From the NCBI GenBank assembly GCA_963971425.1, contig OZ020515.1, forward strand, positions 20,456,637 to 20,520,636: a stretch of DNA of 64,000 bases. The letters run 5' to 3'. Both the position numbers and the translations under genes were made by a program. The stretch is from Bryoerythrophyllum caledonicum. Its lineage: Eukaryota; Streptophyta; Bryopsida; Pottiales; Pottiaceae. Positions 1 to 64,000 of this stretch are shown piece after piece (the stretch's first letter is position 1; each line of letters starts with the position of its first letter). The notes beneath the pieces were generated by a model that was given only the letters and a program-made list of their open reading frames with translations, had not been told where the DNA came from and did no database searches.

Positions 1-913
1 GTACGTCACGGGGTGTGAAAGGGCGTTGTTACCAAACGGGCATTAGGCGAGTATTCTCGCCTACCCTCAGTTTCAGAGCGGGAAGGGAAAAACAATAGAA
101 TTGTTAGCAAAGGACAGGAACGTGGACATTACCGCTATAGCAAAGCAGGGTCAAGTTGGGCAAGTAAGCGAGTACATCAGAGGGGACGACAAGGATCAAA
201 AAGCTCTGCGAGCAACGTGGGCAATTGTTACAATGGGCATAGTGGGGCTTCGTCCGGTCCCCCAGACATTATTGTAGGTCCACTGCCGCCACGAATTGAT
301 AAGGGCATTCCGGCGAGCCAGAGACGGGTGAGAAAGTGAGTGCAATATGAGGCGGGGCATAATTTGCGCATGAGGGAGGAGAGTTCAAGGTTGGCATTGG
401 ATGTTGTGAAGGGCAAGAGTGACAAGGAGGGTCCGAGTGTTTCAGCACGTTTCACCAATGTGGCTCCGGTAACCGCGACGGGATTTGGTGGAGACGACAA
501 TGCCAGTGGATTTTGGGTTCAAAAGAGGAATTCCAGGGTTAAGCAACTCTTCAACGTAGGTGATGTAACAGTGAGGCGTGGACGTGACTTGCCTGACGTC
601 AAACGTCCCAACACCCATTACATTTGAGAAGGAAAAAAGGGTATACGGAGTGATCAACGAGGAACATCATGTAAGTAAAACTGTAAGTGTGAAGTGTGAT
701 GCACATAGGATTAGAGTGTTTTGACTTTAATGTTTTGTTCTCATAATCTTTGTGTTAAGCTGTTAAAGTGAGCCTCAACGTTAGTATTGTTGCAGTCAAC
801 GGTAGTGTCACAGATGTATCAAGGACACGATAAGGACAAACCGGGTGAACCAGTGGAGACGTGGAACATTGGGGATGCTGTTGACAATGCGTCGGATGTA
901 GCACTGACGACCT

Positions 914-970
914 CCGTGACATTTCGGAGCGGTGTAACATTGCCGAAGAGTGTGACATTGCGCAAGTGAT
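914..970 (+). repeat. 18-bp motif repeat, three units
   Basis: The words GTGACATT, GTAACATT and GTGACATT start near 916, 934 and 952, an 18-bp spacing. The plus frame reads the hexapeptide-like series SVTFRS, GVTLPK, SVTLRK. The core is a variant of the family-1 word AGTGTTACA on the opposite strand. Confidence 0.5.
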
Positions 971-1290
971 GGAGGAGTTAGAGACAAGTTATAAATGTAG
1001 CGACAATGTGGTTTCGGACGCAATTATGCAGGGTGTTGTTCCATACGTCTTTGCACTCCCCGGAAAGGGATCTCTCACACATAGGACATGGCCGTGGAGA
1101 AAGAAACCCCCGTGGTGGGAATACGCGGACATCTTCCAAGGAGTTCTTCCAGTCTTGCACTAAATACGAGTGGCGCACATACTTCAAGTGAGCCGGCACT
1201 CGAAGTAGATAAGAGGCTACATCGGTATTGGGCTAGTAGAGCAGGAATCGTGATGTTTACTACAACACCATGAAGGCATGAGGAGTAACT

Positions 1291-2716
1291 GAGCGCATAA
1301 CGAAGTTGTTGGTTGGGCGGGATGCATATGCGGAGGACGTCAAAAACTGGGAGTTTGCAAAGTCATGTGCAATGACTTTGCCGCTACGCCCAGTGGAGCC
1401 AATGATGGTGCCTGGTTTGTACCATTCAAGCCGTACCGGGGTTCCCAATGCCGTGGAAGTGGGAGCATCATAGTGTAGAAAAATTTGTGCGGGAGTGGGA
1501 CGCAATATTTTCCATTGATGATTTCAAGGGTGTGTTCTATTCGCTATATGGGTGGTGGAATTCAACAAAAAAGGTAATGGAGTTCTCAATCCGGTCTTGC
1601 GTGTATCTTGAGCATGGCTGTGCTGCCAGTGTTACATTCATCATGATTTATCATCTTATTCCCACTAGTTTTGAAGCACAATTCAGCAGTGGATCGAGCC
1701 ATGAGAGCTGAGGTGTTGTCTTCCCTCAAAGACCTTGTCTACAGTGTACGTGAAGGAGGGGCCTTTGGCGAGGCCCGTGCGGTTGACAATCTCATACAAT
1801 GGGGACACAATGAGCGTTGCTACGAAGGGTTGCTCGAACAAATCCTCGCTCACGTAGAGATGGCAGTTGCGACAACGTTAGCTAATTACATGCAAGAACA
1901 TGCGTACAAAGACAAGGCGGCGCAGTGGGACTGGTGTCTAGTATGGCATGCAATCACTAGGTTGGAAGAGATTAGAATGAGTCTCCGACCTCTTCCATTC
2001 CAGCACAATGGTGAGTGGATTTCCAATCCTTTCACATAACTTGTAATTCCATGGCAGTGTTGCACGATCAGTGATATGTCATCCAAACAAATTGTATGCT
2101 ATCATTGTTCACAAGGTTCGTGTTATACACGGTCAGTGTTACATGGGTTTCAATGTTTCACACTGTCAGGATTATACATTTACAATGTTATATACCGTGT
2201 TATATATCGCCAATATTTACACTATTATACACCTCCAGTGTTATATACCCGTAGTATTGTGAGGGTCCAGTCTAATGTTTGAGTGATTGTGTGGCAGAAA
2301 CTAACGCGATGGTTGTGGAATCACTCTTGGTATATTCAAAAAGGGTAGGTCAGGCTGATCCAACGTCTTTTGTGTGTGTCCTAAGAATGGTGTTCGATGA
2401 CTGTTACGGACAATTCTGGACTCTATCTGGCCTACCTTTGGATTATATAAAGAGCTGGTTGCACGTCTTTGCACTTCTTTGTAGTTCACCCATGTTGTGT
2501 CGATGTTTGCAATTAGAGGGCGTTTCATTTTTGTGGGAATGCCACTAGGGTCAAGAAAGAAGCTAGAACGAGAACTCCTGGCGTAGGTGGCGGCAGTGAG
2601 ATCAGACAAGGAAGCGACATTGTCGAAGGTGTTATGCTATGGGCGCGTACAATGAGGTTGAAGGCGTTGCAGGACATGGCCCTGGTCCGTCCCGCAACGT
2701 TTCAGAGGATGTGAAT
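1291..2716 (+). pseudogene. MULE accessory gene remnant (family 1)
   Basis: Plus-strand pieces of a protein that is not a transposase. The longest open piece spans 1671-2039 (about 120 residues, with AAQWDWCLVWHAITRLEE near its end). An upstream open stretch from about 1291 contains WEFAKSCAMTLPLRPVEP. A downstream piece near 2640-2716 reads VMLWARTMRLKALQDMALV and then hits a stop. The paralogous minus-strand gene (3404-6480) has the same pieces in the same order, so this is one gene seen twice. I do not recognise a domain. In other VANDAL-like MULEs this position is held by accessory (vanB/vanC-like) genes, which is an inference here. Stops and frame changes make it non-functional as it stands. 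Confidence 0.45.
2115..2262 (+). repeat. Degenerate 16-bp array of the AGTGTTA(C/T)A word
   Basis: About nine degenerate copies of CAGTGTTATA / CAGTGTTACA / CAATGTTATA follow one another. Aligned word positions fall near 2120, 2136, 2153, 2169, 2185, 2197, 2213, 2222 and 2238, so most steps are 16 or 17 bp. The stretch is AT-rich, has no sustained coding frame and lies between two pieces of the accessory gene remnant, as an intron or spacer would. The same 16-bp step recurs independently at 4410-4470. Confidence 0.7.
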
Positions 2717-2940
2717 GGCACGGACTGGCAAAGTGTGGGATGATGTCTCACAAGACTAGGGCGTCGTTCTGTTGACACGAAAAATTGCGACATGGGGTAT
2801 TTGCCACGTTTGTGGTTGGGTCCTTTAGGAGACCCACTTGCAAAGAAGAGAACGTCAATCTTAAAGATGGTGGGAAAAATTGGGGATGCTATGGCTCAGA
2901 AGGACGACGGTAGGTGGTTTGGAGGAGACGGGTACCATAA

Positions 2941-3150
2941 AATCTGTGTTACATCGAGGGTCTCGGGCCCAGTAGAGGCAAGCAAATGTATGCAAGGAGA
3001 CGACAGTGTTACACCTTTGGCCCCTGTGATTCTAGATGCGGAGGAAGGTGAGAGGGGGGAAGATAGTGTCATAGGTTCGGACCCTAATATTCCACTAGAA
3101 AAGAAAGGTACGAGGAGGGAAGATAGTGTTACATCTTCGGTCTCGATGTA
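2941..3150 (+). repeat. 60-bp tandem array carrying AGTGTTACA
   Basis: The words GTGTTACA, GTGTTACA, GTGTCATA and GTGTTACA start at 2946, 3006, 3066 and 3126, an exact 60-bp period over four units. In the plus frame (open from 2792 to 3151) the units read as 20-residue repeats, each centred on DSVT or DSVI and otherwise rich in E, G and R. The period keeps the reading frame. The word itself is better conserved than the rest of the unit. Confidence 0.8.
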
Positions 3151-3171
3151 GATGAGGTTGCTGCCATTCTA

Positions 3172-3251
3172 CATGGCGTCGTCGTCGTCATGAATTGCCA
3201 CCCGAGTGATTCATGGCGTTGTTGTTGTTATGAATTGCCACCCTAGTGTCA
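3172..3251 (+). repeat. 40-bp tandem duplication
   Basis: Two 40-bp units start at 3172 and 3212. Each begins CATGGCGT, has a short (GTC)n or (GTT)n run, then ATGAATTGCCACCC. It sits at the junction of the plus-strand copy and the inverted copy that follows. Confidence 0.7.
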
Positions 3252-4409
3252 CAAGTCAGACCTTGTAGTGCATGAATCTTCTCTGCAACCGCGACGCTCC
3301 ACTTTGGGACAACAGTACGAAAGACGCACCCGAAGTCACGGTCCTCACGGAACGATAACCGTCATGCCCATTCCTTTGATTGGTATTCTGCACAGTGCTC
3401 CTACTATCTTGTGCACCACATTCGTGTGAACCTCTTCGGCTCGTGCCTAGCAACATCTTGCATGGATCGCAGTTGCACAACCTCGATCCATTGCATGATT
3501 CCGTCGATGATCTCCTCTCCGTGCGCGGTCTTGATAGTGCCGATGTTGTCCTTGAGCATACAACCCATCACTTCTAAGCTCTCTCCCCACCCTCCTGCAA
3601 ATAAAAAAGGCCCAAATCTTATGAAGTTCGACAACGCCCGGTTCACTTGGTGGTCGCGTTCACAAATTTTTTTATCAAGCTTCGCGTGAAACCAAACTTT
3701 GGGCATGTTATCAACTTGAACCCCCCATAATAGCTCTCGAACATGACCTTGAACACGTGCAAAAGGGATAACGGCTGCACAGCCAACACTCTAGAACAAA
3801 GTAGCTTAACTCGCATGCACTCTGCCTCGTACTCTGCATAGTAGAATCACGATCCTTTTGGGTCCCGTCAGGACAGACACGCGTAACACTGACTACCTAC
3901 CCTCCCTTAAACTACCGTAAACCTTTTCAAGATTTAGAAAACAATTGTATACATACAGAGTACCATGTCTACGGCGGTGCAGTTGCTCACCATCATGACA
4001 CTATGGAAACTTGTGCAACCTTGTATGTGACAAGTTGAATCAAAGACTGCATGCCAAAGCGGACACCAATCACATTCTGCAGCCTCGATCTCGCCAATAT
4101 ACTTTTCCCGGAACTCCATCCTAACTTGGTGCTCCTATTCTCTAAGTAATTGTGCCAAATTCTTCCAACACTCGATGCCTGCTTTCTTGCACGCAGTGAA
4201 ATCAATATGCCACTAGATATAGTCTAGCAAATCTTGTAACCCTACCCATGGCTTCTGTTCAACAAAGCTGCCACACAACAATTCCAACAAGGTCGTGATT
4301 GACCTCGCGATGGACTTTGTCGTAACCCCAATGCCGATCTGTGTAGACAGAACAAAAATTTACTAACAATATCATAGTCACTTGGATCAACAAACCCTTT
4401 ATTTAAACC

Positions 4410-4470
4410 AGTGTTACACCGATACAGTGTTATACTGATCTAATGTTACACTAGCATAGTGTTACAAACC
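4410..4470 (+). repeat. Exact 16-bp array of the family-1 word
   Basis: Four units, with GTGTTACA, GTGTTATA, ATGTTACA and GTGTTACA starting at 4411, 4427, 4443 and 4459, an exact 16-bp period. The flanking bases differ more between units than the core does. It lies in a non-coding gap of the minus-strand accessory gene remnant (about 4210-4540), probably an intron. Confidence 0.85.
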
Positions 4471-5956
4471 TGGTCGTAAATACAATTAAAATCACAGCCA
4501 CGTACCTTTATTGAGAACCTCGACCATACATACAGAGTGCCACATCATTTTTTGAACTCTTTAGTAGACAAAAAAGTATCGCAATTGTCTTGAACTCTAT
4601 CCCGCTTGTGGTCTCCCAATTCCACGGGCACAGGGCCCCTATTATATCTCTCAGTCAATATAGACTTGGTTGTATAGGCTCGAGCAGACAGGTCGGAAGA
4701 TCCTTCTGAAGCATCTTGCTCTGATCCATGTTGAACCTCCATTGTGCAATCGCCAAGGCCTCCTTCCTCCGAATGCCCCCCTCTCTACCAACGTTGAAGT
4801 CCTCAAGCCCAGGGTAGAAGGCCACCTTCTTCGGTGACCCTTTACCTTCCGCCCAATACCTCATGAGGTCTGCGTTCTTGGCAAATTTCCCTTTCCACTC
4901 AACACACAAACCCAACGTGGCAGGATAGGGCACCAGAGGCACCTCATTAGTGGTGGCCTCTTCTTTCACTAATGCAACCATTGCCGAACCTTCAATTTCA
5001 TCCGGAAGGCTTGAGGGCGTTCGAGCAAGTGTTTCTTGCAGACCCTCATGTGTCACACTCGATGCTCTATCCACCTATAAATAATGTCCAGAGTTGCCGT
5101 AAACCCTACTGCACGATGGGTGACCGGTATATCCTACGCAATATTATAAAACCCACTAACCGGCAACGACACAAAGAAATAAAGATCCAGTGTTACACCT
5201 ATTTTGTACCTTTTTGGCGGCTAGCCTTGTAAACCGTGTTTGTTTTTGTGCCTTTACATCTCTTGAGCATGAGTACGTTTCCTCGGGTCCCGAGTCTCCT
5301 CATATTGCTGCTCTTCATCCGCCGCCATCGCCGGTCCACATGAAGAACTTGCACGCCTTTCAACACGTGTCGTACATCCTCCATGTTTCTTACTCCAAGC
5401 TACGGAAGCAACAATGACAGGATCAACTCCCTCCCCTTATTCGTACCTGCAGCATTGTTAACGTTGCCTCTAAGTATCTGACGATTTAGAGTCATTTGCG
5501 CCGGATCCCTGTTCAACATTGGTAGAGGCACGAGATGTCCTTTTCATGGGCACTATGTCAGTTCTGTGGTCTTTTTCACATCCACACGTGTATTGAGGTA
5601 GAATGGGCAACGGAGTAAATGTCGTTGACGTTGCTTGGTGCTCTGCCTGTCCGGCATCTGTAACACTTGAAGTACCACAATGCTTTCTAGGCGGAATTTT
5701 CTCAAAATTGGAGTCCTCATCATCCAGATCCGCGCTCAAATTTTGTTGGCCTTCCCTATTGAGGTCAGCCATGCACGTCTGGCACGCCATAGGAACTAGC
5801 GTCCCCTTCGGTGCAACACCGTCGAAGTGCACACCTTCTCCTTTTAGCAAGCATGATCTCAACAAACTTACCTCGCCCAACATTCAAATTTGGGTAAGGA
5901 TATAGTGCTGTTGGCTTTCCATCCGACAAGCGCGCCTCCTCACATCCATTCACATA

Positions 5957-6195
5957 CAGGGTTGTTCCGGTGTCCGTCTGTCCGGTAGTGTCCGTCCGTC
6001 CGGTTGTCTGTCCGATAGAGGCTGTTGTCCATCTAATAGAGAATATTCTAGAATATTTGGATATATTCCTATAGATTTGGGGCATATTCTCTGGAATATT
6101 CTAGGCATCTGTCCGGTAAGGGTGCTGTCCGTCCTGTCCGACTGTCCGTCCGTCCGCTGTCTTTGGGCCACTATCCGTCTATATAGACAACCATG
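5957..6195. mobile_element. hAT-type MITE (239 bp)
   Basis: The ends are CAGGGTTGT on the left and, reverse-complemented, CATGGTTGT on the right. It is flanked by an exact 8-bp target duplication TTCACATA (5949-5956 and 6196-6203), the hAT signature. The interior is full of GTCCG repeats near both ends with an AT-rich centre, as in hAT subterminal regions. The paralogous copy at about 24.9 kb has a single TTCACATA (as TATGTGAA) and no insert, so it is the empty site. Confidence 0.9.
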
Positions 6196-6489
6196 TTCAC
6201 ATATTGATGAAAGTCCAGAAGGTGCTTAGAGGTGAAAACCGGGGAGCAATGGACACATTAGAAATTGTGCCTCCCCGTGGGATTTCTCGACTTCAATTTA
6301 CAGAGTGTCACCCACTCCACAATAAGAGACTCTTAATAATTCTTACTAGGGTAGTTGATGTAAGAAAACTCGTGCTCATCGATCTTGAAATTGTAGACCT
6401 GATACATATTTGGCTGCATTGTTCCGAACCCTATGTCTAGTACAGACACAAAGCAAAGAAGCCCAATTCACAACCTAGAACCCTTGCAC

Positions 6490-8405
6490 CACTATAAGAA
6501 ACCCGTGTTTTTTGTAACATGGTGAAAAACATGACTGAACGTCAAAAGTAACATGCTGTTGCGTCAATGTTGATGTCACCTAAAATCCGTCAATATAAAC
6601 AGGCCAAAAACGTCAAACAATTTGTCGTAACATGGTTGTCAACCTCTTGACATCCAACTGAACGTGGCCTGAAATGTGTGGGAAAGGGCTCCACGTGGAG
6701 GGGGCCCATGTCCACATCAGCTATGTTTTCTTTTGGGCAGCGCCACGCGGGATTTTTTTCATCCAACTCCATTTTGAGTGGGCAGTGACGTGGAATTTAA
6801 GAATTGCTGACTTGGACCCGAAGAATTATGACGTGGACAACCCACGTCAGTTGACGTCATACTATTAGAGCATTTTTCGTCCACACAAGGCTGTTACTTT
6901 TGACGTTCGTTTTGACATGCTCGTGTTGCTCATGACATCAATCTTGACGTTGGCGCGTTCTGCCTATATGTTGTTATTGACCTTTTTCATGCTGGAGATT
7001 ATGTTCACTTGAATCTAACATGTTCTTTTGGACGTTTTTCTAAACATGTTTCAAAAAAACTGCTATTCTATGTGATGGGCTCTTTAACGTGGGATGAACA
7101 TGTGACAATGTAAGTGAAGACGTCAAGCATTTGTCAGCCGTGACGTGAGTATGAACATGCCATCAACCTCTTGAGTAGTAGCAACTTGAAACAAATGAAC
7201 ATACACAGTTACCCAAAATGATCAAAACCCTAATGTGTGTGATTTGGCGCTTGCTTGGGCAATTGATGAATGAGCATGGGCATTCTGGAAGGATTTAGGG
7301 TGCCTAAAAATTGTTCTTAAGACTACGTTGGAGGAGTGCAACGGCCTAGGTCACAACTTCGGCGCTCAAGAGGATCTACAGAGCTGGAGTTTGGTGCTGC
7401 GTAGATGGGAGAGCTGCGGTTTGCAGCTTGGCGCGACCTGCGCCTCCAGGAGAAATTTGGCGCGAAGATGATTGCGAGGTGGAGCTCCGCGCAAGTTCGT
7501 GTTAGAATAACGTACCTGCAGTTCGATGCAAAGTCATCACGACGTGCTTCACGAGTTCTAAGTGAGTGGACGACTTACCGGCCTTGCTGTTGCAGCAGCC
7601 TCTCCATGGTGGCGAATACTGAACTTGGCTATGGCTAGGGTTTCCTAGCCATGGCTGAGATCAGCTATGGCTGGGGTTAGCCGGCTATGGCCAAAGCTTC
7701 CCTTGTGTTCTTCTTCCCTTTGAGCTCTCCCCTTACCGTCTTGATTTTCCGCAGATTGCCTTCCTTGCTCCCAGCTAGCACCGTCGTCACCGCTCTATGG
7801 CTCCTCCCATAGCTGCCGCCATAGCCACCGCCATAGCCGCCGTTGCTTTGCTCCATCACCTTCAAGTTGTCTCTTTCTACTCCTTCTTGTTCTCCTAATC
7901 TCCCTCCTCTTAGCGTTGTAGTGAGCTTCGCCGCTCCCCACCTCCCACTTCTATCACCTAAGTTCAATTTGCTCTCACCCACACTCTCAAAAGTAAAGTG
8001 TAGATGCTGTGGAGGTTGCTTTTGTGTAAGTCGCCCTTCGGCTCTTCCTTCCTTGCGACATATTTCATCCACTACGGATGAAAGCTGCCCATTTTCTCAG
8101 TTTTTGCTTTTGGGCAGCGGGCTGCTGTCATTCTATAGTAAAATGAAATGCAACTGTGGCTGAGGTGGACATCCCATGTTTTCTATGATGTCACAGTTTG
8201 ACGTGGTCACGTTTCTTTTGACGTCACCAAAAACGTGCATGTCTACGGTGACATCAACGCATTTTGTCTTTAACAGGAACATGTTTGATGCAACGTCAAA
8301 CTAAATTCGAGGTACTGTAGCAATTTTTTGACTAACGTGTGACATCATAGAAAACACAACACGTAACAGCCTTGACGACACCAAAAACATGGTTTTCTTA
8401 TAGTG
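6490..8405. mobile_element. Non-autonomous CACTA (En/Spm) transposon, 1.9 kb
   Basis: The ends are CACTATAAGAAA on the left and its complement CTTATAGTG on the right, close to the common plant CACTA end CACTACAAGAAA. A 3-bp duplication CAC (6487-6489 and 8406-8408) flanks it, as expected for CACTA elements. The subterminal zones are dense in AACATG and ACGTCA words on both strands, resembling transposase-binding repeats. No transposase is encoded. The family-1 copy B near 24.65 kb keeps the uninterrupted site (one CAC), which proves the ends. Confidence 0.92.
7807..7842 (-). repeat. 12-bp minisatellite inside the CACTA element
   Basis: Three 12-bp units built on CCATAGC(T/C)(G/A)CCG start at 7807, 7819 and 7831. 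On the minus strand, within an open frame at 7677-8072, they read as a GGYGGGYGGSYG stretch. Related GGCTATGGC words recur around 7620-7700. The open frame shows no recognisable domain and is probably captured or low-complexity sequence. Confidence 0.6.
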
Positions 8406-8818
8406 CACGTTTGTGGTAACCCTTGTTCTCAAGCTTGTTCACTCACATCAGAAACACTCGGATTTTGCACTAAACGGTGTAACACAAAACACTACTAAGC
8501 AGATTAAAAAAGTCTAAATAAGACAACGTGTAGGGTGTCCAAACAAGCACTGCAAAATTCCACGTAATTTTTTCTGAAAACCTCGACGCCCCTATCAATA
8601 ACCTACGAGCATACTAACATTTGGAACTAACGAACCATTTAGAAGTGAAATACACGAGAGTAGAGGCATTCAAAAAGGGGGGGTGTGCTTCTATCAGAAC
8701 TATGCAACGATGAATGACAGATTCAACCGCCATTCTAGCGTATGACTGCATTAATTGCCTGGCGGTGTAAGCAATCATACCCATTGAGTCAACAATAATC
8801 ACGAAATAGATGTGTTTA

Positions 8819-8895
8819 TAACTACACTAAAATTTATGTTTAGTGTAGTGGTACGAATAGTGTACTTACCCTAGTACACTATTTGTAATTGAGTT
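8819..8895. repeat. Two adjacent short palindromes
   Basis: CTACACTAAA and TTTAGTGTAG face each other across seven bases near 8824-8850. AATAGTGTACT and AGTACACTATT follow immediately, across about six bases, near 8857-8886. They begin exactly where homology between MULE copies A and B stops. The stretch to 9556 contains no gene that I can support. Confidence 0.6.
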
Positions 8896-9556
8896 GACAA
8901 ATAGTGTAAGCCACCAATGTCATAAATGTAAACTCCAATCAACCCCCAACTAACCCCAATCAGCCACCTAACGGCCATCATGTCTTTACTCTCCCCATTT
9001 GCCATCCTCATACTTATATCATCCCCATGCTTGCATCTTCCACTCCCCCATCATGTCATTGGTTGTTTCTGGTGAGTTTTCTGTTTGTCTTGTGATTCTT
9101 TTCTGGTGACTTGAATGAGACCTTGGAAAAAAAGGTGCATGAGGTGCATTTGATGAGTTTGATGAGTTTGATGAAGTGCATGAGGAGACTAAACCTGGGC
9201 AGTCATGAGTGTAATAGAATCTTTGCACATAAATACTGAATGGACTAAATCAGTGGGTAAGGTCATGGGCTGATCAGTGATCACTGGACTAAATTTGTTG
9301 CTCTTTGCACTAAATTTGCAGTTCATGATCGCTCTTGATATCTTCAGCTTATCCTTGCCATACAACTTCAGCCTATCTTCCCCAGGTAATTTCTTCAACA
9401 GAACTTGTTTTTTTTTCATTCTCTAAACGCGGGGGGGGGCTTATACTCCCATGGTGTGGACAGGCGGACACAGCCGTGCCAAGAATTATGGGACAAGCTC
9501 ATGACCGCCACTGAATGAATTTCATCCCTCATCCAAAAGTCTAGTAGGAATCCTTA
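8896..9556. other. Intergenic stretch before the pogo-like ORF
   Basis: No gene or RNA recognised. It holds a short TTTGATGAG direct repeat near 9150-9175 and a run of nine G near 9430. It is probably the 5' part of the pogo-like element, but no terminal inverted repeat was found. Confidence 0.5.
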
Positions 9557-11104
9557 ATGACAACGCAACGCATGCTTTCATTCGCAGGGATGGACCCCGT
9601 TGCCCACGACCGACGGCCACGCGCCCTACAACAAGTCTCCACTATACTCACTCGCAAGACGGTTGTTGCCTGGATGGTGGAAGACCGGGAGATTCATGGC
9701 AGCCGCGGATTGTATAGCCGAACGGTCCAAGCATTTTCAGAGCACTTCAAAGCTCAGCACGCCACGAACCTCGTCCGCGCCACCCGTTGGTGGGCGTTAC
9801 AAGACACTCTCTTACCCACTGATCAGCCCGTCCAGCCCGTTGCCTTATCATGCACTAGGAGTAACTTTGCCAAACGTAAGAGAGTTCTTAGCAAAGCGGC
9901 CAGCGGGCGGGGCCCACGACGGTCGGAGTGGGTCCAGTGGCTCTACCCGCGTCTCCTACAGAACTTTGAAGCATATAAACGCGCCGGAGTTAAGTTTTCT
10001 TCGACCCTACTTCTTGAACTCGGCCAATCACTTCTCTTAGGATTAGACTCACCTTATACGGTCCAGTCTAGAGATCCAAAGGATGGACGGCTATTAACGG
10101 ATAAGTTGACATCGTCGTGGATTCAACAATTCATGGATGTTAATAGCATTGTTTTACTATCTCAACGGGGCCGTTTGAGTTGTAGCCCGGAAAAAGAAGC
10201 ACAAATAAAAAAAAACACCGCACATCATTTAGGAACTTTACAACGAGGATTTCAATCGGGTGTTTTTGATGAAAATCTAGTCGAAAACCTAGATGAAACC
10301 CACTTTACAATTAACATGGACAACGGACGGGCTCTAGGATTTCGGGAGGACATTTCAGTTAAATATGCGGATGTTGTAGCCGGCGGAGAAGCAATAACTA
10401 TGGTTGTACGTATTTCAGGGGGGCGTAGATCAATCATAGAACCTCCAATGCTTATTTTCAGCAATGAAAATAGGAATTATCCTATCCGGGGTTTAGATGA
10501 CAACATCCCCGGAGTTTCTTACCGAACGGGACCAAAGGGTTGGATGGATCAAAGTATATTCCCACAATACTTTGAAGAACCTAGGGTATACCAAGCGGAC
10601 CCACACAACCGCATCAAATTCGTTTGGGTGGACAATTGTACGGGGCACAATTTAACCCCTACATTAGCGGCCGTTTTAGCACAAAAAAAAACCGTTTTGA
10701 AATACTTACCCCCGTGCGCAACCCACCTATGTCAACCGGCCGACACGTTTATAATTTCAAAGATCAAGGACGCTTGGACCAAACGATGGGAGCTCAAGAA
10801 AACCGAGTTAATTCAACCAGGCGTTTGGCAAAATAATGCTCGCGGCGACGGCCAATGGTGGGGCAAACTTTCTAATCCCGGTAAGCGTTTTTTTCTTCAA
10901 TTAGCGGCGGATTCGGTTGAAGATGTTAATCGCGAGATCGATTGTGATCACATATCATACGCTAGGAAATCTATGATAAGATGCGGCTTAGCATTAGGAT
11001 TAGATGGCACTTGGACTTCTAGCCAATTGTTTCCGCACTTGCAAGATATCATTGCAAAGCATCGTCCATACTTTGATGGACTAGAAGTGCCAAATTTGCC
11101 GTAG
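9557..11104 (+). CDS. Intact pogo-like DDE (DDE_1) transposase, 515 aa
   Basis: A single uninterrupted 515-codon ORF. The N-terminal ~180 residues are basic and Trp-rich (WVQWLYPRLLQNFEAYK), consistent with a CENP-B/pogo-type DNA-binding region. The catalytic core shows the first Asp in ENLDETHFTI (about residue 246), the second in FVWVDNCTGHN (about 359) and the third in HLCQPADTFIISKIKDAW (about 396). The last two are about 36 residues apart, as in the Tc1/mariner-pogo DDxD arrangement; CATHLCQPAD and the following KIKDAW are typical of DDE_1 proteins. There is no intron, stop or frameshift, unlike all surrounding transposon genes. Terminal repeats were not found, so the element ends are unknown. 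It may be recently active or held by selection. Confidence 0.85.
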   Translation: MTTQRMLSFAGMDPVAHDRRPRALQQVSTILTRKTVVAWMVEDREIHGSRGLYSRTVQAFSEHFKAQHATNLVRATRWWALQDTLLPTDQPVQPVALSCTRSNFAKRKRVLSKAASGRGPRRSEWVQWLYPRLLQNFEAYKRAGVKFSSTLLLELGQSLLLGLDSPYTVQSRDPKDGRLLTDKLTSSWIQQFMDVNSIVLLSQRGRLSCSPEKEAQIKKNTAHHLGTLQRGFQSGVFDENLVENLDETHFTINMDNGRALGFREDISVKYADVVAGGEAITMVVRISGGRRSIIEPPMLIFSNENRNYPIRGLDDNIPGVSYRTGPKGWMDQSIFPQYFEEPRVYQADPHNRIKFVWVDNCTGHNLTPTLAAVLAQKKTVLKYLPPCATHLCQPADTFIISKIKDAWTKRWELKKTELIQPGVWQNNARGDGQWWGKLSNPGKRFFLQLAADSVEDVNREIDCDHISYARKSMIRCGLALGLDGTWTSSQLFPHLQDIIAKHRPYFDGLEVPNLP

Positions 11105-11938
11105 GCAAATTAACCTATGTTATGTTTTTATTTTTTATAAAGTTGTGATTTACTTCCCTATCCGCCTATATATAAGTTCTTATGTTTTTCCAATGTATTT
11201 GTTGCACATGTTTCCTTTATCTAACCCCCCCAATTTTCTTATCAATTTTAAACCAAATACAATTCACAATTGTTGATTCTATTACAAGAGTAAAAAAAGC
11301 CAGAAATAACGTTTACTTCATATTTCAACCCTAGGACCTTACTTAAACTATATTAGTTAACTTGCTTATAAATATTCATCAACTTCCACCGTATGGATTG
11401 AAAGATTATGTTAATGAAGTAGAAAAATACTTCATTTCCTTTCTAGCATTATGATGATCAATAGACTTTGACTTTATTTCATGAAAAATAATTCTCTATA
11501 CGAAGTCTAAATTCATTGCCATCATGTCAATCAAGATATTAACTCCTTTTTCACCAATTTTTAGAAAAATAAATGAGGTGTAGCATATTTAAACAATTGT
11601 ACAAGAAATAGAGATTCAAACATTGTCAAATCACATTTTTATTAATTTGTGAACTTCATATTTTTTACAATGAAAATCCATACAGTCAATTTAAATGTTT
11701 GCATCACATCTTGTAGTAGAAAAGTACAAAGTGATAAACTTGAAATTCTCTAAGTTTTATGCGGAGAATAAGAAGTATTCTAGTACCATGACCCACAATG
11801 TGATAAACTGTTTGACATCGCTTAAAACTTTAATTTTCACTAGAGACAAGATATCTATTTCGACAATATTAAAGAAAATAATATTACTTGTATTGAAAAT
11901 TTCACATGAGAAGGTCGCAAAAAAAGTTTTCGGAATTA
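11105..11938. other. AT-rich intergenic stretch
   Basis: Strongly AT-rich DNA between the pogo-like ORF and the MULE transposase remnant. No coding region, RNA gene or clear repeat was recognised. Confidence 0.5.
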
Positions 11939-14916
11939 TCAACACTCAAAAGCTTCCAAGCATTCAACCATGCAACTGCGCTTAGACCTCAGAATTGCCT
12001 TCAGTAGCGAGTGGTATCCTTCAATGGCGGCATTCGTGTTGTGAGCAGCCTTCTTCATCTTCCAGACACCGACAACCCACATATGAACCTTGTTCCCCCA
12101 CTGCCTCTCCATGTAATCCCAAAAAGCCTTCTCCTTTGGCCACGCGCTTCTTGGGGTTCTCAATAGTTGTTTTGCCCATTCGATCATGGAATCCTCGCCC
12201 GATGGACTTGAATCCCGAGCGTACATCATCCACTAAAGATCCCTCAGGATGTCCGCTCGCATCATAGGGTCCTTCACCTTGGTACATGCGTGCTTCTCCC
12301 ACGCTCGTCTTACATGCCACAAGCAAGGAAAAATCTTTGTTCTAGGCCACACCTCCCGAAACATTACACGACAGTGCTTTGGGACTCAGCGTTACAAGTC
12401 TGTATACGTTACATGATACATGACGCCAATGACACTCAAGAGGTGCTCACCAGAGGAAATTGATCTCTCCCTATGCACAATCCACAATGAAGACGTTTAG
12501 TCGCCATCCCGGGCTGTCGCGGCACATCCTGTCTTTCAATGCCTTCATCCATGGAGAGAGATCTTCTTGCGAGCATCATCCTGTCAGAGCAAACACAACG
12601 GGAAGATTGTTGTTCCACTTGTCGAATACCATGATCGTGTAAAACAAAAATTGGGGACATGTTCTAAAATTTAATTTGCACGCCGCAAGGGAGGAAGTAA
12701 AAATAGACCTGCCCCGAATTAAACCCTATAACACTGAGTCTGATTGAATCCCAAACCCGGGCGTCTCGTTAGAAAATATCACACGGATTCTACCACTGGC
12801 AAAGATTATCGGATATTTTGATTTTATTACCGACCTGGCAACATGCCAATACAATCTAGCAACACGTCAGTACATGTAACAGCCATAGCAAGAAATGCGC
12901 AATCACTAGCCATAACCGAAAGGTAATGTTTCACAAACACCAACACGCAAAATTATTTAAATCATGCTTTGTGTAACATTGAGTCCTAGAAACTGACATG
13001 AAACATGTAACACCGAGTCTGTGCAGCACTCATTCATAGCGGCTACTCATGAGCATCACTGTTTCAACAACACGCGTCACTAATGCCAAGACCCCCCTCA
13101 TGCAATACAAAAGCGTAGTAGTGCATAACTAGAGTTTTGTTTTTGTCATCACGTCCGCTCATTGAGTAATTTTGTAACACTGGTAACGCCATTCTGCGAT
13201 TGCTTTCAAAGCTACAAACAAACAGACGATGTCTTACACCACAGAACACAAAAGTTAGTGCACATACCTTCTTCTCGTTAGCTCCAAATGTGGCACCCAC
13301 CGATACACCTCCCTTGTTGTCATGCAAGACCATCATCTTACGTTGCCATGGAGTTTGAATCCTTAACGTGAAGGGCATGATGTCCACCGACAACTCCCCT
13401 AGGACGTGATACCCGGTCTTGTTGTAGTAGAACACGCTCTCTAGGTGACTTTGCCGCCACATACAGGCTGACTACGCATCGTTCGGGTGGAGCATGTAAG
13501 TCTCCATTGCTATTTTCTTTGCAATGTTACCAATGTCCTGGCCGGTTATCATCATGTCGCGGGTGACTTCCTCGCCTCGTTCAACGACATTGCAAAGAAA
13601 TCAGAAGTGCTTCGCCATAATTTGTGACGGCGTCATCCGGCTACGCAATGTGTCAGCAACCCACAGTCTAACTTCGTTTGACAAATGCGCGGAATGAGCA
13701 CATCTATCCCCTATCCTAGGCTCACCGTGCACCCTGAGACCGTCGCGGTTTACGTGGTCGTTACTTATAATTGCAACTTCTATAATATGAGGGGCATGAA
13801 GGAGTTGTTTCACCTAGAATGAAGCCTGACAACCCTTCTTCATAGAGCAACCCCACTGCTTTTTCAAGTCTCGTTCAGCCTTTTGAACTTCCTCCGCAAT
13901 TTCCCCCGTCCCCGTTGATACAATCTCTGGAGTGACTTCAGGATTTGAACATGGCTTAAGAACCTCACCGATGTCGTCCTCTGACGCCCCTTTTTGGACC
14001 ATTCCTTCTGGCAGTCTTACAACATTGTCCGTGATAGTTGAGACGATGCACGGTCTAGCATCATTTATGTGAAATTCAACCTCTTACTGCCCTCGGTCGC
14101 AACGCACAGACTAAGCAGACGGATTGGCGGAACCAAGACCATAAGCTCCCTTCTCTCCGGTCGCAGTGTTACGGACCTTACTAAAGTATGCCACTGCCTG
14201 TAATAGAGAAGACATTTGGAAGCAACCGCTTTCACTAGCCAAAACCAGCATCAGTAGAGAACCTTCTGGCACGGCATGGAAAACCCGTGGTTTCCCCGAA
14301 GCCTTTGCCTTTGTAGCAACCCGCGGTTTATATTTTTGAACCACCTCACGACGCGCCTGTGAAACACTGTCTACCGCTGTAACATTGCAATCCACGTCGG
14401 AGATGGTGGGTCGTTCTAAACCCGAGTACGTTGGGTTCTCCCTTGCTACTAGCACAAGGAAATCCGATACCACCTCGCGCTTCCGTGGGCCTCTCTTTTG
14501 TCCACGTGCAGCTCTTTTGAAAAGAGTAGTAGCATCAACCAGGTCCGCGTTGAGGTCAAATGTCATTGTCACCGCGTGCAAACGCCTCTTGCGTGTGGCC
14601 CTTTTTAAAAGAGGTGGCGCATCAACTAGAGCCACGTTTAGATCAAACCCCGTATTCACTATGGTCACACTCCTCTTGCGCAAAACCCGCTTCCGCGCAA
14701 CCTTCTTTGGTGAAGATTTATGTGTATGCTCCGCCGGACCTTCGACGATCCAGGACATAGCGTCGGGGCAATCTTGAGCGGGTTGCTTCTTGTGGCCTCC
14801 CTTCTTCCGGCCAATCCTGGCGCGCTTCGGACCTGCTTTTTACAATTTGCAACGCCGAAGGTGCCTACCGTCGGGCTGACCATTTTTCTACATGACTTGG
14901 ACAACAAGTCCTCCAT
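11939..14916 (-). pseudogene. MULE (MuDR-like) transposase pseudogene, family 1
   Basis: Successive minus-strand pieces match the transposase at 56.2-60.3 kb. 14758-14111 is a basic N-terminus with two FDLN repeats. 14002-13601 has SMKKGCQASF, a stop, then SNEVRLWVADTLRSRMTPSQ. 13462-13064 has the first catalytic region (GGVSVGATFGANEKK). 12650-12440 reads IMVFDKW, NVFIVDCA with a stop between. 12326-11939 reads TKIFPCLWHVRRAWEK and NTNAAIEGYHSLLKAI. The introns or gaps contain TGTAACAC words. At least three in-frame stops and frame changes disable it. The SWIM finger expected after NTNAAIEGYH is missing, so the 3' end is truncated. Confidence 0.8.
14540..14700 (-). repeat. Duplicated FDLN-containing segment in the transposase N-terminus
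   Basis: The minus frame has two related segments of about 38 residues. Each runs from (A)VT, through FDLN(V/A)(A/D)LVDA, to LLKRA or LFKRA, followed by a basic cluster. The duplication is also visible in the DNA (TTTTGAAAAGAG at 14514 and TTTTTAAAAGAG at 14602). Confidence 0.7.
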
Positions 14917-15599
14917 AATGTCCTTGACAAATCCTGAAAAATCCTCAAGTCCATACTTGTAGCAATATCTACGTGTTGAACGTGTAATTTAATTAGATAA
15001 ATAATGGGGAATCAGATTCACATTCACAAAGTTTGAAACATTGGCTGGCTTAAAAAGGCAACAAACCTCCTCTTAACAAGTCCGGTGGTTGGGGTAGGCT
15101 TCGGCTCGTCTCTCCACAGACGAACCTCTTGACACACGAATGTAGATCTCCCCATCCTTGATGACGCCTCCATGCCATGGACGAAATTGGCCTAACGTGC
15201 AATCGAGATAAAACACTATTGCATGGTGATGGCCCTCCGATGAGCACTGCAAGGTGGTTGAATGCAAACCTCCCACAACAACGCTCCTGGAAAGATCAAA
15301 CTCTCGGGAGGATTTTGAACCGAAGCTTCAATGTGTTCCAACTCCTTCACATCCGCCTCGGATGTAGTACAGTTTGCATATGCACCCATTGGCCTGCGCC
15401 TAGAACGCCTACCAATCATCTTCACCTTATTGTGCTCTGTAGTACTGAAGGCTGTCTAGACGATCAAATAAAACTATAGTGGATGCTTCGCCCTAAAGAT
15501 TTGAACCTTGATTTAGGCAACGGAAACGTTGATTACTTATCCAGAAGTGGAACCCTAAACTTGAACAGTGGCGACCAATGTAATAACAGTTGACTTATC

Positions 15600-16075
15600 A
15601 TGGTTCTGCACAAACTATAGTGACTATAAACTCTAAACCTGAAACACTGCCCGGCCGTTACTATGAATGTAACACTGCTGCCCGCAGCCCTAGCCATGAT
15701 CCTGGCGGCTGAAACACTACGTGCTTACGAAACGGCGGCGGCCAAAACCCTAGTAGCGTCGCATCCAATGCCATGAACCCTAATCTCTAAATATAATACA
15801 GGGGTGCATGGTGGGCGCGGCCATGGGTGCGTGGGGCCATGGCGGGCATGTGCATGCCGGCGTTGGGATGGTGGGACACTGCTACGGATGAGATGCAACA
15901 CTACGAGTCGCGATCGGGACCGGGGCCACTGCGGGACCTCGACCCGTGATTTGGGACCCAGACGTATAGAACATTGTTCCCGTGCTGGAGTTACCCGCTC
16001 CGGTGAAACCAAGTTTGACGGGGCCCGGGTCCCGTGGAGACCAACGCCAGTGCGGCGGGGGCCCACCATCGTTGC
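15600..16075 (-). repeat. MULE outer-end segment (inverted partner of 23235-23720)
   Basis: About 470 bp match the reverse complement of 23235-23720, including runs such as GCCCGCAGCCCTAGCCATG and CTGAAACACTACGTGCTTA. The match ends sharply on the gene-island side after GTTGGTCTCCACGGG and fades gradually on the element side. It is interpreted as an end region (long terminal repeat-like TIR) shared by two family-1 elements. Confidence 0.75.
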
Positions 16076-16133
16076 ATAACAAATAGCACTCTCCTTTTCG
16101 TTATAATGGGAGAATTCCATGATTTTGGGAAAA

Positions 16134-16164
16134 TATAGTTCAGGTCACGTCGACCTAAACTATA
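16134..16164. repeat. Short palindrome
   Basis: TATAGTTCAGGTC and GACCTAAACTATA face each other across five bases (12 of 13 paired), about 60 bp outside the MULE end. Function unknown. Confidence 0.55.
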
Positions 16165-16449
16165 CCCAGAGATTGGGTACTTCACTGAAACTGGACAAAA
16201 CAACCAATCACCTAAATTTTCAAATGGCCATAACTTACTCAAATTTTGTCCAAATTAGGCATATGAGGTGCTTTTTGACATCTCCCAAAATAACAAATAT
16301 CGTGTTAAAGTACTGAAGACTACAAATCTGAAATTCTCTGCTGGTGACCTCCATCTTCCAATTCATTCGATTGCCTTCTTTACGTATCTTATAAATGAAT
16401 TCAGTTGCTTTTGCCAGTGTCTTGATGTACATCTGCATTTTGGGCCCAG

Positions 16450-17050
16450 GACTGCAGTACCTTCACGTCGGGTGCCAACCAGTAATCTTCCACCGTGACG
16501 TCAAGAGCAACAGTGACAAACTGGTTGCGAAAGTTGCGGATTTTGGACTGTCTAAGTCGGGGAAATATTCAAAGGACAACGTCACGCATATGTCGACCTC
16601 GGTGAAGGGCACCTTTGGTTACCTTGACCAGTGTGAGCACCCATGATGCTCTTCTGCTGGAGAACGAATATCTGTTCTGACCTAGAATGCCATGTTCGAA
16701 AGTCACAGAAGTTCCTTTCCAGTTTCCAGGGACATCATGTAACACAATCTCCACTTCGATGCATTGTAGGTATTGGGTATGTGTAATAACTTTTGAACTC
16801 GACCTGACTTTCTTCTATTACCATAGAAATCACCAATGTTTCTTCAACGACATCAGGTGAGGCCATACCTGGAGACGGCGCCATCGAGGAGGTCGTGGAC
16901 CCGGCGCTATGCGGGCAGTACAACCTGGAGGTGCTGTGGAAGGTGGCGGACCTGGCCATGCAGAGCGTGGAGCCCAAGGGCAAGCACCGCCCCAACATGA
17001 GCACCGTCGTGCATGAGCTCCGCTCCGCCGTCGCCATCGAGAACAACTAG
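16450..17050 (+). pseudogene. Receptor-like kinase relic (C-terminal kinase pieces)
   Basis: After a plausible acceptor (GGGCCCAG at 16442-16449) the plus frame reads [20 protein letters not shown] and then [17 protein letters not shown] and [13 protein letters not shown]. These are the catalytic and activation segments of a plant receptor kinase of the malectin/LRR type. The NILLD part of the catalytic loop is lost. After an unrelated stretch, 16870-17050 gives AIEEVVDPALCGQYN, LAMQSVEPKGKHRPNMS and the stop at 17050. The N-terminus, ectodomain and most of the N lobe are absent, and the two pieces are not joined by an open frame. It is a truncated relic next to a MULE end, possibly left by the rearrangement that placed the element here. 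Confidence 0.8.
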
Positions 17051-18030
17051 TCCTCGTCCATCATCTCCCCCCCCCCCCCCCCCAGCTGCAGCACATGGTC
17101 AAGACGATGCGCCCGCTTTCAGGTTCGACATTCCTGATCGCTGATCTCCAGTACGGGCTATCAATGCTCGGTATCACCATCGCTACATACAGTGTGTGCT
17201 TTAGGAAGAGACAACTCTTCACCTGATAACATTGAGTTGACATGAGTTGACGTTGATTTATGCCGCATCAACTCGCTAGAGAAGCTACACAGAGCTTTTC
17301 TTGATAATCTGTTTTACAGTGTTGGCAGTCTTGCTTCATTGCTGGAGCTCTGGGAGATTGGGAGTAGAAACTGACCATCGACCTTGTTGCAGGCCGAGTG
17401 ACAGAGCTCAGACATGTAAAATGCTGGCTCCGAATATTGGCCTGGGTTATACCGGAGCTCCACAGGTGCCTCCCACAAATTCTGTCTCTACAGTGGCTTC
17501 TGTTCCAACTGCCACGAGCCCAAATATCTGAATCCCGGGAAGGTACCAAGGAAAAGTAACACCAGATGTTAAGTTGAGGTCAGCTCACCACAAAAGTACC
17601 TCACCTTACCTACGTTTCCAGTCAACCAGATTCAGCAACTATATGTCCAGTATGTGCACATATACACAAGGGTCAGTCCTCATAAGAGAAGTTGTGTCAA
17701 AGTCTGCTCTTACACATTCCAGTCTACACAGGAGACAAAATTTCAACGAAGGTTCTATTGAACCAGTCGCATGAGATACGCAACAGCCTGCCTTCCGGGC
17801 TATGCAAGAGATTCTCCACAAGCCTTTTCTTATGTACAGATTGAGATGCTAGGTTACAAAAACTAACCCCGAGTAGACTACAGTAACAACATCAAAAAGG
17901 GTGCAGTCCTCATCTATACACAAAGGATATACTCACCTATCAAAATGAAGTCGCCACTGAGTTTCTAAGGCAGTCCTCAAAAGCATGTCACCCTGGCTGA
18001 CGCTTGAAAAAGTACATGTACAACCATTTC
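17051..18030. other. Intergenic stretch with a 17-C run
   Basis: Holds a homopolymer of 17 C (17067-17083) just after the kinase relic, then DNA without a recognisable gene. The part near 18030 is presumably the 3' UTR and terminator region of the minus-strand RAD5A-like gene. Confidence 0.5.
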
Positions 18031-21000
18031 TCACAAGCGCATGAGGAGCTGCACGTCCTGGATGCGCATCAGGCGCTGCTGCTCAGCGGAACGCTTCTCA
18101 AAGGCGTAAGTGGCGAGCTGGCGCTTGCGCTCCTGCAGCTCCAGGATGCGGTCTTCAATGCTGTCCGCCACAATGAGCCTCACCACCGTCACGTCCCGGG
18201 TCTGGCCCAGCCTGTGAACGCGGTCCATGGCTTGCTCCTCCACCGCCGGGTTCCACCACGGGTCCACCATGTACACCCGAGAAGCTGACACCAGATTGAG
18301 ACCCACCCCTGCAGCTTTCAAACTCAGGAGAAAGACAGTCGGACTGTCCGGCTCCTTGGAGTGAAACGTTGTCAAAGCTGCGTGCCGCTTCTTGGACGTC
18401 ATTGAGCCATCCAAACGTACGAAGCGAAACCCTGCGTCTGTTAGAGGCCCCTCCAAGCAATTCAGCATCTGAGTGAACTGAGAGAAAACTACTGATTTTT
18501 CACTGGGATCTTTCGCCCGGGCCTCAACCAGGAGCTGGATGAGGGCGTCCACTTTGGCACTGGACTTTACTTCGGCTGCTGATGGATCTTCTTCATGTGC
18601 ACCACCTTCTTCTTTGGGGGCTGCCATGAGATCTGAGGTGATGAGCCTGGCACGGCACATGGGGCACTGCTCCTTATTGCGTAGCAGAGACTTCTCGATG
18701 CACCTCTGGCAATAGACGTGGGCGCAGGGCGTGATCACTGCGTTGGTGGGCTGGTTCAGGCAGATCGCGCAGTCGAAGTCCGCCCCGCCCTTGATAATGT
18801 CCAGGAGCTTCTCAAGCAGCTCGGGTGGTGGCACGCTTTTCAAATCTGTAAGAAAGTTAAGAAAAAAACTACTATTAGCCATGAAGAAGATAATTGAAAA
18901 GACGATGAGAAGTAGATAGAGACGATAGAGTTGTTTGACAAAGATACCATGAGCTTTGACCTCTTTTCTCAGTTTATATATAATCAGCTCAAAGAGGAAA
19001 GAGGCGGCTAAGATTCATGGTACAGCATGACCTCTCATTCCCTCTTCTCAAAGGCGGCTAAAACTACCTGAAACTTGAGTTTAAAAACCACCAATCTCTG
19101 AGTAAAAAAAGACTTGTATTATAAATCAAACAATCGGTATCTTATAGAGACTATGAGTGACTTTACAAACAACTCAAACATAAACTTTCTCAAGGCGGCT
19201 AAAACAAGTTCTAAGTTGAGCTTAAGGACCACCACGCTCTTTCATTGCCTGAGTTGAAGGATTCTAGTTGAGACACCATCAAAGCTCTTAGCTATTTAAA
19301 GTAAACAAACTCTAGACTGGTATCTTATAGAAACTGTGGGTGACTTTACAAATGATCAAATAACACTGCAAAAGGAACTCTCTGGTTAGAAAATGGGCGT
19401 GTTTACCTTTTTGATTGAGTTCTGCAGCAAAGAGCTGAGTGTAAGCCGGGCAAAGGCCCGAGTGATCGCAAATCTGTCGCAGGCGCAGGATGATCTGCAA
19501 CACCGTGGCGTAATTTTGCAGAACAGTCCCACTCTTCATGAACCGCTCGATCACTTCTTTCCCGGTCTCTTCCACTTTGTCGTAGAGTTCGCGGTCTTCC
19601 GGAGTAAGTTCTACAAAGTGCATCGAGATCGTCTTCCTCGGAAGCTCCACTAGTCTTCGTCCATCGACTTGCATGTCCTTTGTCCTTCTTAACGCAATCG
19701 CCTTAATAAGTGCCTGCAAAACATCGAAGATGACCATCAGAGCAGATTCAGGTTCCAACTCCATCCTTAAAAATATCAGGAAATCGCTTCAAAATTGGAA
19801 GCCAAAAAACTGGAAGCTCATGATTATTCCATGAGTTCAATTGTAGGTCACAATGTTTCAAGACCAAGACCAGTACGTGCTGACACTCAAATTACGCCAC
19901 AGAATAGAGGATCTACACATGATTATTCTGTAACTCTAATTGTATGTCAAAAAGCGTTTCAAGACCAGGTTTCAAGACCAGGTTCAGGATTCAGGGTTTT
20001 ACAGTGTAACCGCTCATCAGGAATAGCGGTACAGTAGATTAGATTCAGAAATATAAGAGAAAAAACCACGGCGATGAGAAGGTACAAACGAGATGAGGAG
20101 CTGAACCAACAAAAGGATTCCATGACTTAGACTGCATATCAGAAACGGTTCAAGACAGTAGTATAAGCCCTCATCAGGAATAGATTTGATTCAGGTTCCT
20201 TCTCAAAAACATGCAACCATGCAAACAAGAAGAGTAGCTGAACCAACCAAAGGATTTCCATGACTTAAACTGCAGGTAAGAAACGTTTCAAGACTGTTCA
20301 CAGTGTAAGCGCTCAACAGGGATAGATTGGATTCAGGTTCCCTCATAGAACATGCAAACAAGATTAGGAATGACATAGTTCTTTTTACCTGCAGTCGGGC
20401 CAGCCCACTTGGATCACCATTAGTCAACGGTCGCTCCAAAGTTCGACGCCAATACGAGCTATCATTTAGAGGCTCCAACCGCAAGAACTGCATGAGACTG
20501 AACAGATCCCTCGCAGTATTCTGAATCGGCGTCCCAGTCACGGCCCATCTGCGCTCAGCCTTGAGCGCCACCACGGCCTTGGTCTGTTGCGCGGAGGGGT
20601 TCTTCACAAGATGCGACTCATCCAATATGATACGCAGCCAATGCACCTTCTGCAAAGGCGTGTGCTCGCCTGCCCCTTCCGTAGCCAGGATGTTGTATGT
20701 TGTGAGCACAATATCGAAATCGCTCAAGAGCTTTGAGTCTCTAATCCTGAAGTTATGAGGCACAACACACCATGAGTTTCACCTCTTTTCTCATTTCAAA
20801 AACGGGGCTAAAATGAGTTCTAGTTTGGATATGAAAACCACCAAGCCCTCCTATATCTAAGAGTGACGAGAAAGCAGGATATGTGAACCAAAAGTGGGCA
20901 ACCTTCAAGTGTCTTTACAAAGAACTCATAACCTTCATGCATGAAACATGTGCCAACAAAAATATATATACAACAAAGGGTTGGAGTGCACACTCACCTG

Positions 21001-22058
21001 TCAGGACCATGATACAAATACACACTCAAGCTCCCAGGCGCCGTATGCTCCTCGAGTTGCGTCACCCAATTCGACAACACGGACACAGGGCACACAATGA
21101 GAGTTGCTCTTGGTCCATTCCGCACAGGAGCAAAGCACTCCTCCTCTCCCACCTCCTCCTGCACTCGCCGCTTCTTCTTCGGCCTCTCCAACACATCCGC
21201 CACAGTGCGATTCACCTTCACAATTGGTGGCAGCTCTCCTCCAGGTCGATTTGTCGCAACAAGCGCCAGCAACGCCAAAGTCTTGCCCAACCCCATGTCA
21301 TCCGCCAGAAGGCCGCCCCGCAAAGGACTCGGGCGCGACCCAGTCGAAAAATTCGTGATGGTATTCTTATACATCACATTGTTGCGTATCTTCTGAGAGG
21401 TCCAGAACGGGGGCAAACTCAAGGAGTTTTCCGTGCGTACCATCCACGCTAACGCCTCCTTCTGATGTGAAAACATGGTGGAAGTGATGGTGGAAGCCGG
21501 TTCCATGATGAAACGATCACCTGCGCCTTCCACCAGCCCTTCAAAGACCGAATCTAAGCTCTGCCGCTGTTGTTTTGGATTAGGATCATTCCTCCTCTCT
21601 CCAGGGTTCAAACCCCCCACGTCTGTCTGTAATGGGATGCCTGCGTTGCGGAGGCGCTGCTTCACGGCGTTTTCAGAGAGGGCGTTGCTAAAGATGTGCA
21701 CCAAGCATGGCATCCTGTACTTGTTTTTGCTGCCATGGGGAACGATACCCTCGATCAAGGCAAGCGAGTCGTCCACGAGAGGCGCAAGGTGGCAGGCCTT
21801 GTAGCGCTCGATGTGGCCAATCTGGTCGCCCAGGATGTTCACCACCTGGATGGCGTTGCAATCGTAGGGGTTGTGCGGCTCCCGGATCAAGCGTACCATC
21901 TCCTGGTCGGAGACGCGGCCACTGTAGTATTGCAGGCCTACGACGTTCACCTCGACAAATCCCAGGAGGAACTTGTCAGCATTCTCATCAGATTGGGTCA
22001 CGGACTCGTCGTCCTCGTCGAGGTCGGCTTGGGAAAATGTTCCGCCTCTCATCCCCAT
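18031..22058 (-). CDS. RAD5A: RAD5/HLTF-type SNF2 ATPase with HIRAN and RING domains
   Basis: Four exons join in frame: 22058-20998, 20746-20389, 19713-19407 and 18845-18031, all with GT-AG introns. Order of domains: HIRAN ([31 protein letters not shown]); SNF2 helicase with [13 protein letters not shown] (Walker A), [10 protein letters not shown] (DEAH-type box) and [12 protein letters not shown]; a RING finger inserted in the helicase ([20 protein letters not shown]); then the helicase C domain ([27 protein letters not shown]). This is the complete family layout, about 846 residues, acting in the nucleus in fork-restart and error-free post-replication repair as a ubiquitin ligase and DNA translocase. 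An in-frame ATG lies at 22115, but TTTTCAG just before 22058 looks like an acceptor in the leader, so the later ATG was chosen. All key residues are present. Confidence 0.93.
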
Positions 22059-22119
22059 CTCTGAAAACCTTGAATCCTTGTTGTGAGTGATTGCTCCTGT
22101 TTCATACAACGTCAATCAG

Positions 22120-22900
22120 ACTCTACTGTAAGAAAAAGCTAAGAAGTGTGCTTAAACCCTGAAGCCTTCTTGTAACTAACACGGTCTACAAATTGCAACC
22201 AGCATTCAATCGACACAGCACCCAAACTTCAAATCTGCTATCAGAAAAATCTCATGAAATTCAACCTAACGACCAGTGAGCTTAAACCCTAGACCCTTCT
22301 TACCGGGTTTGCAGAATGGTCGCTGTTAGCATGCAATCAATCAATCAGCGTCCAAGCTCCAACTCTATGCATCAGAGAATAATCTCAGGAAAATAACAGG
22401 GGAAATGCTGCATCGTGGCTCCCACCCAAATAGCCAACCCTGCAAAGAAGAGAAGAGAATGAGCCCTTACAGCCTCATTTCACCACCATTCACAATTACC
22501 GCACTCTCTTCACATGTCCTTAAACCCTAAACCCTGTGACAAATGTCTCCACATGTCCTTAATCTCTAAAAGAAAACAAGTCAGGAACTTAACCCGAAAG
22601 AAAAGAGGAAATGTGGCATCGTGGCTCCCACCCAACCCTAAAAAAAGAAAACAAGAGAACGATGAGCTCCACCGCTCATTCCACCACAACCCAAAGGACC
22701 AAAGCCACTTCAGTCCTTCTTCACAAGTCCCTGAAACCCTAATTTACTCTTGTTGCTCCAGATTGTTCGTCCCAATTCCACAATATACAATCAAAAGCAG
22801 CATCCAAGATCTAACTCTGCCCATCAGAAAAATATCTAGGAAATTAACCCAATTTCAGTCTAACCAACAACATGATAACAATTTGAGCATTTTCCTCCCA
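22120..22900 (-). promoter_or_regulatory. Leader/promoter of the RAD5A-like gene with degenerate repeats and telo-boxes
   Basis: Upstream of the minus-strand gene. AAACCCT occurs repeatedly (near 22154, 22274, 22522, 22529 and 22735), including a double copy at 22521-22534. Three or more degenerate repeat units of about 110-130 bp follow the pattern AAACCCT ... CAATC ... CCAA ... ATCAGA ... ATCTCA/AGGAAAT (about 22150-22260, 22270-22395, 22735-22860). Telo-boxes of this type are known in promoters and leaders of plant genes tied to replication and growth. Transcription start not identified. Confidence 0.55.
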
Positions 22901-23134
22901 AACGCTATCAATTGATGAGCTCCAAATCCAGTCCAGAACGTACCTGATTAACCGCCCATCAAGAAGCGCTCAATGAAGGGCACCAAGCAATCAGGCTGTG
23001 CAATGGTCTCCAAACAAAATCATCAATCAAATATATGTGTCAAAATCCTCATTCATATCACAAGGCGTGAAAGGAGTGGATCATCCGGATCCGATCAGTC
23101 AAACACCTGTAAAGGTGACACTTCGAGTTCTTAG

Positions 23135-23237
23135 GTAGACGCACATGACGACCATATGGGGCTTCATCTCCCATATATGGTCCCTAAAAGTCCGGGTTGG
23201 GCTCCTCATACCCACAGTTAGTTTTATGAAGAACGTC
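23135..23237 (+). repeat. 100-bp dispersed repeat (partner at 46088-46190)
   Basis: Shares GGTAGACGCACATGACGACC, ATATGGTCCCTAAAAGTCC and GGGTTGGGCTCCTCAT in the same orientation with 46088-46190. It abuts the MULE copy B end on one side. Element class unknown. Confidence 0.75.
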
Positions 23238-23720
23238 ATTTCTTGTGCAGCGTTGGTCTCCACGGGACACGGGACCTGGGCCCCGTCAAACCTGGTTTCA
23301 CCCGAGCGGGGTAAGACTTGCTCAGGAACATTGTTCTCAACGTCGAGGTTCTAAATCACGGCTCGACGTCCCGGCGCGGCCCGGGTCCTGATTGCGACTT
23401 GTACTGTTGCATCTCATCCAATCTAGTGCCCCACCATCCCAAAGTCGGCATGCACATGCTCGCCATGGCCCTATGCACCCATGGCCCCGCCCACCATGCA
23501 CCCTTGTGTTGTATATAGATATTAGGGTTCATGTCATTGGATGCGGCGCTAGTAGGGTTCTGGCTGCCGTTTTGTAAGCACGTAGTGTTTCAGCCGTCGG
23601 GATCATGGCTAGGGCTGCGGGCAGCACTGTTACATTCATAGAAACGACCACGGAGTATTTTAGGTCTAGGATTTAGGGCCACTACGGTTTGTGACCATGG
23701 ATCTACTGACCGTGCTATGA
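23235..23720 (+). repeat. MULE outer-end segment (inverted partner of 15600-16075)
   Basis: See 15600-16075. The match is to the reverse strand, so the two element ends face each other across the 7-kb gene island. Confidence 0.75.
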
Positions 23721-24231
23721 ATTTTTGATACTTCCTCTCAACCCATAAGTGCGGCCAAAGGATTGGCCTACGTAGTGGTATTTTGTGCTTATCTTCTTTG
23801 GAATATTGAACATTTCTTATTTTCCTATAAAGGTCATGAATAAGCGACCAAGATATTGCCGTATTACGAGTTAGGATATGGGTTTGTCCCTTACGATTTA
23901 GGTGTCCAATTATTATTGGATAAGGCGTAGTGTTACACTTGATTGATGATGTTCGGCCATGAACTCGTTGTTACGGGAAGTATACACCGCTTTGGTTTGG
24001 AAGAGTCGTCCACTACTCCACATCTAGGATTTACAATTTAGTGTTTAGCAGTTTAGGGTATTCCGCATTGTTGCACGGACTCTGCCTGTCAAGTCAGTGT
24101 CATTTCATCATACCTTATTCTTTTAAGGTACACACTTGTGTGCATGTCCGGTAAGTTGCCTTACCTCCGTGCTATAATCACTCCGACCCCAACTGCCAAT
24201 GTTTCTGGAATGATTGGCAAAAGACGGCCAG

Positions 24232-26505
24232 TGATAAACACATCTATTTCATGATTATTGTTGACTCAATAGGTATGATTGCTTACACCGCCAGGCAACT
24301 AATGCAGTCATACGCTAGAATGGGGGTTGAATCTGCCGCTCATCGTTCCATAGTTCCGGTAGAAGCACACCCCCCCCTTTTTGAATGACTCTACTCTCGT
24401 GTGTTTCACTTCCGAATGGTTCGTTTGTTCCAAATGTTAGAGCGCCCGCACGTTATTGATAGGGGCGTGGAGGTTTTTAGACAAGTTTCAGTGGAATTTT
24501 GCAGTGCTTGTTTCGACATCCTGTACGTTATCCTGTTTAGACTTTGTTAATCTGCTTAGTAGTGTTTTGTGTTACACGGTTTAGTACAAAATTCTAGTGT
24601 TTCTTGTGTAAGTGAAAAGGCTTGAGGACGAGGATTACCACCAACGTGCAAGGGTTTAGGTTGCAAATTGGGCTTCTTTGCTTTGTGTCTGTGCTTGACA
24701 ATCGGATCTACAATTTCAAGATCAATGAGCACAAGTTTCCTTACATCGACTGCCCTAGCAAGAATTATTAAGAGTCCCTCATTGTGGAGTGGGCAACACT
24801 CTATAAATGGAGGCAATAAATCCTACACGGAGGCAAAAATTCTAACGCGTCTATTGCTGTCGCGTTTTCACCTCTAAGCAGCGTGTGAACTTTCATCGAT
24901 ATGTGAATGGGTGTGAAGAGGCGTGCTTGCTGGATGAAAAGCCAGCGGCACTATACCTTTATCCGAATTTGAATGTTGGACGAGGTAAGTTTGTTGAGAT
25001 GCTTGCAAATGGAGAAGGTATGAACTTTGACAGTGTTGCGCCAGAGGCGACGCTGGTCAAAGTGGCGTGCTAGACGTGCATCCCTAGCCTCAACGGGGGA
25101 GGCCAACAAATTTTAAGCGCGGATCTAGATGATGAGGACTCGGATTTTGAAAAAAACTCTGCTAGAAAGCGGTGTGATACTTCCAGTGCTACAGATGTCG
25201 AGTAGGCCAAGCACCGAGCAACGTTGACAACATTTATCCGTTGCCCATCCTACCCCAATACACGTGTGGATCTCCGAAAGACCACAGAGCTGTCACAGTG
25301 CCCATGAAAATGACATTTTGTGCCTCTATCAGTGTTGTATAAGGAACAACTGTAAACTACGGTGTTATTCGAACACTTAGAAGTAGCGTTAGCAATGCTG
25401 CAGGTGTGAATCAGGGGGAGGGAGTTGATCTTGACATTGTAGCTTCCATAGCTTTGAGTAAGAAACATGGAGGATACACGACACGTGCTGAAAGGAGTGC
25501 AAGCTCTTCAGGCGGACGGGCGATGGCGGCGGATGAACAACAACAATGTGAGGAGACGCGAGATTCAAGGAAACGTACTCATGCTTCGAGAGATGTATAC
25601 GCACGAAAACTCACACGATTTACAAGGCTAGCCGCCAAAAAGGTACAAAATAGGTGTAACTTTGGATCTTTATTTGCATGTGTCGTTGTCGATCAATGGA
25701 TTTTCATAACACTGCCTAGGGTATACGGGTCATCCACGGTGCTGTAGGATTTACGGGACTCTAGAAATTGTTTAGAAGTGGGTTGACCGTCCGGTGTGAC
25801 ACAATGAAACCCCACAGTGATGGAGATACGAATATGATTCGCCGCGCCCTCACAATGGCACAAGTGGGGCGCTCGTCACATGGCAGTCATGTAAACCCCG
25901 GAAGCATTTTTTGGCAAGAGGATTTGATGTGCTTCGAGTGGTGTGACAATGATAGTGAGCTAGGGAGACAACTGCATTTCTACGGCGGAGAGTGCCGTTG
26001 CGCGGGTGTAAGCGGTGTATGTAAACACTACGATATATACAATTCCCCGCAGGTCCCTGGTGGATGGAAGAATAAGGCCGTCACACAAATATATCAGTTG
26101 TTGCAGATTGGGAAGATTGGGACACTCTTTTAGAGATTGTGTGGTCGGCGGAAGTGGAAAAGGGAGGGGAATTTCTGAGTTCTATGGCGGGAGTCGGCGG
26201 GAGGTACGAGTGCGTGTTCAATCTTTTTTAGCCATGATACAAGTGCAGGGCAGGTTTGATCGGACACTGGTGGATTTCTTTCTAAACCACTTCTGGTTTT
26301 TTCAGGCCACACAGGAGAGGGCGAGGATTCACATTGTGAACGTTGACATATCAAAAGACCTGGAAAAGACGTGGGAAGATGTCGAGGGCTTGTCGCCAGC
26401 CTTCAAGCATAAGTATTTTGAGAGTGGCGGCGAAGACATGGACGAGTACGTAGTTCTTTACTTTGCGAGGGATCGTAGGTCTCTAGTGATTTTCCAGCGA
26501 TAGTG
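24232..26505 (+). pseudogene. MULE accessory gene remnant (family 1), copy B
   Basis: The plus strand carries the same N-terminal piece as copy A: YVNGCEEACLLDEKPAALY, YPNLNVGRGKFVEMLANG (24885-25072), then, after frame breaks, an exon ending KASRQKG-like LAAKK before GTACAA near 25643. Further open pieces at 25768-26133 (with FYGGECRCAGVSGVCKH) and 26015-26503 are not shared with copy A and are unrecognised. An upstream conserved piece at 24240-24400 reads MIIVDSIGMIAYTARQLMQS and is also present in copy A (8802-8614). Several stops interrupt it. Function unknown. Confidence 0.4.
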
Positions 26506-26726
26506 TTATAGGGCATCAATTACACGGAAAGGACTACGAGTTCTGTCGGTGGATGTACGTTGGGTGGAGTCAAGTAATGGGCGAAGAGTTCCAAGTGATG
26601 GGCTGTTGCCGCTTGTTGTGTCCTTGGAAGTGTATCTAAGGGGGCCTAACGACCACTGTGGACATGGAATTGTGCGACTTGTAAGCAAGTACCTCAAGGT
26701 ATAATACAAGAACTTGTGTCCCTACT

Positions 26727-27087
26727 TGTAACACTAGATAGGTTGTTGTAACACTTTATTGACATAACTGCTCCCGTCTGTGCAGCATGTCCGCGGCAGA
26801 CAAGACGGTGTAACGTTGAATGCCTTGTCAGTCAGGCTAGAGAGCCCCTTGGAGGTCCAAGATTTGTTGCATGAAATGCTTACCATTGTTGAGAGCGAGC
26901 TTAATTTCCGTGGCGGCACGAATGTTGAATAATGTGGTTTGGGGCGTGATGTGTCTCCTAGATGAGAGGATTGTTTTGGAACATTGCTTGAGACGGTTGC
27001 GTTACGGGAGGATAGTCCATGTTTTGGGGGCAACGACCAGTGTTACATGACTGCAACCAGTGTTACATGACTGCAACCAGTGTTACA
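26727..27087 (+). repeat. 20-bp spaced family-1 words
   Basis: TGTAACACT occurs at 26727 and 26747, and AGTGTTACA at 27039, 27059 and 27079, all with an exact 20-bp step. The second set is a near-perfect 20-bp tandem repeat (CCAGTGTTACATGACTGCAA). They lie between the plus-strand accessory remnant and the minus-strand Ulp1 remnant, in non-coding DNA. Confidence 0.85.
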
Positions 27088-27639
27088 TGACCTTAACAGT
27101 GAACTTTCAGTCATGAAGTACTCTTAAATTATTAACCGTAGACCTTTGTTTGTAGACCAAAACATGGCACAAAGCAGTGTTTTGGGGGCAGCAAGGGCAA
27201 GACTGCTATTGATAAGAGATCAGAGGCAGTGTTGTAGGTAGTATTGTCATGGTGTAATAGTGTTTTCAACTAGAATGTCACGTTAAATGGCATGGTGGGA
27301 CTTTATCACTAACTCCATAACTGTTGGAGAACCCAAAAATGAAAATGTCAATTTAGTGGGACTTTTGTGTCTAAGGTTCACTGCCGCGTATGTTGCCTAT
27401 GTTCTCTATCTTCTTTGTCGTCTATGTTCTTTAATTTACATCCCATGTTCTACAAGAGGTTGTCTAATCGGATGAAATATTGGCACTACTTACAGGTGGG
27501 TCGTACCCGTTACGAGTCGTGTTGGGGCCGAGCTCCACAACAACTAATGAAACATCTCCTTCAGGATCGTGTGTGTGTCCAAGTTGCTCATAAACACCCT
27601 TGTCATGGTCGGGTCCGTGAACTTTTCTGGTCGCAAGCA

Positions 27640-28390
27640 ATCCTACACATTCGAGTGGGCAGTGTTACGATTAGTGTTACAACCAATGTAATCAGAGACA
27701 ACATACTTCAACAAACGTGCGGACATTTTGGATGACGATGTATCCACACTCAAATGTCCCGTGTTACTGGGCAATTGGAACTTTGACGTACCTGGGCACG
27801 TTGTACGGCCTTAGTCCTCGCAAATTCTGCCATGCCCTATAAACCAAATTTGCAAACCAGAGGCTAGCATCGTTGGAGATGTGTCCGGAACAACCGAGGG
27901 AGTCTAGGTGGTATGTCGCCTCTCAATTGAAGATGTAGAGAGACCAGTGCTGGTCCTTCCGGTAAGGAACCACAATGTCAAAAAGCGCAGCTCCTTCAAC
28001 CGAGTTCGAGATGTTTAGGTAGCCGCGGCCTAATTGTGAGGCGTCTGTCTCCCCCTTCCCGTACATGTCCACCGCGTTGTAGAACCATGTAGAGGCAAAG
28101 TGGAGGCCCGCACGCTGCTCTCAAAAACACGCAAACCAATAGGATGCTAGCATGAAGTCCACGATGTTGTTACCTAGCCACTCCTGACCGCTCAACAACG
28201 CGCGCATTTCCTTCACAACGATGGTGACTTCTTTCTTGTGGTTGGGGTAGAATGTAACACCTCACGAGGCAACCTTAGACCCATGTGTGCCAAACAACCC
28301 CTCCATCATGTTCTCAATTTGGAGACCGTCAAACACATCCCGAACGCTGATTTTGTTGTACTTGATCAGAATCACGCCGATGGACCTGTA
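27640..28390 (-). pseudogene. Ulp1-type (C48) cysteine protease remnant, family-1 MULE
   Basis: Minus frame, from 28385 down: ISVRDVFDGLQIENMMEGLFG, IVVPYRKDQHWSLYIFN, a TGA, EATYHLDSLG and, near 27755, GTFECGYIVIQ. HW, then HLDS, then Q...ECG are the catalytic His, Asp, Gln and Cys of SUMO/NEDD8-type proteases. At least three stops (one TGA beside the Asp, one TAA between Gln and Cys) disable it. Ulp1 genes are a known cargo of Kaonashi and VANDAL-like MULEs. A TGTAACACT word at 28387 lies at its start, and AGTGTTACA and AGTGTTACG lie at its end (27673, 27661). Confidence 0.75.
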
Positions 28391-28583
28391 ACACTAGATA
28401 ATAACTAAAGATTAAAACACGCCTCCCGGACACACTCATTGCTAAATTCTTGCTGCAAGCCTCTAAGATGCACTTCACATGTAACACTGGAGTCCATTGG
28501 CCCCTTTCTTTGTATCATCTTCTGAGGTGTTGTTGGACCAAACGTGGTGTTACAAGTGAAGCAAACCTGATCAGGAGTGGCAC

Positions 28584-28607
28584 GTTGTGGGAATCCGTTC
28601 CCACAAC
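28584..28607. repeat. Perfect 10-bp-arm palindrome
   Basis: GTTGTGGGAA and TTCCCACAAC face each other across TCCG. It marks the change from family-1 MULE sequence to the next, CCGGA-rich element, so it may be an element end. Confidence 0.65.
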
Positions 28608-31020
28608 TTTTTTGGATGTAACCTTTAAATCAGATAAATGAAGATGAAAAATAAAAAAATTAGTGAATAGAGTAGTGTAGAATAGTACATCTAGGAAGAA
28701 ATAAGAAATAAGGATTCTGGGCCTAAACGGAATCGTTAAACGACGTTATCTTCAGCACCTTTCCGGAAACCGAACGTCCAAATCTTTGGAAAATGTCCAA
28801 AGTATTCCGGATGACATCCGGAATTTGAAAACAACATCATGAGTCTGACAGCAGTTATGGATAACGGTACGTCCTGTCATATATAAAAGAGGTCCGAAAA
28901 ACAGAAGCTTCACCACCTGCCGTTTTCTGCTTTCTCTCTCTCAACCGCTTTCGTTTTGCTTTTCAGCATCTAGAAGTATTCCGTGTAGAGAGTGCTTTTG
29001 TGAGGTCAGTGCGTGCAGGTGTGACCGGAGAGAAAAAAGGTTGAGAGTTATCCATGGTTGGAGGTGGAAAGCGGGCCGGAAGAACCCTGAAGGTGAAGAA
29101 TACTACAGCTGGGGGGCCGCCAATCCTAAGGGTGACTTTGGAATACCGTGTGGAATACAAGGACGTTCAGATCCTTTACCATTTCTTGGAGGAAATGGAG
29201 TGCGCCAAACTCATGGAGGTGGCATGGGGCACGATAGAGGAGGCTCTGGTGACGGAGTTTATCGGAGAGGCCAACAACCACTACGATCGCAGCCTCCGAG
29301 CTCATCCGAAGAGGTGGACAACGGCGGAGTGGAAGTAGACGTATGACTTCCGGGACGGGGCAGTGAAGGTACTGGAAAGGAACGACGAGTTTCATGAGGA
29401 AGAGTTCAGCCGGAACACCGATTCGAAAGACGACTTCAACAAGGGTGACCTCAGCGATCCCTAAGCGTGGATAGTTGTAGGGTTTCTGAATCCTATCTTC
29501 TATCCGAAGAAGCCCAAAAGGCTGGTGTTGAAGTAGGCATGCACCTTTCTAGGTGCCATGCGAGGGAAGATCACCGTCGACTGGGCCTCGCTGATGCACA
29601 ACCTCATCGGGAGGTTGGTCAAGGGCCTCCACCGGATGAAGAAGGCGGGATCGCCACTCCCGTCTTTCCTAACTCACCTCTACGTCAAGCACGAGTTGTT
29701 GACATTGGCGGAGTAGAATGGGTACAAAGAACTTCTAAACATTCAGAAGTATGGCGGACTGGAAACCAACTCAAAAGACGAGCCCGAAGCAAATGAGCCC
29801 CCTCTGATTGAAACCCCTCGAACCCGGGAACAGAGTCGATCAGTGTAGCCGGAGGCAGAACGAGCGGCAGCTCAACCAATTCAGCTGGAGACTATCTCAG
29901 CCGATCCGGAATTTGTCGGCCCATCCACACGACCGGGACAAATACCTGAGGCGGATCCTCCGGAATTCAACGGAATTCCGGGAGAAGTTATTATGGAGTT
30001 GCTTAAGCACCTGGTTTAGCGGACCGCGTTCCTTAACCAATTCATTGGGGATAGCATGCAGCTGGTGAAGGAAATCTTAACCGAGCTAAAGGTGGATGAG
30101 ATTCAGGATATCCTTCCAAGTTGAAGGACGTCCGATAGAAGGAAGCCCGGCTAAGTATATTGGAGGAGCAACAGGCCCATTTGATCCAAGCGCGTGCAAA
30201 GCTCCAGCAGGAATTGACGATGGCAGTAGTAGAAGGACGAGCAGCCCGGAAGGAGGCAGAGGACAAAGCCACCGCATCGGCGCAAATACTCGTAGAAGTC
30301 CGGGCGGCGCTGAGTTTTCCGATTGACACGGTCAACATGAGCCTCTTCTTCAACGAACGCTTGGAGAAGGAAGGAAAGATGAACCGAGGCCAGATCATCC
30401 GATTCCTTATGGATCATGGTCGGAAGATGGAGAAGACTTGGAGCCAAATGCAATTCTTGGTCAACAATGTAGTCCATGAGGAACCTGTAGCGCCAACCTC
30501 ACCAATCGACCTTGGCTCCTCACGAGATGAAGTTGGGCCATCAAGTAGACTACCGGAGGCTTTTGGATAGGAGAAGGAGATTCTGAGTACTCCCGACGCG
30601 TCGTCGCCCATGAGTTGGAGTAACCTCCCTTTGCCCAGCACGAAGACACTCAAGTCTTGGAAGGAGATGCTCCCGGCAGCGCTCTTCCAACAGACTCCCC
30701 CAATATTCCGGCTTTCTTCCTTCTCTCCTCCTCTACCCTCTGGAAGACAACATCGTCAATGTCCAGAGGTCTTCCGGAGGAGACTTCTAGTGTCAGGGAC
30801 ATGATGGGAACCACGGTCGGCACAACAGAGAAAGCCACGCAGGTGGTGCCACCCACTGAAGACCGGGAGCCGACTACTCTAGCTTCCGGAAGCAAGAGCC
30901 ACGTATCGGAATCGTCCCCAAAGAAGACAGAGCAGGCGAAGGTGTTGTGGACGAATCCCCTAGGCGTAGAAGTGCCCGGAATAAGGGTGTCCACAAGACT
31001 CCCTAGTTAGAACTAGAATT
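28608..31020 (+). pseudogene. Decayed plant transposon ORF (gag- or mobile-domain-like)
   Basis: A plus-strand frame starting near 29054 reads MVGGGKRAGRTLK, then AWGTIEEALVTEFIGEANN, FLNPIFYPKKPKRLVLK, ITVDWASLMHNLIGRLV and PLPSFLTHLYVKHELLT, interrupted by several TAG/TAA stops. It continues in other frames with coiled-coil-like residues at 30160-30570 (EEQQAHLIQARAKLQQEL, FFNERLEKEGKMNRGQII). The VDWA ... LTHLY pattern resembles a family of transposon proteins common in plant genomes, but I cannot name it with certainty. A TATA box (28880-28888) and a pyrimidine-rich leader precede it, as in a retroelement or transposon promoter. No flanking LTRs were found. Confidence 0.5.
28880..28940 (+). 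promoter_or_regulatory. TATA box and pyrimidine-rich leader
   Basis: TATATAAAA at 28880 followed by TTCTGCTTTCTCTCTCTC near 28925-28942, about 170 bp ahead of the first ATG of the decayed transposon ORF. A plausible core promoter judged by sequence only. Confidence 0.5.
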
Positions 31021-32155
31021 GAAGTTAGGAATTTTTTTGTTACTCAAGTTTAGTAGCGATTAACGATGGGGCTAAGGATTGCACCTGGCTACCAAACCTT
31101 AGGCTAAAGAATTTCATAACTATCTTATCAATTAGGAGCGGAAAAAACGGATCTCAGATCCAAAAAATTTCGATCTGAGTCGGGATCTCCGGTTCTCTGG
31201 GGATAATGCATTTTTTTTTGTTGTCAAGAGGAGATCTCCGGATTTCGCGCGGATAAGGTAGACTTCAAATTAGGAAATTTAGCTAGTACCTAATAGGTCA
31301 TTTTTATGAGCTCATCATCTTGTTTTCTCTCATTGAGAGCGTTTTTCTTCACCTTATCACTATGTTGGTTAAACCCAAAACTTGTGGTGTTGAGTGTGTT
31401 CTGTTGAGGAACGGATCCATTGTGGTTAGGATATGGCGATTGGATTCTTTTGTGGTGAGTGTTAGAGTGTGTGTATTTGAAGTAATCGGTTGGAATTTGC
31501 ATTGGGAGAGCGCCCGGAAGAGTTGGCGAAGAAATTAGGTTGAAACCTGACATTCTTCAGGGTTCGGAGGTAGCCAAGAGGAGAATAGACATATTGCAGA
31601 GGTGTGCCTGGTAGTCTCTAGGGCACGAAAGAACCGTATGAACCCAGATTTTGGTTAAGGCCGGAATCTCCCCCTACAATAGGGAAAAAGCCTGATGTGT
31701 ATGTCTAGGAGGAACCTCTCTTGCAGACTTTAATGCTCACTCCGTAGAAGCACCATAGTACTGACCGGAATGTCGTGGTAGTCCAGATTTGCCTCTGCGT
31801 GACCGCGTCTGGATGGCCATCCGGATGTTGTAAGAGCGTAAACCCAGCGGCAACAATTGTCCACCGGGAGGCGGAGTAGGGAGAGTAGGTGTCTAGCCAC
31901 ATTAAGTCACAAGATAGTGGGGAATCCGGCCACTTACACAAACAAGATCAGTGGCCTTCCGGTCACTCGTTTAAACCGTCGAGAAGACTCTCTATGGAGG
32001 AACAGAGATAAATAAAACTCCCTTCCAACTGTCTGGAATCAGTTCCAAAAGCTATGGTAAGAACTTCAGAATCCAGAAGGATCCGGATATGGAGCAAAGG
32101 AATGAGTAGGAAAGCTAATATGTGGAGTAGTGTTTGGTAGCTTAGTTTTTGTAGT
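31021..32155. other. Intergenic stretch, transposon debris
   Basis: No gene supported. CCGGA-rich words continue from the preceding element to about 32100, so its 3' part probably extends here. Confidence 0.4.
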
Positions 32156-33001
32156 TCATTCAAAAAAGAAACGGTAGTTCAAATTATACTTCAAGATTAG
32201 GTTTTCTTGCCTCTTATTGACAGTGGCGGTTAGTGGGGTGTTTTGTGAGGGAAAATGCCTTGGGCTCCTAGGGGTTAAAGAGTTAATTGTAGAATTGTAT
32301 TTGTTGACCTCCAGAAGCCCTAGGTAAGACTTGTACACGGTGAGGACAATTCTACAGTGTTGAGTGACCGCGTCCACCAACATGTCAACACTAGTGTAGT
32401 ATGCGGTGGCAATATTTGGAATAGTGTGTAGGTGGAGCCGAGATCTGATGGTATTCCTTCTCCATGGGATTGCACACAATATGTGTTACATCATCATACA
32501 CCACACAGATAAGTCCACAGATAAGTCCATCGTGTGCCTGATTGCACGTCCTGCATTGGAAAGTTGCAATGTTTTTGTGTTGAAGGTGTACTTGGTGTAG
32601 AACACTGTATTGGTCGTAATTTCTAGAAATTGCCGCAAACATGTTTCTAGGCACATTCCTACTGTAGAACTCTCCCGCAAAATTTGTCCCTGAGTCGCGG
32701 TGATGAGGCTAGCGCTTGCCTTGAATAAGCAAACACACATGCTAGCCGTGGGGCTGTAGACCCCCATCTGGTCCTTGGAATCTCGGATTGGGACCCGAGT
32801 GGCCACATCGCTGTAGCCCGACAAACTGAAAGGGGTCCAGGTCCGCGGCCATGTGCACCTTCATACTGTAGGATCCTCCAAGTTGGTGTTCCACTGCTTG
32901 CTAACCCCATAGATAAGACACACATCACACCACAAAATGCGAAAGAGCACGTTCTCTTGACAATTCATGGGCAAATCGGCCCACGACGTCCTTTTGGCCA
33001 T
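32156..33001 (-). pseudogene. F-box protein relic
   Basis: From an ATG at 33001 the minus strand reads MAKRTSWADLPMNCQENVLF, RILWCDVCLIYGVSKQWN and NLEDPTV, which is an F-box with its LP start and SK.W core. Later pieces in shifted frames include YSPTASMCVCLFKASASLI, THIVCNPMEKEYHQISAPP and LVDAVTQHCRIVLTVYKSY. The second resembles the CNP.TKE motif of F-box-associated domains. At least two frameshifts and a stop separate the pieces, so no SCF substrate receptor can be made from it. F-box genes turn over quickly in plants and such relics are common. Confidence 0.7.
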
Positions 33002-33106
33002 TCCTACAATCCAATTTGAGATGGAGCTCTACTAGATGCCGACAAAGTTCAAGGTTTGGTGCTTACAACTTATGGTGGTATAGAGAAGATTATATAATTA
33101 GATTAA

Positions 33107-33836
33107 CCCTATAATGCGGAAGCAACCAAAAAGTGGCTTCTTGGATGACATTTTGAGGATGATTATTGTTGTAAATGGTCATTATTCATCCAACTTTTTT
33201 TGTGGAGAGTTCATTGAATTTTTTAAGTATTAGGTGATGATGAAACTTGCCTCATTGAGGTAATTCAATTTTTTTTCTAAAGAAGAAAATGTTTGTGACA
33301 TGGATCTCAATGTAGTAAATTTTATAAACTTTTAGCTTTAGGTCTAAATCTGAATTTGAGCCATTAGAATGGTATTTTTGAATTTGAGTCCAACTAATGA
33401 AATGAATTTAATGTAGTCTAGTTTCTATTCCAATTTGAAAATTTGAAAAATACTTAAAACAATATAAGTTATTGCGATTTGGAATGTGGGACATTAAACC
33501 ATGTGTGACCAATTTTTTTTAATTTAGCTGAACACGGAAGTTTCATTTACACCACAAATTTTGTCCCTGTAATGTACACCTTTAGTGGAATTTTTAGATT
33601 TTTTTTGCATATTTTGAATTTGATATGAATCTTCTTCACTTTTTCTTCAAAACATCACAATAAATTCAAATTTTCACCAAAAAAAGGTGTGATTTTTGAG
33701 ACATAAACAAAGTAAGTAATTTCATCTTTGGAAAATGAAATAAAAAAATTCCGTGTGTATCTAATAAAAATTAGAGCACAAAGTAGTATGGAAGTTGGGA
33801 TTTGATGCCATGGTCATATGCTCCGTCCTTTAGGGA
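33107..33836 (+). mobile_element. TTAA-flanked (piggyBac-like) MITE, copy 1
   Basis: About 730 bp, flanked by TTAA (33103-33106 and 33837-33840, the latter after one extra A). The left end is CCCTATAATGCGGAAGCA and the right end, reverse-complemented, is CCCTAAAGGACGGAGCA. It is homologous over its whole length, in the same orientation, with 40651-42318. TTAA targets and CCC ends are the piggyBac signature. No transposase inside; AT-rich interior. Confidence 0.75.
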
Positions 33837-34869
33837 TTAAAACTCACACTTAAGCGGGGATCACTATATTTTACCCCTGGTCAAGCATTGCACCAAGCCT
33901 CGGCCTTGGGTGGATCCATTTTTTTGCACCTTATCATTTTTGGGGCTCTAAAGGCTTTAATTGGAAAATGAATCGCCAAATTCGGGACTTGCAACCCCAA
34001 ATAAACCTTTAAGCCCCCCCCCCTTGATCAAATAGGGCCCCCTCCAACATAAAAATAGGGGCCAATTTTGTCCCTACCCTCCCCCACCCTCCCAAGCTTG
34101 AAGCTTGTTGCAACGCTTGACCAAAGTCAATAACGTGTTCTCTTAATCCCTAAAGGACTGGGCCTTGTGCTTCACCAAAACCACTCGAAAACTACTACTT
34201 TTAGATGAGATATTATTATACTTCTTCGAACAATTTTTTACTATTTTCAACCACTGGATATTCATGCTAACTACTACAAAGAGACACCCTAAAATTTTCA
34301 TAAACTTTGACCATACAAATTGAAAGATATATGCATCTGAAGAGTGCAAAATTGTTTTCTTCCACTATGTCCGGAGAGGGCCATCATACGTTGACTCAAG
34401 ATAATGGCATATGTTTCCACTACACATTGCATAAACTCAATGGATATGTGCTTTACCTTGTGTTAGGTCATTGCACCCCAAAAGTCACAAGTAATGGAGG
34501 TGTGTTTGATAAAAAAAATGGACCTGCAACAACTAGGGGTATAGAAAGTGGTCCTTTCCTTAGGAAAACAATTTTATTTCTTAATTAGAGAAATAATCGT
34601 TGGATCTAAAATCTAAACGGTGAATAGAATTATCAAGACTTATTCTAACAATAAAATTCAAAAAATTCAAAAAAAGTAAAATCCTTAATTTCTATGCGTT
34701 TTAAAGTGAAAACAATGAAGGTTGCTAAGAACTTTCCTTCACTACTATCCGCCTCAAAAAAACGCAATTGTCAACTCTTCAATAGCACTATTTATCTCTA
34801 TAGTATCCTGCCAGCTGCCAAAAGGAACATGCTTCTTATGTTTGTTGATGTCCCCGGGAGGTTGATATT

Positions 34870-34994
34870 CACGTGAGGGTGAGACAATGCCTAGGTCAGT
34901 GCATGTAAGATAGCGAAGAAGAAGAAGAAGAAGAACTCCAGTCTCGGACACTGTAAATATCAGATGAGACAGGGTCTCAACTCACCCTCACGTG
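34870..34994. repeat. Inverted repeat with G-box ends
   Basis: CACGTGAGGGTGAG at 34870-34883 is the exact reverse complement of CTCACCCTCACGTG at 34981-34994. The outer ends are CACGTG, the G-box core bound by bZIP and bHLH factors. About 555-680 bp upstream of the XDH start. It may be a tiny MITE or a regulatory hairpin. Confidence 0.7.
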
Positions 34995-35074
34995 GGTAAC
35001 AAACGTCAACATCGCCAGGGTATCAACGTCAAAGAGGGTAACAACCCGAGCCTCCGCCTGACTGTCCTCGTGAT

Positions 35075-35075
<1 letters not shown>

Positions 35076-35108
<33 letters not shown>
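35076..35108 (+). repeat. (ATC)11 microsatellite
   Basis: Eleven uninterrupted ATC units, about 440 bp upstream of the XDH start codon. Confidence 0.95.
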
Positions 35109-35109
<1 letters not shown>

Positions 35110-35480
35110 GCAGCACCAAAATCATTCGGTCAACCTGGAAACTCCGCGAAACCGACTCACGTCTCCAGATAAACTGCCCCGAAAAATACCTCCTGAGGCG
35201 CTCGCGAGCTTGACACAACACGATGCGGCGCCTGCCTGCCGATCAAGGGAGTCTGGAGGAGATGACGACGCCCAGCGCTAAGTTAGAATGATAGGATTGA
35301 ATCGCAAAACGCATCATCTGCCCGGCCCCACAGCTGCCGCAGGAGCCATTTCCTCCTCCGCAACCGCCTCGATTCCCTGCGCTCCACCACTCCTGCTCCT
35401 GAAACTAGAACCTCCCCGGCTTCATTCTAGCGCCAGTCTTTTACTTTGGCGTGGTGGCGACTTCTAGAATTTTGATCGGT

Positions 35481-35496
35481 GAGAGAGAGAGAGAGA
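35481..35496 (+). promoter_or_regulatory. (GA)n in the XDH leader
   Basis: An uninterrupted run of about eight GA units, 54 bp upstream of the XDH ATG. GA runs in plant leaders are known binding sites for BPC/GAGA factors. Role here inferred. Confidence 0.45.
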
Positions 35497-35549
35497 AAAA
35501 TTCAATCTGGAGTGGAGTGTCGCTAGGTTTTGATCGAGTTGAGCTGAGG

Positions 35550-38500
35550 ATGGGGTCGCTTGACGCGCCGGGCGCGGGGATCGTGGACGTAGAGGAGGAG
35601 GAGTTTGCGAAGCCGGAGGACGTGATTTTGTACGTGAATGGAAAGTGTCGCGTGTTGCCGCCGGATGTGGCGCATCAGACTTTGCTGGAGTATCTGCGAG
35701 GTGAGTAGCGCGTCGGTGCAGGTTGTTTGTTTCGAGGGAGCAATGCGGGGGGGAGTAACTTAGGGATGTTTGCGTGCAGGGATTGGGTTGACGGGGACGA
35801 AGCTCGGGTGCGGCGAGGGCGGGTGTGGCGCCTGCACCGTGATGCTGTCGCATTACGACCGGCAAGCGGGCACCATCGTGTGAGTGAATCATTGTTCGCC
35901 ATGTTTTGTTGATTTGGGAGATGTTGTTTCAATTGGACAGTTTTTGAGAGTTTTTGGGAGATGATGATGCAGAAACCGGGCGATCAATGCGTGTTTGGCG
36001 CCGGTGTACTCCGTGGAAGGGATGCATGTTGTGACAGTGGAGGGGATCGGGAACCGGCGCCTGGGGTTACACCCAGTGCAGGTGCGAATTTTCGCAACTG
36101 TCAGTTTTGTAGGATTCTGGTTTCGCGAGCTTTGATGGAGGCTGTGACTTTGTTTTCTAGGAAGCGCTTGCGAGTGCGCACGGCTCGCAGTGCGGGTTCT
36201 GCACGCCGGGGTTCGTCATGTCGATGTACTCGCTGCTGCGCACGAAGAAGAACGCGCCGACGCAGAGCGAGATTGAGGAGTGCCTAGCGGGGAATTTGTG
36301 CCGCTGCACGGGATACCGTCCCATCCTCGACGCGTTCCGGAAATTCGCGAAGTCGGAGACGGCTGCGTACACGAATGACGCCATCGCTGCTTCGGGAGGG
36401 CAGAAAACAGCGCCGGGGGAGTTTGTTTGTCCGTCCACGGGGAAGCCGTGCCACTGCGGGAGGGCTGCTAGACTGAACAATTCCTTGACGGAGGAGAAGC
36501 AGGAGCGAGAATCGAACGGGACGGCGTTGGAGAACAACACGAGTGTGAAAGACAATGTTGAGGTGCCGCGCGCGGAGCCGATCTTCCCTCCGAAGCTGTT
36601 TCTCAGAAAGACACAGGCGCTGGCGCTGCGGGGGCGGCAGGGGCTGCAGTGGTTCCGGCCGACGTCGCTGGCGCAGCTGCTCGCGCTCAAGACCAAGCAC
36701 AAGAACTCGAAGATGGTGGGGGGGAACACGGAGGTCGGGATCGAGACGCGGTTCAAGAATTTTCTGTACCCGGTGTTGATCGCCACCACGCACGTTCCGG
36801 AGCTGCTCGGGGTGAAGGTCACGAACGGCGGCGTGGAGATCGGCGCGTCTGTGACGCTCACAAACCTCCTGGAGTCGTTCTCGCATTTCGTGCGCGAGCG
36901 CGGCCACGAGGAGACCTCGGGGTGCAAGGCGGTCATTGAGCAGCTGCGGTGGTTCGCCGGCGCGCAAATCCGGAACGTGTCCTCCCTCGGCGGCAACATC
37001 GTGACGGCCAGCCCGATCTCGGATCTGAACCCGCTCTGGATCGCCACGGGGGCGGTGTTCACCGTGATCGGGAGCAGCGGCGGCACGAGGAGAGTTGCAG
37101 CGAAAGATTTCTTCCTCGGCTACCGTAAAGTCGACCTAAAGGAAGACGAAATCCTCGCGACCGTCTTCATGCCGTTCACGAAGCGGTTCGAGTACGTGAA
37201 GGAGTACAAGCAAGCGCACCGCCGCGACGACGATATAGCGCTCGTTAATGCAGGTGAGAGAGACGAGGTTTTCTCCTCTGTTTTTCGGGTTTGGAAGCTC
37301 CGATTCTGAAGGCTCGATTGCAGGTCTTCGCGTTGCGCTCTCGGAGGTGGATGGAGCGTGGCGAGTGCAAGACGCGACCCTGGCGTACGGTGGAGTGGCG
37401 GCCGTGGTTGTGGTGGCGAAGCGCACGCAGGAGTTTCTCAGGGGGAAGCCGTGGACCCGCGAGACGCTGGACGGCGCGCTGGCGATGCTGCAGGAGGAGA
37501 TCTTCATGGCGCCGAACGCCCCCGGCGGGATGGTGGAGTTCCGCCGCTCCCTTATCTCCAGCTTCTTCTTCAAGTTTTTCCTCCACACTTGCTACAAGCT
37601 GGAGGCGCACGCCGACTTTAACCACGGGCTCCCGGAGAGCTACAGGTCGGCTGTGGCGCCGTACGAGCGCGCGTCGTCCAAGGGAAATCAGTTCTTCCAG
37701 ACTCCCAAGGACGCCACCGCCGTCGGCTTCCCGTTCCAACATCAGTCTGCAAATCTGCAGGTATCCATCTCTCCCTCAAAATTCTTAGCGTGTTTCTCTT
37801 CTTGTGCTAGATGGAATCTGCATGTATCTCTCTCTCTCGCAGCTCTTCCCTCAAATCCCAAGTGTTTCTCTTGCCTTAGGTGACAGGGGAAGCGGAGTAT
37901 GTGGACGACATTGCCATGCCCGCGCACGGCCTGCACGCGGGGCTAGTGCTGAGCACGAAGCCGCACGCGCGGATCCTCTCCATCGATGCTTCCGCAGCCG
38001 AGGCGCATCCTGGGTTCGAAGGTTTTTTTACGGCGAAGGATCTGCCGGGGAAGAACGATATCGGCGCGATCGTGCACGACGAGGAGCTTTTCGCCACCGA
38101 GTTCGTGACCTGCGTAGGTCACCTGATCGGGATCGTGGTGGCCGACACGCACGAGAACGCCAAAGACGCAGCGCGGAAGGTGAAGATCGAGTACGAGGAG
38201 CTCCCGGCGGTGCTGGATACGGACGCGGCCGTGGCGGGGGACCACTTCCACCCCGGGTCGGAGCGCGTGCTGGAGATGGGCGACGTGAACGCCTTCTTCG
38301 CGAATGCGGGCGAGGACGTGCTCGTGGCGGAGGGCGAGGTGCGCATGGGCGGGCAGGAGCATTTCTACTTGGAGCCCAACAGCACGCTCGTCTGGACGAC
38401 GGACGCCGGGAATGAAGTGCACTTGGTTTCCTCAACTCAAGCGCCGCAGAAGCACCAGCGCTACGTCTCGCATGTGCTGGGCATCCCCATGAACAAGGTG

Positions 38501-40452
38501 GTGTGCAAGCTGAAGCGCATCGGAGGTGGATTCGGAGGGAAGGAGACGCGCTCCGCCTTCATCGCCGCCGCGGCGGCCGTGCCGGCGTATTTGCTGCAGC
38601 GCCCGGTGCGGATCACGCTCGACAGAGACATGGACATGGCGATCACCGGGCAACGCCACGCTTTCATGGCGAAATACAAGGTAACTAAACTCTCCCTCTC
38701 CTCTCCTCAAGCTCTTGATTCTTAATTATCAGAGCCTGATCACATGTGGATGCTTGCAGGTGGGGTTCACGAAGGAAGGGAAGGTGTTGGCACTGGACAT
38801 CGACATGTACAACAACGGCGGGAACTCTCTGGATCTGTCCGGGTCGGTGCTCGAGAGGGCGCTATTTCATTCCGACAATGTGTATAACATCAAGGACATG
38901 CGTGTGCGCGGGAGGGTGTGCTTCACCAACCAGTCCAGCAACACGGCGTTCCGGGGCTTCGGGGGGCCTCAGGGGATGCTGATCGTGGAGAACTGGATCG
39001 AGCGGGTCGCCAGCGAAGTGGGGCGGCGCCCCGAGGAGATCCGGGAGCTCAACTTCCAGGAGGAGGGGCACGAGCTGCACTACGGGCAGATCCTGCAGGC
39101 GCCGCGGCACCACCGCGTGTGGGAGGAGCTGAAGCAGTCGTGCGAGTTCGAGAGGCAGCTGGCAGAGGTGGAGGCGTTCAACAAGCAGCACCGCTGGAAG
39201 AAGCGGGGGCTGTCCATGGTGCCGACCAAGTTCGGAATCTCCTTCACCACCAAGTTCCTCAACCAAGCGGGAGCCCTGGTGCAAGTGTACACGGATGGAA
39301 CTGTGTTGGTCACGCATGGCGGAGTCGAGATGGGGCAGGGCCTCCACACCAAAATGGCGCAGATTGCTGCGTCCGAGTTCGGCATCGCGCTCAAGGACGT
39401 GTTCGTGTCGGAGACGGCCACGGACAAAGTGCCCAACTCCTCCCCCACCGCGGCGTCTGCGAGCGCTGACATGTACGGCGGCGCCGTGCTCGATGCGTGC
39501 CAGCAGATCAAGGCCCGCATGAAGCCCGTCGCGGACAGCAGCAACTTCGCCACCTTCGCCGAGGTATTGCTCTTGTGTTGGTGTAACATTCACTCTGAAA
39601 CCTCCTTCAATGTGGACCCCTGACGTGTTTTACGAATTGTCTACTGCAGCTGGTGAACGAGTGCTACCTGCAGCGGATCGACCTCTCTGGTCATGGTTTC
39701 TACATCACTCCCGACATCGGCATGGACTGGGCCACGGGCAAGGGCAGGCCCTTCAGCTACTTCACCTTCGGCGCGGCGTGCGCGGTGGCGGAGATCGATA
39801 CCCTCACGGGCGATTTCCATCTCCCCCGTGTGGACATCGTCATGGACCTGGGCCACTCGCTGAATCCGGCGATTGACATTGGACAAGTGGAAGGTGGATA
39901 TGTCCAGGGAGTGGGTTGGGCCGTTTTGGAGGAGCTCAAGTGGGGCGACTCGGCGCATCCGTGGGTGAGACCGGGCCACCTCTTCACCCAGGGCCCCGGA
40001 ACCTACAAGATCCCCACCGTCAACGACATCCCCATCGATTTCCGAGTCTCTCTCCTCAAGGTATAATACAAGTTATTGATGTGTTTTGCTGCCAGAGCGC
40101 TTGTTTGTGAGGTCCATGTAGCTGATTGTTTGTGAGGACCATGAAGCTGATTGTTTGTGGTTGATTTTCCTGCCATCATCAGGATGCGCCCAACAGGAAA
40201 GGTGCGGGCGACAAGGAGAAAACTCTGGCGGTGCACTCTTCCAAGGCAGTCGGCGAGCCGCCCCTATTTCTGGCGGCGTCCGCCCTGTTCGCCATCAAGG
40301 ACGCCGTCGCCGCGGCGCGGAGGGACGGCGGCCACACGGGGTGGTTCGTGCTGGACTCGCCCGCCACGCCAGAGCGCATTCGCATGGCGTGCGCGGACGA
40401 GTTCACGCTGCCCTTCGCCAACCCGGACATCCGCCCCAAGTTGAGCATCTGA
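35550..40452 (+). CDS. XDH: Xanthine dehydrogenase (complete, nine exons)
   Basis: Oxidises hypoxanthine to xanthine and urate with NAD+, in purine breakdown. Exons: 35550-35700, 35780-35879, 35973-36081, 36161-37253, 37324-37760, 37880-38680, 38760-39563, 39650-40060, 40183-40452; all introns are GT-AG, 70-122 bp, and phases join exactly to 1391 residues. The N-terminal ferredoxin-like 2Fe-2S site ([13 protein letters not shown]) is followed by the second 2Fe-2S site ([29 protein letters not shown]), the FAD domain ([25 protein letters not shown]) and the molybdopterin domain ([31 protein letters not shown]). The catalytic Glu lies in [11 protein letters not shown]. The length is close to the plant family norm, the GC-rich exons are intact, and every cofactor residue looked for is present. 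No splicing or frame defect seen. Confidence 0.97.
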
Positions 40453-40650
40453 AGATCCTCAAACCATCTAGATTGCTCAACGAGGATTCCTGTATTCATG
40501 GACCTCCGCAATTAGGTTCATTGTAGATTCGTGACACAGGCCAAGTCTGTCCTAAACCTATGTAAACTATTTATATCATAATACAGAAATGCTGCTCCAT
40601 CAAGAGGAAGTTGCAGGAAACAGATACACAGGAATCAGCAAACAGATTAA

Positions 40651-42318
40651 CCCTTAAATGCTGGAGCAGCCAGAAAGTGGATGCTCGGGTGACATTTTGA
40701 GGATGCTTATCGTTGTAAATGATTGTTTTCCAACCAACTCTTTTTGTGGAGAGTTCAGTGAATGTGTATGTATTAAGGTATGGTTGGATGACCTATAACC
40801 ACCAACTTAAGCTTTCTGACCTATTTATAGCGTTTGTATACGTGGTAAGATTTTTTTTGGGAATTCAAAAATAGAATTTCATGAATATTGCAATTGTCGT
40901 GACCATTTATTTCTTCATATTGAAATTGCTACAAAATTTTTAAGTGGTTAGTAAGCCGTGACCCATTCTCGACATACAAAACTCTCTACTTCCATAGTAA
41001 GTTGTGTTAATGACCACTTGTGCAAGAGACTAAATACCGAGAGCTTTGAACCAATTATAAACAGACACCCAATCATAACTGGCTTTCCTGAAATTTTGGA
41101 AATGGGGTGGGCGGCTGGTGGTTTTGGCCCACAAAGACTCTTGATTCTGGGGTTGGTGGTGGTGATAGGTTATCTAACCTTAGAGGCACCCAATTCTGAT
41201 CAGCCACCCAATTCCAATAAGTAGAGTATGCATGGCATGGTGCATGAAAATGGCAAATGCATGAAATGGTACATGAAGTGACCCAAAATTAATAACTCAA
41301 TCTGAAAACACTAGCCATTATTGGCATTGGGTCATGAAGTGTGCAATTTTGGGTTGCTCCACCTCAATCGAGCTCTCATTGGTGGCATTGCCTCAAAAGT
41401 CGAACAAGGCCGATCAGCATTGGGTACCCTCCATGAGTTGGTTATCCATGGCATGTCTTCTCTCTTTTACTCACTCTCACTTGTTGGCATTGGGCAAAGG
41501 AGGGCACTAAATCTCACCTACTCTAGAGTTTGATTATGGGTTCCGGTGGTTTTTTGGGCTTTTAAATTCTATATCAATTCCAAATCTTTGTGATTAAATT
41601 TGAAAAAATATTTGTTGAGTTTCATTTCTAATTCTGCATCTTTCTAAGTAAATGTTTTTGACATACAATATCATTTGAGTCCCAAGCTGGCTTAAGTGAT
41701 CGGAATTGGGTGCCTCTACCTTAGATGCTGATGAAACTTGCCTCATTGAAGTAATCATGTTATATCTAAAGGAGAAACAATTTGTGACATGGATCTCAAT
41801 GTAGTGTATTCTAGAAACTTCTCACACTAGCTCTAAACCTGAATTCGAGTCATTCAAATGAATTTTTTTAATTTTGAGTCGAACTAATGAAATGAGGTTT
41901 ATGAAGTCTAGTTTCCATTCCAATTTGAAATTTTGAAAAATACTTATAATTGGATAATTTATTGCAACTCAAACTTTGGGCCTATACCCAATTTTCTAAT
42001 TATAGCTGAACATAGAAGTTTCATTTACACCACAGGATTTGTTCCTACAATGTACGCCTTTGTTGAAATTTTCAAAAAAAATTAGCATACTTTGAATTTG
42101 ATATGAATTTTCTTCACCTTTTCTTCAAAAAGGTCACAATTAATTCAAGTTTTCCAAAAAAATTCGTGATTTCTATGACATGAACTAAACATGTGACCTC
42201 ATCTCTGATAAACGAAATGAAAAAACTTCCACTTATATTTGATTAAAAATCAGAGCACAGTAAATGAAAATTGGGGTTGATTCCACCGTCCACGGTCATA
42301 TGCTCCGTCCTTTAAGGG
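40651..42318 (+). mobile_element. TTAA-flanked (piggyBac-like) MITE, copy 2, with nested insert
   Basis: Flanked by exact TTAA (40647-40650 and 42319-42322). The left end CCCTTAAATGCTGGAGCA and the reverse complement of the right end, CCCTTAAAGGACGGAGCA, match at 15 of 18 positions. It aligns with copy 1 (33107-33836) except for an insert of about 950 bp (roughly 40785-41727), part of which is the TA-flanked MITE at 41183-41716. It begins only 200 bp after the XDH stop codon, so it may lie in or near the XDH 3' end. Confidence 0.82.
41183..41716. mobile_element. TA-flanked MITE (534 bp)
   Basis: The left end GAGGCACCCAATTCTGATCA pairs with the right end, which reverse-complemented is GAGGCACCCAATTCCGATCA. 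TA dinucleotides (41181-41182 and 41717-41718) flank it, as for Tc1/mariner-type insertions. The interior contains repeated ATTGGCATTGGG-like words. It is nested in the piggyBac-like MITE. The family is not recognised. Confidence 0.7.
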
Positions 42319-42633
42319 TTAAACTCTTGTACGCTATAGTAACACTCTTCCTTTTCATCATGGTTTACAACATCGTCAAGAGGACGACTGGGAACGTGGA
42401 TCATGTGCAAGTCGTATGAGAATGCATATCTTGAAATGTATTGTACAGGTTAATTCAAATGTCCTCCACACTGTTCCATAGCACAAAAGTTATGCGGAGA
42501 AAGAAGACAAAGACACCTGGGGACTAACTTCCATAGCAAACAGAATGCGATCTTGTAACACACTTCGTTGTCGTCACAGTTCACGGTACGTGGATACTTA
42601 TGTGAAGCATAATGTACAGACAGACGATGCAGT
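42319..42633. other. Intergenic stretch downstream of NPC
   Basis: No gene or repeat recognised. Presumed 3' UTR and flank of the minus-strand phospholipase gene. Confidence 0.5.
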
Positions 42634-44340
42634 TCAGGGCTCGACCTGAGAGTCTGGATCCTGGCCGGCCCGGAGCTGGGCCCTGCCCTTGTACATGAAG
42701 TTGCTCACCGCATTCTGAATGAAGAAACTAGCCTCACCGATGGTCATACTACTTGGGCTCGGGTTCGTCGTCTCTTCCTCACCGCCACGAGCTGTTGCCG
42801 ACATCCCGAACTTCCTCTTGAGCGACTTGGCGATAGTGACGAGCTCCTGCTGGAACTCCGACAGCGGCGCAGACTCGTTGGCAGGTGAGTGCCGCAACGA
42901 CCACGGCGCGCTCGGCAGCGTCACTGCACGGGATGCAACCAATGCAGTCAAGTACTTCAGGGACACTGGTCAAAACATGAAATTTAGAATGAACATAGAT
43001 GAGTACCTGGAGTGTCGGTGCGCGGCGTGGTGCGGGAGATGAGATGACCGAATGTGCCTGCCCATGCTTCTCGTGCTGTCAGAGGCGGTTGCGGGAGGTT
43101 GAAAAGCTGACGGATTGTGGCCGCGATGGAGGAGTGCTCGTACTCCGACGTCGACGTCGGGCCTCTCGCGCGGTGCTCAACTGCGACACGTACAAGGAAA
43201 CGTTTCTGTAAGCGAGGGCCAGCTAGAAGTGGCACTATTTCCAAATGGAAAGTACTAACCTCTTCCTTTCTCGATCCAAGGCGAGATGGCGATAGTCGGC
43301 ACGCGCACGCCCAATCGATCAAATTTGAAGTAATGCGGGGCAGGCCCAGCGACGCCGTCGGGGCGCGGAACGCCCTTCGCTGGCGGCGCGACGTGGTCGA
43401 AGAACCCGCCGTGCTCGTCATATGTCACGAGAAACAGCATTTCATTCCACTGGGGACTCCCCCGCAGCGTCTCATACACTTCCTTGATGAGTGCCTGGCC
43501 CTGGGAAACATCATGCGTGGGATGATCGTCGTTCGCCGGAATGTCGGCCAGGTCGAAGTATCGCTGCTCAACCACGACGAGATTCGGCAACCGCCCCGTG
43601 CGCGCGTCCAGCTTAAATTTGTCGTGCGTGTGAAAGTTCCCCACGTACTTCACCTTCCGCATCTGACGAAACACCAGCATCGCGGGCAGTTGCTGGTAAT
43701 AGACCCCGAACGAGAGTCCCGCGTCGTCGACGTCCTGGTAAATGGTTCGTTGCGGCAACCCCTCCGCCATCAAAACCTTGTTGTTCGTTATCAGCCCGCT
43801 GGACGTTGTCGAGTGGACGTAGAGTCGATTCGGCTGCGTCGACCCGGGGACTGACGAAAACCAGCGGTCGAACACGGCGAAGTTCATCGCGAGCGCGGTC
43901 GTCACGGGCACGACCTCCGGTCGAAACGCGCTCATCACGCGCCGGGAGAGCCCCGGCATCACCTTCTCCGCCTGCGCTGCGAATCCGTCCATCGTCGGCT
44001 CCGACTTCGCCACATTCTCCAGTGACCCGTAGATCTGCTCCGCGACTTGCTCGTACTCGTGGCCTGGATCCGGGTCCACGAACTCGGCCATATCGGAGAT
44101 GCGGATCCGCGGCGCACCCAGGTCGCCTGGGCTTGTGGGATTCTCCTCTTCGCCCGTCAGGCCGTCGATCTCCGGGTTCAGCTTCTTCATCAGGCCCATG
44201 AAGTGGTCGAAGGACCGATTCTCCATCACCAGGAGCACTATCGTCTTGATCGGACCCGTTGGGCGCGCGTCAGTGGGATCGTGCGATAGAAGATACATGA
44301 ATGTGAACATGACTAGCACAGATTTCTTCCTGGACTCCAT
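42634..44340 (-). CDS. NPC: Non-specific phospholipase C (phosphoesterase family)
   Basis: Cleaves common phospholipids to diacylglycerol and a phosphorylated head group. Three exons: 44340-43260, 43180-43007 and 42923-42634, GT-AG introns, 514 residues, the usual NPC length. Family motifs in order: VMENRSFDHFMG, GSTQPNRLYVHSTTSSG, LVTYDEHGGFFDHV, LGVRVPTIAISPWIEKG and, after the first intron, SEYEHSS. The C-terminal third exon carries the LSEFQQELVTIA helix seen in the family. Residues 1-26 (MESRKKSVLVMFTFMYLLS and onward) form a likely signal peptide, as in secreted or ER-routed NPCs. An in-frame ATG at 44397 precedes a probable leader acceptor (TTTGATGCAG), so the ATG at 44340 is preferred. 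Intact. Confidence 0.93.
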
Positions 44341-46087
44341 TGCAGACGTCTGCATCAAACATAGAAAACAACTTTCAGAAGCAGCCGTAGTGATCAATGT
44401 ACACTCCCAACTGCTACTGATTTATACGGCGAACACATGAGTGAGTGAGACTTCTTCCTGATTCAATACATTAATACTTATAGTACCGACCGGCTTCCCC
44501 AAACAGTTTTCCAAAGCAACCCACATGTTCCTTCAAATGCAATGATCGAAGTAACTACGAGTTCTCTAACGCAAATATGACTACCAGGGATTCCTTTCTG
44601 AAGACCATTCCAAGTTCAAAAACTGGTTTCTTCACCTGCAACAAGCATTGAAACAGGTAGTGATCATTTGCCACGAACTATTTACCTTCTACAAGATCTT
44701 GAGTCAAAATTCGAATCAGTGAGAGAAACCAATCGATTAATTTCCTATGATCCAGAAACGACAGTTACTAATACGCAGCTGTGAAGGGATTGATCAAAGC
44801 ACTGGATCCCAGAAGTAAGAAAGAAAGACCTAGCTGATATGCAAGTAGTGTTACAAACGAGGAAGAGGTTTTCGTTCTGAGATCAGTGAGTCGAGCTGGA
44901 AGACTTCCAATGACAGCACTTCTAGTGATTCTTGTCTTAGATCCTAACGCACTCTAGCTGGTGATCCACAATTAAGTCCACGAGGTTATACTCAACAGCC
45001 TGAAAAGGATATAAAAGCTGCAACTTCGAGTGATAATATTGCACATGCAAAGGGAACACTCAACAATAAACACTCAAGACGATAGCATTCATGTCTTAAT
45101 AAGTGTGCAGATTACTGAATCGCACTCTATCCACAATAAAAAGGGCAATACTCAACCTCATCTAAGATAGCGCCCTGAAAGGAAACAATAGCAACGTCAA
45201 CCCGAGGAATAGACTTACAATAACTTAAAAGTGGAGCTCCTCAACTTACTGGTGCCGAGAGATTCAATGCCATTGTAAGAGACATCATGTGACTTAATTG
45301 CAGTACGGCGGACGATTCAGTAAAACGTCCATTCCCGGGCTTGTTTCAATTCTGTGGTGACGTGAAGGTCAGCTCAAGAGCTGGAGCGTGCGACAGTCTC
45401 AGTGATTTTTTCAACCTCACTTAGACTCACTTGAAGGACAATTTCTACTGAAAGAATTTCGTGAAAATATACTAAGGTTGTAGCCAGTATATAACCTAGT
45501 TATCATATAGTTGTCACCATAGTACCACCTAAACAGCACTCTGGTATTACAAGAGTTTGAAAATCAAGATAACTTAGCCTCCGTAGTTGTTATATAAAGA
45601 AATGCATGATATGAAGTATCATCCGGGTGTCATAGTATAACCATAATGATAATGGTCAGGAGACGGGATTCATTGTGTGTGGAGATCTGAGAGCCACATT
45701 AAAGGCCTTAAATAAGACCTGGCGGCACTGTTGAGCTGCCACTTCTGCCCACTCGCAGCACACTGGGCTCTTGAATGCGCTCTGGTTTGAGTATTTACTG
45801 CCTGTGCAGGGGCTAAATTGGAGCCAGCTGTTGCAACAGCTTCTGGAGCAGCTCTGTGCGGTATGATTGTTGGTATGGTGCGGCATTCATCCCTCTTTGC
45901 ACTTGGAGCGATGTGAGTTGTGGTGGCTCTGCGACATTATCAATGTTTGGTATGTACAATGTGCCATCAAACTTGCCGCTTCCAGTCCACTAACGTGTCT
46001 CTGTTCTCTCCATGAGTTCGTCGCCAGAAAGAGAAGCACTGCCCCCTCCCCAAACATTCCAAATAACCAGAGCGGATTTCTATCAGG
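44341..46087. other. Intergenic stretch upstream of NPC
   Basis: No gene recognised in 1.7 kb. One isolated AGTGTTACA occurs at 44847. The first several hundred bases presumably hold the NPC leader and promoter. Confidence 0.5.
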
Positions 46088-46190
46088 TAGACGCACATGA
46101 CGACCATTTGCGGCTTCATCTCACAGATATGGTCCCTAAAAGTCCGGGTTGGGCTCCTCATGCTCACACCAGTTTCATGGTAAAATCTGA
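46088..46190 (+). repeat. 100-bp dispersed repeat (partner at 23135-23237)
   Basis: Same orientation and about 90% alike by eye to 23135-23237 over the shared core. The Copia element is inserted just beyond its end. Confidence 0.75.
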
Positions 46191-46208
46191 CATGGTTCCT
46201 AACCAAAT

Positions 46209-46528
46209 TGTTAAGAGATGTGAAGCAAACAAACCAGATGAACAACAAGAATGAACTGTCTCTATGAGCACAGGCCTTGGTTTATTTATCTCGAGGCATT
46301 AATGCCTCAGGATTAACGGTAGGTTCAGCTAGTTGTGAGTTAACTATAGGTAGCTTGTAGTTAATGCCTCGGGATTAACGATAGCTGGTAGTTAATGCCT
46401 CGGGATTAACGGTAGCTGGTGGTTAACTGCGTGTTAACTAGAAGGTCTACCTAATCCGGGTAGGTGAGCTGAATGCTCCTGATTAAGAACCCCGGAGTGA
46501 ATGGATGTACATTCATCCTATTTTAACA
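46209..46528 (-). repeat. Copia 3' LTR (320 bp)
   Basis: Starts TGTTAAGAG and ends TTTTAACA on the plus strand. Contains two units of a 31-bp repeat (TTAATGCCTCGGGATTAACG at 46361 and 46392). Confidence 0.95.
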
Positions 46529-46594
46529 CTCCTCCTCGAACGATGATCTTCCTCATTAAAAAAACTTCAAAAATATGAAGGAAAAAAAGTAAAG

Positions 46595-47941
46595 TCATTG
46601 TTCGGAATCTAATTCACTCAGGGTTCTCATACCTGCTGCTGTGATTAATTTCCGGTGTTGGGGAGCGGGTAATGCCTTCGTCAGAACATCGGCAATGTTG
46701 TCAGCCGATGGGATCTTCTTGACTTGAATCTGATTAGTTTCGGTGAGGTCTTGTGTGTAACCAAAGATGTGGAGGCTGATGTGTTTGACACGGTCAGCCT
46801 TGATGAATCCCGAAGACACTTGCTCGATACATGCTGCGTTGTCTTCGAATGTGATGGTTGCGTTGTTTCTAGGTGGGAGTCCGCTCATCTGAAGAATAGC
46901 TTATTGCATGGTGTGTAGCCATACAGCCTCACGTGATGCTTCGTGGAAGGCAAGCAGCTCGGCATGGTTGGTGGAGGTGGCGGTGACCGTTTGCTTGGTT
47001 GATCGCCATGAGATCGGTGCACCGTTCTTGATGAAGATATAGCCAGTTTGGGACTTGCCGGTCAAGGGATCGGTCTTGAATCCAGAGTCGGCGTATCCGA
47101 CTATGTCGCTCGGTGCTTGTTTTTGGTAGTGAAGTCCGAGATCCTTTGTCCCGCGGAGGTATCGGAGGAGGTGCTTGATGCCTTGCCAATGTCGGGCCGT
47201 GGGCTTCTGGCTGTGCCGTGCAAGTACACTGACTGCGAACGAGATGTCCGGCCTTGTGTTGGTGGCGAGGTATAGTAGGGCTCCGACGGCTGCTAGGTAC
47301 TGGGATTTGTCGAGCTCCTCCTCGTTGTCTTTGGCTAGTCGATATGGATCTTCTTCGGTGCGACTCTTGCCGATCATGGGGGCGGACAGCGCGTTGGCAT
47401 TCTCCATGTTGAATGCACGTAGCATCTTCTTGACGTAGGTCTGTTGATGAAGAAGCAAGCTGCCGTCCTCGAAGTGTTTGATCTGTAGACCCAAGCAGTA
47501 GGATGTGCGACCTAATACTTTCATCTTGAATTTTTCGGTTAGTAATGTTTCTACGTATTTACTTAATGTTGATGTCCCTATCGAGTTGAGATCATCAACG
47601 TATACCGCGAGGATCACGAAACCAATATCGTCCTTAAGGATGAATACACAGGGTAGGGCTGGGTGGGTTGTGAATCCTCGAGAAAGTAGAAAGGACTTTA
47701 GGTGGTGATACCATGCACGGCCGACTTGTTTCAAGCCATAAAGGGCCTTGTGGATTCTCAATCCAGCAAACTTTCCGGGTTGGGGAGAGGTATCGCCTGA
47801 TAAGAAGTCTGGTGGGGGTTTAATGTGAATCTGGGTGTCTAGGTCACCATATAGATATGCTGTAACGACGTCTAATAGACGGGTTTCGAGGGTTAGCTGG
47901 ACTGCTATGCTTAGAAGGTAACGAAAAGATGTACTGTCCAT
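46595..47941 (-). pseudogene. Copia reverse transcriptase and RNase H region
   Basis: From 47941 down: LLDVVTAYLYGDLDTQIHI (first catalytic Asp), VYVDDLNSIG (the YVDD active site), KALYGLKQVGRAWYHHL, TNTRPDISFAVSVLARHSQKP, then RNase H with SQTGYIFIKNGAPISWRSTK, STNHAELLAFHEASREAVWL. A TAA after HTMQ (46899-46901) interrupts RNase H; the frame continues ITFEDNAACIEQVSSGF and ends near ELDSEQ at 46595. RNA-dependent DNA synthesis in the virus-like particle is the family role. It is non-functional as a single polyprotein because of this and upstream stops. Confidence 0.93.
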
Positions 47942-48096
47942 TACGGGGGAGTAAGTTTGCTCAAAATCTATCCCTGGTTTCTGTGCGTACCCTTGGGCTA
48001 CTAGCCTGACCTTAAATCGAAGGACTTTACCGTGCTCATCTCGTTTGCAGGTAAATATCAGTTTGTGCCCTATGGATTTGGTTGTGAGGTTGGTGA

Positions 48097-49386
48097 CTAG
48101 GGGTCCAAAAACTTCACGTTTTCTAAGGGATTTGTATTTGTTTTGTAAGGCTTTCTCCCACTCTGGCCATTTGGGCTACTCTTAGCCTGATCTAGTGTAG
48201 TTGGGTCCGTCTCGAGGTGGATGAGGAATGATTGGAAATCATCCCACGGGATTTCTACAGTCGGCTCTGATGGGTTATAATGCATGTGCATGGCTGCACG
48301 TGCTCGGGGGGTCGGGTTCATTTTTCGTTTCTTGGCTGGGGTCATTGGGACTAGGTTACCTGAACTAGGTACGGGACTTCTAATGATCCTAGGTCCTGAG
48401 TGGAATCCATCAGGGATGTTCTCGGCCACGTTCTGTAGGTTGATTAATTTTCTAACCTCAGTTTCAGCTAGAGCAGTCCGTGGGTCTGGGTTTAGGGTCA
48501 AGGTTTCTAAATCCTTGAAGTTCAAGGCTTTGTAGGTGGCTAGGTATGGGGTGCCTGGGAATTTTTCTATAAACTTACAGTTCTGAAATCTAGCCTTGTA
48601 AATATCGTCACTCTTGGGGAGTTTGTATCAAATGATACTTGGGGAGTCATATCCAAGGTATATGGCTCTAATTTTGTGGGGTGTTAAAGTCTTATGTTTC
48701 GGGTCAGAAACAGGGACCCATACTTCGCAGCCAAAGGTGCGTAAGTGGGCGATATGAGGTGTTCTACCGGATGCTAGTTCGAGCGAGCTTTAGGTTTGTA
48801 GAAGCATTGGTCTGAGCCTAAGTAATACAGCGGTGTGTAAAACAGCATGACCCCACAAGGTGGGCGGTAGGTTCGCATGAAATAAAAGGGGTCTAACTAT
48901 GAGCTGAATCTTTTTGATATAGGCTTCTGCTAGACCGTTCTGGGCGTGTTCATACGGAACTGAGTAAGTTAATTCTATCCCGGACGCTACACAGAAACCT
49001 TCGAAGGCTTGGGATTTGAATTCTAAGGCATTATCCATTCGAAGATAACAAATCTGATTATCAGGGAAATGGTTCCGGAATCTAATAAGCATCGCTAAGG
49101 TTTTAGGGAAGACCATATTCCGGGTTGTAAGCAATGAAACTTCAGCATGTCTCCCAAATGCATCAACAAGCACAAAGAAGTATTTAAACTAACCGGATTG
49201 AGGTGTGATGGGACCGCACCAATCGCCATGGAGGCGGTGTAAGGCGGCTGGCATCTCTGTCGGGAGCTTCCACCTCGACGGTTGTCTTATCAACTTCCCT
49301 TGTATGCATGCGGGGCACTCATCTACGCGCTCCGCGTCGTTGGTGGACAGGTAATGGCCTGTGAGCTGAGGGATCATCTTCCTCAT
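48097..49386 (-). pseudogene. Copia integrase region
   Basis: From 49386 down: CPACIQGKLIRQPSR (zinc-finger end and linker), LHRLHGDWCGPITPQSG (first catalytic Asp), a TAG, then VDAFGRHAEVSLL, YLRMDNALEFKSQAFEGFC (second Asp), and SVPYEHAQNGLAEAYIKKI (catalytic Glu). TFGCEVWVPVSDPKHKTL and YLGYDSPSII follow, with a TGA, then a C-terminal basic/Pro region to 48097. These are Copia hallmarks. Stops at about 49189 and 48630 break the frame. Confidence 0.9.
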
Positions 49387-50960
49387 TATCGTCGTTCCCG
49401 GATGTTGGCCTTGCTGCTGGTGGCTAGGAACAATGATATCATGTCCCTAGGGGGTAGGCGCTGATGACATGCTCCAAGGCGTCCATGGGCCTCTTCCTCA
49501 CCTTTGCAGGAGGGCTCGACTTGCTTGATAGCAAGCTCGTATAGGCCGTTGGCTCCCGCGTATGCGATGGCGAGGATCGTCGGCCCTCGCCTGAGCTCCA
49601 GCACCTCTTCATCGTTCTCACGCGCAGTGGAGACGTGGATATTGTTGGCCCGTAAGTCACGGTAGCTGATCAAGCTACGTGGGGCGTCTGGGGCATACAT
49701 AGCCCGTGCACAGATGAGGGGGGCTCCCCCGGGCAAAACAATCTTTGCCCGGCCCTCACGGAACTTGAAGTTCCTTGTGCCTGCTATTGTGACTATGTCA
49801 CAACTTTGCCACGGTTCGTTTCGAGTTTTGAACTCGAAGTACGACGGGTCTTGTAAAATGGTGTGAGTAGAGGCGCTGTCTAACAAGGCAATTTTGGCTG
49901 TGCTGACTGGCGCTACTCGCTGGACCATATAGTTTTCTGGGTCTAGATCAGTGAGTGTGAGGGAGGGTGCATCGAGGGTGTGTGTTTCCCTCTTGCCCTC
50001 CTTCAGTGACTGCAACTCTTTATACATCTCACAGACATATTGGGAGGCACGACATTCCTTGGTGTAATGACCAAGGCGACCACATTTATGACACATGCCT
50101 TTAACTGTCCTAGTGGATGACTGAAAAGATGTTTCGTTTTTGGGTTTATATGCACACCTCGAGGTTCGGAGATTCTAATTCCACTCTTGCTTCGGCTTCC
50201 AACTGCCCTTCGGTATTCGGCGTGGTGCATCAGAAATGTGTGACTCCCGGCTGCCGTTGCCTTGTGCTGACTTGGAGTTGTGTGTTTTCGCCGGGTTCGA
50301 GGTCTGCGGTTGACGCTGTACTTCGCTTATATGGATCTCCTTGGCTTGGCGCAATTCGGCGTTCTTCAGCAGCAATTGTTGTTGCTTCTCAGCCAAGAGC
50401 AGGTAAGACATGAGTTCGGCATGTGTCGTGAACCTCATGTTGCGGTATTGCTGGGCTAAGATCGCGCATGCAGGTGGAAACGTCGACAACGTCTTGTCAA
50501 TCAGCTCGGTGTCTACTACTGTGTCGCCGCAAAGTCGGAGTTGTGCAACGATCCTGTGGAGCTCCGAGTTGAATGCAAGAAAGTTGGGGAAGTCCATGAC
50601 ACGAAGAGCGATCCACTCGCTACGGGCTTGAGGTAAAACTATGGTCTCCTCGTGTTTGAATCGGGCCTCCAAAGCTGTCCGCAGTGCGGCGGGGTCTTTT
50701 ACCTAGATATTTTGCTGTCGCAGTGAAGGATCAAGGTGACGTCGAAGGAGAAGAAGTGTCTGCCATTTGTATGTAGCTGGAATCTCCTCCTCGGGTGTTG
50801 GGTTTAACGTGATGTCTAGTTCCTCAGCGCATAAGTATGTCCGCATGTCTATGTTCCAACCTAAGTAGTTCGATCCATCGGGTTCTAAAGGTTCAAAGAT
50901 GAAAGGTTGTATGCGGCTATCGCGGGGTGGGCGATGTGCTGCCCTAGCTATGACTTCTAT
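49386..50960 (-). pseudogene. Copia gag and protease region
   Basis: From about 50960 down: FEPLEPDGSNYLGWNIDMRT (gag start region), a TAG near 50704, then FKHEETIVLPQARSEW, STFPPACAILAQQYRNMRF (gag core) and a CCHC zinc knuckle CHKCGRLGHYTKECRASQY at the start of the 50096-49386 frame. The protease follows with ALLDSASTHTIL (DSA active site). Gag packages the RNA and the protease releases the mature products. Frame breaks near 50100 and 50704 mean no intact Gag-Pol is encoded. Confidence 0.88.
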
Positions 50961-51126
50961 GGTTTCTACAACAGGTTTGGCTTCAGGTGTCTCTGTCTAT
51001 AAAGCTGGCTGTCTAAACAACAAAAAAGAGAAAAAGAAAACTTCATGTATGTCTACACAAGCGGAGGATGATGAAGAGAGCAAAATAAATTAAAATTGAA
51101 AGACATGAGCGAAAGTGTTGATAACG

Positions 51127-51508
51127 TGTTAAGAGATGTGAAGCAAACAAACTAGATGAACAACAAGAATGAACTGTCTCTATGAGCACAAGCCTTGGTT
51201 TATTTATCTCGAGGCATTAATGCCTCGGGATTAACAGTAGGTTCAGCTAGTTGTGAGTTAACTGTAGGTAGCTGGTGGTTAATGCCTTGGGATTAACGAT
51301 AGCTTGTAGTTAATGCCTCGGGATTAACGATAGCTGGTAGTTAATGCCTCGGGATTAACGGTAGCTGGTAGTTAATGCCTCGGGATTAACGGTAGCTGGT
51401 GGTTAACTGCGTGTTAACTAGAAGGTCTACCTAATCCGGGTAGGTGAGCTGAATGCTCCTGATTAAGAACCCCGGAGTGAATGGATGTACATTCATCCTA
51501 TTTTAACA
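51127..51508 (-). repeat. Copia 5' LTR (382 bp)
   Basis: Same ends as the other LTR. It holds four 31-bp units (starting 51279, 51310, 51341 and 51372) against two in the 3' LTR. The 62-bp length difference is exactly two units. Confidence 0.95.
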
Positions 51509-53116
51509 CAAACCATTTGGTTACCCTCTTCTAATTTACCTTTTAGACCATATTAGTAGTTCGTCCATGGCCCATTATTCCTAGTGTTCGCCATTGGTCC
51601 CAATGTGTTCATCCGTTCCCAAAGAGTTCCCAACGAGTTCCCAATGCATAGAAACCAATTTATACTCCTAAAATTACTTCCAATTTTACTTTTTGTTTAG
51701 TGGGGCCCACCACCAATCGTTGGGGCCCCAAAGCACGCTCATCCGCATGCATGTGCATGAGCTTAATGTCACCAAAGGCCTCCCATGGGCCACATGCCCA
51801 CATCATGCTCAATCCAAATTTAAACTTGCTCTGGAAGAAACAGTTCTTTCAATCCTTTAATGCCCAAGGTATTACCCCCATGACTGACACTTGAAGCAAT
51901 GTGCATGTAAAGAGAACCCAAATAACAATACATCTATTTTTTGGTGATAGCCAATAGAATTGCAATCTCAACCCGTGTGATTTCATATTTTTCTGATGAG
52001 ATGTGAATTAGTTATGAATTTTCAAAGTGATCAGTCAAGTTTAGCCTATTTTTGCCACTAGGTACCCCGCATTAGCACCGACCAAAAGTTGGGGGTCTTG
52101 ACCAATAGTAAGCCTTAATTTGGAGCTAACAAAGAGTAAATGGGTGAAAATGGGGCGGATATGGGGTGGAACTGGGACCAAATATAGTGTGGCAGTGAGA
52201 AGAAGGTGGTGGTTATGGGGGGTAAACCAGAAGTGGACCATGAGAGCATGGGCAAACCTATGAGTGTAGTAGACTAGACATTGGAGAGATCCATTGGAAA
52301 GCTAATGAGGAGCTTAAAATGTGCTCAAAGGATGTGAGAGACTATGGCCAATTGTAGAAAGAGTAAAAAGAGCAAAAGTTTGGAGATCTTCATCGTCTTT
52401 GACACAATTTTTAATCATTGGAAGTTCTTTCTTTCACTTTTGAACATCCACACTTTGAATTTTTCAAAACAATATATTGTTTAGCCCTTGTACTATACCA
52501 TATTATCAAATTTATTATAATGACCAATCCTAATTGGTAAAACATTTACACTACTTAAATGCAAAAGCTAGAACCCATGAAAAGTAGTCATAATTACTCT
52601 AGTTTAATGTTGACAATATTGGTAAGTGATCCACATGACCATTACAACATTAAAAATGGTGTAAGGTATTGGTGAATGATATGAAAAGAAAATTAACTCA
52701 CCAACAACAATAAGATTCTATAAAGATCACTTCAATAATTCATATAAAATCACAAGAATTCATTTTTATGATTAAAAAAAAACACGGTTGAAATTAACTC
52801 AAATTCTAATGTGTGGATTATTTTGTTCTATGAAAATCATTCTTGAAAATATGGTGCGTTTCTAAAGGAGATAGAGTCCTAACTAACGGGATTAGGGTCC
52901 TCTACCTTCGTCGGTGCTTCTCACGAGGATATCACCTCAGTATGAACAGGGTATCACGTTGTGTATTTTACGAGGATATCACCTCAGGTCATCACAGGGT
53001 ATCAGGCTCGATACACATAGATATCAGTCCAGTACATCGTTGTGTGAGCACGATGTGTTCTGGACGAGACACGAGATTTGCAGCGTTTTCTCGTGGCTAT
53101 GGCGGAGTGAGAGTTT
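51509..53116. other. AT-rich intergenic stretch with a 47-bp tandem duplication
   Basis: No gene recognised. Near 52923-53016 two units of 47 bp (each beginning ACGAGGATATCACCTCAG) lie about 100 bp beyond the stop codon of the minus-strand lectin gene, probably in its 3' flank. Confidence 0.55.
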
Positions 53117-54433
53117 TCAGGTGTGCCCGGTGTGGGTCGCCCACACGATGGCGCCCGAGGTCATGTCTAGCACAATCACGTTCCCGCAGCTGATTATGCT
53201 CAACGCGGTGGAGTACAACGACGGGGCGGTGCCGCCGCTCGACCAGCGCGGCGTCCCGAGCGGGTCCTTCACCACCAAGTTCCCGTCGGGCTGCATCTCC
53301 ATGTAGCACTCGCGTTGGAAGGGGTCGTTGAACTGCGAGAACGACGCCCACTTGGCGTTCCACTCCGTCCTGCCGTCCGGGCGCTTCTTGTACACCACCA
53401 GGTTGCAGTCGTACTGCATCGTGAGCGCGTACGTCCCGTCTGGCGACCGCAGGCTGTGCCCCGCCATCAGCACGTTCTGCACGCCGTCGAACGCCACGGG
53501 GATTATGTTGGAGTGCCGCCAGTCGCAAGACGGCGTGGCTAGGGGTTGGAGTTGGAAATCCGTGGGTTGGATGAGAGAATCCGGGCGGCGTAGGGTTTCA
53601 TTTCTGAATTTATTCATGATTTCACCTCTGGAAACCTTGCGCCCTAGGGTTTTGTACCTGGAATCCATGGTTTTAGCCGCGAAATCCATGGTTTCAGTGC
53701 TCATGCTCCTTAGGGTTTGAACTCTCGAAGCTGCTATGCGGCTCAGAGCGACATGGTCCTTGTAGAGCTTCGCGAGCGCCTCTGGATTTGTCGCCGTCTT
53801 GTTCGGCAGGCCGTGGCTCAAACACACCGGCGGTGTCGATGACGGTGGAGGCGAAAGCGGCGGAGGAGGCGATGGCGGAGGAGGCGATGGCGGAGGCGGC
53901 GATGGCGGAGGCGGCGAAGGCAGCAGAGGAACTAGAAGAAGATTGCTTTGCTCCCTATCTGACGAAGATCGCTGCTGCTGAGGGGGAAGAAGCGGCATTG
54001 TCGTCGAGTTTTCCGGGATCCAGAGGTAGGAGACACGCGAGTTCTGGTTGGAGCAGTACCCCCAGGGGCTGTGGCTGGTGCGCGCGTCGAACGGGAATTG
54101 TAGGCACATGGCGAAGTCGGCGTCGATGAGCGCGCACATGTTGATGTCATGCTTGTACTCCGCAGTGCAGTCCTGCGTGAGGAACTCGAACGTGGTGTGC
54201 AGCGTGCCGCGCGCTGATGACGCGTTGAAGACGTGCAGCGTGATGTACTTGGCGGCCAGCCCGCACGAGCCCTCCACCGGGAGCAACAGCCAGTCACTCA
54301 TGATCAGCTTCCCGACGTCGATGCCGCCGAGGTCGGGTATGGTTTGGTTGCTGAACGCCATCTCGTATGCTCGGATTCTCGCTGCTGCAGCAAGCAGCGC
54401 GTAGAGAATCACTAGCTTCAACATTGCCGCCAT
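53117..54433 (-). CDS. Secreted chimeric protein: Cys-rich domain, SPPPP linker, bulb-type lectin
   Basis: A single-exon ORF of 438 residues. Residues 1-22 (MAAMLKLVILYALLAAAARI) form a signal peptide. Residues 23-145 are an unrecognised extracellular domain with about six Cys (VEGSCGLAAKYIT, TQDCTAEYKHDINMCALI, CLQFPF, GYCSN). Residues 170-200 are an extensin-like run of SPPPP repeats, a target for Pro hydroxylation and glycosylation in the wall. A helical linker follows, then a bulb-type (GNA) lectin domain to the C-terminus. The mannose-site pattern QxDxNxVxY is complete once (QYDCNLVVY) and present with Lys for Tyr a second time (QPDGNLVVK). It probably binds mannose-type glycans at the wall; the partner is unknown. 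Intact, GC-rich, no introns. Confidence 0.85.
   Translation of the reverse strand: MAAMLKLVILYALLAAAARIRAYEMAFSNQTIPDLGGIDVGKLIMSDWLLLPVEGSCGLAAKYITLHVFNASSARGTLHTTFEFLTQDCTAEYKHDINMCALIDADFAMCLQFPFDARTSHSPWGYCSNQNSRVSYLWIPENSTTMPLLPPQQQRSSSDREQSNLLLVPLLPSPPPPSPPPPSPPPPSPPPPLSPPPSSTPPVCLSHGLPNKTATNPEALAKLYKDHVALSRIAASRVQTLRSMSTETMDFAAKTMDSRYKTLGRKVSRGEIMNKFRNETLRRPDSLIQPTDFQLQPLATPSCDWRHSNIIPVAFDGVQNVLMAGHSLRSPDGTYALTMQYDCNLVVYKKRPDGRTEWNAKWASFSQFNDPFQRECYMEMQPDGNLVVKDPLGTPRWSSGGTAPSLYSTALSIISCGNVIVLDMTSGAIVWATHTGHT
53845..53930 (-). repeat. 15-bp repeat encoding SPPPP units
   Basis: Tandem GGCGGAGG(A/C)GGCGAT units on the plus strand. They encode the Pro-rich linker of the lectin gene and are prone to length change. 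Confidence 0.85.
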
Positions 54434-55556
54434 TGTTGCTCTTGTGAAGAATCCTGTCTCAGGTCCCAGAATGTGGTCAGTCTACCTCACGTCTCAGAAT
54501 GTGGTTAATCAATCTCAGGTTTCCGGTGAAGAAATGTGGTTGATCTATATGCTCCAGGAAGCCGTCGGATCTTCGTGGTGGAGGTGAAGGAAACGATCTA
54601 ACAAGCCAGGCAGTGTCATGTCACAGGCCATGACGGAGCAATCCAAACATCTCCGCTATTGCTACTCTTGTGGTGATCCTAAACATTCCCGCTGTTGTTT
54701 CTTCGTCGTATCTCAGGTCGTGCTCCAGGACGCTGTGCAGGTGGAAGTGAAGAAACAGATCGTGTCATACGTCATGATGGAGCACTGCATATGGTCGCAG
54801 ATTGGACATGGATGGTTAAATACCGAGGGACGGTGCGATGTGATCCCTGGAATTCTTGCACCGAAGGTAAGTCTACTACGGTTTGAGTGCAAGGGGCAGA
54901 TTGCCCTACCTACTACGGATCTCGGCATCCGAATCTCAACTTCCTGCCTACTCCCTTGCACAGGTACAACAACTGTGGATGAGTCCCTGACTGCTGGAAA
55001 TGCTGAGCGGATCATGCACTACGTCGAGATCCTGCATTCCCTTACGGCACTGATGAAGTCTTGCATCACTGGTTAATATGTCTTAAGACATGGCGATCGC
55101 ATGGAAAAAGATCCTTTTTAACTGAGGTTTTTTGTAAACCTAATACATTACGAGTTTCGACCGCATTTCTAAATGAAATCAGCTCTAAATAGCCCTAAAT
55201 TTCTATAATCAGCTGGAAGAGGAAAAAGGTGGCTATCGATATGGCCTCTCTTTCTTACTTCTCAAAAGATGGCTACAAGTAACTTGAGTTAGAGACCACC
55301 AAGCCACTTTGTAAGGATTCCAATTGACAGCAACCTCTCCCACGTTTTGAAGTTATTGAGGGTGGACAAAGGAGTTATACACTTCGGGTGACTTCACAAG
55401 TCACTTAGTGGAGTTTTCCCGAAAGTACTCAGGGTTTAAACCCTGACTGTCACCCCAAAACGCTGATAGGGGTTGTACACCTGAAAGTCCACTTGTTTTT
55501 GAGAAACATGGTGGTTTGGTTAACTTTGGGGTTTAATCCATAATTTATGCGTCACG
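54434..55556. other. Lectin upstream region
   Basis: Contains two degenerate copies of a segment beginning GCTCCAGGA (about 54560-54645 and 54722-54790, sharing GTGTCAT and CATGA-GGAGCA words). An open frame at 54618-55076 crosses the second copy but has no recognisable domain, so I do not call it a gene. The rest, to 55556, shows nothing. Confidence 0.45.
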
Positions 55557-56216
55557 TTAATCCCCCCATCGAACTTCTATTTTTGGGCGCCGCCGTTGCC
55601 CGTGGCTTGTTGCCCGATGACGGGTCCCTCTCCTCGACAGTGGACCCGGGGTCTGGAGCTGGGTTTGGACGGTTGACCCGTTAAAGGGTCTGGATGTCAG
55701 GTTGGGTCCCTTTTTGCACCCGATATGCAAATGATGGATCCATCCTCGACCATGGACGATATTTTTGTGATAGATGCAATGGATGGTATTTGTTGCACAT
55801 CCCAGCATAGAGAATATGCTTAGTGGACCCTTTCACCCTAGTGTAGTACAACTGTAGCTGTAGTGCAAATTGTCATGTTCGTAGGATTGTACCGCGTAGC
55901 GAAGGATTGGGCCCTTTGGGCTATTATGATATATTATATAACAATTTGTCCTACAAACGAAGGTGGATATGTAGTGCAACGACAATTCTGTGTTGCCTGA
56001 AATTTCGGATCTGAGAATTTTGAAACTGGTACCGCATCCTCCACCTAATGAAGGGATAAATTGATGCTTCGGGCCACTTATTCCACGGTCCTCCATGTTT
56101 CCTAAATCCTGGGATTTGTCTGAAGCGTAGAGATTTGTTCCTACTGAATGTTCTAGTTTGTAGAGGAAAGGTTGCTAGTTTTTTGTTGTTGACATGGTTG
56201 ACGTTTAAGGGTGAAT

Positions 56217-59200
56217 ATGGCAAAAGAGGGGTCCTCGGTGGTCGAGTTTAGCAGTACTTGTTCTGGTGAGGATGATACACACTTCGATTCCTCCTATGAG
56301 CGAAACAAAGAATGCTGCATACCATCTCTAATGCGTCACCAGGTACCTAATTTCATTGATCTTACAGGCCCTTCCAACTATGAGAGGAAGAATGCCCTAG
56401 ATAGAACTGCGTCAGAAACGCATGAAAGTACAACATTATCAGCCCATAAGCTTAACTATGTCGATCTTGAGGATGAGAGTGGCTGTCATGTGCTCCTAGG
56501 TCGATAGAAGCAGAGTCCTCGTAACTGAGCGTCATATGTTGATATAAGCTGTGAGAGAGATCGTCTTCCACTCCGAGTAGTTCTGCCAATAAGACCAGAT
56601 AATCACTCTCTTGAGGACGTGCAATCTGTCCGTAGTGTGACAAGTGCTCCAGACCCATCACTACTTGGCGCAATGTTTCCTCTTGAGCATCCTGGGCATA
56701 GTGACTCAATCCGAACTGCGACCTCCCTTGCTTCCACAGGGTCTGAGGATTCAGGTTTAGACTTTGCTGCAGATATACCGTCGTGTTCTACAGAATTGTC
56801 CCAGACAAGTTCAGTTACGTCTACCGGTGTGTCCTTGGGAGCTCAGTGTCCTACAATGGCAAGCACGCAACCACTGTATTTTGACCTTTCCTCTAGCGAT
56901 TGTACATTACGTTCATCTTACTGTGACAAACAGAAGTTAGACGATCCCAGAGGTAGTGAGTACGAAGTAACCTCAAATTCGAACCCTTCCTTCAATCCGA
57001 GAGGGCATGCTGTTGAAGAAGTTGTACTGTCAAGCCCTCAGCACAGCCACAGAGAATTCTCCAACGTAAGTAGTGATTGGAATGTCACATTTGTTGAGGG
57101 GAAGACCTTCCCTAAGGGAAAGGCTAGGAGCAGTAGAAGAGATAAACCAACAACCAGGCCGCCGTTGAAGAAGGAAAACCAAAAAGAGAGCAAACCCATG
57201 CAGCATATCTTGTCAGAGGATTGGGAGGAGGAAGACATTCCATACCAGGGGCCTGAGCATGAGGAAGAGCTGGTTAGAGGGCTTCGAGAGACGAAGCAAA
57301 CTCCTCCACCTGGTCCATTTTGCAGGGAGGATCTCACGTGGGAACCAATTCGTACCCAGGGCGGAGGCCGTCATTACATACACGAGGTCGCAATCATCCC
57401 TTGGAAGAGACTTTCAGACTTCAGGGAGGGCAAGGGACATGACAAATCGTATCCTTGTAGATTCAACAAGGAGACTGTCTCGAAGAATAAGCCAGGGAGC
57501 TTGGTACTACCAAGGGCTAACAGTGCTGCCAAGGTTATTAAGTGAGTCCTTAACTTGACCTAAATCTCCCCCTTCGTTGTTTTTGGTTGTAGTGCAACAT
57601 TGTGTATATTGTGTGTCCGGGAATGGATTTAGGGCACCGAGTGTAGTGCATCCATTGTATACGTTCAACTCAGAATAGGCTATGTCCTTTCGGTGTAGTG
57701 CATGTAGATCTACTAGTCTTACTAATTGTTTGAACTTGAGCATGTTCAACTGTAATTTTGGACCTGAAGATAATTCCCATATTTACATTAAAGACTTGAA
57801 GGGCCTTCTTCAAGCGGAACAGCAAAGGAAGAAGAAGAGGGTTACAACTGCATTAGAGAAGAAGCGCAAAGGGAAGAAGGTTATCCCGGATTTCAATGCA
57901 AAGTCTATTGATAGAAGTACAGGGCAAAAGAAGCCACGCATAGGTCAGAAGGCTGCTGGCATGTCTATGAAGCGAGGATGCCAGCGCCATTTCCTGGCAA
58001 AACAGAACTATATGGACACTACGTTCTGTCAGTTGGTGTACAAGGTTACTGAGCACGTAAATGTGCGTGGTGAGCAGTGCCACAGTGTCACGGTGCCTGG
58101 ATTCAAGCACTCCATGGGAACATCGTTGTCAGATAATATGAAGAACAAACTGGGCAGTATGTTAGACATGGGATTGACTTCTACTCAAGTTATGATCCAA
58201 CACAAGGCATGGGTAATGGAGATGGCGCTGTCGAACGCCCCAGTGAGTAGAGATATGTTTGTCCAGGCACACGACGTCCGGAACATAGCAAACAAGCGTG
58301 CACAAGAGACTTGGATGAAGCACAAGAAGGAGACCGTTAGCATCAGGCTCTGGAAGGACGAAAACATCAAGGAGGTTTTCTTTTATCAAGAACACGGTCT
58401 GCTGGATATTAACAAGAAGGAATAGGACGATGCCCCCTTCACCCTCGGATTTCAGACTGCCTGGCAGAAGACTATGTTTGTGAAATTTGGCCATCAAAGT
58501 GTTATTTCCATAGACGCCACGTTTGGTACAAGTCACTCCCGGGTAAGCAGAGTTTTAAATAACTTGAGTACCTAGAAATGTTAGTTGGTATATGTGTAGT
58601 GCAAGAAGAGTAGGTGATACTTATTGTGACTTGTACCTAAACCTTGCTCTGATACCAAACTCCTTGTGCGTTATGATTTAATGCAGTATCCATTGTATAC
58701 CGTTATGGTGTTTGACGAATGGCGGAATGGTATACCGGTTGCTTATTTCATTATCTCTAGTTCCACCGAGAACGCCTTTCAACCTGTGCTACAGGCACTG
58801 AAGGACAAAGCCTTATCTGTCAAACCTGACTGGGAGCCCTCGTCGGTAATTGTGGACAATGCTCAAGTTGAATTGAATGTCCTCGAGTAAGTAAATGTCT
58901 CTCTTTTCATTTCTTTTGAATTTGAAGGATGTGTATTTACTCAATGATCACGTGTAGTGCATCTTTCTCACGGCCATACTGCAGTACAGGGAGTTGTGGC
59001 CGAGGTCCAAGATCCTACTATGTTTCTGGCATGTTAAGAAGGCATGGGCAGAAAATGCGAAGAGCAAGATAAGTCGGATAGAGGATAGGGCGAATACATT
59101 GAAGGAGGTTGGAGAAGTTCTGTACGGCAAGAGGCATGTTGTTGGGACGGATCCTGTGGCGTGGGCTAACAAGGAGCTCGACAAGATCAAGGAGCGACGC

Positions 59201-60318
59201 CCTTCGGCTGCTAAATTCCTGAAATACATCGATAAGCAGTGGAGAAAGAAGATTGGGATGTGGTGTGCCGCAAATCGGAACGTCCCTCATGCTGGACAGA
59301 ATACAAATGCTGGTATTGAGTCTTTCCACGCTAATTTGAAGAGGATTCTGTTGTTGGAGAAGCAAAGATTCGCAGGGCGCCGGTTGGATTGGTTAGCTGA
59401 TGATCTCAAGAATAAGATTACAGGACACTACTGGTATGCCCGAGCCTTGAAGGAGTTCGGTTTTATTCGCAATACCAAATAGGAGTTTCTCATTGCCAAT
59501 GCAATCCTCCTTGCCTATGGGATCCTGAACTCGTATGTTTACATGAATCCAGAGGGGGAAGATATTGCGTTGGTGGTTTCTGTTGAGAATTATCCCAAAA
59601 TTTGGACAGTATATGGAACCGACACTGAGTGGGCACAATGTGACTGTTTTATTGGACAACAGAACACTATGTGCAAGCATGTTATGAAGGTTTTTCTTAT
59701 GAAGCATCCTGAGATTGATGAAGGACTGATTCTTAGGGAAGCTGGGACAAGGTGTGGGATTGAGAGGACCATTCCAATGGTGGATGCGTTTCGATCCAAG
59801 GGGGACTACGTTGACGATGAGGAGGAGGATCTGCCACGCCTCCTGGAGGAGGACAAAGCCTGTGTTGCGTCCCTGTCAGATAGAGGCCATGCCGGGCTAC
59901 ACAACAATCAGGCGGGTCTTGGAACGGAGTCTAATCCGATTGTTCTCTGAGATGTATCTCAGCCACAGGAGTACAAGTCTAAAGAGATACTGCGGAAATG
60001 CTTTGGTACTGAAGAGAATCCAATTTTCCTAAACCCCGTTCCCCAGCCACAGAGCCAAAAGCTAAACAGGACGACCCTTCTGCTCTGATAAAGGATCTCC
60101 TTTGTACAGCAGGGAAGCACACTGAAATTCACCACCACTTGGTAGCTCATTTGAAGAACATCCGTGGGAAGTACAGGAAGATGATAGCACGTGGAATTGC
60201 ATGCAACGAGGTGAAGGACACCACCCCAACATTCCCCTTGCGAGAAGGTGATTGGTCGTTGAAAAGGAAACCGGGTAGACTAGAATTACCTAGGGCCGGT
60301 AAGCGTCGCAGAGGTTAG
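56217..60318 (+). pseudogene. MULE transposase with SWIM zinc finger, family 2 (near-intact)
   Basis: Ser-rich, disordered N-terminus (to about 57541, donor GTGAGT), then a basic stretch and SMKRGCQRHFLAKQNYMD, TEHVNVRGEQCHSVTVPGF, the FAR1/MULE N-terminal region. The catalytic core spans three exons: SVISIDATFGTSHSR to 58541; YPLYTVMVFDEWRNGIPV and SSVIVDNAQVE (58686-58888); LWPRSKILLCFWHVKKAW and NTNAGIESFHANLKRIL from 58986. The SWIM finger CDCFIGQQNTMCKHVMKVF lies at 59640-59700. The C-terminus is basic, ending KRRRG. Four in-frame stops (TAG at 56505, 58423 and 59480; TGA near 56532) are otherwise the only lesions, so it is a young pseudogene. The introns at 58542-58685 and 58889-58985 each carry one TGTAGTGCA. 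Confidence 0.88.
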
Positions 60319-60329
60319 AAGGTAGCCCT

Positions 60330-63300
60330 CAGTGACTAGATACCGGATTCTTGTAGTGCGATCCAATGTAGTGCGAGTAATATTTTACACTACATAAAAG
60401 TACATGCAATTTACTATAACAGAGGCATAGAGTCAGATGAAGTAGAAGGTGGTCACCGCTCAGACTTCCACATTTTTTTAACATTGCGTGGAATACAAAT
60501 ACATGACAGAGTATCATTGTCGTCTGTGCATCCTTCTCCCCTAGCTACCGTGAAGACATCCCACTAAGACTTTAAAACCAATCTCAGATGTTGTCTACGC
60601 ATGAAACCTCTGACTTACAGGCACACACTCTTGATGTAAGATCCTGGTCTGAACGTAAGCTCATGTAGCTTACGACCTCCATGGAAAGTGGGTGTGTCTG
60701 CCACACCTGAGTCAAACTTGAGGAATCCACGGCTCGACAATATAGCTAAGCTCCAGTGTGTGCTATTGACAATGGGAACTATGACCGTCCTACCCTTCAT
60801 CCGTTTAAATCCCGATTTCTTACTATAAAATCTTTGTAGTGCGTCAGTTGAGTCACTTCCGTTGATGAAGGTACGAAGGCTAGTTCCTATCAGAGAATTG
60901 CATAGCAAAACCTCGTCAGGAAGGTATGCCTGAAACCAAATACAAAAGAAATCCATGAGAGGCGTAGTGAGCAATCCCTCTTCAGAATCTAGGACTTCCA
61001 TGTCTGGTATTTGGCGTAGGATTGTACTGCCCGAATCAAAAAGGAACTCCAAATGTCCCCTACTTGTGTCGCCATGCGCCAGTCTTATATGGTCCATCAT
61101 CAGTTTATGGCAGATCAATCCATTGGGGTCATAAACAGAGCTACTACTGTGCTCCCGGGGGGGGGGTCTTGTCCTGCAATGTCATTGATGTCTGCTCCTT
61201 GCACGCGTCATTGGATGAAACCAGATTCAATGCACGAATAGGGGAGAGCATTGAACGCCCACGGCGTGGACCTAACCTAAAATCAATATGGGTTGGAGTC
61301 TTCCTAAACGAGCCTGATCCAGCCCGCATGATTGGCGGCGATGGATTTCTTGTATGTAAGGAAAGAAGCTCTCTTTCCCTCACGCCCCGGTCCTCGTCTG
61401 GGTGCCCCGTCTTGGGTATGCTGGAAAGCGTTCTTGCGACTACCAATGTAACCATATCTAAGGACGTGGATTGTTGTTGACTAGCAAGTCTACCCACGGT
61501 CTTCTCCCTTGGGTCCACAACTTCCAGCGGTATGACATTGGCAGTAAGGATGGTTGGTGAGCGAGGCGTTTCAGGCTGTCCTAGGAAACCCAACTCTGTG
61601 AAAGTGCGTTGGAGCTCCTTGTCACGAAGCTCCTGAAGCAACTGTACCACGCAATTTACGGGCTCCCTCAACTCCTCAGGGACTGGTTCTTGATTGTCCA
61701 AGCCCAGCATCGACCATCCGATGTCCACATCCTCGCGTATACATAACATCTTCGACATCACCTGTAGTGCAAGAACAATCACATTATACGCTATGTAAAT
61801 ATCCAATGCAGGGAAGCTGGGAAGGTATGCTATGTAAATGATAATCAAATATCCTGGAGGGTGTTCTTACCTCGTTGCAATGAAGGCGCAGAGTTGTAGG
61901 ATCGTCTGGTCCACGAACCCACCACATGGCCGCAAGCTCAGCAGAATTTCTTCTCGTTCAGTGCAGATCCACTATTGCTCGGCGTGCAACACGGTTAAGA
62001 AACTGCTCTATCACCTGGAGTACGTCGTCCTGGTTCCACCTTTCAAAGCCCATTAGTCCCAGCATGTCTCCCCAACAGCGACGAAGTGGAGCGCAGAAAC
62101 CACCAAACATACATGGGAAAAGTGCCCAACCAATGTCAACAACATCTTGGGCACATGCCGAGAGGCGTTTCGACTCTACTGCGTCCTTGGCTATAGCAAG
62201 TATATTTGCTCTTGTCATGCCCGTAACTGGATGAGAAATTGGCGCTTGTCGTCTAAGTGAAATGCGGCCGTATAACTTGAGGGCACGGACAATATGGGGA
62301 CAGTCCAGTTCCAACGACATAGGCTCCACCTTCACATCCGACTGTAGTGCAGCAAGTGTACAGTCTAACTCTTCCTGCGTATGAGACCAAGGACGTGGCG
62401 GCAGTCCTGGAGATCCTTCCTTGCATAAAATTTGAAACATGGGGGACCATCCCCAGTCCCTGTCTTCCAAACGCATTTCTCTTTCGCAGTCGTACAGTCG
62501 GAGCTGACCTAGAATATGTGACTTGCGTCGATCCTGTAGTGCAATTTCCGCATTGAGCCGTTTGGAGACATACAACGCCTTGTCCTTGAGATACTTCAGG
62601 TACTGCTCCAGCTTGGTAAGTTCATTGTTTCTTCCATCGTGGTTTATCAACTCAATGTAAGGATTCCTGGGCTTCACAGACATCATGACAAAGTTCATTT
62701 CTTCTTCATGTAGTGCGTCACGTTCTCCCGAAGCCTGCAATACATAAAGCGTCACAATCCAGGCATTCCCGCTTGCACTACAGAACTGTGAGATTAAGAA
62801 AGTGAAATGAAACCAGAGTCAGGGTGGGTCCTACACGCGCGTACCTGTGCTTCTTTCCATGCTACCCACGGGCCTATAGAGGCAAGTATGCGGCCTCCCA
62901 GCTCGTCTCGTGATTCTAGTATTCGAAGCTCGACCATGCATTCTTCATGGTTGTGTAGGAGTCTGCGATCAATGATAGTGCTAGCTGGTGATTCCTGGAT
63001 TAGGTGATACAGCCCAGGACTGCTCTGTACCTGGGGAGGAGGGCCAATATTCGGATACGTGTTCTCCACCGTCAGAGAGGCTGCGTAACGTTGGGCTTCT
63101 TCCAATACTTCTTCCCGCATAGAATCAACGGAAAACGTATAAGACGATATAGGCGCATCTTCATGCACTATATTGGACTGAAGGGCTCCCTTTTGCGGCC
63201 CAACCCGTGCAGAGGTATGAAATCGGGATGTGTCCTCAGGATCTTCTGAATGCAGATTACTGGAGTTGAGATTCTCTCACATCCGTGAAAGCACCTCTTC

Positions 63301-64000
63301 TTCAGCCTCTTGGTCATTTTTCCTCTTTCGTGCGCCTGCCAACGAAGTACTCTTCTTCCTGGCAGGACCTTTAAGATCTCCCTTGGGATGTGCAGAAGCA
63401 CGCGGCGACCCGTGGCGATCTCGTTTGGAATACCTAACCCGAAAAACCGGCTTCCCCGTATCAGAAGATTCTCGGTCGGCCTGCACTACAGTCTTGCTAT
63501 CCCTCGTGAACTTGTCCTGCACTACCGTGGTCCTCTCCCTCTCAACCATCTCCTTTACTACGCAATCTTTCTTCTTGTACACCTTTGTCACCTGTGGCTG
63601 TTGAGTAGTGCAAGGTCCCTCCTTCCGTGGCCTCTCCTTGGGAATAACTACATCCTTACCTGTCCCCCGACTGGTTTCCTTAACAGGCTCTTTAACCTTT
63701 TTGGTCTTTGGCTGCACTACACGGGGTAGCTCTACCCTCGGGTTCCATGGACGGCCTCCCTCTTTCTCTGGGAATTTCAAATCTACTTCCTGTAGGATAC
63801 TTTTAAGCACGTGTTGTTCACTCTGAGTAAACGTTGGATACATTTTCAACACTCCAGTTCCAACTTCCCTCCACTTATCACACTGATCCTTATAACGATG
63901 ATACGAAATTGCATTCTTGTCGCTAAAGTCTTCATGACAATACTTGCACCAATAGTAATAGTGCTTCTCGTGCCCAGGGTTCTCATAGAAGTGATAATGG
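60330..64000 (-). CDS. MULE zinc-finger / Ulp1 protease gene, family 2 (5' end outside window)
   Basis: Read right to left. The edge (64000-63853) codes WCKYCHEDFSDKNAISYH and DQC, a C2-H-C finger with C-x2-C-x12-H-x5-C spacing (BED-like). 63852-63277 is basic, with VVQ-containing repeats. 63168-62794 and 62755-61958 contain LEDRDWGWSPMFQIL, alike in style to DWCLVWH of family 1, and CMFGGFCAPLRRCWGDML. 61780-61144 is a linker. 61118-60613 is a Ulp1 core with TVIVPIVNSTHWSLAIL (catalytic His) and LKFDSG (Asp). After a GTAAGT donor, an exon near 60540 gives QTTMILCHVFVFH, with Gln and Cys at Ulp1 spacing but LCH instead of the usual DCG. Introns are inferred by eye; no stop was found inside the chosen exons. 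Confidence 0.7.

Follow-up and report, generated by a model that had tools for sequence, protein, structure and literature searches.

Two families of Mutator-like elements (MULEs) in the analysed stretch of 64,000 nt (hereafter the window) each carry many copies of a 9-bp word of their own, AGTGTTACA in family 1 and TGTAGTGCA in family 2. The words are associated with their families genome-wide, occur with varied flanks and tandem units, and adjoin transposase and ULP1 genes. On balance, we favour the reading in which the words are binding sites of a family-specific protein encoded by the elements, which, when bound, would most likely lift silencing as VANC does.

Abundance and distribution of the two words in the window

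Altogether the window contains 20 exact copies of AGTGTTACA (mean 0.59 and maximum 4 in 100 shuffles) and 14 exact copies of TGTAGTGCA (shuffle mean 0.47, maximum 3). Nineteen of the former are found at 1628-28488 with a single stray at 44847, and thirteen of the latter at 55859-63721 with a single stray at 3264, within family 1. AGTGTTACA is the top over-represented 9-mer of the 1-29 kb region (19 observed vs 0.31 expected), as is TGTAGTGCA at 55-64 kb (13 observed vs 0.07 expected). With up to one mismatch, 59 AGTGTTACA sites, including the 19 exact ones, are present in 1-29 kb and 24 TGTAGTGCA sites (13 exact and 11 near-exact) in 55.5-64 kb. Both words are dispersed on either strand, and their flanks are dissimilar outside the 9-mer, save for a Y at position -1 in 17 of the 19 exact family-1 sites.

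The family-1 element E1 has eight exact copies at its left (1628, 2135, 3005, 3125, 4410, 4458 and 5189 on the + strand, 5659 on the - strand; span 1628-5667) and there are two on the - strand at 13173 and 15668 (span 13173-15676). Nine more belong to a second family-1 copy, E1b (23929, 27039, 27059, 27079 and 27673 on the + strand; 26727, 26747, 28387 and 28480 on the - strand; span 23929-28488), which includes a tandem array of a 20-bp unit with one word per unit (27036-27091, + strand). The thirteen family-2 copies start at 55859, 55970, 57588, 57642, 57694, 58595, 58953, 61763, 62343 and 62535 (+ strand) and at 62774, 63482 and 63713 (- strand). Exact and one-mismatch-or-better AGTGTTACA sites number 8 and 25 in 1-6489 and 9 and 18 in 23250-28600; the nested insertions at 6490-8405 and 9001-11700 have no exact and no one-mismatch site, the host stretch 28601-46000 has 1 and 6, and twelve control stretches of the same genome (120 kb) contain one occurrence of each word.

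These counts largely bear out the preliminary description, which proposed a comparison with shuffled and host DNA; both words are well above the shuffles, the twelve controls and the host stretch, and host genes are nearly word-free, in agreement with the lack of enrichment there that it had stated. Its estimate of about 20 exact AGTGTTACA in 1-28.6 kb stands as an enrichment, the twentieth copy being the stray, while for family 2 its 13 exact copies were recovered and its six near-exact copies have to be replaced by eleven. For family 2 its placement of the words in introns, spacers and arrays needs correction: six of 18 exact words are within coding segments supported by homology, which cover 7,140 of the 20,766 bp (34%). 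Non-coding preference was thus dropped as a general rule; family-2 words are about equally common in coding and other DNA, which counts against a plain VANDAL/VANC label. In L035, a family-1 relative elsewhere in the genome, none of nine words falls inside the NIF or C48 matches.

Structure and gene content of the elements

E1 (1-16047) has its right terminus, ...GGAGACCAACGC, at 16047, whereas its left end was not found and may be upstream of the window. It is broken by an insertion at 6490-8405, which we take to be CACTA-like by its end sequence, and by a DDE_1 element at about 9-11.7 kb. E1b (23250-28600, right end approximate; left terminus GCGTTGGTCTCC at 23250) has four blocks in common with E1 at 76-88% identity, plus a common terminus. 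A search for the family-1 left end and target-site duplication found neither. The decayed family-1 transposase (11942-13813, - strand) has 35-52% amino acid identity to pieces of the family-2 transposase and, by eye, GATFG at the position where family 2 has DATFG. The N-terminal domain of an accessory gene is present at 2276-3139 (+ strand; 50-55% amino acid identity to the open frame at 99-1184 of L035), and again in reverse orientation at 3329-3787 (- strand; 34% to the same frame).

No transposase was found in E1b. Its ULP1/C48-like protease domain, part of the accessory gene and containing stops, is at 27701-28285 (- strand; SENP2, E 0.005); the Pfam C48 match (E 0.026) is under the cut-off. 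Six relatives of this domain, among the best 150 of 306 candidates, are free of stops at 77-81% identity. In L035 the C48 match at 2069-2818 passes the cut-off (24.6 bits vs 20.7) and a NIF phosphatase domain is found beside the ULP1 domain. A TET/JBP-like gene beside this locus was weighed as a possible partner in demethylation but discarded because its other matches are not near family-1 ULP genes.

The family-2 element occupies 55549-64000 and runs on to 76314, a length of 20,766 bp including later insertions. An exact 9-bp target-site duplication, ATAATTTAT, precedes it at 55540-55548 (+ strand), and its other copy follows the element at 76315-76323, beyond the window. The terminal inverted repeat is imperfect, its first 11 bases (GCGTCACGTTA) being exact; the terminal local alignment score of 23, compared with a best score of 14 in 200 random pairs, takes in part of the flanking near-palindromic target-site duplication. 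Two other family-2 copies begin their common sequence at the identical base. The transposase, with a SWIM-like finger, is encoded in several blocks at 57679-59947 (+ strand); the MULE domain PF10551 matches at 58630-58887 (E 4.3e-6, 27.5 bits, 0.1 under the cut-off of 27.6) and the SWIM domain scores under its cut-off (E 0.0039, 17.1 bits vs 19.6). Family 2 is accordingly assigned to MULEs by PF10551 near its cut-off, and family 1 by homology to family 2.

Accessory gene B of family 2 (60618-64000, - strand, frame start at about 64164) consists of a zinc-finger-like motif (C-x2-C-x12-H-x5-C), a middle domain and a ULP1-like C-terminus. It is paralogous with gene C (70462-74694) at 34-58% amino acid identity; the C48 domain of gene C passes the Pfam cut-off (25.4 bits vs 20.7), and six of 12 gene-C copies are without stops. 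Family 2 thus comprises a transposase and two paralogous ULP1-type accessory genes, comparable with VANB and VANC. An AlphaFold2 model of the gene-B middle domain from a single sequence was unusable (mean pLDDT 34.8). DUF1985, which the preliminary description proposed to look for, was found neither in the scanned frames and ORFs, covering part of the family-1 frames, nor genome-wide at E<=0.001; no control genome matched either, and therefore its absence is not proven.

Genome-wide association of words and families

Word pairs and transposases were searched across the 437 Mb genome; the resulting counts are lower bounds because the best candidates alone were scored (150 of 211 in one search, 150 of 306 in the ULP search). 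Pairs of AGTGTTACA were found 75 times, compared with 17 for the reversed control, and pairs of TGTAGTGCA 57 times, compared with 2. Besides the window's own copy, the genome has 11 family-2 transposases (87-98%), each with a TGTAGTGCA pair no more than 10 kb away. A AGTGTTACA pair is within 10 kb of four of eight family-1 transposase relatives (68-74% amino acid identity). Pairs of either word occurred within 10 kb of none of the 16 next-closest and none of the 53 other MULE transposases, both sets hand-listed from tables of 158 and 168 matches; the chance expectation is about 0.0017 per locus. The preliminary picture of two MULE families with a word each is upheld at the transposase loci examined, where no cross-over was seen, although it had overlooked the stray TGTAGTGCA in family 1.

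Among the best 150 of 306 ULP candidates, a AGTGTTACA pair is found within 10 kb of six of nine family-1-type genes, compared with none of 17 and one of 94 others, and this single gene shares its locus with a family-1-type ULP. These classes derive from 123 matches, with the window's own copy excluded and two fragments merged, and the AGTGTTACA list used here was reduced from 75 to 47 entries through removal of near neighbours. The word is also retained in relatives whose transposase or ULP has diverged to 69% or 80% protein identity, respectively: L030, one of the four relatives without a pair, has 4 exact AGTGTTACA as its top 9-mer, and L035 has 9 exact copies in 8 kb. Many genomic pairs of both words are tandem. 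The 52 distinct AGTGTTACA pair strings have many units and spacings, 20 bp being the commonest (11 of 52), and 47 of them have a Y at -1, giving YAGTGTTACA as the family-1 site.

Some of the genome-wide distribution counts against a plain VANDAL/VANC label. Of the 57 places with a TGTAGTGCA pair, 29 are in another repeat family; there the word occurs in 34-bp units, several of which form inverted pairs separated by about 10 kb. Only a minority of the 36 loci with a AGTGTTACA pair were linked to an identified family-1 gene in this analysis.

The idea that each related MULE family has a private word was rejected on six sampled relatives (L026-L029, L031 and L032; 5 kb each), none of which has a word clearly exceeding the control stretches. 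GTCCRGA in L031, CAGGCCA in L027 and CCCGCCCGC in L029 are in excess but inside the control range. Some controls have strong words themselves (TCCGGAAGA in L012, GACTAGTCC in L022), so that word saturation by itself does not set these families apart. In a related group, 15 of 16 transposases have a ULP1 gene at a distance of 6 kb or less, yet the two sampled members (L031 and L032) showed no convincing word; word saturation therefore cannot be predicted from the presence of a ULP1 gene.

Origin of the words and comparison with known systems

In the reading that we favour, each family holds many sites for a sequence-specific DNA-binding protein of its own coding. The sites would mark family members as targets, including the transposase-less E1b, and the bound protein would cause loss of methylation across the element. 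The ULP1-bearing accessory protein is the candidate reader of the word. The alternative that the transposase or a TNPA-like helper recognises the words in synapsis and cutting appears rather unlikely but is the most serious one. A family-specific word in tandem units that is also present in E1b would suit it, as would the subterminal-repeat layout of the 34-bp units in the other repeat. However, the words extend across 16-21 kb, gene interiors and introns included, with no clustering at the ends, and the six sampled relatives have homologous transposases but no convincing word. Host transcription-factor sites, or promoter or enhancer elements accumulated by transposons, would account for dispersed words on both strands with one mismatch tolerated; this origin is improbable given that two related families of one genome differ in their words, that no cross-over was seen at the examined loci, and that controls and host genes are nearly word-free.

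Even less probable is descent only, in which the words have no function and spread through copying of a single segment or tandem array. It would fit the 20-bp array of E1b, the many tandem pairs and the rate of change among three family-2 copies, in which words are no more conserved than their surroundings (differences of 0.037-0.046 in word columns, 0.032-0.034 in the rest and 0.017-0.026 in the near flanks). The single duplicated segment raised in the preliminary description is countered by the dissimilar flanks of dispersed words, the variety of pair strings and the persistence of the word in diverged relatives. Selection on the words after insertion is not apparent in these three copies, and CpG depletion, examined as a trace of hypomethylation, was uninformative. 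Codon-level repeats of the encoded proteins are very improbable: several family-2 words are in frame in gene B (ALQ or VVQ, by eye) and the paralogue retains the ALQ at 62535 (by eye), but 12 of 18 family-2 words are outside homology-supported coding and all nine L035 words are outside the NIF and C48 matches.

To our knowledge, sequence-specific transposon anti-silencing has been shown in Arabidopsis, where the word is AGTATTAC, and traced only within eudicots. We tentatively raise the possibility of word-guided, family-private MULE anti-silencing in a non-flowering land plant, acting via ULP1 with a zinc finger or NIF phosphatase instead of DUF1985. YAGTGTTACA would then be of the same site lineage as YAGTATTAY, and the system, perhaps with its recognition code, would predate flowering plants. 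If true, two private words in another genome, one of them a single base from the VANC21 site, would mean that address systems of this kind are either ancient or of repeated origin, and they could provide new programmable hypomethylation tools and natural protein-site pairs for reading the recognition code.

In maize, TNPA binds the subterminal repeats of CACTA/En-Spm elements, with sites clustered at the termini and a link to methylation. The proposed system resembles it in an element-encoded protein, a short repeated site and the methylation link, but the words here extend through the element. The MULE transposases, the termini (GCGTCACGTTA and GCGTTGGTCTCC) and the 9-bp target-site duplication of family 2 are not those of CACTA elements. 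Kaonashi (KIU) elements, reportedly described by Sasaki et al. in 2022 as ULP1-carrying MULEs of eudicots, share accessory genes with a ULP1/C48 domain. They differ in that family 2 has an N-terminal C2HC-like zinc-finger motif, and the family-1 relative L035 a NIF phosphatase domain, beside ULP1, and in that the host here is apparently not a flowering plant, as contigs carrying rbcL suggest. A 2026 review treats Ulp1-carrying (KIU) VANC genes as motif-guided anti-silencers (PMC13317346), which the ULP1 accessory genes fit; the VANC-like reading of the preliminary description gains from this and loses from the use of TGTAGTGCA by another repeat.

VANDAL21 (Hiun) is, like family 2, a MULE with a transposase and two accessory genes, and like both families it is densely populated by a 9-nt motif specific to the family, which is often tandemly repeated. 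VANC21 carries DUF1985/DUF287 (PMC5735166), of which DUF1985 was not found here, and VANDAL21 motifs are mainly non-coding, a bias that family 2 lacks. Anti-silencing has been shown for VANDAL21, whereas the present families are known from sequence. According to PMC6446971, VANDAL terminal inverted repeats are absent or short and degenerate, comparable with the imperfect repeat of family 2, and target-site duplications of the MULE superfamily measure 8-11 bp. VANDAL6/VANC6 is a related family that has a motif (AGTTGTCC/AGTTGTAC) and a target set to itself (PMC5735166), with a word different from those here and with DUF1985 present. Judged by sequence, the family-1 site is nearly identical to that of VANC21, in line with the preliminary description: YAGTGTTACA is one base apart from the published YAGTATTAY, in which single-base changes drastically cut binding in EMSA (PMC5735166). 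The element-encoded anti-silencing proposed here is probably VANC-like.

Occurrence and family specificity of the two words

Both words occur in the window as the preliminary description claimed, at counts far above chance. In an unbiased 9-mer count, the family-1 word AGTGTTACA was the top over-represented 9-mer at 1-29 kb and the family-2 word TGTAGTGCA that at 55-64 kb. The bases beside the words differ between the window sites compared; because the flanks are dissimilar from site to site, a single duplicated segment is insufficient as an explanation. A pyrimidine at -1 lengthens the family-1 site to YAGTGTTACA at 17 of 19 exact window sites, and the same extension was found in 47 of 52 distinct word-pair strings (neighbouring copies of one word) genome-wide. 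The non-coding placement proposed earlier for the words fails for family 2, where coding sequence is not avoided. Slower evolution of the words than of their surroundings was not seen among three recent family-2 copies compared. One stray TGTAGTGCA lies within family 1 at position 3264. The control stretches L012:5001-10000 and L022:1-10000 hold strongly repeated words of their own, TCCGGAAGA and GACTAGTCC.

Across the genome, a TGTAGTGCA pair lies within 10 kb of all 11 other family-2 transposases and a AGTGTTACA pair within 10 kb of four of the eight family-1 relatives; no pair of either word lies that close to any of the other MULE transposases listed (16 next-closest, 53 others). L030, one of the four pairless family-1 relatives, still has AGTGTTACA as its top 9-mer (four exact copies). 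Family-1-type ULP genes have a AGTGTTACA pair within 10 kb in six of nine cases and within 50 kb in all nine; for two groups of other ULP genes, the numbers within 10 kb are 0/17 and 1/94. ULP1 genes are frequent among related MULEs of this genome, including L031 and L032, which show no clear word.

Searches for word pairs returned 75 for AGTGTTACA versus 17 for its reversed pattern, and 57 versus 2 for TGTAGTGCA. However, TGTAGTGCA is not exclusive to family 2, since 29 of its 57 pair places fall in a different repeat, which is built of a 34-bp unit and frequently arranged as inverted pairs. Such inverted, TGTAGTGCA-containing pairs stand about 10 kb apart and resemble transposon subterminal repeats (C1:34808478/34818368, C6:7597828/7608479, C3:37232889/37242913 and C9:26083129/26092889). 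The majority of the 36 AGTGTTACA pair loci were not linked in this analysis to any recognised family-1 gene. Many of the AGTGTTACA pairs are close to contig ends, and so are most intact family-1 ULP genes, as if family 1 preferred subtelomeres; these pairs include C1:40 kb-4.4 Mb, C2:55 kb, C15:0.2-0.5 Mb and C12:248 kb and, at far ends, C4:32.18-32.21 of 32.35 Mb, C10:26.38 of 26.47 Mb and C9:26.953 of 26.970 Mb.

Gene content of the family-2 element

The family-2 MULE starts at 55549 and ends beyond the window, at 76314 in the adjoining DNA (20,766 bp including later insertions), with imperfect terminal repeats and an exact 9-bp flanking target duplication. Two other copies, C6 and C7, share its sequence from the identical left base onward; their fetched parts contain 13 and 11 exact TGTAGTGCA, respectively, and no AGTGTTACA. 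The element codes for a transposase of MULE type containing a SWIM-like finger and, on the minus strand, for the paralogous accessory genes B and C, each with an N-terminal zinc-finger-like domain, a common middle domain and a ULP1-like C-terminus. By eye, the N-terminal domain of gene B contains C-x2-C-x12-H-x5-C, the first Cys of which is missing in gene C. His, Asp, Gln and Cys, the residues expected of a ULP1 protease, are present by eye in gene C, which also matches C48 above the Pfam cut-off as well as yeast Ulp1. The gene-C protease has at least 12 genomic copies (90-100% identity, six of 12 without stops) and gene B at least 11 paralogues (38-42%), these being all 23 matches at E<=1e-5 when the best 150 of 211 candidates were scored. 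By coordinate comparison, a family-2 transposase lies within 15 kb of 11 of the 12 gene-C copies and 117 kb from the remaining one.

Family-1 elements and neighbouring sequences

Of the two family-1 copies in the window, E1 begins upstream of the window or close to its start and ends at 16047; E1b spans 23250 to about 28600. E1 is broken by a CACTA-like insertion (6490-8405, end CACTATAAGAAAC..., words absent) and by a DDE_1 element, whose transposase forms a nested open frame (9548-11104, plus strand, E 2.6e-11). Its own decayed transposase is related to that of family 2, and the accessory N-terminal domain occurs twice, in opposite orientations. A transposase was looked for in E1b and not found; the ULP1-like domain there is decayed and below the Pfam cut-off. 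At least nine other family-1-type ULP genes (58-82%) occur in the genome, six of nine with open frames. The one in the fetched stretch L035 (C4:32.18 Mb) combines the N-terminal domain, a NIF-type phosphatase domain (E 2e-20) and a ULP1 domain above the cut-off. Over 8 kb, L035 holds nine exact AGTGTTACA, none inside the NIF-type or ULP1 domain matches; six of the nine form an array that consists partly of 20-bp units. A zinc-finger protein at L035:5197-6204 (minus strand; C4:32183197-32184204) shows weak similarity (E 0.084, below cut-off) to TET/JBP-type oxygenases. This protein type is not tied to family-1 elements, with 53 genome matches, a few at 61-78% and the others at 24-38%.

Neighbouring features in the window are genes for a HIRAN/SNF2/RING protein (18031-22115, minus), a xanthine dehydrogenase-like protein (36161-39623, plus) and a phosphoesterase (43255-44421, minus), a Copia-type reverse transcriptase (46901-48175, minus) and a weak B_lectin match (53117-54481, minus). 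Elsewhere in the assembly (G000), rbcL is present on three contigs, two of them 95 and 115 kb long, and in two different versions (C821 and C894), possibly through contamination. Both score best in PDB against 9chz, then 4hhh and 1wdd, the entries for pea and rice. On C821, a tRNA-Arg(CCG) gene comes after rbcL, an order that occurs in bryophytes, lycophytes and gymnosperms and is not known from flowering plants. Together, rbcL and its tRNA neighbour suggest that the host is a land plant other than a flowering plant, with the two rbcL versions allowing for contamination.

Comparison with VANC and KIU systems

KIU-type (Kaonashi-type, ULP1-carrying) systems are said to originate in eudicots, and their motif spacing reportedly follows the turn of the helix. 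In Arabidopsis, VANC21 binds YAGTATTAY in vitro and in vivo, and this site is dense, often tandem and enriched in VANDAL21 (Hosaka et al. 2017, PMC5735166). The family-1 site YAGTGTTACA is one base off. The same paper gives the VANC6 motif as AGTTGTCC/AGTTGTAC and places DUF1985 and DUF287 in VANC proteins. RdDM targets non-coding regions of VANDALs (Sasaki et al. 2023, PMC10398659). A 2026 review (PMC13317346) describes Ulp1 (KIU) in a subset of VANC genes and states that Vandals with KIU act on motifs of their own, for which it cites Sasaki et al. 2022.

DUF1985, proposed earlier as a check, was not found here in a genome-wide search run without a positive control; as far as tested, the two families would thus differ from VANC in domain content. 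Which protein reads the words, and to what effect, we infer. Taken together, families 1 and 2 look VANC-like in their sites and KIU-like in their genes.
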